Below, piece by piece: positions 1-64,000 of a DNA stretch of 64,000 bases. The position numbers and the translations under genes were made by a program. Positions within the stretch are counted from its first letter, which is position 1. Each line of letters starts with the position of its first letter. Origin of the DNA: an uncultured Eubacteriales bacterium (GTDB lineage Bacteria; Bacillota; Clostridia; Christensenellales; Aristaeellaceae); the NCBI GenBank assembly GCA_900315315.1, contig OMYT01000019.1, positions 18,645 through 82,644 of the forward strand, in the 5' to 3' direction. The notes beneath the pieces are model-generated. The model searched no databases. It was not told the DNA's origin and worked only from the letters and a program-made list of their open reading frames with translations.

Positions 1-2
1 TG

Positions 3-173
3 TTCGCTTCGGAAAAGGTCTTCGTCAACGGGCGGACTGTCACGGACCGGAGTTTCCGTCTGAAGGAAGGGGACGTCCTTTCCGTGCGCGGGTTCGGGAA
101 AGCAATTTACGACGGGATCGATCACGAAACCCGGAAGAACAGGTACCAGGTCCGTCTCCGGAAACTGGTCTGA
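3..173 (+). CDS. S4-domain RNA-binding protein, YlmH-like (C-terminal part)
   Basis: The window opens inside this gene; 56 residues and a TGA stop are visible. The visible part reads as the end of an S4 RNA-binding domain: VNGR, then LKEGDVLSVRGFGK, then a basic tail ending in VRLRKLV. The LKEGDxxSVRGFGK pattern is typical of YlmH-family proteins, which bind RNA or stalled ribosomal complexes and are often encoded near ylmE/ylmF and divIVA. Those neighbours would lie to the left of the window and cannot be seen. The family call is good; the role in this organism is inferred. Confidence 0.75.
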   Translation, partial: FASEKVFVNGRTVTDRSFRLKEGDVLSVRGFGKAIYDGIDHETRKNRYQVRLRKLV

Positions 174-213
174 AGCGGCCTTTCAGAAATGCGGGAAAGG
201 AGATCGGAAAACC

Positions 214-1176
214 ATGAAAAAGCATCTGGTGATCATTCTTCCGGATCTGACGGAAAACCACAGAGCCTCCATTTGCGCTGCCGCCGGCAGGCACGGCTTT
301 GACTGCCGTTTTTTTGACGAGCCGTCCCAAAGCCTGCCGTTCCTGCAGGATGCAGAGATCATTGTCGGCACGGATCCTTTCCTGTCCCGGAACGCCCCGA
401 ACCTTCGCTGGCTCTGCAGCCCCTTCGCCGGCGTAGACCCGTTTCTGGCCGATGATGCCTTTGCGGCCCCGTCGGCTTTGCTGACATGTTCTTCCGGGGC
501 CTACGGCGTGACCATTTCAGAGCATGTGATCATGCTCCTGCTCGAAATCCTCCGCCGGCGGCCGGAATACCGGGCGCATACGGACAGGCGGGAATGGGTC
601 CGCCGTCTTCCCGTCCGCGCGATCTTTGACAGCAGGATCACGCTCCTTGGAACGGGGGATATCGGTCAGGAAACTCTGCGCCGCCTCCGACCCTTCGCGC
701 CGAAGCAGATCCTCGGCGTCAATCGCATGGGCCTGAATCCCGGCGGTCTTTTTGACCGGATTGTCCAGCGGGATCATCTGGATGAAATTCTCCCGGAAAC
801 GGATATCCTGATCATCTCGCTTCCGGGAACGCGGGACACTTTCCGGATCATTTCTGAAAAGCAGCTGAAGCGCCTCCCGGACGACGCGGTTATCATCAAT
901 GTCGGCCGCGGCTCCGTGATCGATCAGCAGGCGCTTGAAGCGGAACTGCGCAGCGGGCGGCTGTATGCCGGGCTGGATGTGTTTGAGGAGGAACCCGTTC
1001 CGCCGGATTCTTCGCTCTGGACCTGTCCCCGGCTGATCATGACCTCCCATGTGGCCGGGGACACCACCCTGCCCCATACCGTGGACCGGATTGTTGAACT
1101 GTTCCTCACGGATTTTGAAAACTACTGTGCCGGCCGGCCGCTGACGCAGCTGGTGGACCGTGAAATCGGATATTGA
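214..1176 (+). CDS. D-2-hydroxyacid dehydrogenase, NAD(P)-dependent
   Basis: 320 residues, normal for the family. The nucleotide-binding Rossmann fold is marked by LLGTGDIG (about 144-151). The catalytic triad of D-2-hydroxyacid dehydrogenases can be placed: Arg232 in INVGRGSVID, an acidic residue in DVFEEEP (about 258-260), and His279 in MTSHVAG. It should reduce a 2-oxoacid or oxidise a D-2-hydroxyacid in the cytoplasm; the substrate cannot be read from sequence. An AAAGGAG ribosome site precedes the ATG. The gene runs convergent to the arabinofuranosidase gene with only a heptamer repeat between them. The GTGDIG fingerprint is nearer to the glyoxylate/hydroxypyruvate reductase-like branch than to classical SerA. 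Confidence 0.88.
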   Translation: MKKHLVIILPDLTENHRASICAAAGRHGFDCRFFDEPSQSLPFLQDAEIIVGTDPFLSRNAPNLRWLCSPFAGVDPFLADDAFAAPSALLTCSSGAYGVTISEHVIMLLLEILRRRPEYRAHTDRREWVRRLPVRAIFDSRITLLGTGDIGQETLRRLRPFAPKQILGVNRMGLNPGGLFDRIVQRDHLDEILPETDILIISLPGTRDTFRIISEKQLKRLPDDAVIINVGRGSVIDQQALEAELRSGRLYAGLDVFEEEPVPPDSSLWTCPRLIMTSHVAGDTTLPHTVDRIVELFLTDFENYCAGRPLTQLVDREIGY

Positions 1177-1183
1177 CTGCCAG

Positions 1184-1211
1184 CCACTCTCCACTCTTCA
1201 CTCTCCACTCT
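1184..1211. repeat. heptanucleotide tandem repeat, site 1
   Basis: Four tandem 7-mers (CCACTCT, CCACTCT, TCACTCT, CCACTCT) lie between two convergent genes, just beyond the 3' end of the minus-strand arabinofuranosidase gene. The minus-strand unit is AGAGTGG/AGAGTGA. Related arrays occur at seven other sites in the window. Confidence 0.85.
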
Positions 1212-1220
1212 GGCCACTGA

Positions 1221-3668
1221 TCAGGTCTTGACCAGCGTCAGGACGCTGACGGACAGCGCCGGCGCGTCATAGGCAAAGAAGCGGCCGGCCCCGGAAGCCT
1301 GAATCAGCACGTCATGAACGTTTTCCGGGGCATCGGGACTGTTTTCATCCGTCGCCCTCCCCGTCAGCAAACCGACGGTATACTCCGTTTCCACGTCACA
1401 ATCCAGGTTGATCTCCACGGGTTCGTTTTGATCGCTGAAATTGACGATCTTGAGGATCACCGTATCATCGGTATCGGTCGCCGCCGTCCCCATCGCCGGA
1501 TAGGACGGCAGTTCCACCGTGTCGATGATTTCCCCGTTGACTTCCAGCGTCACGTTATGCCCGGACACGGTATATTTCAGATGGTTGAAAGCGTTTGCCT
1601 TCAGGCTGACTTCCTTTGCCTCCGAGATGTCCCGGGGCGGAAAGCTGTCCCGGGCTACCCGGGACGTACCGCCGGACAGGATCCACCGGGAAACTTCCAG
1701 GAAGCGCATACTCCAGGGATCGCACGGATTCGGATTGGTCCTGTCATAGTAGGACAGCGGCTTCGGGGAAACCAGGATCCCCAGCGCAATGTCTTTTCCT
1801 TCCTCATACCAGGCATCCGTTTCAAACACGCCTTCCCGGCATTCCATGTCTTCGCCGAGCGTGACCAGCGGATAAACTTTGAACGGGAACGCCGGCATCT
1901 CCGGATCTGTTTTCCGGATCACGGTAATCTCATTTCCGTTCACTTCGGCTTCGGCCAGAATGCCGCGGGACGGCAGGACGGGAGACCCGTTCCAGACCGG
2001 GTTGCGGTACCGGACCCCGTCGTCTCCGGAGAGGGCCGGCAGTCCGTGAATGTCGTAGTAAATCTTCGGGACCTCTTCCTCGGACGCCACGACGTTTTTC
2101 CCGCGGTTCCCGCCGAAGAGCCGCCAGCTGTAATAGGTCGGAATGGCAAAGCTCCGCCGGTTATCATAGATGATCAGGTTCGGGAACCAGGACCCGTACC
2201 GGATATGCTGGAACAGCGGCGCGTAGGACGCAAGCCTGACCTTGTCCTGGTTCCGCTCGAAACCCACCATGAACATCGCTTCGGCAACCGCGGCCCGCAG
2301 CTGGCCCTCATAGGTCTGGTTGACCGAGAATTCTCCGACAAACACATCCGCGTCCTGCCGGTCGTAGCTGTCGTAATGCGTGATTCCCTCGGCAAAGAAT
2401 TCGGGCATGTTGTAATAGTGGTCGTCCGCAATATCCGCTTCCAGCCTGCAGGTGCGCCCGCGATCGTTGGTGATGATGGTCAGGTGCGGCCAGCGCTCCA
2501 GCACGGCCTTTTTGATCATGTTAAACCGCCATTCGTATTCCGGCCCGAAGTTCTCGTTTCCGATTTCCAGGTAATCCAGGCGGAAAGGCGCTTTATGCCC
2601 CATCTTTGCGCGCAGGCTTCCCCATTCGGAATCGGCCGGGCCCAGCGCGTATTCCAGCGCGTTCAGGATATCGCCGACCATGTCCGCCTGTTCTTCTTCG
2701 TTGAAATACCGGGGATTCCGCCCCTGGCAGGTCATCCCGCAGTTGCAAACGTACAGCGGCGTCACCCCGAGATCCTCGCACAGCTGCAGATATTCATGGA
2801 ACCCAAGGCCGTTGCTCGCCCGGTAATGCCACAGCAGCCAGTGGGACGGCCGTTCCCATACGGGGCCGACGGTATTGCGGAAATACCATACGGTCTCCAT
2901 GGAAAAGCCTTCCACGATGCAGCCGCCGGGGAAACGCATGAAAGCGGGATTGATATCCCGGAGCTTCTCCGCCAGGTCCTTTCGGAGGCCGTGACCCATA
3001 AATGTTTCCGCCGGCATCAGGGACGTGAATCCGAAGTACACCGTTACGTCCGCGGCACAGCTGATGCGGAATTCCGCGTCATCCGCGGAACCCTGCGCGC
3101 TGAAAGCCGCGTCGTATCTGGCCCAGTCCCCCGGTCTGACTTTAGCCTCAGCAGACCCGTATACCTGCCCGTTTTTTTCGATGGTCAGTGTCAGCGGAAC
3201 TTCCTGCCCGGCCCGGGCAAACATGTAGAAATGGTATTCCTTTCCCGTTTCCTGGGGAATCCCGCAGAAGCCGATGTTGCGGATGCTGCCGCCGGCGCTG
3301 AAATGCACCTTCAGAGAAACCCTGCGGTGAGGGTTCAGGACTGTCTCATGGTCCAGTTCCATCTCCGCCCGGTCGCTGTACCAGGCCGGAACCGGTGTGG
3401 GAAGAATCCGGTTGTCCTTCACCCACTGGTTCATTCCTTCGCCGTTGTTGAATTCGTCGATCCATCCGGTGGGCGAAACAAAGGTCCTTCCCCCGTCCTT
3501 CGTGACACATCCTTCCGGCAGAAGGGAATCCTCGAAGGACCTGTTCCGGAGCATCTCGGGATAAAGGCCGCCGTCGCCGGCCCTGCTGATATCTTCGAAG
3601 AAAAGGCCGTAAAGATCCGGCGCCACCGGGAATCGCTTTTCATGGGTCCGCACTGTCATTTTACTCAT
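1221..3668 (-). CDS. alpha-L-arabinofuranosidase, GH51 family
   Basis: 815 residues without a signal peptide, so probably cytoplasmic, removing terminal L-arabinose from imported arabino-oligosaccharides. The N terminus has the GH51 pattern LYGLFFEDI and GGLYPEMLRNRSFE. Residues about 80-215 form an inserted beta-rich segment like a carbohydrate-binding (CBM4/9-type) domain. The catalytic barrel follows with MRFPGG near 244, the acid/base Glu372 in EIGNEN and the nucleophile Glu446 in VGEFSVN. A C-terminal beta domain ends with ALSVSVLTLVKT. The length fits the longer GH51 subgroup with the extra N-terminal module. The Nudix gene lies directly upstream on the same strand, separated by a heptamer repeat, so co-transcription is likely. 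Confidence 0.92.
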   Translation of the reverse strand: MSKMTVRTHEKRFPVAPDLYGLFFEDISRAGDGGLYPEMLRNRSFEDSLLPEGCVTKDGGRTFVSPTGWIDEFNNGEGMNQWVKDNRILPTPVPAWYSDRAEMELDHETVLNPHRRVSLKVHFSAGGSIRNIGFCGIPQETGKEYHFYMFARAGQEVPLTLTIEKNGQVYGSAEAKVRPGDWARYDAAFSAQGSADDAEFRISCAADVTVYFGFTSLMPAETFMGHGLRKDLAEKLRDINPAFMRFPGGCIVEGFSMETVWYFRNTVGPVWERPSHWLLWHYRASNGLGFHEYLQLCEDLGVTPLYVCNCGMTCQGRNPRYFNEEEQADMVGDILNALEYALGPADSEWGSLRAKMGHKAPFRLDYLEIGNENFGPEYEWRFNMIKKAVLERWPHLTIITNDRGRTCRLEADIADDHYYNMPEFFAEGITHYDSYDRQDADVFVGEFSVNQTYEGQLRAAVAEAMFMVGFERNQDKVRLASYAPLFQHIRYGSWFPNLIIYDNRRSFAIPTYYSWRLFGGNRGKNVVASEEEVPKIYYDIHGLPALSGDDGVRYRNPVWNGSPVLPSRGILAEAEVNGNEITVIRKTDPEMPAFPFKVYPLVTLGEDMECREGVFETDAWYEEGKDIALGILVSPKPLSYYDRTNPNPCDPWSMRFLEVSRWILSGGTSRVARDSFPPRDISEAKEVSLKANAFNHLKYTVSGHNVTLEVNGEIIDTVELPSYPAMGTAATDTDDTVILKIVNFSDQNEPVEINLDCDVETEYTVGLLTGRATDENSPDAPENVHDVLIQASGAGRFFAYDAPALSVSVLTLVKT

Positions 3669-3680
3669 AACCGTTCTCCT

Positions 3681-3699
3681 CTCTCAACTCTTCACTCCC
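3681..3699. repeat. heptanucleotide repeat, site 2
   Basis: A short, imperfect version (CTCTCAACTCTTCACTCCC) between the Nudix and arabinofuranosidase genes. The stop codon of the Nudix gene (TGA at 3692-3694 on the minus strand) lies inside it. Confidence 0.65.
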
Positions 3700-4174
3700 T
3701 GCAAGGGTTCTCCTGCAGCAGCGGATACCGCACTCCCCGTTTCCAGGCTTCCATCGCTGCGATATGGTCCTCCGCAAACAGAGGCGGAAGTTCATCCGCT
3801 CCGAAGAAGCTCAGTTCATAGGATTCCTCGTCAATCCTCGGCTCGCCGCTGACGATCTCAGCCGTGTACATGGCGGAGATCACATGTGCCGCGTCCCCGT
3901 TGCTCCAGACCATGTTGTGGTTGTGAAAGATCCCGAGAAAGCTGTTCAGCTTCACTTCCAGCCCCGTCTCCTCCCGGATCTCCCGCAGGGCCGCTTCTTC
4001 ATAGGTCTCGTTCATTTCCACCAGCCCGCCGATCAGGCCCCACTGGCCGTTGTCGGTCCGCCGCTGGAACAGGATCTTTCCGTCCCGGATGATCAGCGCT
4101 CCGGCACAATTCAGGATAATCTTCCGGTGGCCGATCTCTTTGCGCAGTTCATGAATGTAGTCCATCTGTCTCAC
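3692..4174 (-). CDS. Nudix hydrolase
   Basis: 160 residues with a complete Nudix box at 50-72: G, five residues, E56, seven residues, then REIREETGL. This motif binds divalent metal and cleaves nucleoside-diphosphate-linked substrates. The N-terminal stretch NCAGALII and the adjacent GQWGLIGGLVE are typical of the MutT/ADP-ribose pyrophosphatase-like group. The substrate is not deducible. The last codons and the stop come from the heptamer repeat. It sits in a minus-strand run between a MATE pump and the arabinofuranosidase gene, with no obvious functional link. Confidence 0.88.
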   Translation of the reverse strand: MRQMDYIHELRKEIGHRKIILNCAGALIIRDGKILFQRRTDNGQWGLIGGLVEMNETYEEAALREIREETGLEVKLNSFLGIFHNHNMVWSNGDAAHVISAMYTAEIVSGEPRIDEESYELSFFGADELPPLFAEDHIAAMEAWKRGVRYPLLQENPCRE

Positions 4175-4193
4175 TCCATCGTCATCAGTTAGC

Positions 4194-5582
4194 TTATTCT
4201 GCCGTTCTCTGCTCCGCTTTCATATGCCGCCAGATTACCATATACATCGTTGTAAAACAAGCCGTCGCGCCGATCACCTGGCTGACGAATTCCGCCCAGA
4301 ATACGCCGTACACGCCCAGTCCGATATTCGGCAGCAGCAGTGTCAGCGGCGCAACCAGCACGATCTTTCTCAGCAAGGAAAAGAACAGCGCGTACCGGGG
4401 ATAGTTCAGCGCCACAAAGGTGGACTGCCCTGCCTGCTGCAAGGCCATGAAGGGGAACGCGCCGAAGTAGATCCTTGCGCAGACAATACCGGTCGCGATC
4501 AGCTGCCCGTCATCCGTAAAAATCCGCAGCAGCGGTTCCGGAATAAACATAACCAGCGCCCACATGACAATGTTAATCGCCAGCCCGCTCAGAAAGATGA
4601 AACGGATGCTCTCCGATACGCGCCCGTACAGTTTGGCGCCGTAGTTATAGCTCATCACGCTCTGCCCGCCCATAACGATCCCGCTGTTCGGCAGGCTCAT
4701 GATTTCCCGCAGGGAATTGATCAGGCTCATCGCGCCGACATAGATTGTGCTGAGCGGCCCGCCCCAGGCCTTGAGCATAATGTTCACAATCGCCTGCGTG
4801 ATGCTGTTCGTCACCTTGAACGTGAACCCGGTCACTCCGAGCTTCACGATTCCCGCGAGTTCAGCCCTGTCAAGATACAGCCCTGTCAGGCGCAGCGCCG
4901 CCCGCCTGCTTCGGAGGAAACCCAACACCCAGATCGCGCTGGCCGTCTGGGAAATGACGGTTGCCAGCGCCGCGCCGCGGATACCCATGTCCAGCGTATA
5001 AATCATCAGCGGATCCAGCGCGATGTTCAGCGCCGCGCCGATCAGGATCGTCATCATGCCGATCTTCGGGAATCCCTGCGCGCTGATAAACGGGTTCATC
5101 CCCAGGCTGATCAGCACCGGTATCGTCCCCGCAACGTAAATCCGGAAATAATCCATCGCCGCCGGAATCGTCTCGTCATCCCCGCCGAGCCAGCGCAGCG
5201 TAACCGGCGCCGAAATGTACAGGATCACCGTCAGCAGAAAGCCGGTGATCAGCAGCATGGTGAACGAGGTCCCCATGATTCGTTCTGCCTTCCGGTCATC
5301 CTGTTCTCCCCTTGCGATGGTAGCCAGTGTGGCTCCGCCGGTGGAGTACAGGTTGGCAAAAGCGCCGATCAGCGTGATCAGGGGAAAACAGATCCCCAGT
5401 CCGGTCAGCGCCAGCGTCCCGCCCTGCGCCATATGACCGATGTACATCCGGTCCACGATGTTATACAGCACATGAACAAACTCGGCCAGCATCATCGGCA
5501 GGCCGAGTCTCATGATCACCAGCGAAACCCGTCCCTGTGAAAAATCTCCGGCCTTCGCGGATGTTTTCCCCTGCCCGGTCAT
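4194..5582 (-). CDS. MATE family efflux transporter
   Basis: 462 residues, the usual MATE length, with about twelve hydrophobic segments in two bundles. The N terminus has the MATE pattern LGLPMMLAEFVHVLYNIVDRMYIG, and the second half begins with a similar segment containing LPNSGIVMGGQSVMSYNYGAK. Such proteins export organic cations or toxic metabolites using a sodium or proton gradient. The ATG overlaps the stop of the upstream AlkD-like gene by 4 bases (5579-5582, ATGA), so the two are translationally coupled. Substrate unknown. Confidence 0.9.
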   Translation of the reverse strand: MTGQGKTSAKAGDFSQGRVSLVIMRLGLPMMLAEFVHVLYNIVDRMYIGHMAQGGTLALTGLGICFPLITLIGAFANLYSTGGATLATIARGEQDDRKAERIMGTSFTMLLITGFLLTVILYISAPVTLRWLGGDDETIPAAMDYFRIYVAGTIPVLISLGMNPFISAQGFPKIGMMTILIGAALNIALDPLMIYTLDMGIRGAALATVISQTASAIWVLGFLRSRRAALRLTGLYLDRAELAGIVKLGVTGFTFKVTNSITQAIVNIMLKAWGGPLSTIYVGAMSLINSLREIMSLPNSGIVMGGQSVMSYNYGAKLYGRVSESIRFIFLSGLAINIVMWALVMFIPEPLLRIFTDDGQLIATGIVCARIYFGAFPFMALQQAGQSTFVALNYPRYALFFSLLRKIVLVAPLTLLLPNIGLGVYGVFWAEFVSQVIGATACFTTMYMVIWRHMKAEQRTAE

Positions 5583-6277
5583 TTTGTGTTCCCCCTGATC
5601 TTCAGGGATCTCAGGTACTCTTTCTGTTCCGGTGTGATCCGGTAGCTTTCGATGGATTTCTGGATTGTCTTGTTATGCGTCCAGGTGTCCAGCCGTTTAT
5701 TCTCAATATACAGCAGCGCCGTCTCATACTGCTTTGCCAGCGCCGTCGCAAAATACCAGGCGATCATCATTCTGACATAGTATTCTTCTGACCGGATCCC
5801 CGCAACCATTTCCGGATAAGCGGGATCAAAGTCTTCCTCCAGATAGTGTTCCATCAGCATCCCGATGCCGAACCGGACCGTATAGGATTCCGTCGAACCG
5901 ATCCAGTTCCTGACGGGGGTCAGCAATTCCGGACGGTGTTTCCTGAATACTTTGGGAGACATCTGGTCACAGGTCGCCCAGTTGTCCACATAAGGCAGGA
6001 ACTTCTCCAGCCTGTCCAGGCATCCGGCGTAATCCTTCATCCCTGAAAGTATAAAAGCGTGCAGTTGGTTTTCTTCGAAATACAGATGCGGCAGATCGTT
6101 CAGAAATACCTCGATCTCCTCTTCCCGGCTCAGTTCCTTTGCCATCGCGCGCAGCTCCGGCGTCCGCACCCCGATGATCGCTTCCGCTTTCACCGTCGGA
6201 ATCGTTCGGATCTGCATCTCCCGGTACTTCAGGTCCTGCCGCCGGAACAGTTCCTCCCTGATCCTGTCAACAATCAT
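5579..6277 (-). CDS. DNA alkylation repair protein, AlkD-like
   Basis: 232 residues from the chosen start. The sequence has the AlkD/HEAT-like pattern: GVRTPELRAMAKEL near the N terminus, then DNWATCDQMSPKVF and IAWYFATALAK, followed by a Lys/Arg-rich helix. AlkD proteins remove alkylated bases with a HEAT-repeat fold. An upstream start at 6301 would add eight residues encoded by the heptamer repeat. I prefer the ATG at 6277, which follows the purine-rich repeat (GTGGAGAGTGGAGTGG) that can serve as a ribosome site. The stop overlaps the MATE start by 4 bases. Confidence 0.82.
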   Translation of the reverse strand: MIVDRIREELFRRQDLKYREMQIRTIPTVKAEAIIGVRTPELRAMAKELSREEEIEVFLNDLPHLYFEENQLHAFILSGMKDYAGCLDRLEKFLPYVDNWATCDQMSPKVFRKHRPELLTPVRNWIGSTESYTVRFGIGMLMEHYLEEDFDPAYPEMVAGIRSEEYYVRMMIAWYFATALAKQYETALLYIENKRLDTWTHNKTIQKSIESYRITPEQKEYLRSLKIRGNTK

Positions 6278-6278
6278 T

Positions 6279-6320
6279 CCACTCCACTCTCCACTCTCCA
6301 CTCTTCACGCTCAACTCTGA
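6279..6320. repeat. heptanucleotide tandem repeat, site 3
   Basis: About five degenerate copies of CCACTCT lie between tcdA and the AlkD-like gene. On the minus strand the array gives tcdA its TGA stop (6311-6313) and places a GGAG-rich stretch immediately before the AlkD-like ATG at 6277. Confidence 0.85.
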
Positions 6321-7027
6321 ATCAGTTCCCGGATCACTTTTCCCGCGATAATCATCCCGGCCACCGACGGCACAAACGCCACAGATCCCGGGATATCTCT
6401 TCTTCCGGCATTCCCTTCTTCTTCCGGTTTCTCCTCCGGATGCAGGGGCGGCTCTGTGGAATAGACCACTTTCAGGTGGTCGATTCCCCGTTTCCGGCAT
6501 TCGCTGCGCATGATCCTGGCCAGCGGACAGACGCTCGTCTCATGGATATCCGCCACCCGGAAAGCGGTCGGATCCAGCTTGTTCCCGGCTCCCATGCTGC
6601 TGATCACCGGCGTGCCGGCTGCCCTGGCCGCCTCGATCAGGCTCAGCTTTCCGGTCACTGTATCAATCGCGTCAATAACATAGTCGAATCGGGAAAAATC
6701 AAACTGATCCCGCGTTTCCGGCAGAAAAAAAGTCCGGTACGCGTTGATCCTGCAGTCCGGATTGATTTCATGCGCCCGTTCCGCCGCCACATCCACCTTG
6801 TATTCGCCGACAGTCTTCCTTGTCGCATGCAGCTGACGGTTCAGGTTTGTCAGGCTGACCCGGTCGTGATCGATCAGATCCAGCATCCCGATGCCAGAGC
6901 GCACCAGTGCTTCGACCGCATACCCGCCTACGCCGCCGATCCCGAACACCGCTACCCGGCTCCTGCGCAGCTTCTCCAGCCCATCCTGCCCGATCAAAAG
7001 CCGCGTTCTCGAAAACTGATCTGTCAT
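6311..7027 (-). CDS. tcdA: tRNA threonylcarbamoyladenosine dehydratase (ThiF/HesA family)
   Basis: About 238 residues. E1-like fold with FGIGGVGGYAVEAL near residues 28-40 (ATP binding), then LIDHDRVSLTNLNRQLHA, a family signature. The stretch SSMGAGNKLDPTAFRVADIHETSVCPLAR is diagnostic for TcdA/YgdL. TcdA cyclises t6A37 of ANN-reading tRNAs to ct6A in an ATP-dependent reaction. I chose the ATG at 7027, one base after the cysK stop, because a GGAG within the end of cysK is properly spaced; a TTG at 7039 is the alternative. Translationally coupled to cysK. Confidence 0.88.
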   Translation of the reverse strand: MTDQFSRTRLLIGQDGLEKLRRSRVAVFGIGGVGGYAVEALVRSGIGMLDLIDHDRVSLTNLNRQLHATRKTVGEYKVDVAAERAHEINPDCRINAYRTFFLPETRDQFDFSRFDYVIDAIDTVTGKLSLIEAARAAGTPVISSMGAGNKLDPTAFRVADIHETSVCPLARIMRSECRKRGIDHLKVVYSTEPPLHPEEKPEEEGNAGRRDIPGSVAFVPSVAGMIIAGKVIRELIQS

Positions 7028-7028
7028 C

Positions 7029-7958
7029 TTATTCTCCAAACAGCTGTGTTGAATAATACCTCTCCGCCGTATCCGGCAGCACCGTCACCACCGTCTTCCC
7101 CGGGCCCAGCTTCTCCGCCAGCCGGATCGCGGCCGCCACATTGGTTCCGCTGGAGATGCCGCAGGCAAGGCCTTCTTCCCTGGCCAGTCTGCGGGCGGTC
7201 TCAATCGCTTCCTGATCGGTTACCACGTAAATATCATCATAGATTTCCCGGTTCAGGATATCAGGAATGATCCCGTCGCCGATCCCCATCTGCAGATGGG
7301 TCCCGATGGTTCCGCCGGCCAGAATCGCGGCGTTTTCCGGTTCCACTGCCCAGATCTCAATCTCGGGATACTGTGCCTTCAGCACCTCCCCGATGCCCGT
7401 CAGCGTTCCGCCGGTGCCGATCCCGCTGCAGAAACCGTGGATCGGTTTCGCCACCTGCGCCATGATCTCCAGCGCGGTATGTTTCTTGTGGGCCAGCGTG
7501 TTGTTCGGATTCTCAAACTGCTGGGGCACGAACACCTTCGGGTTCTTCTTTTTCATGTTCAGCGCCGCCTGCAGGCACTCTTCCATGCACTTGCCGATAT
7601 CCCCCGCGTCATGGATCAGCTTAACCTCCGCCCCGTAATGGCGGACCAGCTTCCGGCGCTCCTCGCTCACGGAATCCGGCATAATGATGATCGTCCGGTA
7701 TCCGCGCACCGCGCCGACCAGCGCCAGACCGATCCCCTGGTTCCCGCTGGTCGGTTCCACGATGATGCTGTCCGGGCCGATCAGCCCTTCCTTCTCCGCC
7801 TGCAGGATCATATTCATCGCCGTCCGGGTTTTGATGGATCCGCCGACGTTGAGCGGTTCCACTTTGACCAGAATCTCCGCGCTGTTTTCCTTCGGCAGTT
7901 TGTTCAGCCGCACAACCGGCGTATTGCCGATCGCTTCCAAAATATTCTCACAGATCAA
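7029..7958 (-). CDS. cysK: cysteine synthase (O-acetylserine sulfhydrylase family)
   Basis: 309 residues from a TTG start at 7958. That start is supported by a GGAGG at 7967-7971 eight bases upstream and by alignment of the following IGNTPVVRLN with the usual CysK N terminus; the longer frame to 8048 would add a non-homologous extension. The PLP lysine lies in GGSIKTRTA, the phosphate loop is GTGGTLTG, and the substrate loop reads TSGNQGIG, where classical CysK has TSGNTG. It should form cysteine from an activated serine and sulfide in the cytoplasm. The Thr to Gln change and the KTR motif mark a subgroup that may use a different activated serine, such as O-phosphoserine. Confidence 0.85.
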   Translation of the reverse strand: MICENILEAIGNTPVVRLNKLPKENSAEILVKVEPLNVGGSIKTRTAMNMILQAEKEGLIGPDSIIVEPTSGNQGIGLALVGAVRGYRTIIIMPDSVSEERRKLVRHYGAEVKLIHDAGDIGKCMEECLQAALNMKKKNPKVFVPQQFENPNNTLAHKKHTALEIMAQVAKPIHGFCSGIGTGGTLTGIGEVLKAQYPEIEIWAVEPENAAILAGGTIGTHLQMGIGDGIIPDILNREIYDDIYVVTDQEAIETARRLAREEGLACGISSGTNVAAAIRLAEKLGPGKTVVTVLPDTAERYYSTQLFGE

Positions 7959-8012
7959 TGCCTTGTCCTCCGCTTCCGTTTGTCTGAAACTGCCTGCCAT
8001 TTTAACAGGAAA

Positions 8013-8034
8013 ATGCGGATCTGTCCATCCGCAT
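8013..8034 (-). terminator. possible terminator between mutS2 and cysK
   Basis: A perfect 8-bp inverted repeat, ATGCGGAT and ATCCGCAT, with a 6-base loop. On the minus strand it is followed by TTTCCTGTT, a weak U tract. It could end the mutS2 transcript or form part of the cysK leader. Confidence 0.4.
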
Positions 8035-8096
8035 CTCTGTTTCCCCATCGATTTTCCGGCTGTTCTTCACCAGGTCCGTTCCCCGAACCTCCCTGC

Positions 8097-8132
8097 AGGT
8101 TTTCCCGCTGATATGCAGCTGCCGGAAAACCT
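8097..8132. repeat. inverted repeat after mutS2
   Basis: A 9-bp perfect inverted repeat (AGGTTTTCC and GGAAAACCT) around an 18-base loop, starting 15 bases past the mutS2 stop. No T tract on either side, so a simple terminator is unlikely. It may stabilise the mRNA end or belong to the cysK leader. Confidence 0.4.
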
Positions 8133-8146
8133 CTGATCGTTTACGG

Positions 8147-10051
8147 TTAAGGTTCTTTTCCTTCCTTCAGCACAATCACGGCGTTTGGATCAAATTTGCG
8201 TTCCATGGTATGCGCCGCCTTGCGATTTGCCACAGTGTCGAAAATGATTGAGAAATCATAGTCCGGCGGGTACAAACCGGACGCCGGCACCAGGAGCTTC
8301 AGCCGGTTATGCTTTACGGTCATCTTCCGTCCCCGGAACTGGATGATCACGTTACCGTCATCGTCCGCCGGCTGATAAACAATCGCGTTCTTCCTGTCCG
8401 GAAGCAGCAGGACGCTGTCTCCCATACTGAACCTTTCGAATGTTCCTTCCGTTTTTACGGAAAGGCGCTGCAGACGGCCCGTCGGAATACGCATCTCTTT
8501 TCGTGTTCGTTCCGGTTTTGCGTCCGGCCCGTGATCAGCAACCTGCCTTGCTCTCGCAAGCAGGCTCTCATCCATCCCGAGACGCCGTGCAATCTCAATC
8601 GCGCAGCTTTCCCCGCTCATGCCCATTTCCAGATGATACAGCGGTTTCAGGCTCATCCGGTCAAAAGCCATCCGCGCGGAAATGACCTTGTCTGTCTGCT
8701 CCGCCCACTGCTTGATCTGCGGATCATGGGTAGTCACCATGAAGAAGCATCCGCGCCGGAGCAACTCTTCCAGAATGGCTGCCGCCAGGCCCGATCCCTC
8801 CGCGGGATCTGTCCCGCTGCCCAGTTCATCCAGCAGAACCAAGCTGTCCCTGCTGCACTCGCCCAGAATCCGGATCACATTGATCATATGGCCGGAAAAA
8901 GTAGACAGGTTCTGGCTGATGCTCTGGCTGTCCCCGATGTCGCAAAGCACACGGTCCATCATGGCAATGACAGTGCCTTCTCCGCAGGGAATGTGCAATC
9001 CGCTTTGCGCCATCAGCGTCAGCAAGCCCACCGTTTTGAGACACACAGTCTTCCCGCCCGTATTCGGCCCGGTAACAGCAATACCGTTATCCGGCAGGGT
9101 CAGTTCCAGATTCAGCGGCACGCATGTTTTCCGGTTCAGCAGCGGATGCCGCGCCTCTGTCAGGCGAATCTTTCTCTCAGCAGTCAGTTTCACCGGCCGC
9201 GCCTTCATTTCCAGACTCAGCTTTGCCCTGGCAAAAACCACGTCCAGATCTGTCATCACCCGAATGGCATCACGCAGGGATGTTTCGTCAGAAGCAACCC
9301 GGTCGGTGAGTTCCCAGAGGATCCGCCGCTCCTCCGTATCGATATCGATGGCCAGCGCTTCCGTTTCCTGCCGAAGTGTCCGAACCGCCGACGGTTCCAT
9401 GAACACGGTGCTTCCCTTGGCGGAAACATCCACAGCCGTCCCGGGAAATACGCTCTGGAACTTTTTCTGTACGGGAATCACATAGATGCCGTTCCTTTGG
9501 GTAACAAAGCTGTCCGCCAGTTCTTTCCTGTGATGGAGCAGAATCTGATTGAGCTTCTCACGGATCGCCTGTTCAGTATGCTCCCGCTGACGGCGAAGAT
9601 TTCGCAGCGCGGGAGAAGCATCGTCCAGAACGGTATCTTCCCGGATGGATCTTTCGATCTCATGCTGCAGTTCGTTCAGATCCGGCAGTTCCGTATGCCA
9701 GGAAGCAATCCCGGCACTGAATATCTGTACCCCTTGCAGATATCTGCGAAGCCGCTGAACCGTCGAACAGAAGCGTGCGATAAAAGTCAGCTGCGCCGGC
9801 AGAAGCATTCCGCCCTGTGAGGCCTCGATCAGTCCGTTTTCCGTTCCTTCCGTATTCGTAAACGGCGGAGTGCCCGCGTTTTCCATCACACAGCGCGCGG
9901 CTGTCGTTTCCTCCATCCGGGCCCTGCAAAGCCCTTCGTGAAGAATCGGTTCCGTTTCGGCCAGTTTCTGACGCGCGGCCTGTGAAACCGCCTGATCCTG
10001 AAGTTGTTGAATAATTTTGTCAAACCCGAGTGTAATCATATCCTGTGTCAT
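8147..10051 (-). CDS. MutS2-type DNA mismatch repair ATPase lacking the Smr domain
   Basis: 634 residues from the ATG at 10051, preceded by AGAGGG. The N-terminal lever and clamp helices have the MutS2 pattern (TLGFDKIIQQL; NGIYVIPVQ; DVSAKGSTVFMEP). The ATPase domain has Walker A GPNTGGKT (about 329-336), a signature near SQNLSTFSGHM, and Walker B LVLLDELGSGTDP (about 404-416). Canonical MutS2 is about 780 residues and ends in an Smr nuclease domain. Here the protein stops after a KOW-like linker and a short domain ending in VIVLKEGKEP, so the nuclease part is absent. It probably acts in recombination suppression or rescue of collided ribosomes, as known for MutS2, but without its own cleavage. 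Confidence 0.8.
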   Translation of the reverse strand: MTQDMITLGFDKIIQQLQDQAVSQAARQKLAETEPILHEGLCRARMEETTAARCVMENAGTPPFTNTEGTENGLIEASQGGMLLPAQLTFIARFCSTVQRLRRYLQGVQIFSAGIASWHTELPDLNELQHEIERSIREDTVLDDASPALRNLRRQREHTEQAIREKLNQILLHHRKELADSFVTQRNGIYVIPVQKKFQSVFPGTAVDVSAKGSTVFMEPSAVRTLRQETEALAIDIDTEERRILWELTDRVASDETSLRDAIRVMTDLDVVFARAKLSLEMKARPVKLTAERKIRLTEARHPLLNRKTCVPLNLELTLPDNGIAVTGPNTGGKTVCLKTVGLLTLMAQSGLHIPCGEGTVIAMMDRVLCDIGDSQSISQNLSTFSGHMINVIRILGECSRDSLVLLDELGSGTDPAEGSGLAAAILEELLRRGCFFMVTTHDPQIKQWAEQTDKVISARMAFDRMSLKPLYHLEMGMSGESCAIEIARRLGMDESLLARARQVADHGPDAKPERTRKEMRIPTGRLQRLSVKTEGTFERFSMGDSVLLLPDRKNAIVYQPADDDGNVIIQFRGRKMTVKHNRLKLLVPASGLYPPDYDFSIIFDTVANRKAAHTMERKFDPNAVIVLKEGKEP

Positions 10052-10281
10052 TGTAATCCCTCTTGTTCTGTTTTTATTCGACATGAACAAGATTCGGGGA
10101 GTGCGACACCAAAAAGGCATACAAAAAAGTGCCCGGCATCAGTCCGTACCGCGTCATGGCATCAGCAAACAGGCGGTCATGTCACCGCATGCTCCGTTCA
10201 ACCATGCTCCCCGTTAACGAACCGACTCCAAACACTACCTCCCCGGGATTGCCTGCTCTGATCAGGATCCCCGTTGCCCGC

Positions 10282-10310
10282 ATTATAGAGCGTTCTCCGG
10301 ATCCTGTCAA
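10282..10310 (-). promoter_or_regulatory. consensus sigma-A promoter for mutS2
   Basis: On the minus strand, TTGACA (10305-10310), a 17-base spacer and TATAAT (10282-10287), a perfect match to the housekeeping consensus. The predicted start site near 10275 leaves a leader of about 220 bases before the mutS2 ATG. That leader has a small GC-rich inverted repeat (GCGGT and ACCGC) and a T run in CACTTTTTTG, but no riboswitch that I recognise. Confidence 0.8.
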
Positions 10311-10349
10311 CCGTAAGTCACATGATGCTTTAATCCGTCTGACTCCGGC

Positions 10350-10790
10350 TTATCTGTCCAAAGTCATGATAACGGATCTTTCTCTGAAACCGTATTTTTC
10401 ATAAAGATGGATTGCTTCATTGCCATAGACAACTTTCACATCGATCTCATTGATTCCGAGTTTTTGAAATGTGTTCAGCGCCCAATCCATTAACGCCGCG
10501 CCGTAGCCTTTTCCTCTTTCCCGGTCCAGAACGACAAGGTATTCCAGAATTCCTGTATTTCCATCTGTACCGATCTTGCAGAATCCAACAATACTGCTGT
10601 CGTTTTCAATCACAGCAATGCTGGATTTTCCCTCTTCAAGTTCGCTTTCAAACTGTTTGATTTTCTCCCTGGAAGGTGTTTGGGGATAGCGCCCTTTAAA
10701 ATGTACGGAAACCCTGTTATGATGCTCCGCCAATGCTTCCAGGCATTCATAAAGCTTCCCGGTTTCTTCTGAATGGATTTCTCTGATCAT
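10350..10790 (-). CDS. GNAT family N-acetyltransferase
   Basis: 146 residues from the ATG at 10790, which has GGAGG eight bases upstream. The acetyl-CoA site is marked by LVVLDRERGKGYGAALMDWA (R/Q-x-x-G-x-G/A motif A), followed by VKVVYGNEAIHLYEKYGF, the typical C-terminal GNAT strand and helix. Substrate unknown. It is the last gene of a minus-strand operon containing four other GNAT genes and an MBL-fold hydrolase. Confidence 0.85.
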   Translation of the reverse strand: MIREIHSEETGKLYECLEALAEHHNRVSVHFKGRYPQTPSREKIKQFESELEEGKSSIAVIENDSSIVGFCKIGTDGNTGILEYLVVLDRERGKGYGAALMDWALNTFQKLGINEIDVKVVYGNEAIHLYEKYGFRERSVIMTLDR

Positions 10791-10823
10791 TTCTGCCTCC
10801 CTGCTCAGCATCTCAATGAGCAG

Positions 10824-11378
10824 TCAGATGCTCTCTTTCCGTCTGTCCTGCAGCCACTGATCTTTTGTAATGCTGCTTACATGACCTGTCCGTTTCTCAT
10901 GCATCAGCGGCACATCAACATCTTCCGATTTCCATTGATATCGGAATCCGCTTTTCTCCTGGACACGCTTTGATTTGGTATTGCCTTCATAATATCCGAC
11001 CCAGACTCTGGTCATGCCAATATCCTCAAAAGCATGACGGAGCATTTCCCTGACAGCTTCCGGCATAATACCCTTGCCCCAAAAAGGTTTCCCCAGCCAG
11101 TATCCCAGCTCGCATTCATCATCGCGTTCGGTCATGTCGGTACGGCCCTTCAGCTTCAGCTCAAATGCTCCGATTGCCTTGTTGTCGCTTTTCAGGCAGA
11201 CGGCATAGGCTTCTTTACCGGAAAGAACATTCTTTATGATATCCCGGCTCTCACCGATATTCTGATGAGGAGGCCAGCCGGCAATCGGGCCGACGTCCGG
11301 ATCCCTGGCATATTGATATAGGTTTTCCGCATCACTGTCTTTCCAGCGGCGCAGGATAAGTCGTTCTGTTTCAAGCAT
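10824..11378 (-). CDS. GNAT acetyltransferase, RimJ/RimL type
   Basis: 184 residues. It begins METERLILRRW-like (here LETERLILRRWKDSDAENLYQYA), the hallmark of the RimJ/RimL subgroup, and continues with ELGYWLGKPFWGKGIMPEAVREML, the acetyl-CoA-binding motif, and VWVGYYEGNTKSKRVQEKSGF. Members acetylate protein N termini or small molecules, including some antibiotics. GGGGAG precedes the start. Member of the minus-strand GNAT operon. Confidence 0.85.
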   Translation of the reverse strand: MLETERLILRRWKDSDAENLYQYARDPDVGPIAGWPPHQNIGESRDIIKNVLSGKEAYAVCLKSDNKAIGAFELKLKGRTDMTERDDECELGYWLGKPFWGKGIMPEAVREMLRHAFEDIGMTRVWVGYYEGNTKSKRVQEKSGFRYQWKSEDVDVPLMHEKRTGHVSSITKDQWLQDRRKESI

Positions 11379-11443
11379 AGCTGATCATCTCCCCTGAGGC
11401 AGTTATTATCCTCAATATACCATATTCAAAAAAGGCATATACC

Positions 11444-12130
11444 TCACCCGTTTCCTTCCAGCAAATCCTGAATAATGATCTCCGGAGAAAGCGGCGTCCA
11501 GTGCCCGGGCAGGCAGATCTCCGGTTTAATCTTTCCGACAGTCTCCGCCAGTTTTCCGGCCAAAACCGGATCCACCGTCCATTCCGGGAAAGCGCCGCCG
11601 GTGGAATCGCCGAGGATCAGCACCTTTTCTCCGGGCACTTCAACCAGGGTTGAGTCATCTGTGTGCGGAGCCTCAGCCTGAAACACCCGGATCCGGCAGT
11701 TGCCTGCATCCAGCAGTATCTCTCCCCGGAAAACCAGATCAGCAGGCGTCACAATCACCGGCTTGCCGTCAACATATTCATTTCGGATCCGTTTCTCCAT
11801 CTCCAGGAAGAATGCTGTGCCTTCAGCTTCAAGTCGCTCACGGAAAGCCTTCAGATACTGGTTTGTCCGCTCATTCGCAAGACACAGTCCGTGTACAGCG
11901 TGCATCCCGAAGGTATGATCCCAATGCCAGTGGGTCAGCACGGTCAGCTTTGGCATCGGCAGTCCCGCTTCTTCCAGCGCCCGGTAGAATTCCTGCGTGT
12001 GTTCCGCAGAATGGCCCGCGTCCACCGCCATACTCCAGCGGTCTCCGCGAATATAGCTGAGGTTGGGGCGATCCCGTTCCGGCTCAAAAGGATATACCCA
12101 AATCCGTTCTGTCAGTCTGTTCAGATTCAT
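11444..12130 (-). CDS. metallo-beta-lactamase fold hydrolase
   Basis: 228 residues with the metal-binding motif HWHWDH (His67, His69, Asp71, His72), a later DDSTLV/GDSTGG region and a final GHWTPL histidine. The fold is a binuclear metal hydrolase; the substrate could be a lactone, thioester or other ester. The start ATG follows GGGG. It lies inside the GNAT gene run, with gaps of 40 and 65 bases to its neighbours. Confidence 0.82.
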   Translation of the reverse strand: MNLNRLTERIWVYPFEPERDRPNLSYIRGDRWSMAVDAGHSAEHTQEFYRALEEAGLPMPKLTVLTHWHWDHTFGMHAVHGLCLANERTNQYLKAFRERLEAEGTAFFLEMEKRIRNEYVDGKPVIVTPADLVFRGEILLDAGNCRIRVFQAEAPHTDDSTLVEVPGEKVLILGDSTGGAFPEWTVDPVLAGKLAETVGKIKPEICLPGHWTPLSPEIIIQDLLEGNG

Positions 12131-12171
12131 TCTGTTTTCCCCTTCTCATACCTGCTTAGACAATCAGCAGT

Positions 12172-12615
12172 TCAGTCTTCCAGGCGCATGTCAAACGCCT
12201 TCTTGGAGGTTCCGCTGAAGCCTTTACTTTCATAAAAGTGATGTGCTTCCGTCCGGGATATTCCGCTCTGCAGGATCACCTTATAGCAATGGCGCTCTTT
12301 TGCGAACGCGATTGCCATATCGATCACCCGGGAAGCCAGTCCCCGTTTTCTGTATGCCCGGTCCGTGACGACATTCTCGATGAAGCAGATTCCCCGGTTC
12401 CCCCGTGTGAGATTCGGAATGTAGACCGCGTAGCAGCTCGACACGACTCTGCCGTCGTCAACCGCGCCAAAGTACCGGATATCATCATTGCGCCCGATCT
12501 CTTCCCAGACCTGCCTGCTGTGTTCTTCCGAAATCTCGGCGTCGTCCGCGTCGAGCTGCCTGTACAGCTGGAGCAGCGACGCCAGATCCGATGCTGTCAA
12601 TTCCCTGAATTCCAT
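12172..12615 (-). CDS. GNAT family N-acetyltransferase
   Basis: 147 residues. N-terminal FRELTASDLASLLQLYRQL, acetyl-CoA motif VTDRAYRKRGLASRVIDMAIAFA and C-terminal TEAHHFYESKGFSGTSKKAF are standard GNAT elements. GGAGGG lies upstream of the ATG. Sixteen bases separate it from the two-domain GNAT gene upstream. Substrate unknown. Confidence 0.85.
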   Translation of the reverse strand: MEFRELTASDLASLLQLYRQLDADDAEISEEHSRQVWEEIGRNDDIRYFGAVDDGRVVSSCYAVYIPNLTRGNRGICFIENVVTDRAYRKRGLASRVIDMAIAFAKERHCYKVILQSGISRTEAHHFYESKGFSGTSKKAFDMRLED

Positions 12616-12632
12616 GTGATTTCCCTCCCGTG

Positions 12633-13529
12633 TCAGCGGGGTGATTTGACCATTGCCCGGCCGTTGACTGTCTCAAATCCGTATTTCTCATACAGGCCGT
12701 GTGCGTCCCTGGTAAACAGAAAACCGCGAAGCCCGGCGTATTCCGGCAGAGATGCAATATGGGATACCAACGCTTTTCCAAGTCCCCGGTGCTGATAAGC
12801 CGGATCAATAATCACGTCGCATAAATACCAGGTTGTCGCATAATCGCTGATCACCCGGGCAAATCCGGCCAACTTTTGTTCATCCTCCAGATAAACGCCG
12901 TAGCAGGCCGAGTGCTCCATGGATTTTTGGATCTGTCCCTTTGAGCGTTTGCCCGCCCAATAGGTGGTTCTCAGAAGCCTGACAACCTCGTCGACATCGA
13001 TCCGTTCCGCGCCTTCAACGATCCTGCAGTTCGGATTTCCTGTTTCCTCCAGCATGATCTTCATATAGCCGCAGGTAAACGGGAAAAAATCAAACTTCTC
13101 CGTTCCCGTATGGACTGCCCCGTAGCTTTCATACCAGCTTCTCAGTACAGTGTTTTCCTCCACAATGCTCAGGTTCATGACGGTGCATCCCTGCTCTCCG
13201 GCAGTTTTCACGGCATGCAGAAGCAGGTTTCCGCCGATTCCCCTGTGCCGGTATTCGGGAAGCACGGAAAGGCTGCCCAACTCACATTCTCCCGGATCCC
13301 GGAGCAGCAGGGAGTAATAGCCGCAGATTCTGCCTTCTTCCTCATCCAGATACATAAGCCGGTGCTCGCCGTCCATGTGCCATTTCAATCGTTCTTCCGT
13401 CGTGGCGAAGGCCGTGAACCGGGGAGCATTTTCTTCGGTAAAGCCGAACTCATCGGCAACAGTCTGAAAACTTTTCCTGATCAATTCGGCGCATGCGGAA
13501 AGCTCGTCACGTTTTACTTCTCTGATCAT
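12633..13529 (-). CDS. two-domain GNAT acetyltransferase
   Basis: 298 residues from the ATG at 13529, which has GGAGG eight bases upstream; a GTG at 13538 is the alternative. Two GNAT domains are fused. The first has LSVLPEYRHRGIGGNLLLHA and ENTVLRSWYESYGA (about 90-135). The second has VIIDPAYQHRGLGKALVSHI and DAHGLYEKYGFETVNG near the end. Tandem-GNAT proteins of this kind include mycothiol synthase-like and aminoglycoside-like enzymes, but there is no motif here to decide. Confidence 0.83.
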   Translation of the reverse strand: MIREVKRDELSACAELIRKSFQTVADEFGFTEENAPRFTAFATTEERLKWHMDGEHRLMYLDEEEGRICGYYSLLLRDPGECELGSLSVLPEYRHRGIGGNLLLHAVKTAGEQGCTVMNLSIVEENTVLRSWYESYGAVHTGTEKFDFFPFTCGYMKIMLEETGNPNCRIVEGAERIDVDEVVRLLRTTYWAGKRSKGQIQKSMEHSACYGVYLEDEQKLAGFARVISDYATTWYLCDVIIDPAYQHRGLGKALVSHIASLPEYAGLRGFLFTRDAHGLYEKYGFETVNGRAMVKSPR

Positions 13530-13565
13530 CGCAACCACCTCCGTTTTTTACCCTGTGAAACAGTC

Positions 13566-14045
13566 TCATGATCTGATCTTTTCCAGCCGGTACAGCTGTT
13601 CCTCATCGATCTCAGCGTTCCCGTTCTTGAAAGAATAGCCCATCTTCTGATAGAACGGAAGGCCGGTAATGGAGGCCGGGATTTCAATCCGTCTGGCCCG
13701 CAGGGCAAACTCATCTTTTTCCAGCGTCTCCACGATGGCCCGGCCGACGCCTTTTCCCTGACAGTCCGGACGAACAAAGATGCTGAACAGGCTGCTTTCA
13801 TCCTCTTTGCCCCAGTAGGGTCCGATCGCGCCGCAGCCAATGATCGCGCCTGCGTCTTCAGCAACATAAAAATGTGTCCATGAGGCCCGCTGCATCACAT
13901 GCTCCGGCGTCTGTGTTTTCACCAGTTCTTCCATCAGTTCTGCGGAATAATCCCCGACGTTTGAAATCCGGATCGTTGTAATAATCAGTTCAGAAACCGC
14001 CTGAGCATCCTGCTCTGTCAGCCTTCTGATCATCATGTCATTCAT
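13566..14045 (-). CDS. GNAT family N-acetyltransferase, first gene of the operon
   Basis: 159 residues. Motif A is FVRPDCQGKGVGRAIVETLE, and the C-terminal helix is ASITGLPFYQKMGYSF. The first ATG follows AAAGGGGAA closely; in-frame ATGs nine and twelve bases later are alternatives. It heads a run of six same-strand genes and lies directly behind a 34-codon ORF and a terminator, so its expression may depend on readthrough of that terminator. Confidence 0.83.
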   Translation of the reverse strand: MNDMMIRRLTEQDAQAVSELIITTIRISNVGDYSAELMEELVKTQTPEHVMQRASWTHFYVAEDAGAIIGCGAIGPYWGKEDESSLFSIFVRPDCQGKGVGRAIVETLEKDEFALRARRIEIPASITGLPFYQKMGYSFKNGNAEIDEEQLYRLEKIRS

Positions 14046-14059
14046 TTCCCCTTTCCGTG

Positions 14060-14097
14060 AAATTAAAAAGCCGCTTATCCGTCAGAGATAAGCGGCT
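14060..14097 (-). terminator. terminator or attenuator before the GNAT operon
   Basis: An 11-bp perfect stem (14069-14079 with 14087-14097; AGCCGCTTATC) and a 7-base loop. On the minus strand it is followed by TTTTT. It lies between the 34-codon ORF and the first GNAT gene, which begins only 15 bases further on. Confidence 0.8.
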
Positions 14098-14122
14098 GGC
14101 TGATCGATACGAATATACCAGT

Positions 14123-14227
14123 TTACTCTTCCCTGACCTTCTGATGATCGGATACATCAATAGTGCGGACATGTTCCACAGTGTTCGCAGACATCATCAT
14201 GGCAGAAACAAATCCGAACCTGATCAT
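14123..14227 (-). CDS. 34-residue ORF, possible leader peptide
   Basis: ATG at 14227 with AAAGGAG eight bases upstream and a TAA stop at 14123. The peptide starts MIRFGFVSAMMMSANTVEHV and ends in HQKVREE; it has no cysteine and no signal peptide. It lies between a good promoter and a terminator, so it is either a free-standing small protein gene or a leader peptide whose translation controls readthrough into the acetyltransferase operon. I do not recognise the sequence. Confidence 0.6.
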   Translation of the reverse strand: MIRFGFVSAMMMSANTVEHVRTIDVSDHQKVREE

Positions 14228-14258
14228 GGGAGGGGCTCCTTTCCGGAAGTTTGCGTAG

Positions 14259-14288
14259 ACTATACTACAGAAAACCTGCACTTGTCAA
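14259..14288 (-). promoter_or_regulatory. promoter of the small ORF and GNAT operon
   Basis: On the minus strand, TTGACA (14283-14288), an 18-base spacer and TATAGT (14259-14264). Transcription would start near 14252, about 25 bases before the small ORF, giving a leader of about 200 bases before the first GNAT gene. Confidence 0.7.
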
Positions 14289-14461
14289 TGAGTCTGCCGG
14301 CTGTGACTTACGCTTGACAGGAGCTGAAGAACGCATGGGAATATGAAGTCGGTTGTCTCAATAGCACAACTTGACGCGCAGTATATCATCAGTATATCTT
14401 ATTCATGGCGAGTGGTGTCATATTTTTACTGCTGCAATTCCTGCTCCGCGGAGGTTGTCAT

Positions 14462-14896
14462 ATGATCAATTATACCATAAAGCATAATGAATTAACGGCG
14501 GAGGAATTTATCCTGCTGTGGGAATCTGTATGGGGTAACGGCCCTTCACTGGAGCAGACACGGCTGGCAATGGACCACACTTTGTTCAGGGTCTCCGTTT
14601 TTGACGGTGACACCGTTGTCGCAATGGCAAGGGTGATTGGAGATCTGGGACTCGACTACTATATCAAGGATGTGATTGTGAAGCCCGAATATCAGGGGCA
14701 GGGAATCGGACGCCTCATGATCAACGAAATCCTCACATTCATCAATGACCACGGTGTTCCCGGAACAGATATATTTGTTGAACTGTGTGCCATGCCTGAC
14801 AAGATTCCGTTTTATGAAAAGTTCGGATTCAGTGCAAATGAAGCACAGCGTTTACGAAAGTATCTGCGGGTTTCACCATCATCAGAAATGAGGTAA
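14462..14896 (+). CDS. GNAT family N-acetyltransferase
   Basis: 144 residues from the ATG at 14462, which has GGAGG at 14450-14454; the frame stays open upstream but without a ribosome site. Motif A is VIVKPEYQGQGIGRLMINEIL, and the end is CAMPDKIPFYEKFGFSANEAQR, typical of the YdfB/diamine-like small GNATs. It starts a plus-strand operon, divergent from the minus-strand GNAT operon, with 4 bases to the next gene. Confidence 0.85.
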   Translation: MINYTIKHNELTAEEFILLWESVWGNGPSLEQTRLAMDHTLFRVSVFDGDTVVAMARVIGDLGLDYYIKDVIVKPEYQGQGIGRLMINEILTFINDHGVPGTDIFVELCAMPDKIPFYEKFGFSANEAQRLRKYLRVSPSSEMR

Positions 14897-14900
14897 AACA

Positions 14901-15269
14901 ATGGACCTGAAAGCTTTCTGGCAGAATATCCTGTCACAGAACAGGGAACAGCTTCTTTCTTATTTTTCAGAGGATGCCGTTATCCGCTGGTATTGTACAA
15001 ACGAACAGTTTACCGTCCCGGAATATTTACAGGCCAATTGTGAATACCCGGGAGACTGGACCGGAAAAATCGAACGGGTCGAAAATTTCGGAAACACAGT
15101 CGTGATGGCCGGACGCGTTTTCCCGGCAGAAGGAAGCGGTTCTTTTCATGTTGTGAGTTTCATCAGACTTCAAAATGACAGGATCATTGAAATGGACGAA
15201 TACTGGGCCGATGACGGTGATGCTCCCGCATGGCGCAGGGAGATGAAAATCGGAAAGCCGATATACTGA
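14901..15269 (+). CDS. NTF2-like (SnoaL-type) protein
   Basis: 122 residues, a single NTF2-like domain: LSYFSEDAVIRWYCTNEQF, TVVMAGRVFPAEGSGSFHVVSFIRLQNDRIIEMDEYW. The cone-shaped fold is used by small isomerases, cyclases and binding proteins, and catalytic residues are not conserved enough here to choose. Second gene of a plus-strand operon. Confidence 0.78.
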   Translation: MDLKAFWQNILSQNREQLLSYFSEDAVIRWYCTNEQFTVPEYLQANCEYPGDWTGKIERVENFGNTVVMAGRVFPAEGSGSFHVVSFIRLQNDRIIEMDEYWADDGDAPAWRREMKIGKPIY

Positions 15270-15293
15270 AAAAGCCGGAGGAATGATCCAGTA

Positions 15294-15848
15294 ATGGAAA
15301 TCAAGAAAAAGCATCTGGACAGAAGAGAATGGTATACCGATGCCGAACGCAATTATTCCTGTCTGTACCATCGCGATGAGTATTTTCAGGGCGGCATCGG
15401 ATTGATTACCTTTACCGGTTTGGCGAAACCTGATATAGTGGATACCGTTGAAGGTCCGTTCTGTATTGCCGATCAGGGATATCAGTGGCTGGAACTTGCG
15501 CCTGAAAACGGCCATTTTGTCCTGACCGCCATGTTTCATGACGAACAGTTGTTCCAGCAATATATCGATATCACGCTGATGAATGACGTTGCGGAAAACG
15601 GCGATGCCGTATTTTTCGACTTGTTTCTGGATGTCGTCATTTTGACGGACGGAACGCCGCGCATTGTGGATTCCGAAGAACTGGATGCAGCGTTATCCGG
15701 CGGAATCATCACCCGGAAGGAGTACGATCTCGCAACACATACAGCCAAAAGAGTTGTTGATTTATATCATTCAGAAGACCGACTGATCAGGCAGAAGCTG
15801 TATGAATACAGAGCATTCTTCAATCACGGATCGAACACATCAAAATGA
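15294..15848 (+). CDS. DUF402 domain protein
   Basis: 184 residues. The C-terminal half carries the DUF402 pattern: DLFLDVVILTDGTPRIVDSEELDAALSGGIITRKEYDLA. DUF402 proteins (FomD-like, Ntdp family) hydrolyse nucleoside tri- or diphosphates or phosphonate-CMP esters using Asp/Glu-bound metals. The acidic residues in VVILTDG and DSEELD fit. The substrate is unknown. Lies between the NTF2-like and flavin reductase genes on the same strand. Confidence 0.78.
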   Translation: MEIKKKHLDRREWYTDAERNYSCLYHRDEYFQGGIGLITFTGLAKPDIVDTVEGPFCIADQGYQWLELAPENGHFVLTAMFHDEQLFQQYIDITLMNDVAENGDAVFFDLFLDVVILTDGTPRIVDSEELDAALSGGIITRKEYDLATHTAKRVVDLYHSEDRLIRQKLYEYRAFFNHGSNTSK

Positions 15849-15893
15849 GATCAAATAATATGCCAGGAGCATTCAGCTCGGAAAGGAAACACC

Positions 15894-16463
15894 ATGAGTA
15901 AGATCAGCCTCTCCCCCACCAATGACTACTGTCCCCAGACACTTTTCCTCTATGGTACCTATGACGATGAAGGCAAAGCCGATTTCGGGCTCTTCTGCTG
16001 GTTCAGCTATATCTGGCACGGCGAGCTCGGCGTCATGGCCTGCATCGGCGGCGAAAAACTGACAAAGGAAAACATCCACAAGCAGAAAATCTTTTCTGCC
16101 AATCTGGTGACTGAAGCGCTCTTGCCGCTTGCCGATTATCTCGGAAACACCGACGGTCACGACCCTGAGAAAATGAGTCTGGATTTGGACATCGAGAAGG
16201 GCCGTGTTCTTCCCGTTCCGATCCTGACTGCTTCCCCTGTTTCCTTTGAACTGGAAGTGAAGCAGTTCATTCCTCTGCACGACGGAGAAGTCATGCTCTG
16301 CAGCATCCGCAATGTGCTGCAGGACGATTTGCTGGCAAACGACGCCGGCGGTTCTCCGGAAAAACTGGCCGCCATCGCTCCGGTCAGAACGACCTGCAAC
16401 CATTACTTCGGCTGGAACGGCAGCAATCTCGGCGCATGGGGTGAACCCCGGAAAGATCTTTGA
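15894..16463 (+). CDS. flavin reductase family protein (FMN-binding split barrel)
   Basis: 189 residues. The order NDYCPQTLFLYGTYDDEGKADFG, ACIGGEKLTKENIHKQKIFSANL and a late VTTxxNHYFGW-like region (here VRTTCNHYFGW) match flavin reductase-like FMN-binding proteins. It probably binds FMN and reduces flavin or a small acceptor. It ends the plus-strand operon, and a strong terminator follows 48 bases after the stop. Confidence 0.78.
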   Translation: MSKISLSPTNDYCPQTLFLYGTYDDEGKADFGLFCWFSYIWHGELGVMACIGGEKLTKENIHKQKIFSANLVTEALLPLADYLGNTDGHDPEKMSLDLDIEKGRVLPVPILTASPVSFELEVKQFIPLHDGEVMLCSIRNVLQDDLLANDAGGSPEKLAAIAPVRTTCNHYFGWNGSNLGAWGEPRKDL

Positions 16464-16510
16464 TAACCGCAGGAAGATTGAACTGCCTGTCCGCGGACAG
16501 CGACTGAAGA

Positions 16511-16556
16511 AACCCGTGATGCCTTCTTTGCAAGGAATCACGGGTTCTTATTTTTT
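16511..16556 (+). terminator. Rho-independent terminator after the flavin reductase gene
   Basis: A 10-bp perfect stem (AACCCGTGAT with ATCACGGGTT) extended by a CCTT/AAGG inner stem, followed by CTTATTTTTT. Confidence 0.88.
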
Positions 16557-16559
16557 CTG

Positions 16560-16588
16560 TTGACAAGCCTGTGCCGAATGCCTATAAT
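16560..16588 (+). promoter_or_regulatory. consensus promoter of a broken small gene
   Basis: TTGACA (16560-16565), a 17-base spacer and TATAAT (16583-16588): a perfect consensus. It begins within the T tract of the preceding terminator. Confidence 0.82.
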
Positions 16589-16676
16589 AGGCACAATTTC
16601 ATTCTGCACTTTGCTGACCGACCGAGATGGAAACGTGTAAACCGACCGATCGATTTGGGAAGGAAGGGGTAGTACA

Positions 16677-16949
16677 ATGGAAAACAGAAATCTTACCAAC
16701 AATCAATGTATCGAAGCAAAGATGCCGGAAAAGAAAAAGCACGGCTTCAATCCTGAAAAAATGTATACTTTTCTTCGAGGTTAACTCATCAGCTACATCG
16801 AGGAAACCCGCCAATATGTCCTTCCGCTTCTGCGAAAAGCCAAGTCAAGGTATCCCGCGGATGCGGATGTTCTTTTTATCCTGAAATACCACATGATCAG
16901 CGTCGTGGATTCGATTGAAGCCGCCATGCAGGCATATGAGAACGCCTGA
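16677..16949 (+). pseudogene. small gene interrupted by an in-frame TAA
   Basis: From the ATG at 16677 (GGAAGGGG upstream) 35 codons run to a TAA at 16782-16784. The same frame then continues open for 54 codons to a TGA at 16947. The downstream half reads as a sensible helical protein (YIEETRQYVLPLLRKAKSRY, then a segment with HMISVVDSIEAAMQAYENA). The single stop is therefore most simply a nonsense mutation, although an intact 35-residue peptide or a sequencing error is possible. The perfect promoter suggests the locus was active recently. Function unknown. Confidence 0.6.
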
Positions 16950-16994
16950 CAAAAAGCTTCCGGATCCTCCCGAGCCGGAAAAATACACTTGAGA

Positions 16995-17045
16995 TTGACG
17001 AACGGGCTGGATTCTGTTATCCTGTCCATGGTTAGAGTTTCCTAA
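16995..17045 (+). promoter_or_regulatory. promoter and possible DtxR-type operator
   Basis: TTGACG (16995-17000), a 17-base spacer and TATCCT (17018-17023) form a promoter. Just downstream, at 17032-17045, is TTAGAGTTTCCTAA, whose TTAG and CTAA ends resemble half of a DtxR/IdeR box. The next gene encodes a DtxR/MntR-like regulator, so autoregulation is plausible. The operator call is weak because the inner bases are not symmetrical. Confidence 0.5.
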
Positions 17046-17072
17046 TCAATAATCTGTGATCCATCAGAGAGG

Positions 17073-17104
17073 CGGGATGCCGAACCATAGTGGCATCCCG
17101 TTTT
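17073..17104 (+). terminator. hairpin with short T run in the leader of the DtxR-like gene
   Basis: A perfect 9-bp stem (CGGGATGCC with GGCATCCCG) and a 10-base loop, followed by TTTTGG. It lies between the promoter and the regulator ATG at 17165 and could act as a partial terminator (attenuator). Confidence 0.55.
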
Positions 17105-17164
17105 GGTAATCAATTGAAACTGCCGGGAACAGAATTCCTCCGACTGTCAGGAAAGGAGCACACT

Positions 17165-17524
17165 ATGAACATCTATGAATCCGGGGAAGACTATCTGGAG
17201 CAGATTCTGATGCTGCTCGAAACCAAGGGACACGCGCGTTCCATCGACATTGCCATCGGGCTGAATGTCTCCAAGCCCTCCGTCAGTGTTGCCATGAAAA
17301 AACTGAGGGAAAACGGATACATCACCATGAGTTCCGACGGCATGATTTCTTTGACTGACAAAGGTTATGCGATCGCGCGGAGAATCTACGACCGGCATCA
17401 GGCGCTGACCAAGTATCTGATCCAGCTCGGCGTGCCGGAGGAAATTGCCAGGGAGGATGCCTGCAAAGTTGAGCACGATCTCTCCGAGGAGTCTTTTGCC
17501 GCGATTTGCAGGCAAATCAAATAA
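17165..17524 (+). CDS. DtxR/MntR-like metal-dependent transcriptional regulator
   Basis: 119 residues from the ATG at 17165 (AAAGGAG upstream). It has the N-terminal winged-helix domain of the family: YLEQILMLLETKGHARSIDIA, then LNVSKPSVSVAMKKLRENGYI, then the dimerisation helices RRIYDRHQALTKYLIQLGV and EDACKVEHDLSEESF. His, Asp and Glu positions for divalent metal are present in the EDACKVEHDLSEE segment. There is no SH3-like third domain, as in MntR. It probably represses its own operon when Mn(II) or Fe(II) is plentiful. Its 3' end overlaps the upstream frame of the next gene. Confidence 0.82.
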   Translation: MNIYESGEDYLEQILMLLETKGHARSIDIAIGLNVSKPSVSVAMKKLRENGYITMSSDGMISLTDKGYAIARRIYDRHQALTKYLIQLGVPEEIAREDACKVEHDLSEESFAAICRQIK

Positions 17525-17562
17525 CCGGCATTGCCAAGAAAAACGAGGAAGAAGGAATTTCG

Positions 17563-18498
17563 TTGGCCGTGAATTCGGTTCCTGCTGTCGGCATCCCCCG
17601 CGCCATGCTGTATTACCGGTATGGAATACTGTGGGAGCATTTCTTTCAGACATTGGGTGTTTCAACCATGCTGAGCCCGCCGGGCAGCCGCGGCATCCTG
17701 GAAGCCGGCACAAAGCTTGCGCCGGATGAAAGCTGCCTTTCCATGAAAATGTTCATGGGTCATGTAGACACGCTGATCGGAAAGTGCGACAGCATTTTTA
17801 TTCCCAGATACAGCAACTATGGATACACCGAGCTGTTCTGCACCCGCTACGAGGGGATCTATGATCAGGCCCGGAATATCTTCCGTGCGTCCGGTCAGCG
17901 ATTCATCACCTGCAATATCGACGCCCAGAACGGTTCCCCGGAGCCCAAAGCCTTTGAACAGTTCGGTGTAGAACTGGGATTTTCGGCACGGGAAAGCCGG
18001 CATGCCTGGCGGGAAGCATCCAGAGCGCTGAAGCAGCACCAGAAAGCGGAAGAACACGCCCAGAAGGAGCTTGCCTCCAGGCCGGGCATGAAAATCCTGA
18101 TCGCGGGGCACAGCTATGTCCTGTCCGATGCTTATCTCGGAAAACCCATCCTGGATTATCTGGATGCCGCCGGTACGATTTCTTTGCGCGCAGACGCGCC
18201 GGAGCCGGAAACAGCCCGGAAAGTCTGCGCCAAATTTTCCCCCACCTGCCGCTGGCTTGTCAGCGAAGAGATTGTCGGCGGTGTGCTGATGTGGAAAGAC
18301 CAGGTGGACGGGATTATCCTGGTCAGCGCTTTCCCCTGCGGCCCGGATTCCATGACCAATGAACTGCTGGTCCGGCGGATCAAAGGCATCCCCATTCTGA
18401 CGCTGGTGCTGGACACCCAGAGCGGGATGGCCGGGATTGAAACGCGCATTGAGAGTTTTCTGGATATTATCCGGTTTCAGAAGGGGGAAATGGGATGA
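17563..18498 (+). CDS. acyl-CoA dehydratase activase-associated protein (DUF2229-like), N-terminal type
   Basis: 311 residues from a TTG at 17563 with AAGGA seven bases upstream; an ATG at 17506 inside the dtxR-like gene is the alternative. Family members begin with GIPRALxYYRY, which here is VGIPRAMLYYRYGILWEHFF. Later features are SIFIPRYSNYGYTELFCTRYEG, the cysteines in NIDAQNG and CAKFSPTC regions, and the diagnostic FPCGPDSMTNELL followed by LVLDTQSGMAGIETRIESFLD. In related proteins these cysteines hold a [4Fe-4S] cluster. The substrate is unknown. The next gene overlaps its end by 4 bases. Confidence 0.82.
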   Translation: MAVNSVPAVGIPRAMLYYRYGILWEHFFQTLGVSTMLSPPGSRGILEAGTKLAPDESCLSMKMFMGHVDTLIGKCDSIFIPRYSNYGYTELFCTRYEGIYDQARNIFRASGQRFITCNIDAQNGSPEPKAFEQFGVELGFSARESRHAWREASRALKQHQKAEEHAQKELASRPGMKILIAGHSYVLSDAYLGKPILDYLDAAGTISLRADAPEPETARKVCAKFSPTCRWLVSEEIVGGVLMWKDQVDGIILVSAFPCGPDSMTNELLVRRIKGIPILTLVLDTQSGMAGIETRIESFLDIIRFQKGEMG

Positions 18499-19562
18499 AG
18501 CAGGAACGAAAAGCAGCCCTCCCCCGTTACGGCGAATACAACTGCGCCCTGAAGTATCTTGTGGAACAGGGGTTTGAAACCAAATGCATCCTCCCGCCGC
18601 CGCTTTCCAGGCGGACGGAGGATCTCGGCGCCAAGAACAGTCCGGATCTGGTCTGCACGCCGTTCAAAACAACGCTCGGAAGTATGATTGAAGCGCTGGA
18701 AGCCGGCGCGGATACCATCATCATGGTCCTCGGCGCCTGCCGCCTGAACTACTTCGGAGAACTGCAGGAACAGATTCTCCGGGATCTCGGCTATACCTTT
18801 GATTTCATCAACCTTTCCATATACAACACCGGGAAAAAGTGGGATATCCTCCGGGCGCTGAAAGGAATCAATCCCCGCTGCAGCATGGTAAAGGCAGGCA
18901 AAGCCCTGTATGAAGCCGTTCAGATGATAGAACACCTGGACGATATCACTTCGCTCTACTATCAGAACTGCGGTTTTGATCCGACCGGAACTTACCCGAA
19001 AATCTACAGGCAGTTTATTTCCGACATGTATGCCGCGCAAAACCTCGCGGAGATCCGGGAGGGATACCGGAACGCAAGCCGCGCGTTCGCGGAGATTACG
19101 CTGCATAAGCCTCAGGATCCGATCCGCATCGGGATCATCGGCGACTACTACACCGTCATGGATCCTTTCTCCAACCTGGAAATCGAGCAGAAACTGGCCG
19201 ATATGGGCGTGGAAGTTCACCGGCTGATGAACATTACAAACGATATGCTGCGGAACAGCGAAAAAAACAAACAGGCAAAAATCCGGGAATTCAGCGAATA
19301 CTCCATGGGCGCCAGTTCCACTTCCGATCTCTGGCAGGCGCAAAACTTTGCCGAACGGGGATTCGACGGCCTGATCCAGGTCAAGTCCGCCTGCTGCATG
19401 CCGGAAACGGATATCATGCCGGTGCTTGCCAACCTGTCTCAGGACTATAAAATGCCCGTGCTGTATCTGACCTATGATACCCAGAGCAGCGACGTCGGCC
19501 TGACGACCCGGCTGGAAGCCTTTTATGATATGGTCGAAATGAGAAAGAAGGTGGCGCATTGA
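18495..19562 (+). CDS. acyl-CoA dehydratase activase-associated protein (DUF2229-like), second type
   Basis: 355 residues. Signature elements are DLVCTPFKTTLGSMIEALEAGAD, VLGACRLNYFGELQEQILRDLGY, and the ending CCMPETDIMPVLANL then LYLTYDTQSSDVGLTTRLEAF. It resembles the other half of the large DUF2229 proteins and the subunits of 2-hydroxyglutaryl-CoA dehydratase. It should carry iron-sulfur clusters that receive an electron from the ATP-driven activase encoded next. ATGA overlap with the gene before and TTGA overlap with the gene after make a tightly coupled operon. Confidence 0.82.
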   Translation: MKQERKAALPRYGEYNCALKYLVEQGFETKCILPPPLSRRTEDLGAKNSPDLVCTPFKTTLGSMIEALEAGADTIIMVLGACRLNYFGELQEQILRDLGYTFDFINLSIYNTGKKWDILRALKGINPRCSMVKAGKALYEAVQMIEHLDDITSLYYQNCGFDPTGTYPKIYRQFISDMYAAQNLAEIREGYRNASRAFAEITLHKPQDPIRIGIIGDYYTVMDPFSNLEIEQKLADMGVEVHRLMNITNDMLRNSEKNKQAKIREFSEYSMGASSTSDLWQAQNFAERGFDGLIQVKSACCMPETDIMPVLANLSQDYKMPVLYLTYDTQSSDVGLTTRLEAFYDMVEMRKKVAH

Positions 19563-20521
19563 ACGTTCGGGACGCATTTCTCGGCATAGATGTGGGATCA
19601 ATCTCCACGAAAGCCGTCATCATTGACGAGGGCAACGCAATCCTGGCACAGGAATATATCTGGACGGAAGGCAATCCGATCGGGGCGGTCAAAAAGCTGC
19701 TGGACCTGCTGGAAAAGCAGTTTGACCGGGAAGCCTGGCAGATCGTCGGCATCGGGGCGACCGGAAGCGCCCGAAGGCTGGTCGGATCCATCGTCGGCGC
19801 CACCGTCGTCAAAAACGAAATCACCGCGCACGCTGTCGGCACCACAACCTTTCATCCGGAAGTGCGGACCATTCTGGAGATCGGCGGCCAGGATTCAAAG
19901 ATCATCCTCGTGGAAAACGGGATTGCGGTCGATTATGCCATGAACACGCTCTGCGCCGCCGGTACCGGGGCTTTTCTTTCCAGCCAGGCAAGGCGCCTCG
20001 GCATTGATGTGGAGGAAATGGGGCAGTACGCCCTGCAGTCCACCCACCCGACCATGATCGCCGCCCGCTGCACCGTGTTCGCCGAATCGGATCTGGTTCA
20101 CAAGATCCAGATGGGCCACCCGCGGGAGGATATTATCGCCGGCGTCTGCCGGGCCGTTGCCTCCAACTATATCAACAATGTGGGCAAGGGGAAGAAAATC
20201 TGCTCCCCGGTCGTCTTCCAGGGCGGCGTCAGCAAAAACGTCGGTGTCGTACGCGCCTTTGAGGATCTGCTCCGGTGTCCGGTCATCGTGGATGATAACG
20301 GGCACCTGATGGGCGCCATGGGTGCGGCCATTCTCGCGAAGCGCAGCCTGAAAAGGACGCTTTTCGATTTTTCCGTGAAAAACATGGATTTCGTAACGCG
20401 TGACCGCAACTGTGGCGGATGTTCCAACAACTGCGAGGTCATCTGCGTATACCGTAACGGAGACCTGATTGATTTCTGGGGCAATCGCTGCGAACGCGGC
20501 GCTCCGCGGACAAGCCCCTGA
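19559..20521 (+). CDS. acyl-CoA dehydratase activase (BadF/BadG/BcrA/HgdC ATPase)
   Basis: 320 residues from a TTG start that overlaps the previous TGA. ASKHA-fold ATPase: GIDVGSISTKAV (9-20), GIGATGSARRLVG, LEIGGQDSKII, NTLCAAGTGAF and ARCTVFAESDLVHK. Cys132 and Cys171 correspond to the cysteines that hold one [4Fe-4S] cluster at the interface of the HgdC dimer. The C-terminal tail adds CGGCSNNCEVIC and NRCERG, a Cys cluster seen in activases that work with DUF2229 proteins. ATP hydrolysis is expected to drive low-potential electron transfer to the partner proteins. Confidence 0.9.
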   Translation: MNVRDAFLGIDVGSISTKAVIIDEGNAILAQEYIWTEGNPIGAVKKLLDLLEKQFDREAWQIVGIGATGSARRLVGSIVGATVVKNEITAHAVGTTTFHPEVRTILEIGGQDSKIILVENGIAVDYAMNTLCAAGTGAFLSSQARRLGIDVEEMGQYALQSTHPTMIAARCTVFAESDLVHKIQMGHPREDIIAGVCRAVASNYINNVGKGKKICSPVVFQGGVSKNVGVVRAFEDLLRCPVIVDDNGHLMGAMGAAILAKRSLKRTLFDFSVKNMDFVTRDRNCGGCSNNCEVICVYRNGDLIDFWGNRCERGAPRTSP

Positions 20522-20601
20522 AAACCATGTCATCCCGAAGAATCTCATGTCGTTCATTATTACACTTCATTCTGAAATATATATAAGGAGAGGACTGACC
20601 C

Positions 20602-21492
20602 ATGTTCGGACACAGACCAGACGGAAGACGAGTAAAGAAACTGGACCCGATTGTACAGATTACCCCCTATCTGATGCCTATGCGCTGCGACGCCCAGGTA
20701 TTCCTTGAGCACAAGGCCGACTATGAGAAAATGAGCCGCTACATTGTCCGCAAAAGCCAGGAAGGCGAGAAAATCACCTTCATGCAGATTCTCATAGCGG
20801 CCTATGTACGGGCCGTCAGCAGGCATCCGGAAGTCAACCGGTTTATTTTCAATAAACAGTATTTTTCCCGAAACAACTGCTCCGTATCCTATACCGTCCT
20901 GAAAAATCCGCAGGACACCGACAGCAACGAGGATACCGTCCGCATTCTCTTCGACCTGACGGACACGATCTTTGACGTCCGGGACCGGATGAATGACGCG
21001 GTGGAAAAAGCCCGGACGGCGGAAACCGACGGCTTTGTGATCAAACTGTGTTCGGGGGTGCTGGCGGTTCCCGGTCTCGCCACGCTGATTGTCGGCCTGG
21101 TGCGGCTGCTGGACCGGTACGGGCTCGCGCCGGCCGCGCTGATCAGGGAGCTGCCGCTGTACAGCGGCCTGTATGTCACCAACAACGGTTCCATCGGCCT
21201 GCATCATCCCCTGCATCACATCTATAACTTCGGCAATGTCAGCCTGTTCTTCGGCATGGGCAGCATTCTGAAGGAAGCTGTCGTGACGTCGGACGGTAAT
21301 GCCAGAATGCGCCGTGTTCTCCCGATCGGCATCACGGCGGATGAGCGCGTCTGTTCCGGAGCACATTACGCAGCCTTCTTCTTTGATGTCATCCATCTGA
21401 TGGACCACCCCGAGGAATTGGAAACGCCGCCTGAGAAAGTCCGCTTTGACCCGGGCGTGGAATACCATGTACCCAAGGTACAAAAACAATAA
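20602..21492 (+). CDS. 2-oxoacid dehydrogenase E2-like acyltransferase domain, degenerate active site
   Basis: 296 residues, a stand-alone CAT-like domain with no lipoyl or E3-binding domain. It aligns with the E2 catalytic domain through KITFMQILIAAYVRAVSRHPEVN and the final region before FFFDVIHLMDHPEELE. In active E2 proteins this region reads DHRVxDG; here it is DERVCSG, so the catalytic His and the following Asp are replaced. The N-terminal basic stretch GHRPDGRRVKKLDPI is typical of this clostridial subgroup. It probably does not catalyse the usual dihydrolipoyl acyl transfer. GGAG lies before the ATG. Confidence 0.75.
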   Translation: MFGHRPDGRRVKKLDPIVQITPYLMPMRCDAQVFLEHKADYEKMSRYIVRKSQEGEKITFMQILIAAYVRAVSRHPEVNRFIFNKQYFSRNNCSVSYTVLKNPQDTDSNEDTVRILFDLTDTIFDVRDRMNDAVEKARTAETDGFVIKLCSGVLAVPGLATLIVGLVRLLDRYGLAPAALIRELPLYSGLYVTNNGSIGLHHPLHHIYNFGNVSLFFGMGSILKEAVVTSDGNARMRRVLPIGITADERVCSGAHYAAFFFDVIHLMDHPEELETPPEKVRFDPGVEYHVPKVQKQ

Positions 21493-21503
21493 CGGAAATA
21501 TAC

Positions 21504-21550
21504 ACAGGGAGCAGGCTCCCGGCATCGGAGCCTGCTCCCTGTCATTTTAT
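21504..21550. terminator. strong bidirectional terminator
   Basis: A perfect 16-bp stem (21504-21519 with 21527-21542) and a 7-base loop, followed by CATTTTATTT. It separates the plus-strand operon from the convergent minus-strand gene, whose stop lies just beyond. Confidence 0.9.
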
Positions 21551-21551
21551 T

Positions 21552-23018
21552 TCACTGCAAATCTGTCCGGATGATATAGGCCGTCACGGTCTTCATTCCC
21601 TCCGGACGCAGGTCGTATCCGTCCTTTCCGGCGTTCTGCGCGATCTTTTCCCAGATTCGCATCGCATCCGGCACAGTACCTTCCAGATACGGAAGCAGCT
21701 TTTCCGCCGCCGCCTGCTCCGCGCCCAGGATCTGTGTCTTCAGGTTTCCCGTGCCGATCAGCTGCAGCGCCGTCGCCCCGAGATTCAGCTTCGCCGCGCC
21801 TGCCGCCAGGGAGGAGGAACCTTCCGCCGCCTGCGCAACCCCGTCCGTGTAGGCTTTCAGGCCGGTCACGAATTCGTTTGCCTGATCCAGCTGATTCTTC
21901 AGCGCGGTCAGGCTTTCCTTCGCTTCGGGAATCTGTTCCAGCCCGGCAATCGCACCGTCCAGCACCTGGGCATAGTTCTCCGCCGTCAGTTCCGGCAGCT
22001 TTACGCCGGCCGCTTCCAGTCCGCTTCCGGCAATCTGCTTGTTGGCAAACGCCAGCGTCGCGGCCATCATCTGCTGCGCGCCGCCGTTCAGTTCCTCGTT
22101 CCGGCCCGTCAGTTTTTCCAGTCCGTTTTTCAGATCGGCCGCCCCGTCAGAAACCTCGCCGGCGCCTTCCGCCACCTGTTTCGCGCTGTCGTCCAGCTGG
22201 GTCAGTCCGCTGTTCAGCGCTCTGAGTTTCTCCACGATTTCCGCGGTCTTTCCGGTCACCTGCGGCAGTTCCTCCCCGGCTTTCATCGCCGTCAGCACTG
22301 CACCGATTTCCTGTATTTCCGTCTGCAGGTTCAGATCGAGCCGACCATCCGCTTCACGCAGCAGCATATTCACCGGTTCCGAAGTCGCCAGCGTCATCAT
22401 CCAGCCCAGATCCGCATGATCCGCTTTGAACCTGGCGGAGAAAGAAGCCGGCAGTTTCAGCGTTTCGTCCGCGCCCGGAACGGCCCAGCCGACCAGCACC
22501 CTGCGTCCCATTTCGGTCACGACCGCCGCGTTTGTCAGCTCCAGGCCGCTCACGCCTTCCTCCGGCAGCGGCAGAACCGTCACCGCCAGCGCCGGCAGTT
22601 CGCCGCTGCTTACATAGCTCACCGTCAGTTCCGCCTCCCCGGTCTTTGTTTTCAGTTCCTCCGCGGAAACTTCCCCGCCGTCCAGCGTCAGCCTGACCGT
22701 CGGGATCACCGCCGGCTGCCTGTCGCTTGTTCCCTGATAGATGATGTCCTTCCCGTCCGCCTGCCAGGTCAGTGTTTCTCCGTCCAGCGTGAAGCTTTCC
22801 TTTCCGCCCGCGTTGACGATTTCCGTCATCATCGTCCGGTCTGTCAGCTCATTCAGCCCGTCTGCGTTCTCCAGGCGGATGCTGTCCGTGATGCTTCTGA
22901 CCGTACCCCCGGCGTCGGTGACCACATAAACCCTCTCATGCTTGGTATTCTCCGCCATCGCGGATCCGCAGCCCAGCACCATGATCAGCGCCATTGCCAT
23001 CGCAATCAGTTTTTTCAT
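21552..23018 (-). CDS. secreted coiled-coil protein associated with an MMPL exporter
   Basis: 488 residues from the ATG at 23018, which is better spaced to GGAAGG than the TTG at 23024. A signal peptide (KKLIAMAMALIMVLGCGSAMAE) is followed by a beta-rich domain to about 250 and then helical heptads with recurring Ala/Gly/Ser/Leu: SGLTQLDDSAKQVAEGAG, DGAADLKNGLEKL, LAAGAAKLNLGATAL. These repeats resemble the extracytoplasmic loop of YhgE/Pip proteins. The MMPL transporter gene ends 14 bases upstream. It may form an extracytoplasmic adaptor or substrate-binding partner for that pump. No membrane anchor is evident at the C terminus. Confidence 0.72.
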   Translation of the reverse strand: MKKLIAMAMALIMVLGCGSAMAENTKHERVYVVTDAGGTVRSITDSIRLENADGLNELTDRTMMTEIVNAGGKESFTLDGETLTWQADGKDIIYQGTSDRQPAVIPTVRLTLDGGEVSAEELKTKTGEAELTVSYVSSGELPALAVTVLPLPEEGVSGLELTNAAVVTEMGRRVLVGWAVPGADETLKLPASFSARFKADHADLGWMMTLATSEPVNMLLREADGRLDLNLQTEIQEIGAVLTAMKAGEELPQVTGKTAEIVEKLRALNSGLTQLDDSAKQVAEGAGEVSDGAADLKNGLEKLTGRNEELNGGAQQMMAATLAFANKQIAGSGLEAAGVKLPELTAENYAQVLDGAIAGLEQIPEAKESLTALKNQLDQANEFVTGLKAYTDGVAQAAEGSSSLAAGAAKLNLGATALQLIGTGNLKTQILGAEQAAAEKLLPYLEGTVPDAMRIWEKIAQNAGKDGYDLRPEGMKTVTAYIIRTDLQ

Positions 23019-23037
23019 CGTCAAAGACCTTCCTTTC

Positions 23038-25104
23038 TCATTTCAGGCAGCGCATATCCGCCGTCGTATGAACGATCAGTTTATCCAGGAGCAGCAGCAC
23101 CGCAGGCAAAAGCAGCAGCACCACCGCCACGCTCAGCAACGCGCCCCGGGCAATCAGCCGGCACATGGAGGAGATGATATCCACCCTGGAATACAGGCCC
23201 ACGCCGTATGTGGCGGCAAAGAAGCCCAGTCCGCTGACCAGGATGCTCTGCGCCGCAGAGGATACGGCGTTCTGCACCGCTTCTTTCCGGTCCATCCCGC
23301 TCAGCCGGTTCCGCTTGTACCGGGTCGTCATCAGGATCGCGTAGTCCACCGTGGCACCCAATTGAATCGTCGAAATCAGAATCGGGCCGACGAAGGGCAG
23401 CTGCTGCCCGAAGTAATACGGCAGGCAGAGGTTTGCGGCAATGGCCAGCTCGATCACCGCGACAAGCAGCACCGGCAGGCTGATCGATTTCTGCACCAGC
23501 AGGATAATCACAAAGATCGCTGCGATGGAAATCAGGCTGACCACGGTAAAATCGTGGTCCGTGCAGGCGATCAGGTCCTTTGTGCACGACGCCTCGCCGA
23601 TCAGCATCCCGCCTTCATCGTACTTCTTCAGGATCCCGTTCAGCGTATCGATCTGCGCGTTCACCTCGTCCGATGAGATCACATAGGCGGAGTTAATCAG
23701 CATCAGCTGATACCGGTCGCTCTTCACCATGCCCAGGACGTCCTTTGGCACGATGCTTTCCGGAATTCCGGCTCCCAGCAGGCTGTCGATGCCGATCACG
23801 CTCCTGACCCCGTCCACCTGCTGCATCTCTTCCGTCATGTTCCGCACGTCCTGCTGCGGCACATCGCTGTCCACCAGCAGCAGGTGCGTCGTCGCCATGT
23901 TGAAGGTTTCCTCCAGTTTTTTGTTGGCGATCACGGATTCAAGCTCCTGCGGCATCACCCTGCTCATGTCGTAATAGACATTCACATGGGCATAGCCGTA
24001 GAACGCCGGAACGATCATAATCACCAGGATCACAGCCAGCACCTTATAGTGCTTTGTCACAAACCGGCCGATTCCGCCGACATCCGGCAGCAGCGGCCTG
24101 TGGCTGGTCTTTTCGATTGCCCCGTCCAGCAGCCGGATCACGCAGGGCAGCAGCACCACCGTGCCCAGCACCCCCATCACGACACCCTTGCTCATCACAA
24201 TGCCCAGATCCCTGCCCAGCGTAAAGCTCATGAAACAGATGCTCACGAAGCCCGCCACCGTGGTCAGGCTGGAGCCGAGGATTGACATGAAAGTCAGGTG
24301 AATCGCCTCCACCATCGCCTCGTCCTTGTCCCCGGTCTTTTCCTTCTGTTCCCTGTAGCTGTGCCACAGGAAGATGGAGTAGTCCAGCGTTACGCCCAGC
24401 TGAAGCACTGCCGCCACGGCTTTGGTAATGTAGCTGATCTCACCCAGGAAGTAATTCGACCCGAGATTCCACAGCACAGAAACCCCGATGCACGCCAGGA
24501 AAATGATCGGCAGCAGGAACGAATCCATCGTGATCATCAGCACCACCGCGCACAGCGCCACGGCGATTCCGACGTAAATGGCTTCCTGGTCTTCGACCAT
24601 CTTCTTCGTATCCGTCACCACGGCGGACAGGCCGCTGACAAAACACTTCTCCCCGGCTGTCTTCCGCACCTGTTCAATGGCTTCCATCGTTTCCTCGGAG
24701 GAGGATCCCTCATCGAAGAACACAGCGCTCAGCATACAGTCTCCCCGGCTGAATTTTTCCCGGATCTCCTCCGGGATGATTTCAACCGGCAGCATTCCCT
24801 TTGTCAGGGAAGCATATCCGATCACGGAGTCGACATGGGGAATCTCTTTCAGCGCGTTCTCCATGTTCTGCTGTTCCGGAATGCTCATGCCCTCCGTCAC
24901 CAGCAGGGAAAAAGCACCTTTCCCGAAGTCCTCCAGCAGGATCTTCTGCCCTTTCACCGTATCCAGGTCCTGGGGCAGATAATAAAGCAGATCATATTTG
25001 GTCTTTGTCGCTGCCATTCCCAGGATCGACGGGATCAGCAACAGCAGGCAGAGGATCACCACAATTCCTCTGTGCCGGACCATCCATTTGGTAAAACGCT
25101 TCAC
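23038..25104 (-). CDS. MMPL/RND family exporter
   Basis: 688 residues with twelve predicted membrane segments in the RND order: one N-terminal helix, a soluble domain (about 35-165), a block of five helices, a second soluble domain, then a matching second block. The first block has QLGVTLDYSIFLWHSYREQ and the second has QLGATVDYAILMTTRYKRN, the paired MMPL motifs that hold the proton-relay aspartates. Bacillota MMPL proteins export lipids, peptides or toxic compounds. Divergent from a TetR regulator, it is probably repressed by it. Confidence 0.9.
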   Translation of the reverse strand: MKRFTKWMVRHRGIVVILCLLLLIPSILGMAATKTKYDLLYYLPQDLDTVKGQKILLEDFGKGAFSLLVTEGMSIPEQQNMENALKEIPHVDSVIGYASLTKGMLPVEIIPEEIREKFSRGDCMLSAVFFDEGSSSEETMEAIEQVRKTAGEKCFVSGLSAVVTDTKKMVEDQEAIYVGIAVALCAVVLMITMDSFLLPIIFLACIGVSVLWNLGSNYFLGEISYITKAVAAVLQLGVTLDYSIFLWHSYREQKEKTGDKDEAMVEAIHLTFMSILGSSLTTVAGFVSICFMSFTLGRDLGIVMSKGVVMGVLGTVVLLPCVIRLLDGAIEKTSHRPLLPDVGGIGRFVTKHYKVLAVILVIMIVPAFYGYAHVNVYYDMSRVMPQELESVIANKKLEETFNMATTHLLLVDSDVPQQDVRNMTEEMQQVDGVRSVIGIDSLLGAGIPESIVPKDVLGMVKSDRYQLMLINSAYVISSDEVNAQIDTLNGILKKYDEGGMLIGEASCTKDLIACTDHDFTVVSLISIAAIFVIILLVQKSISLPVLLVAVIELAIAANLCLPYYFGQQLPFVGPILISTIQLGATVDYAILMTTRYKRNRLSGMDRKEAVQNAVSSAAQSILVSGLGFFAATYGVGLYSRVDIISSMCRLIARGALLSVAVVLLLLPAVLLLLDKLIVHTTADMRCLK

Positions 25105-25134
25105 GTTTGTCCCTCCTCATTTTCCAACATGGTG

Positions 25135-25163
25135 TTGACTTTCTCAACGCAACGCATTATAAT
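25135..25163 (+). promoter_or_regulatory. promoter of the TetR gene, overlapping the exporter promoter
   Basis: TTGACT (25135-25140), 17-base spacer, TATAAT (25158-25163). Confidence 0.75.
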
Positions 25164-25184
25164 CGCCTCGTTGATTGAAATCAA
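25156..25184 (-). promoter_or_regulatory. promoter of the MMPL exporter operon
   Basis: On the minus strand, TTGATT (25179-25184), 17-base spacer, TATAAT (25156-25161). The -10 box shares the palindrome ATTATAAT with the opposing TetR promoter. Confidence 0.7.
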
Positions 25185-25200
25185 TAATCAATTTGATTAT
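25171..25200. promoter_or_regulatory. probable TetR operators
   Basis: Two adjoining inverted repeats: TTGATT-GA-AATCAA (25171-25184) and ATAATCAA-T-TTGATTAT (25184-25200). They cover the -35 box of the exporter promoter and the predicted start site of the TetR promoter, so one regulator could repress both. Confidence 0.65.
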
Positions 25201-25341
25201 CAATCGTCCGTTAATCAACACCCTTGGTCCCGCCGGGAGTTATTCAACACCAGCCGCCCCATTTGTTCAGAATCTCGCCGTCACGCGAAGAGATCTTTCC
25301 ACCGGCTTTCGGATTCGATAAACAGAAAGAAGGTTTACCAA

Positions 25342-25926
25342 ATGGAATTAACCGAAAAAAAAGAAGACCGCCGCGTTCGCCGTACCAAAAAGCTCCTCAC
25401 CCAGGCCCTGACCCAGTTGCTCCAGGAAAAGCAGGTCAACGAAATCACCGTCCGGGAGCTGACGGACCTGGCGGATATGAACCGCGGTACCTTCTATCTG
25501 TATTATAAGGATATCTATGACATGCTCGAAAAAATCGAGGACAGCATGTTCAGCGCCCTCAACCAGATCATGGATCTCCATGAAAAAGAGGCGGCCGGTC
25601 TGCAGACCAGACCCCTCCTGCTGGATCTGTTTCATTTTATAGAGGAAAACAAGGAAATGGTGCGCGTCCTCCTCAGCCCCAACGGGGACATCAACTTCCT
25701 GCACCGTCTCTTCGAAGTCATCCGGGAAAAATGCCTTCATGTCTTTCCAGCCCTGCCGGACAATCAGAGCGAGACGGACTTTGACTACCGCTACAGTTTC
25801 GTGGTCTTCGGCACTGCCGGTCTCATCCGCGCCTGGGTCAGCCGCGACTGTAAGGAACCGGCTGATCAAATGGCTGATCTGGCCGACGCCCTGATCCGCC
25901 AGGGCAGTCTGAATGACCTAAGCTAA
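25342..25926 (+). CDS. TetR/AcrR family transcriptional regulator
   Basis: 194 residues from the ATG at 25342 (AAGG nine bases upstream). The N-terminal HTH reads RRTKKLLTQALTQLLQEK, ITVRELTDLADMNRGTFYLYYKDIYDML, typical of the TetR family with the FYLYYK recognition turn. The C-terminal ligand domain is of the TetR_C-type found in Clostridia: NKEMVRVLLSPNGDINFLHRLFEVIREKC and a final helix near VFGTAGLIRAWVS. It lies divergent from the MMPL exporter over shared operator sequence. The inducer is unknown. Confidence 0.88.
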   Translation: MELTEKKEDRRVRRTKKLLTQALTQLLQEKQVNEITVRELTDLADMNRGTFYLYYKDIYDMLEKIEDSMFSALNQIMDLHEKEAAGLQTRPLLLDLFHFIEENKEMVRVLLSPNGDINFLHRLFEVIREKCLHVFPALPDNQSETDFDYRYSFVVFGTAGLIRAWVSRDCKEPADQMADLADALIRQGSLNDLS

Positions 25927-25939
25927 AAAGTAATCCTGA

Positions 25940-26043
25940 CCGAAGGGGTCAAGGGGGGTTCGCAGCGCCCGGAAATAGAGCCAGTGGCTCTATTTCAGCG
26001 GAGAACGGGCGGCAGCCCCGGGCACTCGGAAAGCCCCCTTATT
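25940..26043 (+). repeat. structured repeat, copy R1
   Basis: Starts with CCGA and ends with CCCCCTTATT. Inner hairpin: GAAATAGAGCC (25972-25982) with GGCTCTATTTC (25986-25996) around AGT. A second helix joins AAGGGGG (25951-25957) to CCCCCTT (26034-26040). Its stem sequences differ from other copies but remain complementary. The last codons and stop of the convergent HAD gene lie inside it. Confidence 0.85.
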
Positions 26044-26862
26044 CATTTCCTCGATCATTCTGCCGACCCCGTCCTCATCATTCCCCGGGGCGATCCGGTC
26101 AGCGGCGTCCTTTGCCGCCTGGACCCCGTTCTCCATCGCCACCCCGATTCCGGCCGTGCGGATCATGCTCAGGTCGTTGGAGCCGTCCCCGAAGGCGGCA
26201 GCCGCTTCCGTCCCGATCCCCAGATAATCGCATAAAGCCTGCAGCGCCGCCCCCTTGTTCGCCCGCCCGTCATTGATTTCGATGTTCCGGGCGATCGATG
26301 AGGTGACCGCCAGCTGCGGGAACCGCTCCGCCGTCTTTATCATCACGAACTCCTGGATCTCTGCAGTTTCACAGAAAGCCTGGATTTTCTGTACGGCCTT
26401 TCCTTCTGTGCGGATGCGCTCCTTCAGATCCGGCACGGGCTTGCGCAGCGCCAGGATCATCTTCAGGTAGATCGGGCTCGGCGCGTAGCGGTCAGCTTTC
26501 TTCAGCATCTCCGCCGTCATATAGGCCTGTCCGTCCTGATAGCAGTCATAGATTGCCGGAAAACCGTCCAGCCAGGTCATGACCTCCAGCGCCGTCTCCT
26601 GCGGAATCTCCGCACGGTACAGTATCCGGTCCTCTTCCCTGTCGTATACAGCCGCGCCGTTGGCCAGGATCAGATAGCGGATGAAGGAAAGATCCCGGAT
26701 CTCTTCCGGAAGGCCGGTATAGATCCTCCCCGTAGCCGGCACGATGAAGATCCCCGCCTCCGCCGCTTTTTCCATGGCATTCCTGTTCCGTTCCGTCAGC
26801 CGCTTGTCCGTCGTCAGCAGCGTCCCGTCCAGATCCATCGCGATCAGTTGTATTTCACCCAT
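25990..26862 (-). CDS. Cof-type HAD-IIB phosphatase
   Basis: 290 residues. The nucleophile motif is MDLDGTLL (Asp10, Asp12). The cap is of type C2B, and the late motif is AFGDGSNDLSMI followed by GVAMENG, as in Cof/YbjI-type sugar phosphatases. It should dephosphorylate a sugar phosphate or a coenzyme-like phosphate. The last 16 residues or so (from NKGAFRVPGAAARSPLK) are encoded by repeat R1, so the natural C terminus may have been replaced. The amylosucrase gene lies upstream on the same strand, separated by R2. Confidence 0.87.
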   Translation of the reverse strand: MGEIQLIAMDLDGTLLTTDKRLTERNRNAMEKAAEAGIFIVPATGRIYTGLPEEIRDLSFIRYLILANGAAVYDREEDRILYRAEIPQETALEVMTWLDGFPAIYDCYQDGQAYMTAEMLKKADRYAPSPIYLKMILALRKPVPDLKERIRTEGKAVQKIQAFCETAEIQEFVMIKTAERFPQLAVTSSIARNIEINDGRANKGAALQALCDYLGIGTEAAAAFGDGSNDLSMIRTAGIGVAMENGVQAAKDAADRIAPGNDEDGVGRMIEEMNKGAFRVPGAAARSPLK

Positions 26863-26886
26863 AACCAGCCCTCAAAACCATTCCGA

Positions 26887-26986
26887 CCGAAGGTCCAGGG
26901 GTTCGTCGCGCCCGGAAAACTGTCCAGTGGACAGTTTTCAGCAAAGAACGGGCGGCAGCCCCGGGCACTCGGAAAGCCCCCTTATT
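26887..26986 (+). repeat. structured repeat, copy R2
   Basis: CCGA start, CCCCCTTATT end. Inner hairpin GAAAACTGTCC (26915-26925) with GGACAGTTTTC (26929-26939), loop AGT. The outer helix is weakened here to four G-C pairs (CCAGGGG against CCCCCTT). The amylosucrase stop (26982-26984) lies in its 3' end. Confidence 0.85.
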
Positions 26987-28829
26987 CAAACCTGTGACAC
27001 AACCACCTGAATCCTCCGGCCGGCACCTTCACCGCCCCGGCGTCTCTGACCGTCCCGTCCATCAGATCCGTGTATTCTTTCTCATCCCGCAGCCAGGCTG
27101 TCGCGTCCTCGCTTCCGAAGTTGAACAGGGCCAGGATCTGCTCTTTCCGGTAATACCGGCCGATCCCCACGATGTGGTTGTTCCCCGTGTCCAGGATCCA
27201 TGTATCCGCCTCCGTGTCAAAGGCGGCATGTTCCGCGCGCTGCGTTTCCAGTTTCCTGATCGCGGTGAACACACGCCCCTCCGGAGTATCTTCCCTTGTC
27301 CTCAGTTCGGCTTTGGTCCAATCCATGTTTCCGCGGTGCAGATACCGGCTGTCCTCCCGCTTCAGCGGATCGTCGTGGTATGCGTTGTCGTTTTCCTGGG
27401 CAATCTCGTCCCCGCTGTATAGCACCGGCACTCCGCTCAGCGTGAAGATGAACGCGTGCAGCATAATGTCCAGCCGGATCGCTTCCTCCATGGCCAGTTT
27501 GTCCCCGCTCTCCCGGGCGGACTCTATTCCGCACAGGGAGGCTGTCGTGCCGCACAGGCGCGCGTCCCCCAGCCGCGGGTCATCGTTGTACAGTTCGCCC
27601 CGTGCCGGACTGTCCGGCCATTTTCCCGTCAGGTAGTTGTTCAGGAACCGCTTATGCGGGATCTCCTCCTGACCGAACTGCCGTAGGAAATCATAGTCCA
27701 GTCCCCAGCCGATATCGTCGTGGCAGCGCAGATAGTTGAGGAACGTGTATGCCTTCGGCAGCGAGAATACCTGCTGCAGCTGATGCGTCAGCAGCCGCAC
27801 ATCCCGTGACGCCACCGTATGCCAGATTGTCGCCATCGTGGTTACGTTGTACAGCAGATGGCATTCCGGCCTCTCCACCGTCCCGAAGTAAGGCGCCACC
27901 TTGCTGGGCTCCATCACGACCTCGCCCAGCAGCAGCGTGCCGGGGCAGACGATTTCGCAGACAATCCGCATCATCCTCACCAGCGAATGCACCTGTCTCA
28001 GATTCCGGCAGGTTGTCCCCAGCGTTTTCCAGATATACGGCACTGCGTCCAGCCGGATAATATCAATCCCGTTGTTGCACAGGAACAGCATGTTCTCCGT
28101 CATGTCGTTGAACACCGTGGGGTTGGCGTAGTTCAGATCCCACTGATAGGGATAGAAGGTCGTCATGACGATCTTTTGTGCTTCCTCGCACCAGGTAAAG
28201 TTCCCCGGCGCCGTGGTTGGAAACACTTGCGGCATCGTCTCGTTGTACCAGTTCGGAATACTCCAGTCATCGTAGAAGAAATACCGGTGCTGGAATTCCT
28301 CCTCCCCGGCCCGCGCCCGGCGCGCCCATTCATGGTCCTCGCTGGTGTGGTTCATCACAAAGTCCAGGCAGAGCGCAATGCCGCGTTCATGGCAGTCCGC
28401 CGCCAGTTCCGCCAGGTCCTCCATCGTCCCCAGTTCCGGCTGAACCTTACGGAAATCGCTCACCGCGTAGCCGCCGTCGCTGCGCCCCTCCGGACTTTCC
28501 AGCAGCGGCATCAGGTGCAGGTAATTGAGTCCGCATTCCGCGATGTAGTCAAGCTTTTTCCTGACGCCCTGCAGATTCCCCGCGAACGGCTTCACATACA
28601 TCAGCATGCCGACCATCTCATGGCCCTTATACCAGTCCGGGCATTCTTCCCGGGCCCGGTCCATCATTTTCAGTTTTTCCGGCCTCTCCAGCCACATGCG
28701 ATACAGCATCTCGGTAAAGTAGTCGTAGGCCCCCATATCATTGTGATACAGTTCGCAGTACAGCCATTTCAGCTCGTTCGCGTGCAAGCGGTACCGGATT
28801 GAATATTCTTTCTCCCACGTTTTGTTCAT
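26982..28829 (-). CDS. amylosucrase-like GH13 glucan enzyme
   Basis: 615 residues from the ATG at 28829, which has AGGAGG upstream; the longer frame to 28907 lacks a ribosome site. A helical N-terminal domain (MLYRMWLERPEKLK) precedes the GH13 barrel, as in amylosucrases. Catalytic residues: nucleophile Asp261 in IIRLDAV, acid/base Glu303 in LLGEV, and His370-Asp371 in NYLRCHDDIGWG. VLYSGDEIAQEND and a C-terminal beta domain follow. Amylosucrases (GH13_4) make alpha-1,4-glucan from sucrose or hydrolyse it; no signal peptide is present, so it acts inside the cell. Sucrose hydrolase or trehalose-synthase-like activity cannot be excluded. Confidence 0.83.
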   Translation of the reverse strand: MNKTWEKEYSIRYRLHANELKWLYCELYHNDMGAYDYFTEMLYRMWLERPEKLKMMDRAREECPDWYKGHEMVGMLMYVKPFAGNLQGVRKKLDYIAECGLNYLHLMPLLESPEGRSDGGYAVSDFRKVQPELGTMEDLAELAADCHERGIALCLDFVMNHTSEDHEWARRARAGEEEFQHRYFFYDDWSIPNWYNETMPQVFPTTAPGNFTWCEEAQKIVMTTFYPYQWDLNYANPTVFNDMTENMLFLCNNGIDIIRLDAVPYIWKTLGTTCRNLRQVHSLVRMMRIVCEIVCPGTLLLGEVVMEPSKVAPYFGTVERPECHLLYNVTTMATIWHTVASRDVRLLTHQLQQVFSLPKAYTFLNYLRCHDDIGWGLDYDFLRQFGQEEIPHKRFLNNYLTGKWPDSPARGELYNDDPRLGDARLCGTTASLCGIESARESGDKLAMEEAIRLDIMLHAFIFTLSGVPVLYSGDEIAQENDNAYHDDPLKREDSRYLHRGNMDWTKAELRTREDTPEGRVFTAIRKLETQRAEHAAFDTEADTWILDTGNNHIVGIGRYYRKEQILALFNFGSEDATAWLRDEKEYTDLMDGTVRDAGAVKVPAGGFRWLCHRFE

Positions 28830-28936
28830 GCTGTTCCTCCTCCTGCCCGTCCGTCGGAAAAGAAATGGATTCAAAAGCCGGTTCCCCGGCATATTTGTTT
28901 CATTCATTCTGTATATATGATTGTATCATGAGTGTA

Positions 28937-30034
28937 TCAGTCTTCGCAATACTTAATGGTTGCCGACCCGTCCGGATTCCGAACGTCCGGGTCGGTTCCT
29001 GTCGTTTCCGCCATTTTCTTCAGCACCCGTTCCGCATCCTCTCCCGTCAGCAGGCAGGGGGAGTAATTATTGTGCCGTTTATCGCTGGTAATGCTGATCG
29101 GGTAAAACGTCAGTGCGATCTCCTTCAATTCTCCGTCCTCAAAGCGCAGTTCCGCCCGCACCACCAGCGCGTCGTTATCCTTCGCGAAAGTCGTCCCGCC
29201 GAAGGAGCAGTTACCGAGGCTGTAAACAACCGGCACGTCATCTTTCAGCACCAGGCCCTGCAGCACATGCGGATGGTGCCCGATCACCAGGCAGGAGCCG
29301 GCTTTCACTGCCCGCTCGACAATCTGCGCCTGATAATTGTCCGGCGGGCGGTAGCTGTATTCCGTCCCCGCGTGCATGACCGTGATCACCGCCGCGCAGC
29401 CGAGGTCTCTCAGTTTTTCCGCCTGCGCTGCAAAGCGCTTCGCCCGGTTTCCCGTCAGGGAATAGTTAACCCCGAGAAAACCGATCATCAGGCCTTCATC
29501 GCTCCGCCAGATCGCCGGCGCGTCCACACCGAACCAGCAGATTCCCGCCTCTTCCAGCGCTTTCTTTGTGTCCGCGTATCCTTCGTCCCCGTAGTCATGG
29601 GTATGGTTGTTCGCTACCGTCACGCATTCGATGCTGCCTTCCTTCAGGATCTGCGTGTTGGCCGTCGGTCCGATGAAGTTGAATTCCTTTTTCTCTTTTT
29701 TCAGTTTCCGGTCGCTCAGCACAACCTCCAGGTTCGCAACCGTCAGGTCGTCCGCTTCAGTCAGCTGCTTCAGGCCCCGGAAGGGAAAATCCATCCCGTT
29801 CTCCGCGATCCGGCTGGCGAAACTCAGGGCCTGCCCGGCCTTTTTCTCTTCTCCTCCGAGTGTGCAGTCCCCCAGAAAGGTCATCGTCACAGTGCCGGTA
29901 TATTCGTCGTCCGGAAGTCCGAGCATCTCCGCGGAAACCTCATCCGTCACCGTATACCAGTTCCCGGAAGCCAGACAAAAACACGGAATCATCATGAAAA
30001 TCATGACCCAGGCTGCCATTTTTCTGAACCTCAT
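28937..30034 (-). CDS. CapA family metallophosphatase-like lipoprotein or secreted protein
   Basis: 365 residues from the ATG at 30034, whose GGAG site lies just inside the upstream heptamer-repeat edge; starts at 30049 and 30067 are alternatives. An N-terminal signal segment (AAWVMIFMMIPCFCLASG) precedes the CapA fold: FLGDCTLGG, ANLEVVLSD, VANNHTHDYGDEGY and CLVIGHHPHVLQG. These metal-binding motifs match CapA/YwtB proteins involved in poly-gamma-glutamate export or related surface polymers. No pgsB/C genes are nearby, so the substrate is uncertain. Confidence 0.83.
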   Translation of the reverse strand: MRFRKMAAWVMIFMMIPCFCLASGNWYTVTDEVSAEMLGLPDDEYTGTVTMTFLGDCTLGGEEKKAGQALSFASRIAENGMDFPFRGLKQLTEADDLTVANLEVVLSDRKLKKEKKEFNFIGPTANTQILKEGSIECVTVANNHTHDYGDEGYADTKKALEEAGICWFGVDAPAIWRSDEGLMIGFLGVNYSLTGNRAKRFAAQAEKLRDLGCAAVITVMHAGTEYSYRPPDNYQAQIVERAVKAGSCLVIGHHPHVLQGLVLKDDVPVVYSLGNCSFGGTTFAKDNDALVVRAELRFEDGELKEIALTFYPISITSDKRHNNYSPCLLTGEDAERVLKKMAETTGTDPDVRNPDGSATIKYCED

Positions 30035-30055
30035 CCGCTCTCCACTCATCAGCTT

Positions 30056-30095
30056 TCTACTCTCCACTCTCCACTCTTCACTCTCCAGTCTCAGC
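30056..30095. repeat. heptanucleotide tandem repeat, site 4
   Basis: About five copies of ACTCTCC/ACTCTTC between the YdcF-like and CapA-like genes. On the minus strand it is GAGTGGA-type and precedes the CapA-like start. Confidence 0.85.
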
Positions 30096-30101
30096 TACCC
30101 A

Positions 30102-31571
30102 CTAGCCCAGCGTGGCGGTAAGTATACTGAAGAACACAATCAGCAGAATCAGCATCACCAGCTCCGTCTTCCATCGCTTCTGCAGCAGCCCGATCGTCTC
30201 CCGCATGAAGGCGTTCGGCCAGAACCACCATTTGGTTCTGCTGCCGAGTCCCTCCGCCCGCACGCCGGCTTCCGCCGCCCACAGGCCGCTGCGGAACACA
30301 TGATAACTGGTCGTAGCAAAGGCGATCTTTCCGTCCGGCTGCATCTCCTCCACGATTTTCCGGGAAAAAGCCATATTCTCAAGCGTCGTCCTGGACTGAT
30401 CCTCCATCCGGATATACTCCTCCGGAATTCCCTGTTCCAGCAGATAGCGTTTCATCGCTTCCGCCTCGGGCATTACCTCGTCCTTCCCCTGCCCTCCGGA
30501 GGGGATCAGGATCGCCGTCCGGCCGTTTTCCTCCCGCTGTTTTTTCCAGAAGGCAATGGCGCGGTCCACCCGCCCCCGCAGCAGCGGAGGCAGCGTTCCG
30601 TCCTTGCGGAAGCCGCACCCGAGAATAATGATGAAATCCTTGTCCGGTTCCGGAATCATCTTCGGCGCCAGCAGGCCGCAGATCACCGCGCCTGCCAGCA
30701 TACATTCAAGGTAGACAAATACCGTCGCGTAAACATTCTGGAAAACATTTTCCGCCCGTCCGACCCATTCCGGCCCGGGAAGATCCCGGTTAAGCAGCAG
30801 CCAGCCGATCACCTCACCGAGAATCATCGCAACACCGATCCCCAGGCCCAGTATGTTCTGGATCCGCGGCCGCTCGTGTCGCAGCAGCGCAATATTGCTG
30901 ATGATCATCGCCAGGGCAAAGCACAGCACCAGCGGAGCCGTCAGCATCATAAACTGCCAGGGAGCCGACGCGATCGCCGAGTATGCGTTCATCATTGTAA
31001 AACCGACCGGGTTCACTATATGCCGGAGCGTCAGGTTCAGCATCACCACGCCGGTCACCAGGGCAAAAATCGAAAACCCCGAGAAGTAGAGCGACATATA
31101 ATCATAGAAGTCAGATCCCCTGATCTGCCGGAAGCTCCACGCCATGATCGCCCATAGCAGCAGGCTGAACACCGTGAAAGCGATCATCACCGCCGTGTCC
31201 CCGGTGAATCCGCCGGTGCTTGTATCATATACCGTTTTGTCCCGGCCGACCTTCAGTTCATGTTGCGCAACCACGTTTCCTTCCCGGTCCAGCACGTTCA
31301 GGGTGGTATCCCCCTTCTGCCCCGGGCGGATCGGCACCCGCAGATAGCCGTCCTTCACCTGCGGCGTTCCTTCCAGGATCACTTCCTGTCCTTCCGCCTC
31401 CACCCGCAGTTCATCCGCCCGTTCAACAGCAGTCTCCGGCAGGGGGATCACCGCGTAATAGGTATTCTTCACCGTCAGGCGGCAGACTACACAGAACACC
31501 AGCAGGATTCCTGCGATGACCGCCATCTGTTTGACCGCCTGTCTCATAAGCCTTGTCCCCTTCCGCTCCAT
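30102..31571 (-). CDS. YdcF/ElyC-like (DUF218) membrane protein
   Basis: 489 residues from the ATG at 31571, which has GGGGAG upstream; the open frame upstream runs through a heptamer repeat and the helicase gene. One N-terminal membrane segment, an extracytoplasmic beta domain (about 30-130), then five to six membrane helices. The cytoplasmic DUF218 domain follows with DFIIILGCGFRKDGTLPPLLRGRVDRA, PSGGQGKDE, MEDQSRTTLENM and TTSYHVFRSGLWA. A last helix ends the protein. DUF218 proteins act in envelope homeostasis (ElyC, SanA); the exact reaction is unknown. The extra extracytoplasmic domain is unusual. Confidence 0.82.
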   Translation of the reverse strand: MERKGTRLMRQAVKQMAVIAGILLVFCVVCRLTVKNTYYAVIPLPETAVERADELRVEAEGQEVILEGTPQVKDGYLRVPIRPGQKGDTTLNVLDREGNVVAQHELKVGRDKTVYDTSTGGFTGDTAVMIAFTVFSLLLWAIMAWSFRQIRGSDFYDYMSLYFSGFSIFALVTGVVMLNLTLRHIVNPVGFTMMNAYSAIASAPWQFMMLTAPLVLCFALAMIISNIALLRHERPRIQNILGLGIGVAMILGEVIGWLLLNRDLPGPEWVGRAENVFQNVYATVFVYLECMLAGAVICGLLAPKMIPEPDKDFIIILGCGFRKDGTLPPLLRGRVDRAIAFWKKQREENGRTAILIPSGGQGKDEVMPEAEAMKRYLLEQGIPEEYIRMEDQSRTTLENMAFSRKIVEEMQPDGKIAFATTSYHVFRSGLWAAEAGVRAEGLGSRTKWWFWPNAFMRETIGLLQKRWKTELVMLILLIVFFSILTATLG

Positions 31572-31593
31572 CTTCTCCCCCCGTGTGCATCCC

Positions 31594-31629
31594 GAGCTCT
31601 CCACTCTCCACTCTTCACTCTCTCTTACC
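31594..31629. repeat. heptanucleotide tandem repeat, site 5
   Basis: CTCTCCACTCTCCACTCTTC and flanks, between the helicase 3' end (stop at 31625-31627) and the YdcF-like start. Confidence 0.82.
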
Positions 31630-34012
31630 GTCTCCACCTTCCGCTGCCGCGGCCGTTCCCGTGGCAGCTGTCGCACAGCCGGTACGGCCAGTTCCACGGC
31701 AGATGCCGCCGGCAGGAAGGGCAGGTCCGCTGCTGCAGCTTCTGGGTGGACAGGATGTGCACGATCCCCCGGGAAATCAGATCCTTCCGTCGCTGGATCT
31801 CGTCCATCAGCTCCTCCGGTTCCGGCAGGAACAGCCGTGTATAGTTGTAGTACAGGTCACATCTCCGGTAGTCCGCCTCCATCGCGTCCAGCATCCGGAT
31901 CGTGCAGCTCTCCGGGTCCAGGATTTCCGGCATCTCCGGAATCACGTCGATATGTTCTCCCCGGCACTCGGCATGGTACATTGCCTTCCATCGGCCCAGC
32001 AGGTCGGGATCCTTTTCGTCGAAAGGAATGCAGATAAACCGGTACAGCAGCTGCCGGTCGGTTTTCGGCGTTTCCATCATCTCCGCCAGTTCCGCCATCC
32101 GCACCGTCGACGCCTTTGAGAAACACCCTTTGTCCTGCATCCGCAGCCACTGATCCAGGATCTGCGTCAGCGGCAGGGGGATGCCCAGCAGGGAATCCGG
32201 AAACCCGATCACGCCCTCGACCAGCGGCAGCAGCGGCCGGGCCAGCGCCCGCGCGACCTCTTTCCGGAATCCGAAGGCGTTCACATAGCCGATCTCGTAT
32301 TTTCCGTACCGCCCCGCCCGTCCGGCGATCTGCTTGATTTCCGCATCCGTCAGCAGTCTGACCATGTCCCCGTCAAACTTTTCATTTTCCAGAAACACGA
32401 CCCGCTGGATCGGCAGGTTCATTCCCATGGCGATCGCATCCGTCGAAACGACCACCTCCGTCTCGCCCTTCATGAAGCGGTCCGCCTGGTTCCGCCGCAC
32501 GTCCGGCGGCAGTGCCCCGTAAATCAGGGAAACCTTGTATCCCCGGGTCTTCAGTTCCGCTGCTACCGCATGCACCCGCGCCTTGGAAAAAACGATCAGT
32601 GCGTCTCCCGGCTGCACGGAGTTCGGAAACTGGAATCCGACCGTCTCGACCTCCAGCGGCGTCATCCGCTCATGCCGGATCACCGTCAGCTCGTCCCCGC
32701 ATTCTTCAATAATCCTGGTCAGCAGCTGCTCCGCGTCCGGCGACGCGCAGGCGTGGATTTCCTCCGCGCACAATCCGAGAATGGCCGCCGTCCAGGCGCC
32801 GCCCCGGTCCCGGTCCGCGATCATCTGACATTCGTCGATCACTGCCACGTCATACCGGGTTTTCAGGTCAGCCATTTCCACCGTCGATGACTGGACGCGG
32901 CTGAAGGGAACCCGGATCTGCTCCTCTCCTGTCACCAGCGAGCAGGGAACATCGTCCAGATTCAGTGCCTCAAACTGCTCCGCAGCAAGCAGCCGCAGCG
33001 GCCCGAGATAGACCCCGCACTCCGCGCCGTGCAGGCGCTGCACGCCCTCGTAGGTCTTTCCGGAGTTAGTCGGCCCCAGGTGTAGATAGAAATGACGTTT
33101 CATCTGCCGGGCCAGCGGATAGAGGTCCCGGTAATGCTCGGGGATCGCATCCAGCAGCGCCGCGCGAATCTGCTTCTCCCGCTGCCAGACTGCATCTGCT
33201 TCCTTCTGCAGGCGGATCAGTCCCGGGTTCTTTTCCAGCAGCCGCCGGATCCGTTCCCGGGAAAACTTCTTTTCCAGCGCATTCAGGATCATCCGGCCGC
33301 TCCGCTCCGCCTCCCGGCGCACCGCGTTGGCCACGGTCTCGCCCGATGGCAGTTTCACGTTCCGGCAGGCCGCGAGCTCCGGCATCGCCTTCCCCGCTTC
33401 ATTGCGCAGGAAGGATCCCAGGGATCCCGGCTGAAACGCCCGGTTCACCGCCTTGTGCGTCAGCCCGCCCGGGAAACCGGTTTCCATCACCCGGCGGATC
33501 ACAAAGCGTTCCCCCTCCGGATCCCCGAGCCGCGCCGCCTGGTCCCCGGTCCGCAGCCACAGAACCACCCGGTTCTCCGCCCGGTTGGTCAACTGTCCGA
33601 TGTTGTCGTCAAAAAATTTCCGAAGTTCTCCGTCCCGGACGATTCTGCGGGCTTCATAAGCCTTCTCCAGTGAAACCCGGCTCTTCTCCACCGTCCGCAG
33701 AAACGCGAGGTCAATCTTCCTGCCGGCCTTCCCTTCGGCTTCGATCAGCTTTTCCAGACGATCAAATTCCGCCCGGTCCCCGCTGAGAACCAGTTCGCCC
33801 CGCAGCAGGCCCTGCCATACCCGGTCCCGCCGCTGCAGCTGCCGCAGCGTGCTCTGAAACGCCTCGCTGTTCAGGTATTCCGCTTTTTCCGCCGCGGACA
33901 TCGCGCGGGTAATCACCCGTGTCTTGTTCAGCGCGTGCTGATACAGCCACCGTTCCCGCTCGGGCAGAACAGCCTGAATATATGCTTCCAGCGCCCTGCT
34001 CTCCCGTTTCAT
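31625..34012 (-). CDS. Suv3-like superfamily 2 helicase with C-terminal zinc ribbon
   Basis: 795 residues. Residues 1-300 are helical and Arg/Glu-rich. The helicase core has Walker A GPTNSGKT (313-320) with the Suv3-type YEGVQRL, the DECQ box (393-396), VSTDAIAMGMNLPIQRVVF and QIAGRAGRYG (motif VI). A SUV3-like C-terminal helical region follows, and the last 30 residues contain CPSC and CDSC, a likely zinc ribbon. Mitochondrial Suv3 unwinds RNA as part of a degradosome; bacterial relatives are less known. Possible role in RNA turnover or structured-RNA unwinding. The long N-terminal region appears to be lineage-specific. Confidence 0.82.
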   Translation of the reverse strand: MKRESRALEAYIQAVLPERERWLYQHALNKTRVITRAMSAAEKAEYLNSEAFQSTLRQLQRRDRVWQGLLRGELVLSGDRAEFDRLEKLIEAEGKAGRKIDLAFLRTVEKSRVSLEKAYEARRIVRDGELRKFFDDNIGQLTNRAENRVVLWLRTGDQAARLGDPEGERFVIRRVMETGFPGGLTHKAVNRAFQPGSLGSFLRNEAGKAMPELAACRNVKLPSGETVANAVRREAERSGRMILNALEKKFSRERIRRLLEKNPGLIRLQKEADAVWQREKQIRAALLDAIPEHYRDLYPLARQMKRHFYLHLGPTNSGKTYEGVQRLHGAECGVYLGPLRLLAAEQFEALNLDDVPCSLVTGEEQIRVPFSRVQSSTVEMADLKTRYDVAVIDECQMIADRDRGGAWTAAILGLCAEEIHACASPDAEQLLTRIIEECGDELTVIRHERMTPLEVETVGFQFPNSVQPGDALIVFSKARVHAVAAELKTRGYKVSLIYGALPPDVRRNQADRFMKGETEVVVSTDAIAMGMNLPIQRVVFLENEKFDGDMVRLLTDAEIKQIAGRAGRYGKYEIGYVNAFGFRKEVARALARPLLPLVEGVIGFPDSLLGIPLPLTQILDQWLRMQDKGCFSKASTVRMAELAEMMETPKTDRQLLYRFICIPFDEKDPDLLGRWKAMYHAECRGEHIDVIPEMPEILDPESCTIRMLDAMEADYRRCDLYYNYTRLFLPEPEELMDEIQRRKDLISRGIVHILSTQKLQQRTCPSCRRHLPWNWPYRLCDSCHGNGRGSGRWRR

Positions 34013-34123
34013 CCCGGCAGCCTCCCCGCTTCCTTATCTGGTGTTATTCTATCACAAAAACCAAACTCAATCAAAAGACTCTCCTTCCGGCCTGAAGCCG
34101 GCTTTGTATTATGTTCCTTTTCC

Positions 34124-34152
34124 TTGTCTCATAAGCGTTTCTCTGATATACT
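34124..34152 (+). promoter_or_regulatory. promoter of the nitroreductase gene
   Basis: TTGTCT (34124-34129), 17-base spacer, TATACT (34147-34152), 24 bases before the start codon. Confidence 0.7.
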
Positions 34153-34175
34153 GTCCGCCTGAAGGGAGGGACATC

Positions 34176-34838
34176 ATGATGACGATCCTGGAAGCAATCG
34201 ATACCCGGCATTCTGTACGGGCCTATCAGGATAAACCGATCGACGAAGAAACCCGCAAGCATCTGGACGCATTTCTGGCTGACTGCAATCAGGAATCCGG
34301 GCTGAATATCTTCATCCGTTATGATGATCCGGATGGCTTTGATTCCAAGCTGGCTCATTATGGCAGCTTCAGAAATGTCAGGAACTACATCGTACTCTCC
34401 GGAAAGAAGTCAGATGATTTCGATTACCTGTGCGGCTACTTCGGCGAGAAGGTTGTACTGTTTGCTCAGCAGCTCGGTCTGAATACCTGCTGGGCAGCAT
34501 TGACTTTCAATAAGAAAAAAGTCAAGGAACTGATTCCCGCAGGCGAAACACTCTGCATGGTAATTTCCCTTGGCTATGGAGAGACGCAAGGCGTAAACCG
34601 GAAGAGCAAATCCGCTCAGGATGTCACTGAGGGCATCATTGATCAGCCCTGGTTCAGCAAAGGAATCGATGCAGCTCTTAAAGCCCCCACCGCTGTGAAC
34701 CAGCAAAAATTCCAGTTCAGTCTCAAAGATGGTGAGCCCTTCATCCGGGTGAAGGGTCTCGGAGCATACGCGAAAGTGGATCTGGGCATCGTTGCCTATC
34801 ACTTTGAGGTTGCGTCCGGAAAAAAGGTTCTTCACTGA
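34176..34838 (+). CDS. nitroreductase family protein
   Basis: 220 residues from the ATG at 34176, which has GGGAGGG upstream; the frame stays open to 34041 but without a start signal. N-terminal EAIDTRHSVRAYQDKPIDEE is the family signature. Later come YFGEKVVLFAQQLGLNTCWAALTF, ISLGYGETQ and a C-terminal SKGIDAALKAPTAVNQQKFQF, the FMN/NADPH-binding tail. It probably reduces a nitro or quinone compound using FMN. It has its own promoter and stands alone. Base composition around 34-36 kb is lower in GC than in neighbouring operons, suggesting recent acquisition. Confidence 0.87.
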   Translation: MMTILEAIDTRHSVRAYQDKPIDEETRKHLDAFLADCNQESGLNIFIRYDDPDGFDSKLAHYGSFRNVRNYIVLSGKKSDDFDYLCGYFGEKVVLFAQQLGLNTCWAALTFNKKKVKELIPAGETLCMVISLGYGETQGVNRKSKSAQDVTEGIIDQPWFSKGIDAALKAPTAVNQQKFQFSLKDGEPFIRVKGLGAYAKVDLGIVAYHFEVASGKKVLH

Positions 34839-34861
34839 ACCGCCAAAGCTGAAAAAACTCT

Positions 34862-35671
34862 TTATTCCTTCTGCCGGGTTTTCCGACCCTGGATGATCAT
34901 GGACAGCGGGAAACCGCTGTGATCGATCGCAGCAAAACCGCCGCTGATATCGCTGTCAAACTCCCGAAGATCGGTAATCACCATTCCGTTGCAGCACATC
35001 CCGGATATAATTTCGGACATCGAATGGGTAAAGTCAGTGAAGGTTTTGGAATGATAGCTTTTCTGCGTCATATAATACATTCCTCCGTTACCGGTCCACT
35101 CGTGCTCGAAATATGAAAACCGGCATTCCTTCCTGTGCTCCGGATCGAACTCTTCATCGCCTTCAGAAGCAAGCATATTCGTGCAGGGATGCTGTTCATT
35201 GATTAAAATGACAGCACCCGGTTTCATACACTTTGCGACAACGGCAAAAAAGCGGTTCAGGTCATCAAACCAGCAGAGCGCGCCGATCGTAATGATCACA
35301 ATATCAAATTGTTCCTTATACCGGTCATCAATATCATATACGTTTACAGCTTCAAACACGCAGGGCAGGCCCAGCTCCTTTGCTTTTTCATTGGCAAAGG
35401 CCACCTGGTTTTCAACAATATCAAAACCGATCCCTTTCGCTGCATTTCCGCTTTTCACAAGGGAAAGCAGTTCGCGTCCGTTATTGCAGCAGAACTGGCC
35501 GATTACCGTCCCCTCTGCGTGTAATTTCCGCAGGGCATCCACCGTTTCTTTGTTGAAAAAAGCGTAGTCCTCCTTCTGAATGCGGTCCGTTATATCGGCT
35601 CCCCAGGAAGCATGCCTCTGATCAAAAGCTTCCTCCCACGCCGCTTTATTTCCTTCGATATACTTTTCCAT
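34862..35671 (-). CDS. SAM-dependent methyltransferase (class I)
   Basis: 269 residues. SAM motif I is replaced by an unusual GQFCCNNGRELLSLVKSG, with the acidic motif II in KGIGFDIVENQVAFA and a later FDIVIITIGALCWFDDLNRFF. The N terminus (YIEGNKAAWEEAFDQRH) matches a group of small-molecule methyltransferases. Substrate unknown. Convergent with the nitroreductase gene, 24 bases apart. GAGAGGAAG precedes the ATG. Confidence 0.82.
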   Translation of the reverse strand: MEKYIEGNKAAWEEAFDQRHASWGADITDRIQKEDYAFFNKETVDALRKLHAEGTVIGQFCCNNGRELLSLVKSGNAAKGIGFDIVENQVAFANEKAKELGLPCVFEAVNVYDIDDRYKEQFDIVIITIGALCWFDDLNRFFAVVAKCMKPGAVILINEQHPCTNMLASEGDEEFDPEHRKECRFSYFEHEWTGNGGMYYMTQKSYHSKTFTDFTHSMSEIISGMCCNGMVITDLREFDSDISGGFAAIDHSGFPLSMIIQGRKTRQKE

Positions 35672-35821
35672 GAAATCTTCCTCTCTGTTTCACAGCAGCC
35701 CAATCACTATTAATAATACGATATCAGCCATGTCTCTGCCGTCTTTGCTGTGTATGTCTTGCTTCAGCAAATTGTGAGCTATTGATTCTATGAATTCCGG
35801 TTTTTCTCTGCATGCGTTTTT

Positions 35822-36103
35822 TTATTTTTCAATAATATGATTGATCGTGAGATTTATCTGCCCGGCAAGATCCGGATCCTCCTGAACGGAAACGCTGTTC
35901 GTATTGAGTGATTGTACGCAATCCAAAGCAGGGTCAAAACTTGCGTTCAGAAAACGAAAAGCTGTTTTTGCGATGCTGATCGCTGGATTTGGAGAACCAT
36001 CTCCACCACCTGTCAGTATGAGTATACCCTTTTTTGCCTTCATTTCTTTGGAGCTTTTCAGGAAAAAATGATTGCTCCAGATAAAATTCAGCCTGCTGAT
36101 TTC
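35822..36103 (-). pseudogene. flavodoxin-family NAD(P)H/FMN reductase, C-terminal remnant
   Basis: From an ATG at 36043, 73 codons run to the stop at 35822: KKGILILTGGGDGSPNPAI, then a segment with QSLNTNSVSVQED. The TGGGDGSP pattern and the following layout match the C-terminal third of NADPH-dependent FMN reductases/iron-sulfur flavoproteins. The frame is open upstream to the stop codon of the VWA gene, but the N-terminal FMN-binding half is missing. The 150 bases downstream to the methyltransferase gene hold nothing I recognise. Confidence 0.55.
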
Positions 36104-36106
36104 ATG

Positions 36107-38746
36107 TTACATCCTCTTCTTATTCTTCATGCTCTGCCACAGCACATCCGCGGCGTCCGGCGCCTGTTCCGCCGGCTTGGTTTTTTTCTCCGGCTTTTCC
36201 CTGACCGCTTTCTGTTGCGGTTTATCTTCCTTCTCTGCCGCCTTTTCCGGCGCCTCGCGGAACAGATCCAACCGCCGCTGGGCCACATCAAACACGAACA
36301 GCAGCATCGCCAGACCCAGCAGGATCGGGCTCAGGTCCGTCCGTTTCCGGGCGGCGGTATCCGGGAACGACAGCAGCCCCTGCGGGGTTTCGCAGACTGC
36401 GCCGCCGCTTTCGGCCGCCAGTTTTTCCAGCGCGCCTGAGTCCTCCCGCCGCTGGTCGTATTCGCCCGTCCAGCCGATCACCGCGCCGCTCTCGACCGTT
36501 GTTACTTCTCTCCCGTTTCCATCCTCAGCCGTGATCCGCACCGCGTACGCGCCGGCCGCGGAGGTATCCGTTTTCCCCTCAAACCGGGTATCGGAAACAC
36601 GCTCCAGCCTGACCATATCCTGTGTTCCGTCCGGCCGGATCACCGTCGCGACAGCATGCGCCGCCTCTTCCGGCACCTCTGCTTCCCAGATGATCTGCCC
36701 CTCGCTCAGGGACAGTTCTCCCGCACCGCTCCTCTCCGGCAGGATGAAGGAGAGAATCCCGGCGAAAAACTCCGCCGCACTGTCCCAGTTCAGGAAGGCT
36801 TCGCTCCATCCGCCCTGCACGTCGCTTGTCCAGCAGACGACCCGGCCCGCGCCGTACTGCCACCAGGCCAGCACCGGATCCTTCCGGTCGCTGCACAGGG
36901 ACACTGTCGCCAGCGGTTTTTCCGTGGCTGCCAGATAGCCGCCCAGCTCCGGGAAACCGGGAAAATCCGTCATCGAGCTGTCCGTCACCGCCGGCGTGAA
37001 GACGCGATTCTGCACATATGCGCCGGAAATCATCATCGTTTCCTTGGTAAAAATCCTCGGCAGGCTGTCAAAGGGTCCCGCCGCGTACATCCGGCCGTTC
37101 CCGGCTTCCGCCATGCGGGTCAGGCCGCTGTAGTCGGCCCCGTCCCCCACGGCGACCGTCGTCACTGTGATTCCCGCTTCCGCCATCTGCCGGATTACGT
37201 CGAGGTATCCGGTATCCCCGGCTTCCCCGTCCGTCAGGAAAATCACATGACGGTAATGGGCGTTCGAGTTCTTCAGCGCGTTGTAGGCCATCAGCAGGGG
37301 GGAATAGAATGCCGTACCGCCGCCGGAGCGGATCGTGCCGATCTGCTCCTGCATTGCCGCCACGTCTGTCACCGGGCTCAGCGGCACCACCCATTTCGCC
37401 GCATCGTCAAAAGCGATCACCCCGGCCTGATCCCGCTCGTCCAGAATTTCCAGCGCGCTGCATGCAGCTTCCCGCGCCAGTGCCAGCCGGGTGACGCCGT
37501 ATTCGCCCTCCAGCATGGAACCGCTCTTGTCGATTGCCAGCACCAGCGCCGTCGTCGGCAGATCCATCCGGTTCCGCACATCGATCGTCACCGGAAGCAT
37601 ATTCTCCAGCGCGCTTCCCCGGTATCCGCCCAGGGCGTAGCTCTGGTCCCCGCCGAACACGGCCACCCCGACGCCCAGTTCCTTCGCGGCGCTGTCCAGC
37701 GCCGCCGTTTGATCGTCGTTTATCTGCCCCGCGTCCACGTTTACCAGCGCCACCGCGTGCCAGGCCAGCAGGTCCGCCGCCTTCTCCGGCAGCATGCCCG
37801 CCGGCAGCGTCCGCACCTTCATTCCTGCCGCTTCCAGCATGTTTTTCAGTTGTGTTCCGGCGCCGCTCTGCCCCTCGGCGATCAGAACCGACGGTTCGCC
37901 CGCGATCACCGTATAAGCAGCCCCGCCGTCATTGGCGGATACCGCGTCCCCCGGCAGGATCACTTTGGCTTCCACGGTGCTCACGCCCGTGCCTGCCGCC
38001 GTCTGTTCAAAGGCAAAGGTGTTTTCCCCGCGCCGCAGGGTCACTTCCCGGCTCTCGGTCTCCCCCTGGTTCCGCGTCAGCAGCAGTGTCGCCTTTCCGG
38101 CGGCGTTGGCGTGCACCGTCACCCGGGTCGTATATTTCTGTCCTGTATAGAGAGAGGCCGGCACCGTCACAGCCGTTACCTGGGCATCCGCCGCGTTCCG
38201 CGCGCCGGTTTTCAGCACGTTCACCGGCAGCCCGCCCGCTGCCTGAAGCAGGTTCTCCTCCCCGGTCACCACGCCGTCGCTGATCACCGCGATTCCGCCG
38301 TTGGAATCCTGCGGCAGCAGCGCGCCCGCCATCTGCAGCGCTCCGTACAGGTCGCTGCCCCCGCGGTCCGCCTGTATTTCGGAAGCGTCAAACGCAGTCT
38401 CCTGTCCCGGGGAGCGCAGCACCGTCGAGTCCCCGCCGAAGGCAATCACGCCGGTCTTCCGTTCGCCGGCTTCCGCCAGCGCTTCCTTTGCCAGCCGCAG
38501 CGTTTCCTCTTCGTTCACCGATGCGGAAACGTCGATCAGCAGGAAGGCCGTCCGGTCCGGGCTTTTGGTCAGCAATCCCGTGCCGGCCAGCGCCAGCGCC
38601 GCCAGAACAATCAGGATATACCGCAGCGCATGGGAAATCCGTTCCTTCCGGGAGCGGCTTTTTCTGAAATGGCAGATCAGCCACACGACCAGTGCACACA
38701 CAGGGATCGCCAGCAGCCTCATCGGGTGCAGAAACTCAACCGACAT
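36107..38746 (-). CDS. large VWA-domain membrane protein
   Basis: 879 residues. Two N-terminal membrane helices (about 10-26 and 43-62) precede a degenerate VWA-like region (FLLIDVSASVNEEE). A beta domain and then a class-I glutamine amidotransferase-like region (AVALVNVDAGQIND) follow, and a full VWA domain with MIDAS motif DKSGSM near 405. After further Ig-like segments, a C-terminal helix (LSPILLGLAMLLFVFDVA) and a Lys/Glu-rich cytoplasmic tail end the protein. The layout resembles BatA/BatB-type proteins of aerotolerance operons. It overlaps the upstream BatA-like gene by 11 bases, and MoxR and DUF58 lie just beyond. Confidence 0.85.
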   Translation of the reverse strand: MSVEFLHPMRLLAIPVCALVVWLICHFRKSRSRKERISHALRYILIVLAALALAGTGLLTKSPDRTAFLLIDVSASVNEEETLRLAKEALAEAGERKTGVIAFGGDSTVLRSPGQETAFDASEIQADRGGSDLYGALQMAGALLPQDSNGGIAVISDGVVTGEENLLQAAGGLPVNVLKTGARNAADAQVTAVTVPASLYTGQKYTTRVTVHANAAGKATLLLTRNQGETESREVTLRRGENTFAFEQTAAGTGVSTVEAKVILPGDAVSANDGGAAYTVIAGEPSVLIAEGQSGAGTQLKNMLEAAGMKVRTLPAGMLPEKAADLLAWHAVALVNVDAGQINDDQTAALDSAAKELGVGVAVFGGDQSYALGGYRGSALENMLPVTIDVRNRMDLPTTALVLAIDKSGSMLEGEYGVTRLALAREAACSALEILDERDQAGVIAFDDAAKWVVPLSPVTDVAAMQEQIGTIRSGGGTAFYSPLLMAYNALKNSNAHYRHVIFLTDGEAGDTGYLDVIRQMAEAGITVTTVAVGDGADYSGLTRMAEAGNGRMYAAGPFDSLPRIFTKETMMISGAYVQNRVFTPAVTDSSMTDFPGFPELGGYLAATEKPLATVSLCSDRKDPVLAWWQYGAGRVVCWTSDVQGGWSEAFLNWDSAAEFFAGILSFILPERSGAGELSLSEGQIIWEAEVPEEAAHAVATVIRPDGTQDMVRLERVSDTRFEGKTDTSAAGAYAVRITAEDGNGREVTTVESGAVIGWTGEYDQRREDSGALEKLAAESGGAVCETPQGLLSFPDTAARKRTDLSPILLGLAMLLFVFDVAQRRLDLFREAPEKAAEKEDKPQQKAVREKPEKKTKPAEQAPDAADVLWQSMKNKKRM

Positions 38747-40355
38747 ACCGGCTCACCCCCATTTCCGCCGCCAGCAGCAGCAGGAACAGCAGCAGCAGAA
38801 TATCCTTCAGCTCCCGTCCCTGTTCGTTTGTCCTTTCGTTCTGTTCCGCTTCAGCGCTCGGCGCGGTGTCCCGCGTGTCGCTCTCGGAAAGCGGCATAAC
38901 CTTCGCCGCCGTTTCTTCCGCCGCCTGTTCTTCTTTCAGCAGCGTGTTCAGGATGTTCTGGACCAGCACCGGGAAATCATATTTCAGCGGCAGGTTCGTC
39001 TCGTGCAGATCAAAACCGAGCACCGCCGTATCCTCTGTCCATACGATCACCGGATCCTCGCCCAGCCTGACCGCTGTCCGGCCGCCGCTGATCGGGCGCC
39101 AGCTGCGGAAGAATACGTTTTTCATCGTAACCCCGGCTGTCAGCGGGCTCTCCAGCACCTCCGCCGCCGGGCTCTCTGCCGTCCCGGCTGAAGTCGAGGT
39201 CTCCCCATCTTCCCAGCCGAAAACTCCGAAGCCCGTCGCCGCGGAATCATATCCTTCCTCCGGTTTCCGCGTGGTCAGGATCAGCGGATCGATCCCCAGG
39301 ATATACAGGTCCGCCTCCGTGGAGGCCAGCGCATCCGCCTCCGTCCGCATCACGGTCAGGTTCGGCCGTACCTTCAGCGCGCTTTCCAGGAAAACGTTGT
39401 CCTCTGTTACCGCGACCCGCAGGCCGTTGTCGTGTTTCACGGCCGCTTCCGCCATGTTGTCGGCCTCCAGCGCATCCTTTTCCCGGATTTTCACCCGCAC
39501 CCGTTCTGTTTCTTCCGGAATGTCAAAGCTGACTCCCGCCGTTTCCCCCGCGGGAATCGTGATCTCGCTTGCCCCGCACAGGGTCCCGTCCGCCTCGCAG
39601 GCCAGGGTAACCGTACAGTCCTTTCCGAAGTTCGCCGCCCGCGCGTAGGCTTTGCCGTTTTCCGCCGTCAGCGAATAGACCGCCCGGTTCTCCGCCGATT
39701 CTCCCACATTGATGATCGAAACAGTGCTTCCGCCTTTCGTATGCAGATCCGACAGCCGCAGCGCGTCCGAAAAGATCGTAATCCGGAGGGCTTTCCGGTC
39801 ACCTTCCGAGTCTCCTTCGGTCTGTCCCAATGCCCTGGCCAGCGTCAATGCCCGGTCGATATCCGCCCCGCCCCGTCCGCAGGTCATGGAGGCAATCACT
39901 TTTTCCGCTTCCTCCCGGTTTCCGTTCAGGCTCAGCCGCTGCACCTCATCCCCGGCGGTGATCATGGTGATCTCCTCCTCCGCCGGCAGTTCGCCGATCC
40001 GCTTCAGTGCTTCCTCTTTCGCCGCCTCCAGCCGGCTTCTTCCGCCGCTTTCCGCCTGCATGCTGCCGGAAATATCAAAGATGAAAACGCTTCTCCCGGC
40101 CGTGCCGCCCGGCAGCGCGGGACGCATCAGCGCCAGGGCCAGCGTCAGCGCCGCCAGCACCTGCAGCGGCAGCAGCAGGTTTTTCATCAGCCGCTGGAAA
40201 GGCCGGTTTGCCGCATAGTCACGCACGCTCTTCCGCCAGAGAAAGACAGACGGAACCTGCCGCGGCAGAAATCTCCTGCGCAGCAGATACAGCACCACAA
40301 TCATCACCGGCGCTGCCAGCATCCATGCAAATCCCGGGCTCAGAAACCTGATCAT
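38736..40355 (-). CDS. BatA-like VWA membrane protein
   Basis: 539 residues from the ATG at 40355, which has GGAGA upstream. It begins with the aerotolerance/BatA N-terminal pattern (FLSPGFAWMLAAPVMIVVLYLLRRRFL, VPSVFLW). A VWA domain follows with MIDAS DISGSMQAESGG. Beta-rich segments and a C-terminal membrane helix (LKDILLLLFLLLLAAEMG) come after. It probably sits in the cytoplasmic membrane with the VWA domain on the cytoplasmic or outer side, as a partner of the MoxR/DUF58 pair. Confidence 0.86.
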   Translation of the reverse strand: MIRFLSPGFAWMLAAPVMIVVLYLLRRRFLPRQVPSVFLWRKSVRDYAANRPFQRLMKNLLLPLQVLAALTLALALMRPALPGGTAGRSVFIFDISGSMQAESGGRSRLEAAKEEALKRIGELPAEEEITMITAGDEVQRLSLNGNREEAEKVIASMTCGRGGADIDRALTLARALGQTEGDSEGDRKALRITIFSDALRLSDLHTKGGSTVSIINVGESAENRAVYSLTAENGKAYARAANFGKDCTVTLACEADGTLCGASEITIPAGETAGVSFDIPEETERVRVKIREKDALEADNMAEAAVKHDNGLRVAVTEDNVFLESALKVRPNLTVMRTEADALASTEADLYILGIDPLILTTRKPEEGYDSAATGFGVFGWEDGETSTSAGTAESPAAEVLESPLTAGVTMKNVFFRSWRPISGGRTAVRLGEDPVIVWTEDTAVLGFDLHETNLPLKYDFPVLVQNILNTLLKEEQAAEETAAKVMPLSESDTRDTAPSAEAEQNERTNEQGRELKDILLLLFLLLLAAEMGVSRYVG

Positions 40356-40397
40356 GTTTCTCCTTATATCATCCTGCGCCACACACATACATGCGGG

Positions 40398-40517
40398 CCG
40401 AAGGTCCAGGGGTTCCGCACGCCCGGAAAACGGGCCAGTGTGCCCGTTTTCAGTAAGGAACGGGCGGCAGCCCCGGGCACTCGGACAGCCCTGGTCGCGC
40501 CCGCAGGCGCGAAATCC
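40398..40517 (+). repeat. structured repeat, copy R3
   Basis: Inner hairpin GAAAACGGGC (40426-40435) with GCCCGTTTTC (40442-40451), loop CAGTGT. Outer helix CCAGGG with CCCTGG. Tail hairpin TCGCGCC (40495-40501), loop CGCA, GGCGCGA (40506-40512). Lies between the BatA-like and DUF58 genes; the DUF58 stop is directly adjacent. Confidence 0.87.
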
Positions 40518-41369
40518 CTATATCATCCTGCTGTTTGACAACAGCTGTATAAATCTCTTCTCAAACGGTTCACTGCCGTCCAGCAGCATATACGGCGCCT
40601 CGCACCTAGAGCAGTTCTCCCGTACCGCTTTCAGGAAATCACCCAACGCCTCCCGGTAATTCTCCAGCGCGTTCCGGTCCGCCAGCAGATCGATCTGCTC
40701 CCCGCTCTCGCTGTCCGTCAGCTTCAGCGCCCCTTCCATCTCCGGCCGCAGCTCCCCGCCGCTCATCACCTGGATCACCGCCGTCTCCTGCCGCATATAG
40801 CGCAGATAGTCCAGCGCCTCTTTCAGCGCGTCCTCGGTATATCCGTCGGTAATCAGGAAACTCAATCCTTTCCGCAGCCCTTCGGTTCGCTTCACCGCAT
40901 CGGTAAGGGTTCCCTCTTTGCCGTCCGGAGCACAGCTGTCCAGAAACATGTTCAGCCTCGCAAATGGCGCCCGGCCGGACAGCTGCGGGAATCCCGCGGC
41001 TTTCCCGTTCTTCAGCACATGCAGCTGAAGACGGTCTCCCCCCGTCAATGCCAGATAGCCGACTGCTTCCGCGGCACATCGCGCCGCGTCCCATTTGGCC
41101 CCCATGGAGGCGCTTGCATCCAGCAGAATCGTCACCTGGCTCTCCTGCTCCTCCATGAACAGCTTCATATACAGCCGGTCAAACCGTGCCAGCGCATTCC
41201 AGTCCAGCCGGCGGATATCGTCGCCCGGAATGTATTCCCGGTAGTCGGAAAACTCCGCTGAGGATCCGGTCTGCCGGGACCGCCGGCTTCCGCCCGCGCC
41301 GCCCTGCGCCCGTCCCCTCATCGCCAGCCGAAGCGCATCCAGCCTGGCTAAAAAAGCATCTGTTAACAT
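40518..41369 (-). CDS. DUF58 domain protein
   Basis: 283 residues. The family motif DYREYIPGDDIRRLDWNALARFDRLYMKLF is complete near residues 40-70, followed by a VWA-like fold with LLDASASMGAKWD. DUF58 proteins are encoded next to MoxR ATPases and VWA proteins and probably act as their partner in assembling or activating protein complexes. Three bases separate it from the MoxR stop. Confidence 0.9.
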   Translation of the reverse strand: MLTDAFLARLDALRLAMRGRAQGGAGGSRRSRQTGSSAEFSDYREYIPGDDIRRLDWNALARFDRLYMKLFMEEQESQVTILLDASASMGAKWDAARCAAEAVGYLALTGGDRLQLHVLKNGKAAGFPQLSGRAPFARLNMFLDSCAPDGKEGTLTDAVKRTEGLRKGLSFLITDGYTEDALKEALDYLRYMRQETAVIQVMSGGELRPEMEGALKLTDSESGEQIDLLADRNALENYREALGDFLKAVRENCSRCEAPYMLLDGSEPFEKRFIQLLSNSRMI

Positions 41370-41372
41370 TCC

Positions 41373-42359
41373 TTACTTCTCCGAAACAGAAGAGATGATC
41401 TCCTGCAAGAGCGTCTCTCCGTCCTTCCCGTCCGAGATCGCCTCAAAATTGAGCGCGATCCGGTGCCTCAGGCATGCCGGCGCCGCTGCCCGAATATCCT
41501 CAAACGCCACATTGAACCGTCCCTTCGCCAGCGCGCGCACCCGCGACACCGACAGCAGAGCCTGCGCCGCCCGGGGGCTCGCCCCGAACCGCAGATACTT
41601 CTTCGTCACCTCCGGTGCGTCCGCGTTCTCCGGATGGGTTGCCAGCACCAGCCGCAGCGCATATTCCTGCACGCCGGAAGCCACCGGCACACTCCGCGCG
41701 GCCGCCCGCATGGCCAGCAGTTCTTCCGCTCCGATCACCTGCTGCGCCTCCGCCCCGCCGTCCTTCACGGTCAGGTCCACGATGGCGCTCAGTTCCTCCA
41801 GTGTCGGGAACGGCACCAGCACCTTGAACAGGAACCTGTCCAGCTGCGCCTCCGGCAGGGGATAGGTTCCCTCCTGTTCCACCGGGTTCTGCGTTGCCAG
41901 CACAAAGTAGGGTTCCGGCAGTTTCCTCGTTTCCCCGGCCACGGTCACCGCATGCTCCTGCATTGCTTCCAGCAGCGCTGCCTGCGTCTTGGGCGTCGCG
42001 CGGTTGATCTCATCCGCCAGCACGATGGAAGAAAACAGCGGTCCCTCCTGGAAGCGGAAGGTATTTCCTTCCTCCGTCCGCACCAGGATATTCGTCCCGG
42101 TAATATCCGCCGGCATCAGGTCCGGCGTAAACTGGATCCGGGAAAAAGGCAGGTTCAGCACCTTCCCCAGCACCCGCACCAGATGGGTCTTTCCCAGCCC
42201 GGGCACACCTTCCAGCAGCACATTGCCCCCGGCGATCACCGCCATCAGCAGGTGTTCCACCACCTCCTGCTGACCGATCATTTCCTTGGCGATCTCCGCC
42301 CTGATCCGTTCATACTGCTCCGCGAATTTCTCCGCCCCGCTTCTGCTCTGTTCGCTCAT
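41373..42359 (-). CDS. MoxR family AAA+ ATPase
   Basis: 328 residues from the ATG at 42359, with GGAGG upstream. Walker A GVPGLGKTH, Walker B IVLADEINRATPKTQAALLEAMQE, sensor ATQNPVEQEGTYPLPEAQLDRFLF and the C-terminal lid LRFGASPRAAQALL are all present. MoxR proteins are chaperone-like AAA+ ATPases that act on VWA-domain partners. The next two genes encode DUF58 and two VWA proteins, the classical arrangement. Confidence 0.93.
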   Translation of the reverse strand: MSEQSRSGAEKFAEQYERIRAEIAKEMIGQQEVVEHLLMAVIAGGNVLLEGVPGLGKTHLVRVLGKVLNLPFSRIQFTPDLMPADITGTNILVRTEEGNTFRFQEGPLFSSIVLADEINRATPKTQAALLEAMQEHAVTVAGETRKLPEPYFVLATQNPVEQEGTYPLPEAQLDRFLFKVLVPFPTLEELSAIVDLTVKDGGAEAQQVIGAEELLAMRAAARSVPVASGVQEYALRLVLATHPENADAPEVTKKYLRFGASPRAAQALLSVSRVRALAKGRFNVAFEDIRAAAPACLRHRIALNFEAISDGKDGETLLQEIISSVSEK

Positions 42360-42394
42360 GAATCTACCTCCACATATAAATACCGGCATTCTGG

Positions 42395-42491
42395 CCGAAG
42401 GTCCAGGGGTTCCGCACGCCCGGAAAACGGGCCAGTGTGCCCGTTTTCAGTAAGGAACGGGCGGCAGCCCCGGGCACTCGGAAAGCCCTGG
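42395..42491 (+). repeat. structured repeat, copy R4
   Basis: Inner hairpin GAAAACGGGC (42423-42432) with GCCCGTTTTC (42439-42448), loop CAGTGT. CCGA (42395-42398) and TCGG, CCAGGG and CCCTGG form crossed outer helices. No tail hairpin. It encodes the C-terminal 15 residues and the stop of the coiled-coil membrane protein gene. Confidence 0.87.
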
Positions 42492-43868
42492 ATCATTCAC
42501 CCACTGCCGTTCTTTCGTCGTCAGGTTCTCCCGTTCTGCCGATCTCGTCTCCGTTTCCTCATACTCACGGAATACCTCGTTCCAGGGCACGCTGCCTCCG
42601 AGGCTTCCCTTTCCGGGTCCGGTCTCCACTTGCAGGCTCTCCTCGTTCCCCAGCCGGTTCTGGTTCGTCATCTCGTCCCGGACCGATGCTTCAACCCGCT
42701 CGGGATCGTAGATGGTTTCGTACTCCGCTTCCTTGTATTTCGGGTCCCGGCTCCCTTTGGTATGCCCGCTGTCTTTTTCCCCGCCGGCTGTGCCTTCCAG
42801 GTTGGTGCTGCCTTCGCCCGCTCCGGTCGCGGCCTTGTTTCCGCTGCCGCCCCCGGCCGCCGCCGTTCCCTGTCCGTTCTGTCCTTCTCCCTGTCCGTCA
42901 CCCCGGGTGCCCGAGGCCGTCGCCTGGGAGCCCTTCCGGGCTTCGGACGGATTCACAGCCGATTTCAGGGCGGTCAATGCTTTCTGGGTCGACAGTTTCC
43001 CGGCCTTGATGCTGCTGTCCGCAGATTCCTGCGCGGTTTTTCCGTCCGCTGTCGTTCCGGTTCCGTCGGCGGTTTCCCCGTCCCGGGCTCCCTCGCCGGC
43101 GGTGCCTTCACTTCCCGCCGCGTCCGCCGCTGCCTCAGCGTCTCCGGCTGTCCTGGTCTGCATCTGTTCCAGCCGCTGTTCCGCCCGGTCCAGCGCCACC
43201 AGCACGTCCGTTTCGTCCCGGCTGTCCAGCAGTTCCCGCTTCAGTTCTTCCGTCAGGCGCCTCAGTTCGCTGCGTTTTTCCGGGCTCAGCCGTTCCTCAT
43301 CTTCCTGCGCAGCCCGGGCGATCTCTTCCGTCCCTTCCTTCAGCGTTTTCCGCAGCGCCTGCCGGGCTTCCGCCTCCCGGTCCCTCGGGTTCGGAATCAC
43401 CAGCAGCGTCACCGCAAGCAGTCCGCAGCCCAGCGCCGTCAGCAGCTGTTTCTTCACGCTTTCCGGGCGGATCCGCCGGGTATCCAGCTCCCGCAAGGCC
43501 CGGCAGGCATCCTCCCGCTGCAGCGCGCAGATCTCCGTTTCGGATCCTGCCTGCTCCAGCGCAGTCACGGTTCTCTCCTTCAGGCCGCAGCTGTCCGCGG
43601 TTTCCGCCGCCGTAAGGTCCTTCACGGGCCGCAGCGCGTTCCCGGCCGCGCCCAGCAGCACAAACCCCGCCACAGGCAGTACCGCCCACAGCCATTTGCC
43701 TGCCATCGGCGTAAACAGCGCGATGATCCTCACGATCAGCGCCGCCCCGGCTCCCGCCGCCAGGCCCCATGCCGTGCCCTGCAAAAACCGGTTCCGCCGT
43801 ATCCGCCGCTTCACCGGCCTGAGGCCCGCAAAGAGTTCATTCCCGCCTCTCAACTCTCCACTCTCCAC
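42447..43868 (-). CDS. membrane protein with acidic and low-complexity region
   Basis: 473 residues from a GTG in the heptamer repeat; a TTG 15 bases later is an alternative. Two N-terminal membrane helices (about 33-49 and 55-75) are followed by a predicted coiled coil (about 130-240, Glu/Arg-rich) and a Gly/Thr/Ser-rich region with runs such as GEGQNGQGTAAAGGGSGNKA. The architecture resembles DUF4175-like proteins that accompany MoxR and VWA operons. The last 15 residues (DPGLSECPGLPPVPY) are encoded by repeat R4, so the original C terminus has been replaced. Function unknown. Confidence 0.65.
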   Translation of the reverse strand: MESGELRGGNELFAGLRPVKRRIRRNRFLQGTAWGLAAGAGAALIVRIIALFTPMAGKWLWAVLPVAGFVLLGAAGNALRPVKDLTAAETADSCGLKERTVTALEQAGSETEICALQREDACRALRELDTRRIRPESVKKQLLTALGCGLLAVTLLVIPNPRDREAEARQALRKTLKEGTEEIARAAQEDEERLSPEKRSELRRLTEELKRELLDSRDETDVLVALDRAEQRLEQMQTRTAGDAEAAADAAGSEGTAGEGARDGETADGTGTTADGKTAQESADSSIKAGKLSTQKALTALKSAVNPSEARKGSQATASGTRGDGQGEGQNGQGTAAAGGGSGNKAATGAGEGSTNLEGTAGGEKDSGHTKGSRDPKYKEAEYETIYDPERVEASVRDEMTNQNRLGNEESLQVETGPGKGSLGGSVPWNEVFREYEETETRSAERENLTTKERQWVNDPGLSECPGLPPVPY

Positions 43869-43889
43869 TCTTCACTCTCAGCTCTTGAC
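43847..43889. repeat. heptanucleotide tandem repeat, site 6
   Basis: Five to six copies of CCACTCT/TCACTCT between the ABC permease and the coiled-coil membrane protein. It contains the permease stop codon (43878-43880) and the GTG start of the next gene. Confidence 0.85.
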
Positions 43890-44786
43890 TGTCTGTGTTC
43901 TCCTGCGGATCAGGAGCGCCGCTCCCCCCGCCAGCGCAGCGGAAACCAGCACCAGCCCTCCCGCGCAGATCACCGCAATCATCCCGCAGTCCGCCCGGTC
44001 CATCATCAGCCACGTACAGTAGATCCTGCCCCAGCCGTGCCCGGTCATATAGCCGGTCAGCACATGCAGCTGTCCCTGGATCAGACTCAGCAGCCCGAAC
44101 CCCGGGTTCAGGTACAGCAGTGCCGGAATCATCGCCCTTGCACCCGCAGGCGTCAGTTCCGCATACAATTCCGCATCATATACCACGTCCGTGATCCTCC
44201 GCGGATAGCCGAAAACGAACGGCAGCGCCGTCACCACGCCGATTCCCAGCAGCACAATATAGCTCATCACGCCGCTGGCCACCGTGCTCCTGCACATGGA
44301 GGAGCAGAACACCCCCACCGCCGAGCAGGCCAGCGCAACCGCCAGCAGAAACAGCGTCCCGGTCAGGATCTGCAGGATCGTCACCCCGCCCGTCATCAGG
44401 CACAGGCATTCCACCGGTACCGCGCAGATGATCAGCAGTGCCAGCAGCGCGAAGCTCTCGAGGATCTTTCCCGTGATAATCCGGAAGGATCCCGTATTCG
44501 TCACCAGCAGCAGATCCAGCGTCTGCCGTTCGCGTTCCCCGGCCACTGCGCCGGAGGTCATCGCCGGGGCGATCAGGAAAAGCATTACAAACTGCGCGCC
44601 CAGCATCACCGCGTAGCACAGGGGCCCGCGTTCCATCATGTTCAGATACAGTTCGTCCTTCAGGAATCCGCCCGTGATCGCCATCGCGAGCACCAGCAGT
44701 GCCGCCTCATAGGCGATCACAATCAGCATCGTCCGGAATGTTCTCATCCGGCGGATGGCCGAAAAGCTCAGAATCGGATTAAGCAT
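43878..44786 (-). CDS. ABC transporter permease
   Basis: 302 residues with six membrane helices. The N-terminal region FRTMLIVIAYEAALLVLAMAITGG and the central AGERERQTLDLLLVTNTG are typical of ABC-2 type permeases (NatB/CcmB-like) in which the ATPase is encoded separately. The start overlaps the ATPase stop by 8 bases, so the two proteins are co-translated. Substrate unknown. Confidence 0.88.
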   Translation of the reverse strand: MLNPILSFSAIRRMRTFRTMLIVIAYEAALLVLAMAITGGFLKDELYLNMMERGPLCYAVMLGAQFVMLFLIAPAMTSGAVAGERERQTLDLLLVTNTGSFRIITGKILESFALLALLIICAVPVECLCLMTGGVTILQILTGTLFLLAVALACSAVGVFCSSMCRSTVASGVMSYIVLLGIGVVTALPFVFGYPRRITDVVYDAELYAELTPAGARAMIPALLYLNPGFGLLSLIQGQLHVLTGYMTGHGWGRIYCTWLMMDRADCGMIAVICAGGLVLVSAALAGGAALLIRRRTQTVKS

Positions 44787-45717
44787 CCTGTGTCACCTCC
44801 ATAAAGACTTTCTCCAGGTTCATCGGTGCCCGGTGGAAGTCGCATACCGGCACGTTCCGGGTCACCAGTTCCCGCATCGCGGCCATGCAGACGTCCTCTC
44901 CCCCGTCCAGCCGCACCCGCAGCAGGAACGGCTCCTCCTGCAGAATTTCAGTGATGTACGGTAGTTCCCGCAGGCAGCGGACCGCCTCCTCCACTGCCTC
45001 CGCGCCGGCGGTCTCCGCCAGGCGGATGTCCAGCGGCGCGTTTCCGTTCATCCGGTCCGACAGTTCCTCCACGCTTCCGGAGAAAACCAGTTCCCCGTGA
45101 TCCAGGATCGTCAGGCTGTCGCACATTTCCGACAGTTCCGGCAGGATGTGGGAGGAGATCAGCACCGTCTTGCCCATTTCCCGCAGCGTTCTCAGGATGC
45201 CCTTCATCTCCGCCCGCGCCCGCGGATCCATTCCCGACGCGGGTTCGTCCAGGATCAGCAGTTTCGGGTCATGGATCAGGCTTCGCGCCAGGCACAGTCT
45301 TTGCTTCATGCCCCGGGACAGCCCGTTCACATATTCGTTTTCCTTTTCCTGCAGCTGCACCAGTTCCAGCAGCTGGGATCCCATCCGTTTCCGTTCTTCC
45401 GCGCCGATCCGGTAACACCTGGCATAGAAATCCAGATACTCCCGGCACGTCAGGTTGTCGTACACGCCGAAAAAGTCCGGCATGTAGCCCACCAGTTTCC
45501 GGGCCTTCTGTCCCTCCCGCACCAGGTTTGTCCCGTCCACCCAGGCCGCTCCGGAGGTGGGCGCCATCAGCGTGGCCAGGATCCGCATCGTCGTCGTCTT
45601 TCCCGCGCCGTTCGGCCCCACAAACCCGTGCAGCTGCCCGTCCGGAACCTCCAGCGACAGTTCCTTCAGCGCCGGAAACTTCCCGTAATTCTTACTCAGC
45701 TTCTCTATCTTCAGCAT
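44779..45717 (-). CDS. ABC transporter ATP-binding protein
   Basis: 312 residues. Walker A GPNGAGKTT (34-42), Q-loop near GYMPDFFGVYDNL, signature LSRGMKQRL, Walker B LLILDEPASGMD and a switch His in ISSHILPEL. A C-terminal extension of about 90 residues (ILDHGELVFSGSVEEL onward) is common in ABC-2 exporters. It forms a transporter with the following permease gene. Its neighbours suggest the export of a component handled by the MoxR/VWA complex, or the removal of a surface protein. Confidence 0.92.
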   Translation of the reverse strand: MLKIEKLSKNYGKFPALKELSLEVPDGQLHGFVGPNGAGKTTTMRILATLMAPTSGAAWVDGTNLVREGQKARKLVGYMPDFFGVYDNLTCREYLDFYARCYRIGAEERKRMGSQLLELVQLQEKENEYVNGLSRGMKQRLCLARSLIHDPKLLILDEPASGMDPRARAEMKGILRTLREMGKTVLISSHILPELSEMCDSLTILDHGELVFSGSVEELSDRMNGNAPLDIRLAETAGAEAVEEAVRCLRELPYITEILQEEPFLLRVRLDGGEDVCMAAMRELVTRNVPVCDFHRAPMNLEKVFMEVTQDA

Positions 45718-45784
45718 CTGTCTTCACTCTCCACTCTTCCCTCTCCGCTCTTAACTCCTCACTCTTCACTCTTTACCCTTCCCT
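45718..45784. repeat. heptanucleotide tandem repeat, site 7
   Basis: The longest array, about nine degenerate units, between the surface protein gene and the ABC ATPase gene. The surface protein's last residues (SEE) and stop codon (45759-45761) are encoded by it. Confidence 0.82.
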
Positions 45785-48257
45785 CGACCGTAATCGTCGG
45801 CGTGGGAATATCGGCATACAGCTCCTGTGTGGCTGGCCGGAACTGCAGATACAGGTTTCCTTCCCTGTCCAGATAATTTTCGGGGTTCGCGATATCCTCG
45901 TTCAGCCGGATCTCGTCCCATCCGCCCGTTGCCGCGTTCAGCGCGTAAGCCTTCATCTGGCTGCTGTAATAGTTTTCCATCGTCAGGCGCAGCTTTTCGA
46001 TCCGCACCGCCTTCAGTCCTGTCAGGTCGTAGCGGAATGTCGGCGTTTCGCTCAGCGTATGATAGTAGACGGTTCCGGCTGTCTGTTTCATATCCTTCCC
46101 CGGCATGCCCGTTTCATCCGTTTCCACCCTGACCGGCATATCCATCCCGGCCGCCCGGAACACGATACCCGTCCGCCCGATGTCCGGGTATTTCATCCCG
46201 GCCGTCAGCTGCCCGAATACGGTCATCTTCCCGACCGGCTGCCCGTCCACAGTCAGCCCGATCTCCGGCACTGCTTCCGGCACCGCCGTGTAGACAAACC
46301 GCGTGGTTTCCGGCGTGGTGTACCCGTTCCCGTTCTTCTCGCGGAACAGCTGGTTTGCCGCGCTGGTGATCATATTTACACGGGCGTAGCTCGGGTTTTT
46401 TTCGGAGCTTCCGTCCCAGTTTTCCACATAGTCCAGCGCCGCGCACGTCATGGAGTAGAAGTCCGTTCCCTCGTTCATGTAAAGGCCGCCGTCTTCATAC
46501 TTCGGATTCTGGGGATCCGCCAGCGTGCGGTAGGTCAGCGTGACCTCCGCCTTCTCGCCCGGCTCCAGGTCCGGCACGGAAACATACCCGTAGCCGGTGA
46601 TCACATGCCCGCCGGTCATTTTGTACCCCGTTCCGTTCACGATCTCCGCGTGGAATCCGTCCTCCTCCATCCAGATGGAGGCGTCGATTTTCCCCTGTAT
46701 GCCGCTCTCCGCCTCGCAGGTCATGTTCACCGTCTCCCACGGCGTCGCGCTTTCCACGGTCAGGGCGTTCTCCCCGCCCGCGATATAGCAGGTGCGGAGA
46801 GTCGTCGGCTCCTGTTTCTTTCCCTCGTCTTCCTCGTTGAAATCAACGTAGTCGTAATTTCGGACCCGCAGTTTCTCTCCCTGCATGCCGTAGCTGTGCC
46901 GGCCGTGTTCCGGGCTTGCCGCACTGATTCCCCGGTAGCTCCGGAAGTTCCCGTTCGAGTCCTGAACCATGTTCTCGGCGATTACAGCCATCGGCTGATT
47001 CGCTTCGGACGTGCCGGACAGCATCACCAGGCAGATCACCGCAACGGCTGACAGCACCGGCAGTCCCAGCCACATCCATTTCTGCCGGTTCATTTTTTTC
47101 AGCCCGACCCAGCACAGGCCTGCCGCTGCCAGCATGCCTGCCGCGATCAGCAGAGCCGGCAGCATCTTCGCACTCGCCTTCACCGGCACGCTGCTTCCGG
47201 CAAATGTGGCTGAATCCCCATCATCCACACTCCCGGAATAAAGCACCGTGTTGTACAGCTCCGAATCGTTGTTGACCAGCGCCTGCTGCCAGTAGTAATG
47301 CATCAGGTTTTCCGCGTTCAGCACCGGGTCGCCGGCTTCAAAGGCGGATGTATAGATCCTTCCGGCTCCCGCGGCCGACCGCCATACGAGGCCGCGTCCT
47401 TCCGCGTCCTTTGCCAACGGCTCCGCGCCTGTCAGTTCCGCCAGGGAAACCGCCGGTCCGCCTGCGGTCTCCGCCCGTCCGATGGATTTCTGCAGTCCCG
47501 CCGTCACGCTGTCCGAGGTCGTGAAACCTGCGTTTTCCAGTCCTGTATCGTCTTTGAAGTACTCGACCGCCCGCAGGCCGGCTGCTCCGCCGCCGCAAAG
47601 CAGGATATGCCCCCGCCGCAGCCATGCGTCCAGAACCTCCCGCTGTCTTTCGCTCAGCGCAGCCGGATCAATGTCGTCCGTCACGATCATGCCGAAGCTG
47701 TTCATCAGCCGCTCGTCGTCCGGAAAAGTTTCCGGCGTCAGCGCCACCGTCTGCCACTGTTCAAACCGTCCCAGCGTGTCGTTTTCCCGGTCAATGCTCA
47801 GATTGTTCAGGTTCTGCGGCCGGGTGCTGAGCACGCCGATCAGCATCGCCGAAGGATTGGCCGTTTTCCCCGGCTCCACATTGACCGCGCAGACTTTTTC
47901 CCCGTCTTTTGTGATCTCCGCCGTCAGGGTATCCTGCTTCGCGTAAATCACCGGCGCCAGCGTATACGTCCGCTCCGCCCCGGCCGGAAGCGTCACGGGA
48001 ATCTCGTACCGATCATATTGTTTGGCCGACACATAGGCGTTCACGCCCAGGCTTCCTTCAAAGTCCTCGCCGTTGTTCCGGATCGTCACCCGCACCGGAA
48101 AAGCCTTGCCATAGGTGATCATCCCGTCATATCCGGCGTTCACCGTCATCTCCAGCGCAGAATTATCCACTTCCGTGTGCATCGTCATCGCGGAAGCCGC
48201 CCCCGCCAGCAAAACCGCCAGCACAACAATTACCGCCATCAGTCCCTTTTTGGACAT
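45759..48257 (-). CDS. membrane-anchored extracytoplasmic protein of the MoxR/ABC operon
   Basis: 832 residues from the ATG at 48257. A signal segment (KKGLMAVIVVLAVLLAGAASA) leads to a beta-rich domain and a glutamine amidotransferase-like region (VTDDIDPAALSERQREVLDAW, ILLCGGGAAGLRAVEYF). Two central membrane helices (about 372-388 and 400-420) are followed by a second extracytoplasmic beta domain to the C terminus. It heads the operon. The combination of a GATase-like sensor, ABC transporter and MoxR/VWA proteins is found in Gldg-like gliding or envelope systems. Function unknown. Confidence 0.72.
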   Translation of the reverse strand: MSKKGLMAVIVVLAVLLAGAASAMTMHTEVDNSALEMTVNAGYDGMITYGKAFPVRVTIRNNGEDFEGSLGVNAYVSAKQYDRYEIPVTLPAGAERTYTLAPVIYAKQDTLTAEITKDGEKVCAVNVEPGKTANPSAMLIGVLSTRPQNLNNLSIDRENDTLGRFEQWQTVALTPETFPDDERLMNSFGMIVTDDIDPAALSERQREVLDAWLRRGHILLCGGGAAGLRAVEYFKDDTGLENAGFTTSDSVTAGLQKSIGRAETAGGPAVSLAELTGAEPLAKDAEGRGLVWRSAAGAGRIYTSAFEAGDPVLNAENLMHYYWQQALVNNDSELYNTVLYSGSVDDGDSATFAGSSVPVKASAKMLPALLIAAGMLAAAGLCWVGLKKMNRQKWMWLGLPVLSAVAVICLVMLSGTSEANQPMAVIAENMVQDSNGNFRSYRGISAASPEHGRHSYGMQGEKLRVRNYDYVDFNEEDEGKKQEPTTLRTCYIAGGENALTVESATPWETVNMTCEAESGIQGKIDASIWMEEDGFHAEIVNGTGYKMTGGHVITGYGYVSVPDLEPGEKAEVTLTYRTLADPQNPKYEDGGLYMNEGTDFYSMTCAALDYVENWDGSSEKNPSYARVNMITSAANQLFREKNGNGYTTPETTRFVYTAVPEAVPEIGLTVDGQPVGKMTVFGQLTAGMKYPDIGRTGIVFRAAGMDMPVRVETDETGMPGKDMKQTAGTVYYHTLSETPTFRYDLTGLKAVRIEKLRLTMENYYSSQMKAYALNAATGGWDEIRLNEDIANPENYLDREGNLYLQFRPATQELYADIPTPTITVEGRVKSEE

Positions 48258-48312
48258 AGCCAACTATTCCTCCATGTTATCGCTTTCATTTTACTATAAA
48301 AACAGATTCGGG

Positions 48313-48409
48313 CCGAAGGTCCAGGGGTTCCGCACGCCCGGAAAACGGGCCAGTGTGCCCGTTTTCAGTAAGGAACGGGCGGCAGCCCCGGGCACTCGGA
48401 AAGCCCTGG
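48313..48409 (+). repeat. structured repeat, copy R5
   Basis: Same as R4 in its inner hairpin (GAAAACGGGC, CAGTGT, GCCCGTTTTC) and outer helices CCGA/TCGG and CCAGGG/CCCTGG. No tail hairpin. Lies upstream of the operon head and downstream of the zinc-ribbon gene. Confidence 0.87.
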
Positions 48410-48456
48410 GCAGAAAAATACCCAATTGTTCCAAAAATATTTCTTTCAGAAAACTT

Positions 48457-49149
48457 TCAGAAAAAGAAAGTTTTCCTCAGATGGGCGTGCAGCGGCGGAA
48501 TCAGCGTCGCAACAAACAGGAACAGCCCCAGCGCGCCGAAGGCAATCACACAGTACAGCGACCAGTCGAACATCTTCGTCCCGAACGTAATATGCGCGAA
48601 AAACTCGACCAGCATCGTGCTTGCCCCGATCACCATCAGGTAAAGCCCCAACAGCCGCAGCCGCCCTGCCCGGATATACCGGAAAATAGCCACGCCCAGC
48701 AGCGTCAGGACGGCCATGATTGCCGTCACCGGGAAAGCAAAGGAAAGGAACCAGTGCTCGCCGTTCTTTGCGCAGATATAGAGCAGGAAACCCGCCAGGC
48801 ACGCAAAATCGATCGGCAGAAAGATCATCGGCCGGAACCGGGGAAACAGCAGCGGCAGCAGCACCCATACCCAGGCCAGCGCCATGCTCATCATCACATA
48901 GCCCGACCAGCCCACTTCATGATACCTGTGCAGGCACAGGAACAGGCAGGCCATCGATATGCCGACCATCACCAACGACAGAATCCATACCAGCAGCGCC
49001 CTTCCGTGCCTTTCCTCCGCCGGCAGCCGGTCCGGATACAGCGTCCGCTGTTCGCCGTCCTTCCTGTCCGGATGCATCACCGGCGTATGGCACAGCGGGC
49101 ATTCCGCCGCGCCGTCCTGCAGTTTCACCCCGCAATATACGCAATACAT
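48457..49149 (-). CDS. zinc-ribbon membrane protein (DUF6320-like)
   Basis: 230 residues. The N terminus is a zinc ribbon, CVYCGVKLQDGAAECPLCHTPV, with two CxxC pairs. Six to seven membrane helices follow. This layout matches DUF6320 proteins, which are often encoded next to HxxxD-type acyltransferases in Clostridia, as here. Role unknown; perhaps a membrane partner of the acyltransferase. Confidence 0.72.
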   Translation of the reverse strand: MYCVYCGVKLQDGAAECPLCHTPVMHPDRKDGEQRTLYPDRLPAEERHGRALLVWILSLVMVGISMACLFLCLHRYHEVGWSGYVMMSMALAWVWVLLPLLFPRFRPMIFLPIDFACLAGFLLYICAKNGEHWFLSFAFPVTAIMAVLTLLGVAIFRYIRAGRLRLLGLYLMVIGASTMLVEFFAHITFGTKMFDWSLYCVIAFGALGLFLFVATLIPPLHAHLRKTFFF

Positions 49150-49179
49150 ATCTGCACCACCTCATTAACTTTGAAACTT

Positions 49180-49209
49180 TTCACTCTCCACTCTTCACTC
49201 TTCACTCTG
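49180..49209. repeat. heptanucleotide tandem repeat, site 8
   Basis: TCACTCT, CCACTCT, TCACTCT and TCACTCT between the zinc-ribbon and acyltransferase genes. The acyltransferase gene ends in it with SEE and a TGA, exactly as at site 7. Confidence 0.85.
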
Positions 49210-50490
49210 CCGCACATTGTTCGGCGCATTGCTCTCAATCTCCACCGGAATCCCCAGCTCCACCAGCCGGGAGAATACCAGCCGTTCCAGTTCCGATTCC
49301 CGGATGCTCCGGATCATGTTCACATACGTCTTTCCCTTGAAACTCACCACGGAGCAGTTGTTCGGATAGCTGAGCTGAACGCCGATGATGAACTCAAACC
49401 GCTCAATCTCTTCGGCCATCTCTTCCGGAACCTCGATCGCTCCCATATTGGAAAGGTTCAGGCATCCCTTTTTTTCCCCGCTCAGCGCGTAAACCGCGCT
49501 CATGACGATATTCTTGATCGGCAGCGGTACCAGCCGGAGAAACATGCTCTGCTGCGGCTCGACGTTTTTGGTCACCCGCCCGGCCATCCGCTGGGGAATC
49601 GTTTCCGCCGCCAGCTGGTGGCCGATCAGCCGGCTGATTTCCTCATGGGTGTATTCACCCAGCCGCGGGTCGTATCCGAGGTTCACCGCCAGCGTGAAGT
49701 TCCGCATCGTCCCCATCCCGAATGTCTTCCGCAGGTTCACCGGAATGGTAATTTTGACCGGTTTTGCCCGTTTTCCGATCCGTCCTTTTTCCACCTGCAG
49801 TTCGCCCACGGCGCCGGCCAGCACTGCCGCCAGGTAAGCCGTCACCGTCACGCCGGTCTCATGGGCCTTTTCCAGCAGTTTGCCGGTCGGCAACACCCCG
49901 GTCACAATATGGCGGAATCCATCCGTTTCCGGCGTTCCGCTCAGATGGTACGCCGTGTCCTCCGCCCGGCCGATGGTCCCCGGCGCCCCGCAGCGGAGGA
50001 AGCAGTCCCGCGTTTCCTCCCTCATCGGCTCTTCCTTCGGGTTAACCAGCCTTCCCTCCCGGGGAATCCGCTTTCCGTACTTCAGCTCCAGATACACCGC
50101 CGTCAGGTTCTGCAGCAGCGTCATGCCGCCGGTCCCGTCCGTCACGGAATGGAAAAACTCCGCCGCAATCCGGTTCCCGTAGTACAGGAAGCGGACGCAG
50201 CAGGTATGCAGTTCTTTTTTGGTCATATGTGTCAGGGGATAGGCGTAGTCCTCCCGGGCTTTCGGCGCCTCCCCGACCGTCTCCAGGTAATACCAGAAAA
50301 AACCGGCTCTCAGCCGTACAAAACAGGTGGGAAACCTCGGCTTCAGCTCCGCGATCGCGCGGTTCAGGATCTCCGGATCCACTTCTTCCCGGAGTGTCAC
50401 CGATACCCGGAAAACATTGTTCCAGTTCTTCCGGATGATGGCCGGGAAAATCAGCGCAGCGTTGTCCAGCCGGTACCATTGTTTCTTCAT
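49195..50490 (-). CDS. HxxxD-motif acyltransferase (condensation/alcohol acetyltransferase-like)
   Basis: 431 residues from the ATG at 50490, with GGGAGG five bases upstream. The catalytic motif is FHSVTDGTG (HxxxDG), and the second half has IPVNLRKTFGMGTMRNFTLAVN, matching the CAT/condensation superfamily (DFGxG-like region replaced). Such enzymes transfer an acyl group from CoA or a carrier protein to an alcohol or amine. It is divergent from a gene encoding an adenylation-carrier-oxoamine synthase protein, which suggests that it may act on the product of that enzyme. That link is an inference. Confidence 0.8.
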   Translation of the reverse strand: MKKQWYRLDNAALIFPAIIRKNWNNVFRVSVTLREEVDPEILNRAIAELKPRFPTCFVRLRAGFFWYYLETVGEAPKAREDYAYPLTHMTKKELHTCCVRFLYYGNRIAAEFFHSVTDGTGGMTLLQNLTAVYLELKYGKRIPREGRLVNPKEEPMREETRDCFLRCGAPGTIGRAEDTAYHLSGTPETDGFRHIVTGVLPTGKLLEKAHETGVTVTAYLAAVLAGAVGELQVEKGRIGKRAKPVKITIPVNLRKTFGMGTMRNFTLAVNLGYDPRLGEYTHEEISRLIGHQLAAETIPQRMAGRVTKNVEPQQSMFLRLVPLPIKNIVMSAVYALSGEKKGCLNLSNMGAIEVPEEMAEEIERFEFIIGVQLSYPNNCSVVSFKGKTYVNMIRSIRESELERLVFSRLVELGIPVEIESNAPNNVRQSEE

Positions 50491-50587
50491 CTCATCCTCC
50501 CGCGCAGATTCTATCACCGAAACCTATCCTCCGTCAAACGCTCTCCTCACCCCTGTTGATACCCATCTTTTCTCCTCTTCCCGAAAG

Positions 50588-50716
50588 CCGAAGGTCCAGG
50601 GGTTCGTAGCGCCCGGAAAACTGTCCAGTGGACAGTTTTCAGTGAAGAACGGGCTTCAGCCCTGGGCATTCGGAAAGCCCTGGTCGCGGCCGCAGCCGCG
50701 AAATCCTCCCCCTTAT
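50588..50716 (+). repeat. structured repeat, copy R6
   Basis: Inner hairpin GAAAACTGTCC (50616-50626) with GGACAGTTTTC (50630-50640), loop AGT. Outer helices CCGA/TCGG and CCAGGG/CCCTGG. Tail hairpin TCGCGGC, loop CGCA, GCCGCGA (50684-50701), then CCCCCTTATT. One of the two full-length copies, between two divergent genes. Confidence 0.88.
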
Positions 50717-50767
50717 TGGTCCGCAACCTTCCCAAAATACACAGTATGAAATACTTTCGTTTGATGA

Positions 50768-50805
50768 TATAATAAAGTGATACGGTTTTGCTTCAAGCAA
50801 AGCCG
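50768..50805 (+). promoter_or_regulatory. -10 box and leader hairpin of the oxoamine synthase gene
   Basis: TATAAT at 50768-50773; no good -35 box. At 50783-50805 an almost perfect inverted repeat (CGGTTTTGCTT and AAGCAAAGCCG) forms a hairpin that ends six bases before the GGAGG site, so it might modulate initiation. Confidence 0.45.
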
Positions 50806-50821
50806 CTGAAGGAGGATCGCA

Positions 50822-53800
50822 ATGCCCAATCAGGACGCACTGTCTGTCAGCGCAAGGCTGGAGGCCGACAAAACCTTTGCCACGCTCTTTGATATCCTGC
50901 GTGATTACGGGGACACCCCCGCTTCCCTCTGGCTCAAGGGTGATCAGGAAATGATGCGCACCTATGCCGAGTGGACCCGCCGGGCGGACGATTATGCCGC
51001 CTGCATTTCCACCCTGGCAGCCGAGCCCGGCTGGATCGGCATCGCCGTGGATACCTGCCGCGAGTGGCCGGCCCTTTTCTGGGGCGTCCTGCGTTCCGGG
51101 CACAATGCCCTCCTCCTGGATGCTTCCGCTTCCGACAGCATCATCCAGGGCCTGCTGGATGAGGCCGCCTGCCGCCAGATCATCTCTCTGAAGCCCAGGG
51201 CCCTGGCCGGCAATATCCGGCAGATTGATTTCAAAGCCATCAAGGAATCGCCCCGCACCATCGGGTTCGAGCCCGTCTGGGGCGAGTATGTAGCCCTCTG
51301 CACCAGCGGCACCACCGGCACCAGCCGGATCTTTGCCTATAACGGAAAAGCCGTCTGCGAGCAGGCGCTGAATTCCGTTTCCGTTTATAAGGACAATCCC
51401 CGCATCATCGGCCCGGATAACCGGGGCCGCAAAATGCTTGCTTTCCTGCCCTTCCATCATATTCTGGGCTTCATGGCGAACGTGATCTGGTCCTGCTTCA
51501 TGGGCATGACCAACATTTATCTTCAGGATCGCACCCCGAACACGATCATCACCACCTGCCGCCATTTTCCGCCGAACTTCCTGGTCGTGGTCCCGCTGGT
51601 GGCCAACGGCCTCGTCCGCTCCGTCAAAAAGGGCCTGAAAAAGGAATCCAAGGCGAAGCAGGCCGCTTTCGAGTCGGCCGTCGGCGTCTCCCTTGCCATC
51701 CAGTCCGTCTCCCCCGAGGCCGGCCTGCGCCGGGCGCTGAAAAAGACCTTCCTTTCGGTCAATGAGAAGCTTCTCGGCACCGAGGTGGATGTCATCATCC
51801 TCGGCGGCAGCCATACCCCCAACGAGACTCTGCGCGTCCTCAACGCCATGGGGTATTATACAATCACCGGCTACGGCATGACCGAAACCGCCATCGACGG
51901 CTTCGAGCGCGGCATGGGCATCCGGCACCGCCTGAACGGTTCCGTCGGCAAGTCCCTCGGCTCCGCCGAGTACCGGATTGTCAAACAGAATGACGGCGAT
52001 AAAACCGGCGAGCTGCAAGTCCGCGGTCCCGGCATCCATTCCGGCCGCGTCGTGCAGGGCGAAATCCTGCCGCCCGATACGCTGGAGGGCGGCTGGTTCC
52101 CCACCGGCGATGTCGCCCAGCTGGATGACGAAGGCCGCCTCTATATCCGCGGCCGCCTCAAGGATGTCATCATCAACGAGTCCGGGGAGAACGTCTATCC
52201 CGATGATATCGAGGATGCTTTCAGCACCATCAAGGGCGTCGAGCAGTTCTGCGTCGTTGGGTTCCGCCGCAACCGGCGGGACCGGAACGAGGATGTCGTC
52301 CTCGTCATGAATGTCGGCGAAAACTATACCGACAAGGCTTATCTGGACGATCTGGCTGCGAAGGTTTCCGCCGCCAACACCAAACTGCCGCTTCATTCCC
52401 GGCTCAACCGCGCCCTGGTCACGCCGAATTCCCTTCCCCTCGTTTCCGGCATCAAGGTCAAGCGCATCGAGCTCAAGCGCCTCTATGAGGAGGGCGACCT
52501 CGCCTATCGCGAGCTGGACCTTAACGCGGGCAACGTCGGTTCCGAGTCGGCTTCCGTCGCCAAGGTTTCCCCGGACACCGCCCGCCATGACGAGATCCTC
52601 CGCAAGGTCCGCGCCATGTATGCGGACGCCCTCGAAATTTCCGAAAACGAAATCACCGATAACGCCAACTTCATTGAGGATCTGCAGGGCGATAGCCTGC
52701 AGGTGCTCTCCATCGCCCTCAAGGCGGAGGAGGAGTGGGGCATCACCATCCCCGCCGAGGATTACGGCCAGTGCGCCACCGTCGCCAGCATGGCCCGCGT
52801 GGTGGAAGGCCTGCTGGACGGCACTTCCGAAAGCACGAAGACAAAGCAGCGCGTTCCCGTCCGGCCTATTGTCCGCTTTGAGGATTCCCCGGAGTATAAG
52901 CACTTCCTCGCGCGCCAGGAAGCGCTGGTCGGCCAGGGTGACAACCCCTATTTCGTCACCCATGAGTCTCCCCTCCTGGATACCGGCATTATCGACGGGA
53001 AGGAAGTCCTCGAGTTCGGCTCCTATAACTATGTCGGCATGTCCGGCCGCAAGGAAGTGAAGGACGCCGCCAAGGCCGCCATCGACAAGTACGGCACCAG
53101 CGCCAGCGGCAGCCGCCTCCTCGCCGGTGAAAAGCAGGTCCACAAGGATCTTGAGCGGGAAATTGCGGACTGGAAGCATACCGAGGATGCAGTGGTCTGC
53201 GTCGGCGGCCATTCCACCAACGTCACCTTCGTCGGCAACTTCTGCGGCAAAAACGACCTGATCCTTTACGATGCCCTGGCCCATAACTCCATCGAGCAGG
53301 GCTGCAAGCTCTCCGATGCCACCTCCCGGCCCTTCCCCCACAGTGATGTGGCCGCCCTGGAATCCATCCTGAAGAACCAGCGCGCCTATTACGAGAAGGT
53401 CCTTATCGTCATCGAGGGCGCTTACAGCATGGACGGCGATATCGCCCCCGTGCCGGATTTCGTCCGCGTCAAGAAGGAATACGGCTGCTTCCTCATGGTC
53501 GATGAAGCCCACAGCGCCTGCGTCATCGGGAAAACCGGCGGCGGCGTGGATGAGTACTTCGGCCTCGCCGGCGATGATATCGATATCAAGTACGGCACCC
53601 TCTCAAAGGGCCTCGGCACCTGCGGCGGCTATCTGGCCGGCAAAAAGTGCCTCATTGATTACCTGCGCTATAACATGCCCGGCTTCGTCTTCAGTGTCGG
53701 CATCTCCCCGGCCCTGGCCGCGGGCTCCCTCGAGGCAATCCGGACCCTCCGCGCCCATCCGGAGATCATGGAGCATCTCCGCACCGCCATCCGCACCTTC

Positions 53801-54091
53801 ACCGAGAGCGCCAAGCGCCGTCACCTGGATATCTGCCTGGCCGGCGAAACCGCCGTCCTGCCGGTCCTCGTCGGCAAGGATGAAGATGCCTGGTTCCTCT
53901 CCAATGAGCTGAAAAAGCGCGGCGTCTCCGTGCCCCCGGCCATGTATCCGGCCGTCCCGAAGGGCAAGGCCCGCCTGCGCTTCTGCGTCATCTCCGAGCA
54001 CAAACCGGAGCAAATCGAAAAGGCTCTCGACATCCTGGAAGCCACCGCCCGCGAATACGGCATCGAGCTTCCCCGCCGCGATTACGACTGA
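50822..54091 (+). CDS. adenylation - carrier protein - alpha-oxoamine synthase fusion
   Basis: 1089 residues. An N-terminal ANL adenylation domain (1-560) has SGTTG (162-166), YGMTET (351-356), TGD (428-430) and GRLKD (444-448). A carrier domain (about 585-665) has the phosphopantetheine site GDSLQ, Ser625. A C-terminal alpha-oxoamine synthase domain (about 700-1085) has NYVG, VDEAHSACVIG (893-903) and PLP-lysine motif GTLSKGLG, Lys929. The simplest reaction is to activate an acid, load it on the carrier and condense it with an amino acid to a 2-amino ketone, with loss of CO2. This would be like serine palmitoyltransferase or PigH, but in one chain. The strongly biased codon usage resembles that of glnS and gltX, suggesting high expression. 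Confidence 0.87.
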   Translation: MPNQDALSVSARLEADKTFATLFDILRDYGDTPASLWLKGDQEMMRTYAEWTRRADDYAACISTLAAEPGWIGIAVDTCREWPALFWGVLRSGHNALLLDASASDSIIQGLLDEAACRQIISLKPRALAGNIRQIDFKAIKESPRTIGFEPVWGEYVALCTSGTTGTSRIFAYNGKAVCEQALNSVSVYKDNPRIIGPDNRGRKMLAFLPFHHILGFMANVIWSCFMGMTNIYLQDRTPNTIITTCRHFPPNFLVVVPLVANGLVRSVKKGLKKESKAKQAAFESAVGVSLAIQSVSPEAGLRRALKKTFLSVNEKLLGTEVDVIILGGSHTPNETLRVLNAMGYYTITGYGMTETAIDGFERGMGIRHRLNGSVGKSLGSAEYRIVKQNDGDKTGELQVRGPGIHSGRVVQGEILPPDTLEGGWFPTGDVAQLDDEGRLYIRGRLKDVIINESGENVYPDDIEDAFSTIKGVEQFCVVGFRRNRRDRNEDVVLVMNVGENYTDKAYLDDLAAKVSAANTKLPLHSRLNRALVTPNSLPLVSGIKVKRIELKRLYEEGDLAYRELDLNAGNVGSESASVAKVSPDTARHDEILRKVRAMYADALEISENEITDNANFIEDLQGDSLQVLSIALKAEEEWGITIPAEDYGQCATVASMARVVEGLLDGTSESTKTKQRVPVRPIVRFEDSPEYKHFLARQEALVGQGDNPYFVTHESPLLDTGIIDGKEVLEFGSYNYVGMSGRKEVKDAAKAAIDKYGTSASGSRLLAGEKQVHKDLEREIADWKHTEDAVVCVGGHSTNVTFVGNFCGKNDLILYDALAHNSIEQGCKLSDATSRPFPHSDVAALESILKNQRAYYEKVLIVIEGAYSMDGDIAPVPDFVRVKKEYGCFLMVDEAHSACVIGKTGGGVDEYFGLAGDDIDIKYGTLSKGLGTCGGYLAGKKCLIDYLRYNMPGFVFSVGISPALAAGSLEAIRTLRAHPEIMEHLRTAIRTFTESAKRRHLDICLAGETAVLPVLVGKDEDAWFLSNELKKRGVSVPPAMYPAVPKGKARLRFCVISEHKPEQIEKALDILEATAREYGIELPRRDYD

Positions 54092-54106
54092 TTGCTTTGT
54101 TTGTTA

Positions 54107-54145
54107 AAACCGGACGCCCCCATCAAAGCGTCCGGTTTATTTGTT
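54107..54145 (+). terminator. terminator after the oxoamine synthase gene
   Basis: An 11-bp perfect stem (AAACCGGACGC with GCGTCCGGTTT) and a 10-base loop, followed by ATTTGTT. Confidence 0.82.
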
Positions 54146-54179
54146 CTCTCTTTTCCTGTATCTTGTTCTCTAATGTCAT

Positions 54180-54330
54180 CCGAAGGTCCAGGGCAAAGGC
54201 GCCAGTGGGTTCGTAACGCCCGGAAAAAGAGCCGGTGGCTCTTTTTCAGTGGAGAACGGGCGGTAGCCCTGGTTTGTTGGGAGGGCAGGAAAGCCCTGGT
54301 CGCGGCCGCAGCCGCGAAAGCCCCCTTATT
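54180..54330 (+). repeat. structured repeat, copy R7
   Basis: Inner hairpin GAAAAAGAGCC (54223-54233) with GGCTCTTTTTC (54237-54247), loop GGT. Tail hairpin TCGCGGC, CGCA, GCCGCGA (54300-54317), then CCCCCTTATT. Contains extra bases in two places (CAAAGGCGCCAGTGG and TTTGTTGGGAGGGC), and the TCGG partner of CCGA is missing. Lies between convergent genes; the mnmG stop is at its end. Confidence 0.85.
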
Positions 54331-56182
54331 TTCTTTTTTGCTTTTCAAGCCAAACGGAAAGCACCGCCACATCCGCCGGATTCACTCCCGGAATCCTGCT
54401 GGCCGCCCCCAGGCTCACCGGTTTCTGCCTGTCCAGCTTCTGCCGCGCCTCCAGCCGCAGATGTTCGATCTCCGCGTAGCAGATCTCCGGGCTCAGCTTT
54501 GTCTCTTCCATTTCCCTTGCCCGCCGGATCAGGTTCTCCTGCTTTTCCAGATACCCGGCATATTTCACCCGGATCTCCGCCTGTTCCGCCGCCTGGGCCG
54601 ATACTTCCGCCCAATCCGGATGCAGCCCCGCCAGATCCTTCAGCCTGATTCCCGGCCGCTTCAGCAGGTCCTCTGCCTTCTGGCTCCCGGCGGTTTCCGG
54701 CTCTCCCTTTTCCCGCAGCAGCCCGTTCAGCGCTTCTCCCGGCGCGAACCGCGTTGTCTGCAGTTCCTGAATCAGTCTCTCTGTTTCTTCTTCCTTCTTC
54801 CGCGTCCGTTCCAGCCGCTCTTCCCCGGCCAGCCCGGCCCGGTAGCCGATCTCCGTCAGCCGCAGGTCCGCGTTGTCCTGCCGCAGATACAACCGGTGCT
54901 CGGCCCTCGAAGTCATCATCCGGTAAGGTTCGTCCGTTCCCTTCGTGGTCAGGTCGTCCGTCATCACGCCGATATAGGCCATGTCCCGGGTCAGGATGAT
55001 CTGTTCCCGCTCATGCAGCTTCAGCGCCGCGTTCATCCCGGCCAGGATACCCTGGCACGCCGCTTCCTCATATCCGCTGGTGCCGTTGATCTGTCCGGCG
55101 AAGAACAGCCCGCCGATCCGCAGGCTCTCCAGCGTCGGCCGCAATTCCCGGCTGTCGATGCAGTCATATTCGATCGCGTAGCCCAGGCGGGTAAACTCGC
55201 ACCGCCGCAGCCCCGGGATCGTCCGGTACATGGCCCATTGCACGTCCTCCGGCATGGAGGTGCTCATGCCCTGCACGTACCATTCCCGGCTTTCCTTCCC
55301 TTCCGGTTCCATGAAAATCTGGTGCCGCTCCTTATCCGCAAAGCGCACCACCTTGTCCTCGATGCTCGGGCAGTACCGCGGCCCGATCCCGTGGATCTTT
55401 CCGCTGTACAGCGGCGCCCGGTCCAGGTTGTCCAGGATAATCCGGTGGGTCTCCGGCGTTGTCCATGTCAGGTAGCAGCTGTAGGTGTTCTCCAGCTTCC
55501 GGTCCGTCAGGAACGAGAAAGGCACCACCGGCTCGTCGCCTTTCTGCTCCTCCATCTCGTCAAAGTCGATCGTCCGCACATCGACCCGGGCCGGCGTGCC
55601 GGTCTTGTACCGCCGCAGCTCAAAGCCCAGTTCCCGCAGGCTCCCGCTCAGCTCCGCCGCGTTCATCAACCCCTGCGGACCGCCGTCGTGCCGGTGCTCG
55701 CCGATGATGATGCTGCCTTTCAGGTATACGCCCGTCGCAGCGATCACCGCCCGGCACGGGATCCTCGCCCCCGTCACCGTGGTCACCGCCGTCACGTTTC
55801 CGTTCTCCGTCTCGATGGAGGCGGCCTCTCCCTGCCGCACGGTCAGTCTTTCCGTGGTCATCAGAGCCCTGCGCATCCGGTTCTGGTAGGCCTGTTTGTC
55901 CGCCTGCGCGCGCAGGGAATGAACCGCCGGGCCTTTGCCCGTGTTCAGCATCCGGCTCTGCAGAAATGTATCGTCGATCGCCAGGCCCATTTCCCCGCCC
56001 AGCGCGTCCAGTTCCCGCACCAGGTGGCCCTTGGCGCTCCCGCCGATCACGGGATTGCAGGCCATCAGCGCGATTCCGTCCATGTTCAGTGTCAGCAGAA
56101 GTGTATCGATTCCCATCCGCGCCGCCGCCAGTGCCGCTTCACACCCGGCATGGCCCGCGCCGATTACAACAAGATCAGGCAT
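54326..56182 (-). CDS. mnmG: tRNA uridine 5-carboxymethylaminomethyl modification enzyme
   Basis: 618 residues, the usual length. FAD site [19 protein letters not shown] (5-23), then [16 protein letters not shown], a variant of the canonical [25 protein letters not shown]-like [49 protein letters not shown]-like [18 protein letters not shown], and the C-terminal MnmE-binding helix region are present. With MnmE it makes cmnm5U34 in tRNA. Unusually, its ATG overlaps by 8 bases the end of a gene for a secreted Ig-repeat protein. mnmE, rsmG or jag are not adjacent. Confidence 0.93.
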   Translation of the reverse strand: [618 protein letters not shown]

Positions 56183-58331
56183 TTTCGCTTACTCTCATCA
56201 CTTGATTTTTCCCCAGTCCGTCTCCGCCGGGTCCGTATCCCGGTCCGTATCCGGGCCCGTATCCCGGCCCGGGCTGCGGTGTCTGGTAATACATCACCGG
56301 GTTGATCCATTGCCGCGGAACCCGCTCGGTCTCCGGAATGGTCCAGCTGATGCCGTCCGCGTCCTTCCATCCGGTCACCGTCAGGATCACCATCCCCAGC
56401 TCCCGGTCGATCACGTAGTTCTGGAACCGGAAGCACCCGTGCACCGTTCTTTCCCGCGGCAGCACTTCAAAGGGGTAATACCCGTTGAAACTGCAGCTTT
56501 CGCCGTCCGTGTTGCAGATCATCGGCGCGCCGTCCATATCGTAGCATTCGATCGTATAGTAGATGTTCTGCAGCGTGATGTCCTCGGTCATGTTCCGCAG
56601 CACGATTTTGATCTGGTTCGCCGCGTTCACTTCCAGGCCTTCCGCCATCACCGCCTCGTTGAAGTTCCCGACCCGTACGTCCGCCGTGGCTGTGAATCCG
56701 CCGTCCTCCGTGTAGGCCGTGATCGTCGTTCTGCCTCTCCGGCGGCCCTCCACATGCCCGGTGCTCGTACCGTTGGAGCGGACCGACGCGATCCCCTCGT
56801 CCATCGAGGACCACATCACTCTCTGGTTGTTGGCGTTCCGGGGCTGCACCACGGCGCGCACATTCCCGCTCCAGCCCAGCTGCACATAGTACAGCGGTTT
56901 CTGCATTTCCACGCCCGTCACCGGCTGGATCACCGTCACCTTGGTCGCCGCCCGCTTCTTCGTCGCGTCCTGCGCCGTTGCGTAGATGGTCGCCGTTCCG
57001 CGGCTGACCGCCGTCACGACGCCGTTCGCGTCCACCGTGGCGATCTTCGGGTGCGCGCTTTTGAAGGTCACCGCCGTGTCCGTCGCATCGTCCGGCTCCA
57101 CGGTCCACTGCAGCTGTGTCTGCTCCCCGACCCGGAGGCTCAGTGCCTCCTTCGGGGTCGTAAATTCAATCTTTGTCACCAGCTGGCTCACGATCACCTT
57201 CGCACTGGCCGTGATCTCCGGGTTCGTGTTGCTCGCGCAGGTCACGGTGCAGGTACCGGCCTTCACCCCGGTGATTCTCCCGTTCACTGCCGTCGCGATG
57301 CTGTTGTCCGAGCTGGACCAGGTCACGCTCTTGTCGCTGGCGTCCGCTGGATATACGGTTACCTTCGCCTGCGCGCTCCGTCCCGTCGTCACCGCAATCT
57401 CCGCCGGCGTGACCGTCAGGCCCGTCACCGGCTGGATCACCGAGATGGTGATCATTCCCTTCGCGCCGGATCCGTCCGCCGCCACGGCGTTGATGACGGC
57501 ATTCCCGCGCTTCAGCCCGGTCACGACGCCGTTCGCGTCCACACTGGCGATCTGTGGGTTTTTGGATTCCCATCTCACTCCTTTGATCGAGGCATCCTCT
57601 GGCTGGCATTCCGCCGTCAGCTGAATCGTTTCGCCGCTGGCCACGGTTTTTCTCTCCGCGGATACGGTGACCGCTTTCACCGGCTGGGTCACCACGATCG
57701 TGTAGGTCTCCTCGGCGTCCGGGTTGTCGGCGCTGGTCAGGGTCAGTTCGCACTGCCCCCGCTGCACCGCCCTGAGCACCTTGTTGTTCACCACCCGCGC
57801 CACCCCGGCGTCGGAGGTGGTGTAGATGACCTTGGTGTTGCTGGCGTCCGGCGGGGTGCATACGGCGCCCAGGTTGACGCTCGCTCCGGCGGCCAGCGGG
57901 ATCACCCGGTATTCGGATGCCGCCAGCAGCAGCTCGTCCACCGCCGGATCGCTCAGCTCGTATACAGTCAGCCCGGACGTGTTCAGCGTTACCTTGGTCA
58001 CCGTGCGGAGAACTTTCACCGCCATCTCACATCTGCCGACCCGTTTTCCCTTGCGGATCAGGGAAGCATAGACCTTGGCGTCCCCCTTGCTGACCGCGGT
58101 CACCGTTCCGTCCTCGCTGATGGAAACGATCTCCGGTTTGCTGCTGGAGTATTTGATCTCCCCGTCGCCGTCGTAAACGCCTTCGCGCCGCAGCGTTGTT
58201 GCAAAGGTTTCGCCTTCCTTCAGCGTCACAGCCTTTTCCGTAAACAGGAAAACGCCCGCCGCCATCGCAGGCACAACCGCCAGCAGGCACATAACCGCCG
58301 TCAAAAGCGCCGCCGTGATCCTTCTGCTCAT
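56175..58331 (-). CDS. secreted protein with bacterial Ig-like (Big_2) repeats
   Basis: 718 residues from the ATG at 58331; the frame is open further, without a ribosome site. A signal peptide (ITAALLTAVMCLLAVVPAMAA) is followed by five to six Ig-like Big_2 domains, recognisable by repeated ASVDANGVVTGL- and ATVDANGVVTAV-type strands and TWSSSD. A C-terminal beta domain and a PGPGYGPGYGPGYGPGG tract end the protein. No LPXTG or membrane anchor is visible, so it may be secreted or bound to the wall. It ends inside the start of mnmG. Its own promoter region is not distinct. Confidence 0.8.
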   Translation of the reverse strand: MSRRITAALLTAVMCLLAVVPAMAAGVFLFTEKAVTLKEGETFATTLRREGVYDGDGEIKYSSSKPEIVSISEDGTVTAVSKGDAKVYASLIRKGKRVGRCEMAVKVLRTVTKVTLNTSGLTVYELSDPAVDELLLAASEYRVIPLAAGASVNLGAVCTPPDASNTKVIYTTSDAGVARVVNNKVLRAVQRGQCELTLTSADNPDAEETYTIVVTQPVKAVTVSAERKTVASGETIQLTAECQPEDASIKGVRWESKNPQIASVDANGVVTGLKRGNAVINAVAADGSGAKGMITISVIQPVTGLTVTPAEIAVTTGRSAQAKVTVYPADASDKSVTWSSSDNSIATAVNGRITGVKAGTCTVTCASNTNPEITASAKVIVSQLVTKIEFTTPKEALSLRVGEQTQLQWTVEPDDATDTAVTFKSAHPKIATVDANGVVTAVSRGTATIYATAQDATKKRAATKVTVIQPVTGVEMQKPLYYVQLGWSGNVRAVVQPRNANNQRVMWSSMDEGIASVRSNGTSTGHVEGRRRGRTTITAYTEDGGFTATADVRVGNFNEAVMAEGLEVNAANQIKIVLRNMTEDITLQNIYYTIECYDMDGAPMICNTDGESCSFNGYYPFEVLPRERTVHGCFRFQNYVIDRELGMVILTVTGWKDADGISWTIPETERVPRQWINPVMYYQTPQPGPGYGPGYGPGYGPGGDGLGKNQVMRVSENA

Positions 58332-58433
58332 TCTCTTCCCTTCCTTCCGTTTAACAACCGGTATTCTACCATATTCCATCTTTACTGCCAATAATAACGC
58401 CGAATAAGCTCTGTTTCTTTCCCTTTACCCAAT

Positions 58434-58458
58434 AAAAAAACGCCTTTCGGCGCTTTTT
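58434..58458 (-). terminator. terminator after ireB
   Basis: On the minus strand, stem CGCC, loop GAAA and stem GGCG are followed by seven T residues. It begins immediately after the ireB stop. Confidence 0.78.
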
Positions 58459-58461
58459 GAT

Positions 58462-58725
58462 TCACTCCAGCGGATGCGTTTCCAGATAACTCCTCACCAG
58501 CTCCTCCAGAATCTCATCCCTTTCAAGCCGGCAGATCAGGCTCCGCGCGGAATTATAGCTGGTAATATAGGTCGGATCCCCGGTGATGAGATACCCGACC
58601 AACTGCGTGATGGGATCATACCCTTTGGCCAGAAGCGCCTGGTAAACATACATCAGGATGTCGTGCGCCTCATTCCCGGTCCCCGTGATCGGATTCATCT
58701 TCATGGTGTTGAACGTTTCTTCCAT
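58462..58725 (-). CDS. ireB: IreB family regulatory phosphoprotein (UPF0297)
   Basis: 87 residues, full length. The sequence [39 protein letters not shown] and [16 protein letters not shown] is diagnostic of IreB/YrzL. IreB is phosphorylated on N-terminal threonines by the PASTA kinase IreK in Enterococcus and affects cephalosporin tolerance. The candidate residues are in the TFNTMKM start. The usual ruvX neighbour is absent; the gene has its own promoter and terminator. Confidence 0.92.
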
Positions 58726-58756
58726 GCCGGTCCCCCCTCTGTTTTCCGCTTTTTGT

Positions 58757-58786
58757 ATTATACAGCATTTCCCCTGTAAAACACAA
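58757..58786 (-). promoter_or_regulatory. promoter of ireB
   Basis: On the minus strand, TTGTGT (58781-58786), 18-base spacer, TATAAT (58757-58762). Confidence 0.6.
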
Positions 58787-58807
58787 GGTTTTTTTTGGCT
58801 TTTTTAC

Positions 58808-58837
58808 TTGCTTCACCGCCTCTTTTCCATGTATAAT
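58808..58837 (+). promoter_or_regulatory. promoter of glnS
   Basis: TTGCTT (58808-58813), 18-base spacer, TATAAT (58832-58837), 50 bases before the glnS start. Confidence 0.7.
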
Positions 58838-58886
58838 ATCTGAAGTTCGTCATGCGACGACATCCGGAGAAAAGGAGCCTGACTTT

Positions 58887-60617
58887 ATGGAAAATGTCAA
58901 TCCTGAAAAAAACACTTCAGAAAATGTCACTTCAGAAGAAACCAATGCCCGCAGCAATTTTATCTGGGACGCGATCGACCGGGATCTGGAGGATAAGCGT
59001 TACACCGAGGTCCATACCCGTTTCCCTCCGGAACCGAACGGATATATGCATATCGGCCATTGCAAAGCCCTGATCATGGACTTCCTCACCGCCGAGAAAT
59101 ACGGCGGCAAGTGCAACCTGCGCTTTGACGATACCAACCCCGCCAAGGAGGATACCGAGTATGTCGAAGCCATCAAGCGGGATATCCACTGGCTGGGTTT
59201 CCACTGGACCGGCGGCGAGTTCTATGCCTCCGATTATTATGACAAGTGCTATGAAATCGCCGAGGACTGGATCCTCCGCGGCCTGGCCTATGTGGACGAG
59301 CTCAGCAAGGAAGAGATGCGCGAGTACCGCGGCACCCTCACCGAGCCCGGGAAAAACTCCCCCTGGCGGGACCGCCCCGCGGAGGAAAGTCTCGACCTGT
59401 TCCGCCGCATGAAGGCCGGCGAGTTCCCGGAAGGCAGCAAAACCCTCCGCATGAAAATCGACATGGCCTCCCCGAATATCGTCATGCGGGATCCGGCCAT
59501 GTACCGCATCCTGTACAAGGAACACTGGCGCACCGGGAACAAGTGGTGCATCTATCCCATGTATGACTTCTCCCATCCCATCGGCGACGCCCTCGAAGGC
59601 ATCAGCCATTCGATGTGCTCCCTCGAGTATGAAATCCACCGCCCCCTCTATGACTGGGTGGTGGAAAAGGCCGCCAACATGCTCCCCGCTCACCCCCGGC
59701 AGATCGAGTTCTCCCGCCTGAATATGACCGGCACCGTCATGTCCAAGCGCTACCTCCGCCAGCTGGTGGAGGGCGGCCACGTAGCCGGCTGGGACGATCC
59801 CCGTATGCCCACCCTTTCCGCCATGCGCCGCCGCGGCTATCCCGCCCTGGCCATCCGGAACTTTGTGGACACCATCGGCATGAGCAAGGCGGATTCCGTC
59901 GTGGATTACGCCGTCCTGGAGCACTGCGTCCGCGATGTCCTGGGGGAAACCTCCCTCCGCGCCATGGCAGTCCTGAATCCCCTGAAGGTCGTTCTCACCA
60001 ACTGGCCCGAGGGCGAAACGAAAACCGTCACCCTCGAAAATCATCCGGATCATCCCGAGCTCGGCACCCGGCAGGTTTCCTTCGGCCGCGAGCTGTATAT
60101 CGAACAGGATGACTTTATGGAGATCCCCGTCAAGAAGTATCAGCGGATGTTCCCCGGCAATGAGGTCCGCCTTAAGGGCGCCTACATTGTCCGCTGCGAC
60201 GGCTGCGTGAAGGATGCCTCCGGCAGCATCGTTGAGGTCCGCTGCACCGTGGACCTGGATTCCTTCTCCGGCAGCCCAGGGGCCGACCGGAAAATCAAGG
60301 GCAAAACCCTGCACTGGGTTTCCGCCGGGGACTGCATCCCCTTCGAGGCCCGTCTTTACGAGCCCCTCCTCAATGATGATCTCGATGACGAGCAGGCGGA
60401 AGCCGACAAAAAGGATTTCATTTCCCGCCTGAATCCCGAAAGCCTCGTTGTCCGCCGCGGCTTTGCCGAAAAGGTCATCGCCGATGCGGAACCCGGCGCC
60501 ACCTTCCAGTTCCTGCGCACCGGTTATTTCTGCAAGGATCCGGATTCCACCCCCGCCCTCCCCGTCTATAACCGCACCGTCGGTCTGAGGGACACTTTCG
60601 CCAAACAAGTCCGCTAA
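58887..60617 (+). CDS. glnS: glutaminyl-tRNA synthetase
   Basis: 576 residues. Class I motifs: PPEPNGYMHIGHCK (HIGH) and GTVMSKRYL (KMSKS-like MSK). The GlnRS-specific anticodon-binding beta barrels follow, with CDGCVKDASGSIVEVRC and the LHWVSA stretch. It charges tRNA-Gln directly. Many Bacillota lack GlnRS and use GatCAB, so the gene is a lineage marker. AAAGGAG is upstream of the ATG. It is followed directly by gltX. Confidence 0.95.
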   Translation: MENVNPEKNTSENVTSEETNARSNFIWDAIDRDLEDKRYTEVHTRFPPEPNGYMHIGHCKALIMDFLTAEKYGGKCNLRFDDTNPAKEDTEYVEAIKRDIHWLGFHWTGGEFYASDYYDKCYEIAEDWILRGLAYVDELSKEEMREYRGTLTEPGKNSPWRDRPAEESLDLFRRMKAGEFPEGSKTLRMKIDMASPNIVMRDPAMYRILYKEHWRTGNKWCIYPMYDFSHPIGDALEGISHSMCSLEYEIHRPLYDWVVEKAANMLPAHPRQIEFSRLNMTGTVMSKRYLRQLVEGGHVAGWDDPRMPTLSAMRRRGYPALAIRNFVDTIGMSKADSVVDYAVLEHCVRDVLGETSLRAMAVLNPLKVVLTNWPEGETKTVTLENHPDHPELGTRQVSFGRELYIEQDDFMEIPVKKYQRMFPGNEVRLKGAYIVRCDGCVKDASGSIVEVRCTVDLDSFSGSPGADRKIKGKTLHWVSAGDCIPFEARLYEPLLNDDLDDEQAEADKKDFISRLNPESLVVRRGFAEKVIADAEPGATFQFLRTGYFCKDPDSTPALPVYNRTVGLRDTFAKQVR

Positions 60618-60620
60618 GTG

Positions 60621-60709
60621 CCGAAGGTCTCCAAAACGTGATCGGACCGAAGGTTTCCAAAGGGCGGTCGGAAAGCCCTTTGGTCGCTCCCGCAGGAGCG
60701 AAATCCCCA
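60621..60709 (+). repeat. structured repeat, short copy R8
   Basis: A reduced copy without the inner hairpin. CCGA (60647-60650) and TCGG (60668-60671), and CCAAAGGGC (60657-60665) and GCCCTTTGG (60675-60683), form crossed 4-bp and 9-bp helices, an H-type pseudoknot order. Tail hairpin TCGCTCC, CGCA, GGAGCGA (60684-60701). A partial extra CCGAAGGT unit precedes it. Lies between glnS and gltX. Confidence 0.82.
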
Positions 60710-60745
60710 TTTCACTTTGAATTTTGATTTCCGGAGGAAATAAAA

Positions 60746-62200
60746 ATGCAAGTACGCACTCGCTTTGCGCCCAGCCCCACCGGCTTCATGCACCTGGGCG
60801 GCGTCCGCACCGCCCTCTACGCCTACCTCTATGCCAAACAGAACAACGGTTCCTTCATCCTCCGCATCGAGGATACCGATCAGGAGCGCTTTGTCGAAGG
60901 CGCCACCGAAGTGATCTACGATACCCTCCGCGCATGCGGCCTCAACTGGGATGAAGGCCCTGATATCGGCGGCCCCTGCGGCCCCTATATCCAGTCCCAG
61001 CGCAAGGCCACCTATCTCCCCTACGCAAAGCAGCTCGTGGCCTCCGGCCATGCCTATTACTGCTTCTGCACCAAGGAGGAAATTGAGGCCCGCCGCGCCG
61101 CGGTGGAAGCCGCCGGCGGTACCTGGAAATACGATAAGCACTGCCTGCACCTCTCTCAGGAAGAAGTTCAGCAGAAGCTGGATGCCGGCATCCCCTGGAC
61201 CATCCGCATGAACGCCCCCACCGAAGGCGAAACAAGCTACAGCGACGTGGTCTTCGGAGACATGACCTTCAAAAACGCGGAGTCCATGGACGATATGGTC
61301 CTCATCAAGCAGGACGGTATGCCCACCTATAACTTCGCCAACGTCATCGACGATCATCTCATGGGCATCACCCATGTCATGCGCGGCATGGAGTACCTTT
61401 CCTCCACGCCCCGTTACAATTATCTCTACAACGCCCTCGGCTGGGAAATCCCGACCTATATCCATCTGCCCACCGTCATGCGGGACGCTACCCATAAGCT
61501 CTCCAAGCGGGACGGCGACGCGTATTATTCCGATTATATCGACAAGGGATTCCTCACCGAGGCCCTCGTCAATTATCTCGCCCTCGTGGGCTGGAATCCG
61601 GGCACAGACCGGGAGTTCTTCACCCTGCCGGAGCTTGTGGAAGCCTTCGATATCCACCGCATCAACAATTCCCCCGGCATCTTTGACGTCAACAAGCTGG
61701 AGTGGATGAACAGCCAGTATATCGCGAAAATGGATTTCGATCAGTATCTGGCCATGGCGACCCCCTGGTTCGACAAGGTCCTCGCCGGCAAAAACATCGA
61801 TTACCGCCGCCTGGCGGAGCTCATGCAGTCCCGCACGGATATCTTCTCCCGCATCCCGGAGAAAATCGCCTTCCTTGCGGAAATGCCGGAGTATGATACA
61901 GCCATCTTCTTTAATAAGAAGCAGAAGAGCGACGAAACCGTCGCGAAGGAAGTCCTTCCGCTGCTTCTCCCCGTCCTCGAGGGCATTTCGGACTGGACCG
62001 AGCAGAACATCCACGATGTCGTCATGGAGAAGATTCAGGAGTGGGGCCGCAAAACCGGTTCCGTCCTCTGGCCCATGCGCATCTCCATCTCCGGCCAGGA
62101 ATCCACCCCCGGAGGCGCCTTTGAGATCGCCTATCTTCTCGGCAAGGAGGAAACCCTCCGCCGCATGCGCGCCTCCCTCGCCCGGCTGGAAAACGCCTGA
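60746..62200 (+). CDS. gltX: glutamyl-tRNA synthetase
   Basis: 484 residues. FAPSPTGFMHLGG (HIGH) and HKLSKRDGD (KLSKR) are clear, with a Cys-rich zinc region CFCTKEEIEARR and later HC. The C-terminal anticodon-binding domain is helical, as in discriminating bacterial GluRS. Since glnS is present next door, the enzyme need not charge tRNA-Gln. GGAGG precedes the ATG at 60746. Confidence 0.95.
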   Translation: MQVRTRFAPSPTGFMHLGGVRTALYAYLYAKQNNGSFILRIEDTDQERFVEGATEVIYDTLRACGLNWDEGPDIGGPCGPYIQSQRKATYLPYAKQLVASGHAYYCFCTKEEIEARRAAVEAAGGTWKYDKHCLHLSQEEVQQKLDAGIPWTIRMNAPTEGETSYSDVVFGDMTFKNAESMDDMVLIKQDGMPTYNFANVIDDHLMGITHVMRGMEYLSSTPRYNYLYNALGWEIPTYIHLPTVMRDATHKLSKRDGDAYYSDYIDKGFLTEALVNYLALVGWNPGTDREFFTLPELVEAFDIHRINNSPGIFDVNKLEWMNSQYIAKMDFDQYLAMATPWFDKVLAGKNIDYRRLAELMQSRTDIFSRIPEKIAFLAEMPEYDTAIFFNKKQKSDETVAKEVLPLLLPVLEGISDWTEQNIHDVVMEKIQEWGRKTGSVLWPMRISISGQESTPGGAFEIAYLLGKEETLRRMRASLARLENA

Positions 62201-62215
62201 TTTCAATCCCTGCCC

Positions 62216-62244
62216 TTGAAAAACAACAGTTTTCATAGTATCAT
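62216..62244 (+). promoter_or_regulatory. promoter of the HTH/DUF6465 gene
   Basis: TTGAAA (62216-62221), 17-base spacer, TATCAT (62239-62244). Confidence 0.65.
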
Positions 62245-62292
62245 CTGAAACGAACAAACCGGAACTGAACCATATAAAAGGAGAGATACACC

Positions 62293-62874
62293 ATGGCACA
62301 GAAGAAGACTTACACTGAAGAGCAGAAGGCCGAAATCCTGAAGAAGGCCTCCGAATCCTCCATCACCGAAGCGTCGAAAGAATTCGGTGTCGACCGGAAA
62401 ACGATCCGGTCCTGGAAGGCCTCGGACAGCCTGGCCGCCGATGCGATCGAAGCGAAGAAGAAGACCCGCGCTGCCGGCCGCAAGGTCAGGGACGCGCTGA
62501 CCACCGCGGCGGAAAAGGCCGCCGGCGATGTAAAGGAAGCTGCGGAAAAAGCCGTCACCGTGGAGCAGATTGAAGTCGGCAAGGTCAAGGCGAAGCAAAC
62601 CCGCAACGCCGCGGAGAAGAAAGCCGTCAAGGATGAAAAGGCCGCCGTCAAAGCTGCCAAAAAAGAAACAAAGGCTGCTCAGAAACCGGCCGCGAAGCTG
62701 AAAACCGTCAAGCTGAATATGGTCTTCCAGTCCCCCTTGGGCAGCGAAATCACGCCCGAGCAGGTCGCCCTGAAAGTTCCGAAAGAGGCCACCGACGTCT
62801 ATGTCAAGATCGATGAAAACAAGATCTACTGGGTCGGCAAAAACGGCGAAACCGGCGCCGTAGATATCTGGTAA
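62293..62874 (+). CDS. HTH - histone H1-like - DUF6465 protein
   Basis: 193 residues in three parts. Residues 1-40 are a transposase-type HTH (TYTEEQKAEILKKASESS, then KEFGVDRKTIRSWK). Residues 50-140 are a Lys/Ala/Glu-rich, H1-like linker with AEKAAGDVKEAAEKAV and KAAVKAAKKETKAAQKPA. Residues 145-193 are a compact DUF6465 domain ending in KNGETGAVDIW. The basic linker and HTH suggest a nucleoid-associated or DNA-compacting role. It has its own promoter. A remnant of a second DUF6465 gene lies 0.6 kb downstream. Confidence 0.75.
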   Translation: MAQKKTYTEEQKAEILKKASESSITEASKEFGVDRKTIRSWKASDSLAADAIEAKKKTRAAGRKVRDALTTAAEKAAGDVKEAAEKAVTVEQIEVGKVKAKQTRNAAEKKAVKDEKAAVKAAKKETKAAQKPAAKLKTVKLNMVFQSPLGSEITPEQVALKVPKEATDVYVKIDENKIYWVGKNGETGAVDIW

Positions 62875-62964
62875 TTACCTCGGCAGCACCTTATACCACT
62901 TCAGCAAAATCATCACATCGCTGTAACTCAGCCCTTCCCCGATCAATCGCAGGAAGGGCTTCAT
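62875..62964 (-). CDS. 29-residue ORF overlapping the remnant gene
   Basis: ATG at 62964 overlaps the stop of the preceding ORF by 4 bases (ATGA). The peptide reads MKPFLRLIGEGLSYSDVMIL and then LKWYKVLPR. No independent ribosome site is evident. It may be a small translationally coupled protein, or part of a decayed gene. Confidence 0.4.
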   Translation of the reverse strand: MKPFLRLIGEGLSYSDVMILLKWYKVLPR

Positions 62965-63470
62965 GCTGTAATGACCAGTTTTTCTCTGAGGAAAGTCCGG
63001 ACCTCCGCCGAAGCCGGACTGTCAATGATCACGGGCCAGGTGTTTCTGCACTGCGTCGTGCCCGCATTGAAATACCCGCTTTCATAGCGGATTACCGCCC
63101 TGGGCGTGAACTCGCTGATCTGTGCTCCCCACTTGTCCATTGTCTCCGCATTGGATTCCTCCAGGATTTTCTCCGTTGTAAAAGTTACGTCCCGGTGAAT
63201 CGTAATGCACGTTCCTGCGTCCGGCCGCTTGTCGTCCGGGCAAATCATGATCCGGGAGGTTTTCACCAGATGGGGGCCGGCGGCTTCCGGTTCGCCGTTT
63301 ACAAACGCGTCATATTGCGTATAGGAATACCACGCTCCACCGCGTCCTCATCCGGCAGCGTTACGTCCAGTCCGCACCATTCGATGGAACATTTTTCGCA
63401 TTTCACAAAGATGTTATCTGTATCCTCCTCAAGCGTGAACGAAATGAGCCTGTCGCTGGTCGCATATCAA
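62961..63470 (-). pseudogene. broken gene of unknown function with frameshift
   Basis: The minus strand from about 63470 reads TSDRLISFTLEEDTDNIFVK, CEKCSIEWCG and LDVTLPDEDAVER, then loses frame near 63330-63345. Another frame continues with WYSYTQYDAFVNGEPEAAGP and joins the ORF from 63266 that ends in FLREKLVITA at 62961. A CxxC pair and a beta-rich pattern are visible. The N-terminal end is abruptly joined at about 63465 to the DUF6465 remnant. I do not recognise the family. Confidence 0.5.
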
Positions 63471-63537
63471 AATCGAAGAAAACACGATCTATTGGGTTGG
63501 CAAGAATGGCAAAATGGGCAGCGTGGAAATCTGGTAA
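63471..63537 (+). pseudogene. C-terminal fragment of a second DUF6465 gene
   Basis: The plus strand encodes KIEENTIYWVGKNGKMGSVE then IW and a stop, closely matching the last 20 residues of the DUF6465 protein at 62293-62874. Nothing upstream continues the homology. It is a remnant left by a deletion or recombination. Confidence 0.72.
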
Positions 63538-63561
63538 TCACTGCAGACATGACGACAATCA

Positions 63562-63597
63562 CAGTCCCTGCTTTCATGGCAGGGGCTGTTTTTTGTT
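63562..63597 (+). terminator. terminator after the DUF6465 remnant
   Basis: A 10-bp stem (CAGTCCCTGC with GCAGGGGCTG, one G-T pair), loop TTTCATG, followed by TTTTTTGTT. Confidence 0.78.
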
Positions 63598-63727
63598 ATG
63601 CCTGCGCTTTCCCCAGAAACACGGGGACGGTCTTTTCCGTTTCATGATGCACATTTATTTTTTTGTTCCCCTTCCTTTCATAATATTATTGTGCTACAAT
63701 GATTAAAAAAGACGGGGAGGGATTTCC

Positions 63728-64000
63728 GTGAACTGGATGCAGCCATTGAAAGAAAAGGACTTTTTTGGTATCATGTCCTTGCCTGGAAGAGTTGAAGATA
63801 CTGCCCCGGAAAGATCCGGAACGGATTTTGAACAGATTCTGCTTCAGAAGATCGGTACCGTTCCGGGGTTGAAAGAGCAGCAGGAGGCATTCGGGTTTTC
63901 CGGGCAGGGCGGTGAAAGGAAAGCCGCGCAGAAGGAATATAAGGACCGCCTGTTTAAATTCATTTTCGGGAATCCGGATAACAAACAGTGGACGCTCTCC
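63728..64000 (+). CDS. Rpn family PD-(D/E)XK nuclease/putative transposase, N-terminal part
   Basis: The window ends in this gene after 91 codons. It starts at a GTG with GGAGG upstream; an ATG nine bases later is possible. The visible C-terminal part, EYKDRLFKFIFGNPDNKQW, matches the start of the Rpn/PDDEXK nuclease fold in Bacillota, which continues with LYNAVNGS. The first 60 residues (FFGIMSLPGRVEDTAPE) are an additional N-terminal segment. The protein probably cuts DNA during recombination; many copies occur in related genomes. Confidence 0.8.
   Translation, partial: MNWMQPLKEKDFFGIMSLPGRVEDTAPERSGTDFEQILLQKIGTVPGLKEQQEAFGFSGQGGERKAAQKEYKDRLFKFIFGNPDNKQWTLS

What the first reader, a model, noticed from the sequence alone, without database searches (positions are those of the whole stretch)
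25940..60709. Eight-copy structured repeat with covarying stems and pseudoknot order
Eight copies (R1 25940, R2 26887, R3 40398, R4 42395, R5 48313, R6 50588, R7 54180, R8 60621) share CCGAAGGT at one end. The inner hairpin is GAAATAGAGCC/GGCTCTATTTC in R1, GAAAACTGTCC/GGACAGTTTTC in R2 and R6, GAAAACGGGC/GCCCGTTTTC in R3-R5, and GAAAAAGAGCC/GGCTCTTTTTC in R7: both arms change together. The tail hairpin covaries too: TCGCGCC/GGCGCGA (R3), TCGCGGC/GCCGCGA (R6, R7), TCGCTCC/GGAGCGA (R8), each around CGCA. The outer helices CCGA/TCGG and CCAGGG/CCCTGG (CCAAAGGGC/GCCCTTTGG in R8; AAGGGGG/CCCCCTT in R1) occur in the order a-b-a'-b', which is a pseudoknot. This is not a family I know by name.
Basis: seen in the sequence. 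Interest (0 to 1): 0.88.

Follow-up and report, generated by a model that had tools for sequence, protein, structure and literature searches.

The report
Nested folded repeats tracking replication direction
A bacterial genome carries hundreds of small non-coding DNA repeats that fold into a knot, nest inside one another and almost all point the same way relative to DNA replication, which suggests an undescribed kind of mobile element whose mover is unknown.

Summary
The repeat has two modules. Module A (31-43 nt) is an H-type pseudoknot, CCGA..S2..TCGG-AAA-S2'; 74 distinct minimal copies show 25 different S2 arms and a second S1 type, GCGA/TCGC. Module B (about 65-75 nt) sits in A's junction; its helices P1, P2, P3 and one internal-loop pair covary. 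A further CGCCC/GGGCG helix is not supported. Copies follow replication, not transcription: 74 of 76 intergenic copies lie on the G-poor strand, orientation switches with GC skew inside one contig, and 25 of 26 agree in two other species. Module B also occurs in Clostridia, viral contigs and Rhodobacterales, with empty sites, and had one polarity inside host repeats (27:0 and 57:0), but no strand rule there. Rfam has no match over threshold. No Y1/RAYT gene was found in 9 of 11 other carriers searched. Best reading: non-autonomous mobile elements, recognised as a folded single strand and inserted with replication-strand polarity. Mover and intermediate (ssDNA or RNA) are not shown.

The parts
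25940..26040 (+). R1: module A (S2 AAGGGGG/CCCCCTT) with module B inserted; P2 GAAATAGAGCC/GGCTCTATTTC
26887..26981 (+). R2: module A (weak, chimaeric S2) with module B; P2 GAAAACTGTCC/GGACAGTTTTC at 26915-26939
40398..40494 (+). R3: module A (CCAGGG/CCCTGG) with module B
40495..40512 (+). R3 tail hairpin TCGCGCC-CGCA-GGCGCGA
42395..42491 (+). R4: module A with module B, no tail hairpin
48313..48409 (+). R5: module A with module B, no tail hairpin
50588..50683 (+). R6: module A with module B
50684..50701 (+). R6 tail hairpin TCGCGGC-CGCA-GCCGCGA
54180..54299 (+). R7: module A carrying a third module (CAAAGGCGCCAGTGG..TTTGTTGG) with module B inside it
54300..54317 (+). R7 tail hairpin TCGCGGC-CGCA-GCCGCGA
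60647..60683 (+). R8: minimal module A, H-type pseudoknot CCGA..CCAAAGGGC-gg-TCGG-AAA-GCCCTTTGG
60684..60701 (+). R8 tail hairpin TCGCTCC-CGCA-GGAGCGA

Best explanation
These are non-coding, non-autonomous mobile elements made of nested modules. Module A is a 31-43 nt H-type pseudoknot with an optional tail hairpin. Module B is a unit of about 65-75 nt: P1; an internal loop with what read as tandem G.A mismatches, one extra covarying pair and the conserved strand CGCCCG; P2; then a P3 hairpin with a GGCA-type loop. Shown: the folds are conserved while the stem sequences change; most copies lie between genes; module A and what it carries are placed by replication strand, not by transcription, in four species; module B is present or absent at otherwise equal sites and has one polarity inside its host repeat. 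Inferred: a mobilising activity recognises the folded single strand and inserts it during replication (a fork-exposed single strand, or a copy of an RNA), and module B enters G-rich stretches of other structured repeats by the same logic. The activity itself was not found.
For: Structure. High copy. Replication polarity: 46 of 47 module-B copies in the own stretches; 74 of 76 intergenic copies; flanking-gene arrangement of the copies, aa 46, sa 11, as 10, ss 9, is like that of all gaps, aa 78, sa 12, as 17, ss 13; switch inside contig C168; 6 of 6 places in the 3.26-Mb contig of G044; 25 of 26: G038 13 of 14, G004 12 of 12. Empty against filled sites: IS5-type transposase gene; TCGAACG repeat; CCTTCCCC repeat: 31 empty, 27 filled, 11 loci holding both. 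Fixed polarity: (27:0 and 57:0). Spread. Flanking genes in the window: 10 proteins searched, 7 with Pfam matches, of differing families.
Against: No mobilising enzyme and no autonomous copy were found. Outside the window's genus module B shows no strand rule against local GC skew: other Clostridia 65 to 52, Rhodobacterales 11 to 6, viral 4 to 6. Which strand folds is not settled: the internal-loop pair gives G.T 20 against A.C 4 in 163 copies, alignment A1 gives 15 against 11 (12 against 5 if P3 is counted only where it forms), P2 gives 5 against 0 in one filter and 4 against 2 in another, S2 gives no preference. The strand exposed as lagging template is the one these counts do not favour. The shared IS5 site in several Rhodobacterales could be one old insertion, multiplied by the IS. 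No two strains of one species could be compared.
Confidence: 0.55

Rival explanations
1. A SINE-like retroelement: the reader's strand is an RNA, folded and reverse transcribed by a resident reverse transcriptase, and the cDNA is placed at replication forks, which gives the strand rule.
For: A reverse transcriptase domain is present in G000, G004 and G038, which have many copies, and was not found in G001 and G002, which have none of the exact core.
Against: G044 has six core copies and G101 (the Pseudodonghicola genome of L117) has four module-B copies, with no RVT_1 match. By my reading of the translations the RTs are of different kinds, and no complete copy of the repeat lies in the fetched loci around them. 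No transcript data.
Confidence: 0.2
2. A replication-linked signal kept by selection on one strand (priming, fork polarity, segregation), not placed there by its mover.
For: Strand rule of 93-100% in four species.
Against: The exact core runs from 0 to 128 copies within one genus, with near-complete relatives having none; stem sequences vary; copies carry diverse inserts; module B lies in viral contigs and inside a transposase gene.
Confidence: 0.12
3. REP/BIME sequences moved by a Y1 (RAYT, TnpA-REP) transposase, or IS200/IS605 derivatives.
For: Short folded intergenic repeats; insertion by replication strand is known for IS608 and ISDra2 (PMC6006769: start of abstract in the listing, passages); no clear target duplication.
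Against: No Y1 match in 9 of 11 other module-B genomes (completeness not told) and only partial matches in G000, two of them beside what I read as a TnpB gene. Y1 genes of relatives stand next to different repeats in the loci read. GT[AG]G guide absent in 74 of 74 copies. Genomes without the core also carry Y1, and some with it do not.
Confidence: 0.08
4. Cis-acting RNA of the flanking genes (riboswitch, attenuator, terminator, mRNA stabiliser).
For: Compact pseudoknot with an A-rich third loop, as in small riboswitches (recalled).
Against: Flanking genes in the window are unrelated; 46 of 76 intergenic copies are antisense to both neighbours and orientation ignores gene direction; only 4 of 74 copies have TTTT within 8 nt.
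Confidence: 0.05

Closest known systems
REP/BIME/REPIN sequences with RAYT (TnpA-REP) transposases
   Same: Short, folded, mostly intergenic repeats, up to hundreds of copies, non-autonomous
   Different: No GT[AG]G guide in 74 of 74 copies, no Y1 gene found in most carriers searched, pseudoknot core, one orientation per replication strand
IS200/IS605-family elements and their non-autonomous derivatives
   Same: Insertion tied to replication strand; structure recognised rather than inverted repeats; no clear target duplication
   Different: No Y1/TnpB partner found for these ends; nested modules; the strand exposed as lagging template is the opposite of the one favoured by the wobble counts
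BOX elements of streptococci (recalled)
   Same: Dispersed intergenic repeats built of combinable structured modules
   Different: Different sequences and folds by recollection, not compared here; here one module also occurs in other repeats and in another phylum
Small H-type pseudoknot riboswitches such as preQ1-I (recalled)
   Same: Same topology of module A: short S1, A-rich third loop, S2 of 6-11 bp
   Different: No Rfam match over threshold, no common gene context, antisense to most neighbours
Group IIC introns and IS110/IS1111 elements that target structured repeats (recalled)
   Same: Insertion with fixed polarity into folded repeats
   Different: Module B is only about 65-75 nt

Membership tests
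REP/BIME (RAYT system) | GTAG or GTGG guide 0-2 nt 5' of the hairpin (PMC6006769, passages) | tested here: not met
   0 of 74 minimal module-A copies on either strand
REP/BIME (RAYT system) | Y1 transposase gene in the genome, flanked by the repeat | tested here: not met
   G000 (89% complete): three partial Y1 matches only, two at C49 beside what I read as TnpB, the third a 20-position piece at a contig end. 2 of 11 other module-B genomes have Y1 (their loci were not scanned for the repeat). Y1 loci of genus relatives: of the 19 scanned, only L272 has core-like matches (one exact CGGAAAGCCC, S2 not checked) and it lies in the G038 stretch where copies were already known; four read in full carry other repeats
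IS200/IS605 non-autonomous derivative | Replication-strand orientation bias | tested here: met
   Module A in four species; not seen for module B elsewhere
IS200/IS605 non-autonomous derivative | Ends shared with an autonomous TnpA element | tested here: inconclusive
   No larger element with these ends in the loci held at that time, but the scan left out distances under 31 nt, so longer pairs could be cross-pairs of minimal copies, and it covered only fetched stretches
Known structured RNA family | Match to an Rfam 15 covariance model at gathering score | tested here: not met
   Window: 0. 8 further loci: only a tRNA and a glycine riboswitch, not the repeat. In 5 loci at E up to 5 there are 6 matches, all far below threshold; three overlap repeat copies on the opposite strand (BASRCI153 twice, 20.5 and 18.4 bits against 137; PhotoRC-I once, 16.8 against 45)
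Cis-regulatory RNA | Constant position and sense orientation to a gene class | tested here: not met
Intrinsic terminator | Hairpin followed by a T run | tested here: not met
   TTTT within 8 nt after S2' in 4 of 74
Retroelement (SINE-like) | RNA intermediate | not testable with these tools
   no transcript data; RVT_1 presence does not match copies in all 9 genomes tested

The most novel reading that the evidence does not exclude
A mobile-element system that spreads by recognising a folded single strand without a Y1/HUH transposase: pseudoknot carriers are laid down on one strand at replication forks, and a second module enters their loops, and those of several unrelated repeats, in a single polarity. 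The second module has passed between Clostridia and Rhodobacterales.
Probability: 0.3. Interest if true: 0.88.

Novelty: new variant of a known kind. Interest (0 to 1): 0.72.

Why it matters
Short repeats are common in bacteria but the movers of most are unknown. This family gives a sharp handle: a conserved pseudoknot, a near-absolute replication-strand rule in four species, empty and filled sites with fixed polarity, and carriers in which the usual Y1 transposase was not found. It makes the question 'what moves structured repeats without RAYT' testable, and it shows a non-coding module of about 70 nt shared by Clostridia and Rhodobacterales.

Tried and rejected
CGCCCG pairing with the downstream CGGGCG as a second pseudoknot: CGCCCG is unchanged in 145 of 158 module-B copies while its would-be partner varies; paired cells 72.1% against 71.7% in shuffles (44 of 500 shuffles reach it). 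The P3 hairpin explains the 3' side better, although in alignment A1 only 75.8% of P3 cells pair, partly because some rows (Paracoccus type) are out of register.

Mini-intron or bypass element, suggested by module B lying inside an IS5-type transposase gene in several Rhodobacterales: copies in Rhodobacter sp. CZR27 have further damage (an extra stretch of about 40 residues with a stop, and a later frame change), so the interrupted IS was probably moved in trans.

Resident RAYT as mover: negative. Reverse transcriptase as mover: not decided. Autonomous larger copy: none seen. Empty sites upstream of what I read as pyrH in genus relatives: too diverged for exact junctions; of 13 loci that came in readable orientation, only that of G009, from which the query came, shows the element; 17 others came reversed and were not read further. 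Target motif upstream of module A: weak A-rich preference only (26 copies). Strand by wobble in S2: no signal.

Literature: searches and the exact-sequence one search (text of the held library only) gave no description; the one hit is a glioblastoma paper with a 12-letter match. I saw search listings, and passages of PMC6006769; no paper was read whole.

Dropped before counts: the copy in L249 failed my context filter and was not counted. In one search, 14 of 90 matches overlapped predicted genes (11 on the G-poor strand, 3 not) and were left out of the 74 of 76; of the two exceptions one (window 39783) lies inside a predicted gene and looks like chance, the other is L034, where the skew is weak. 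In one search, 6 matches passed; two (38630 and 55952, both +, against the rule) lack the junction and S1 by eye and I count them as chance. Other short-motif matches, in both orientations, did not pass the filter. The scanner also returned many chance matches in genes and was not used for counts. In one search a faulty script gave zero and was replaced. Alignment A1 uses 48 of 180 rows, chosen by loop letters that also fix one P1 pair. In one search the search for opposite polarity used patterns of set form, so odd copies could be missed.
Full report
What is there. The window (G000:C104:18645-82644) holds seven long copies and one short copy of a repeat, all on the + strand. The long copies are composite. 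The short one, R8 (60647-60683), is the core: CCGA-AGGTTT-CCAAAGGGC-GG-TCGG-AAA-GCCCTTTGG followed by a tail hairpin. This is an H-type pseudoknot: S1 CCGA/TCGG, S2 CCAAAGGGC/GCCCTTTGG, third loop AAA. I call it module A. In R1-R6 the short junction between S2 and S1 is replaced by module B; in R7 a third module sits between.

Is it more than chance. TCGGAAAGCCC occurs 226 times in the held genome against 5 for the reversed pattern, and CGCCCGGAAAAC 55 times against 0. Of the 100 genomes searched as relatives (G000 among them), 31 have the 15-base core GCGATCGGAAAGCCC, in 5 of 53 genera; 27 of the 31 are in the window's genus, where numbers run from 0 to 128.

Module A structure. 74 distinct minimal copies with a perfect S2 show 25 S2 arms, among them CCAGGGC, GCGAGGGC, TGTGGGGGC, CTGAGGGGC, CCAAAGGGC and CCGGAGGGC, each with its complement; a perfect S2 was a condition of this count. 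In the looser count S2 was also required, so S1 is the fair test: four Watson-Crick pairs in 53 of 256 hits, against 0 to 2 at six shifted positions. Among hits with NCGA and NCGN arms, the outer S1 pair is C-G 56 times, G-C 10 times and G.G once. The G-C copies come from L056, L066, L079, L106, L124, L153 and two viral contigs (L161, L164), so the number of independent changes may be small. At the inner end S1 is less strict: copies with CCGA/CCGG (A opposite C) occur (7).

Module B structure. 194 distinct hairpins were collected and 158 with enough flank were tested. P1 of at least four pairs is present in 132 of 158 against a shuffle mean of 41.8 (maximum 54); without GTTC-type copies 63 of 86 against 7.5 (maximum 15). 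On a gap-free alignment of 48 rows, the structure P1+P2+P3 with one extra pair beats all 500 shuffles on every measure. The extra pair (base before CGCCCG with base after AG) is G-C 115, A-T 21, G.T 20, A.C 4, others 3 in 163 copies. It sits next to what reads as tandem G.A mismatches (CGAG/CGAG; inference from the sequence). The alternative helix CGCCC/GGGCG is not supported.

Replication polarity. The + strand of the window is G-poor (mean skew of sixteen 4-kb blocks about -0.125, one block slightly positive) and 35 of 48 predicted genes lie on the - strand. In the own stretches held at that time 46 of 47 module-B copies lie on the G-poor strand, as do 74 of 76 intergenic copies of either module. 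Of 100 listed places of TCGGAAAGCCC (out of 226), 98 agree with the majority of their contig. In contig C168 the GC skew changes sign near 175 kb and the copies I accept change from - (8658, 28113) to + (245743, 257401) (two further + matches are discussed under what was dropped). In G044, whose main contig is 3.26 Mb, four places are + where the skew is negative and two are - where it is positive (my scanner missed one of the six, which is known). In G038 13 of 14 and in G004 12 of 12 copies agree. Gene direction does not explain this: the mix of flanking-gene arrangements around the copies is like that of all gaps in the same stretches, and all 8 copies between two lagging-strand genes keep the replication orientation. 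Against a general rule: module B in other Clostridia, Rhodobacterales and viral contigs shows no such bias (65 to 52, 11 to 6, 4 to 6).

Mobility. Module B is present and absent at the same place in four settings. (1) An IS5-type transposase gene: L049, L050, L083 and L086 carry it between AAGG and GTTCGG (or a close form), where ISSpo9, ISPpa8, ISPko3 and a Phaeobacter copy have four other bases. (2) The repeat AAAATCGAACGCAGGGACGGTTCC..CGTTCGATTTT: filled twice in L186 of G044, empty in L186 and L279. (3) The repeat CCTTCCCCTTCAGGGG-AAGGTGG: filled in L143, empty in L130 and L088; overall 27 filled and 31 empty, with 11 loci holding both; in 11 of the 27 the host sequence GGTGG resumes where my pattern expected it, in 16 it did not match. 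(4) Module A itself. In the filled cases found, module B has the polarity of its host: 27 to 0 and 57 to 0. It follows a run of G in most of the copies printed. No target duplication is evident, but a repeat of one to four G cannot be excluded.

Spread. Seven viral contigs carry it; a looser pattern gives 24 stretches, some of them chance. Three Rhodobacterales plasmids match by blastn and no phage record does. In 398 genomes drawn across the window's phylum only G000 has real copies with the looser pattern; two other matches do not form the hairpin.

What moves it. A Y1 (PF01797) gene is found in 28 of 45 genus genomes, including G001, G002, G023 and G035, which have none of the module A core, and is not found in G040, G031 and G036, which have it (several are incomplete). 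G000 has only partial Y1 matches: two pieces beside what I read as a TnpB gene and a 20-position piece at a contig end. Nine of eleven other module-B genomes have none. Y1 genes of relatives stand beside their own repeats, for example GTTGACAGAGGGACGGGG..TGTCAAC. So the RAYT model is not met. Reverse transcriptase domains occur in 5 of 9 genomes tested, not matching copies in all.

Conclusion. Best supported is a family of non-autonomous mobile elements recognised as a folded single strand. These two pointers are not yet reconciled. The family has no Rfam match over threshold and I found no description in the searches named. I rate it a new variant of a known kind (dispersed structured repeats), with a fair chance that the mechanism is new.

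Noticed in passing
L273, L275, L279, L280: Y1 genes (open frames of about 250-340 aa) of genus relatives flanked by copies of distinct short repeats with a GGGACGG core (GTTGACA, TCGAACG and GACAAGGGGACGG types): REPtron-like units.
   Followed up: partly
L018, L011, L024, L026: Other modules in the module A junction: a GC-rich one (GCGCTGTCGCGTGCGGTGCGCGAGC...GCGTGCGATTCCTTGCGG), CAAAGGCGCCAGTGGCGCCTTTG (L032), and a long one in L018.
   Followed up: no
L032, L044, and places of G004:C43, G021:C19 and C44, G029:C1: Closely spaced or tandem copies; in L032 and L044 module A and about 20-30 bases of its flank are repeated together.
   Followed up: no
L070, L088, L104, L113, L130, L143 and others: A separate dispersed repeat CCTTCCCC..GGGGAAGGTGGC..GCCGGATGAGG in Clostridia MAGs, host of module B.
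   Followed up: partly
NZ_CP023549.1, six places: IS5-type copies with module B and further damage have multiplied in the plasmid of Rhodobacter sp. CZR27; the record also has an annotated IS5 transposase place.
   Followed up: partly
G000:C49:1-3142 (L046): An element with a Y1 gene matched in two pieces and what I read as a TnpB gene.
   Followed up: no
L225, L226, L228: Reverse transcriptase genes in G038 and in the Paracoccus alkenifer genome that by my reading do not look like group II intron RTs; no family search was made.
   Followed up: no
L013:3026-3065: A very weak PhotoRC-I match (16.8 bits against 45, E 3.1) on the strand opposite to a minimal module A copy; probably chance.
   Followed up: no
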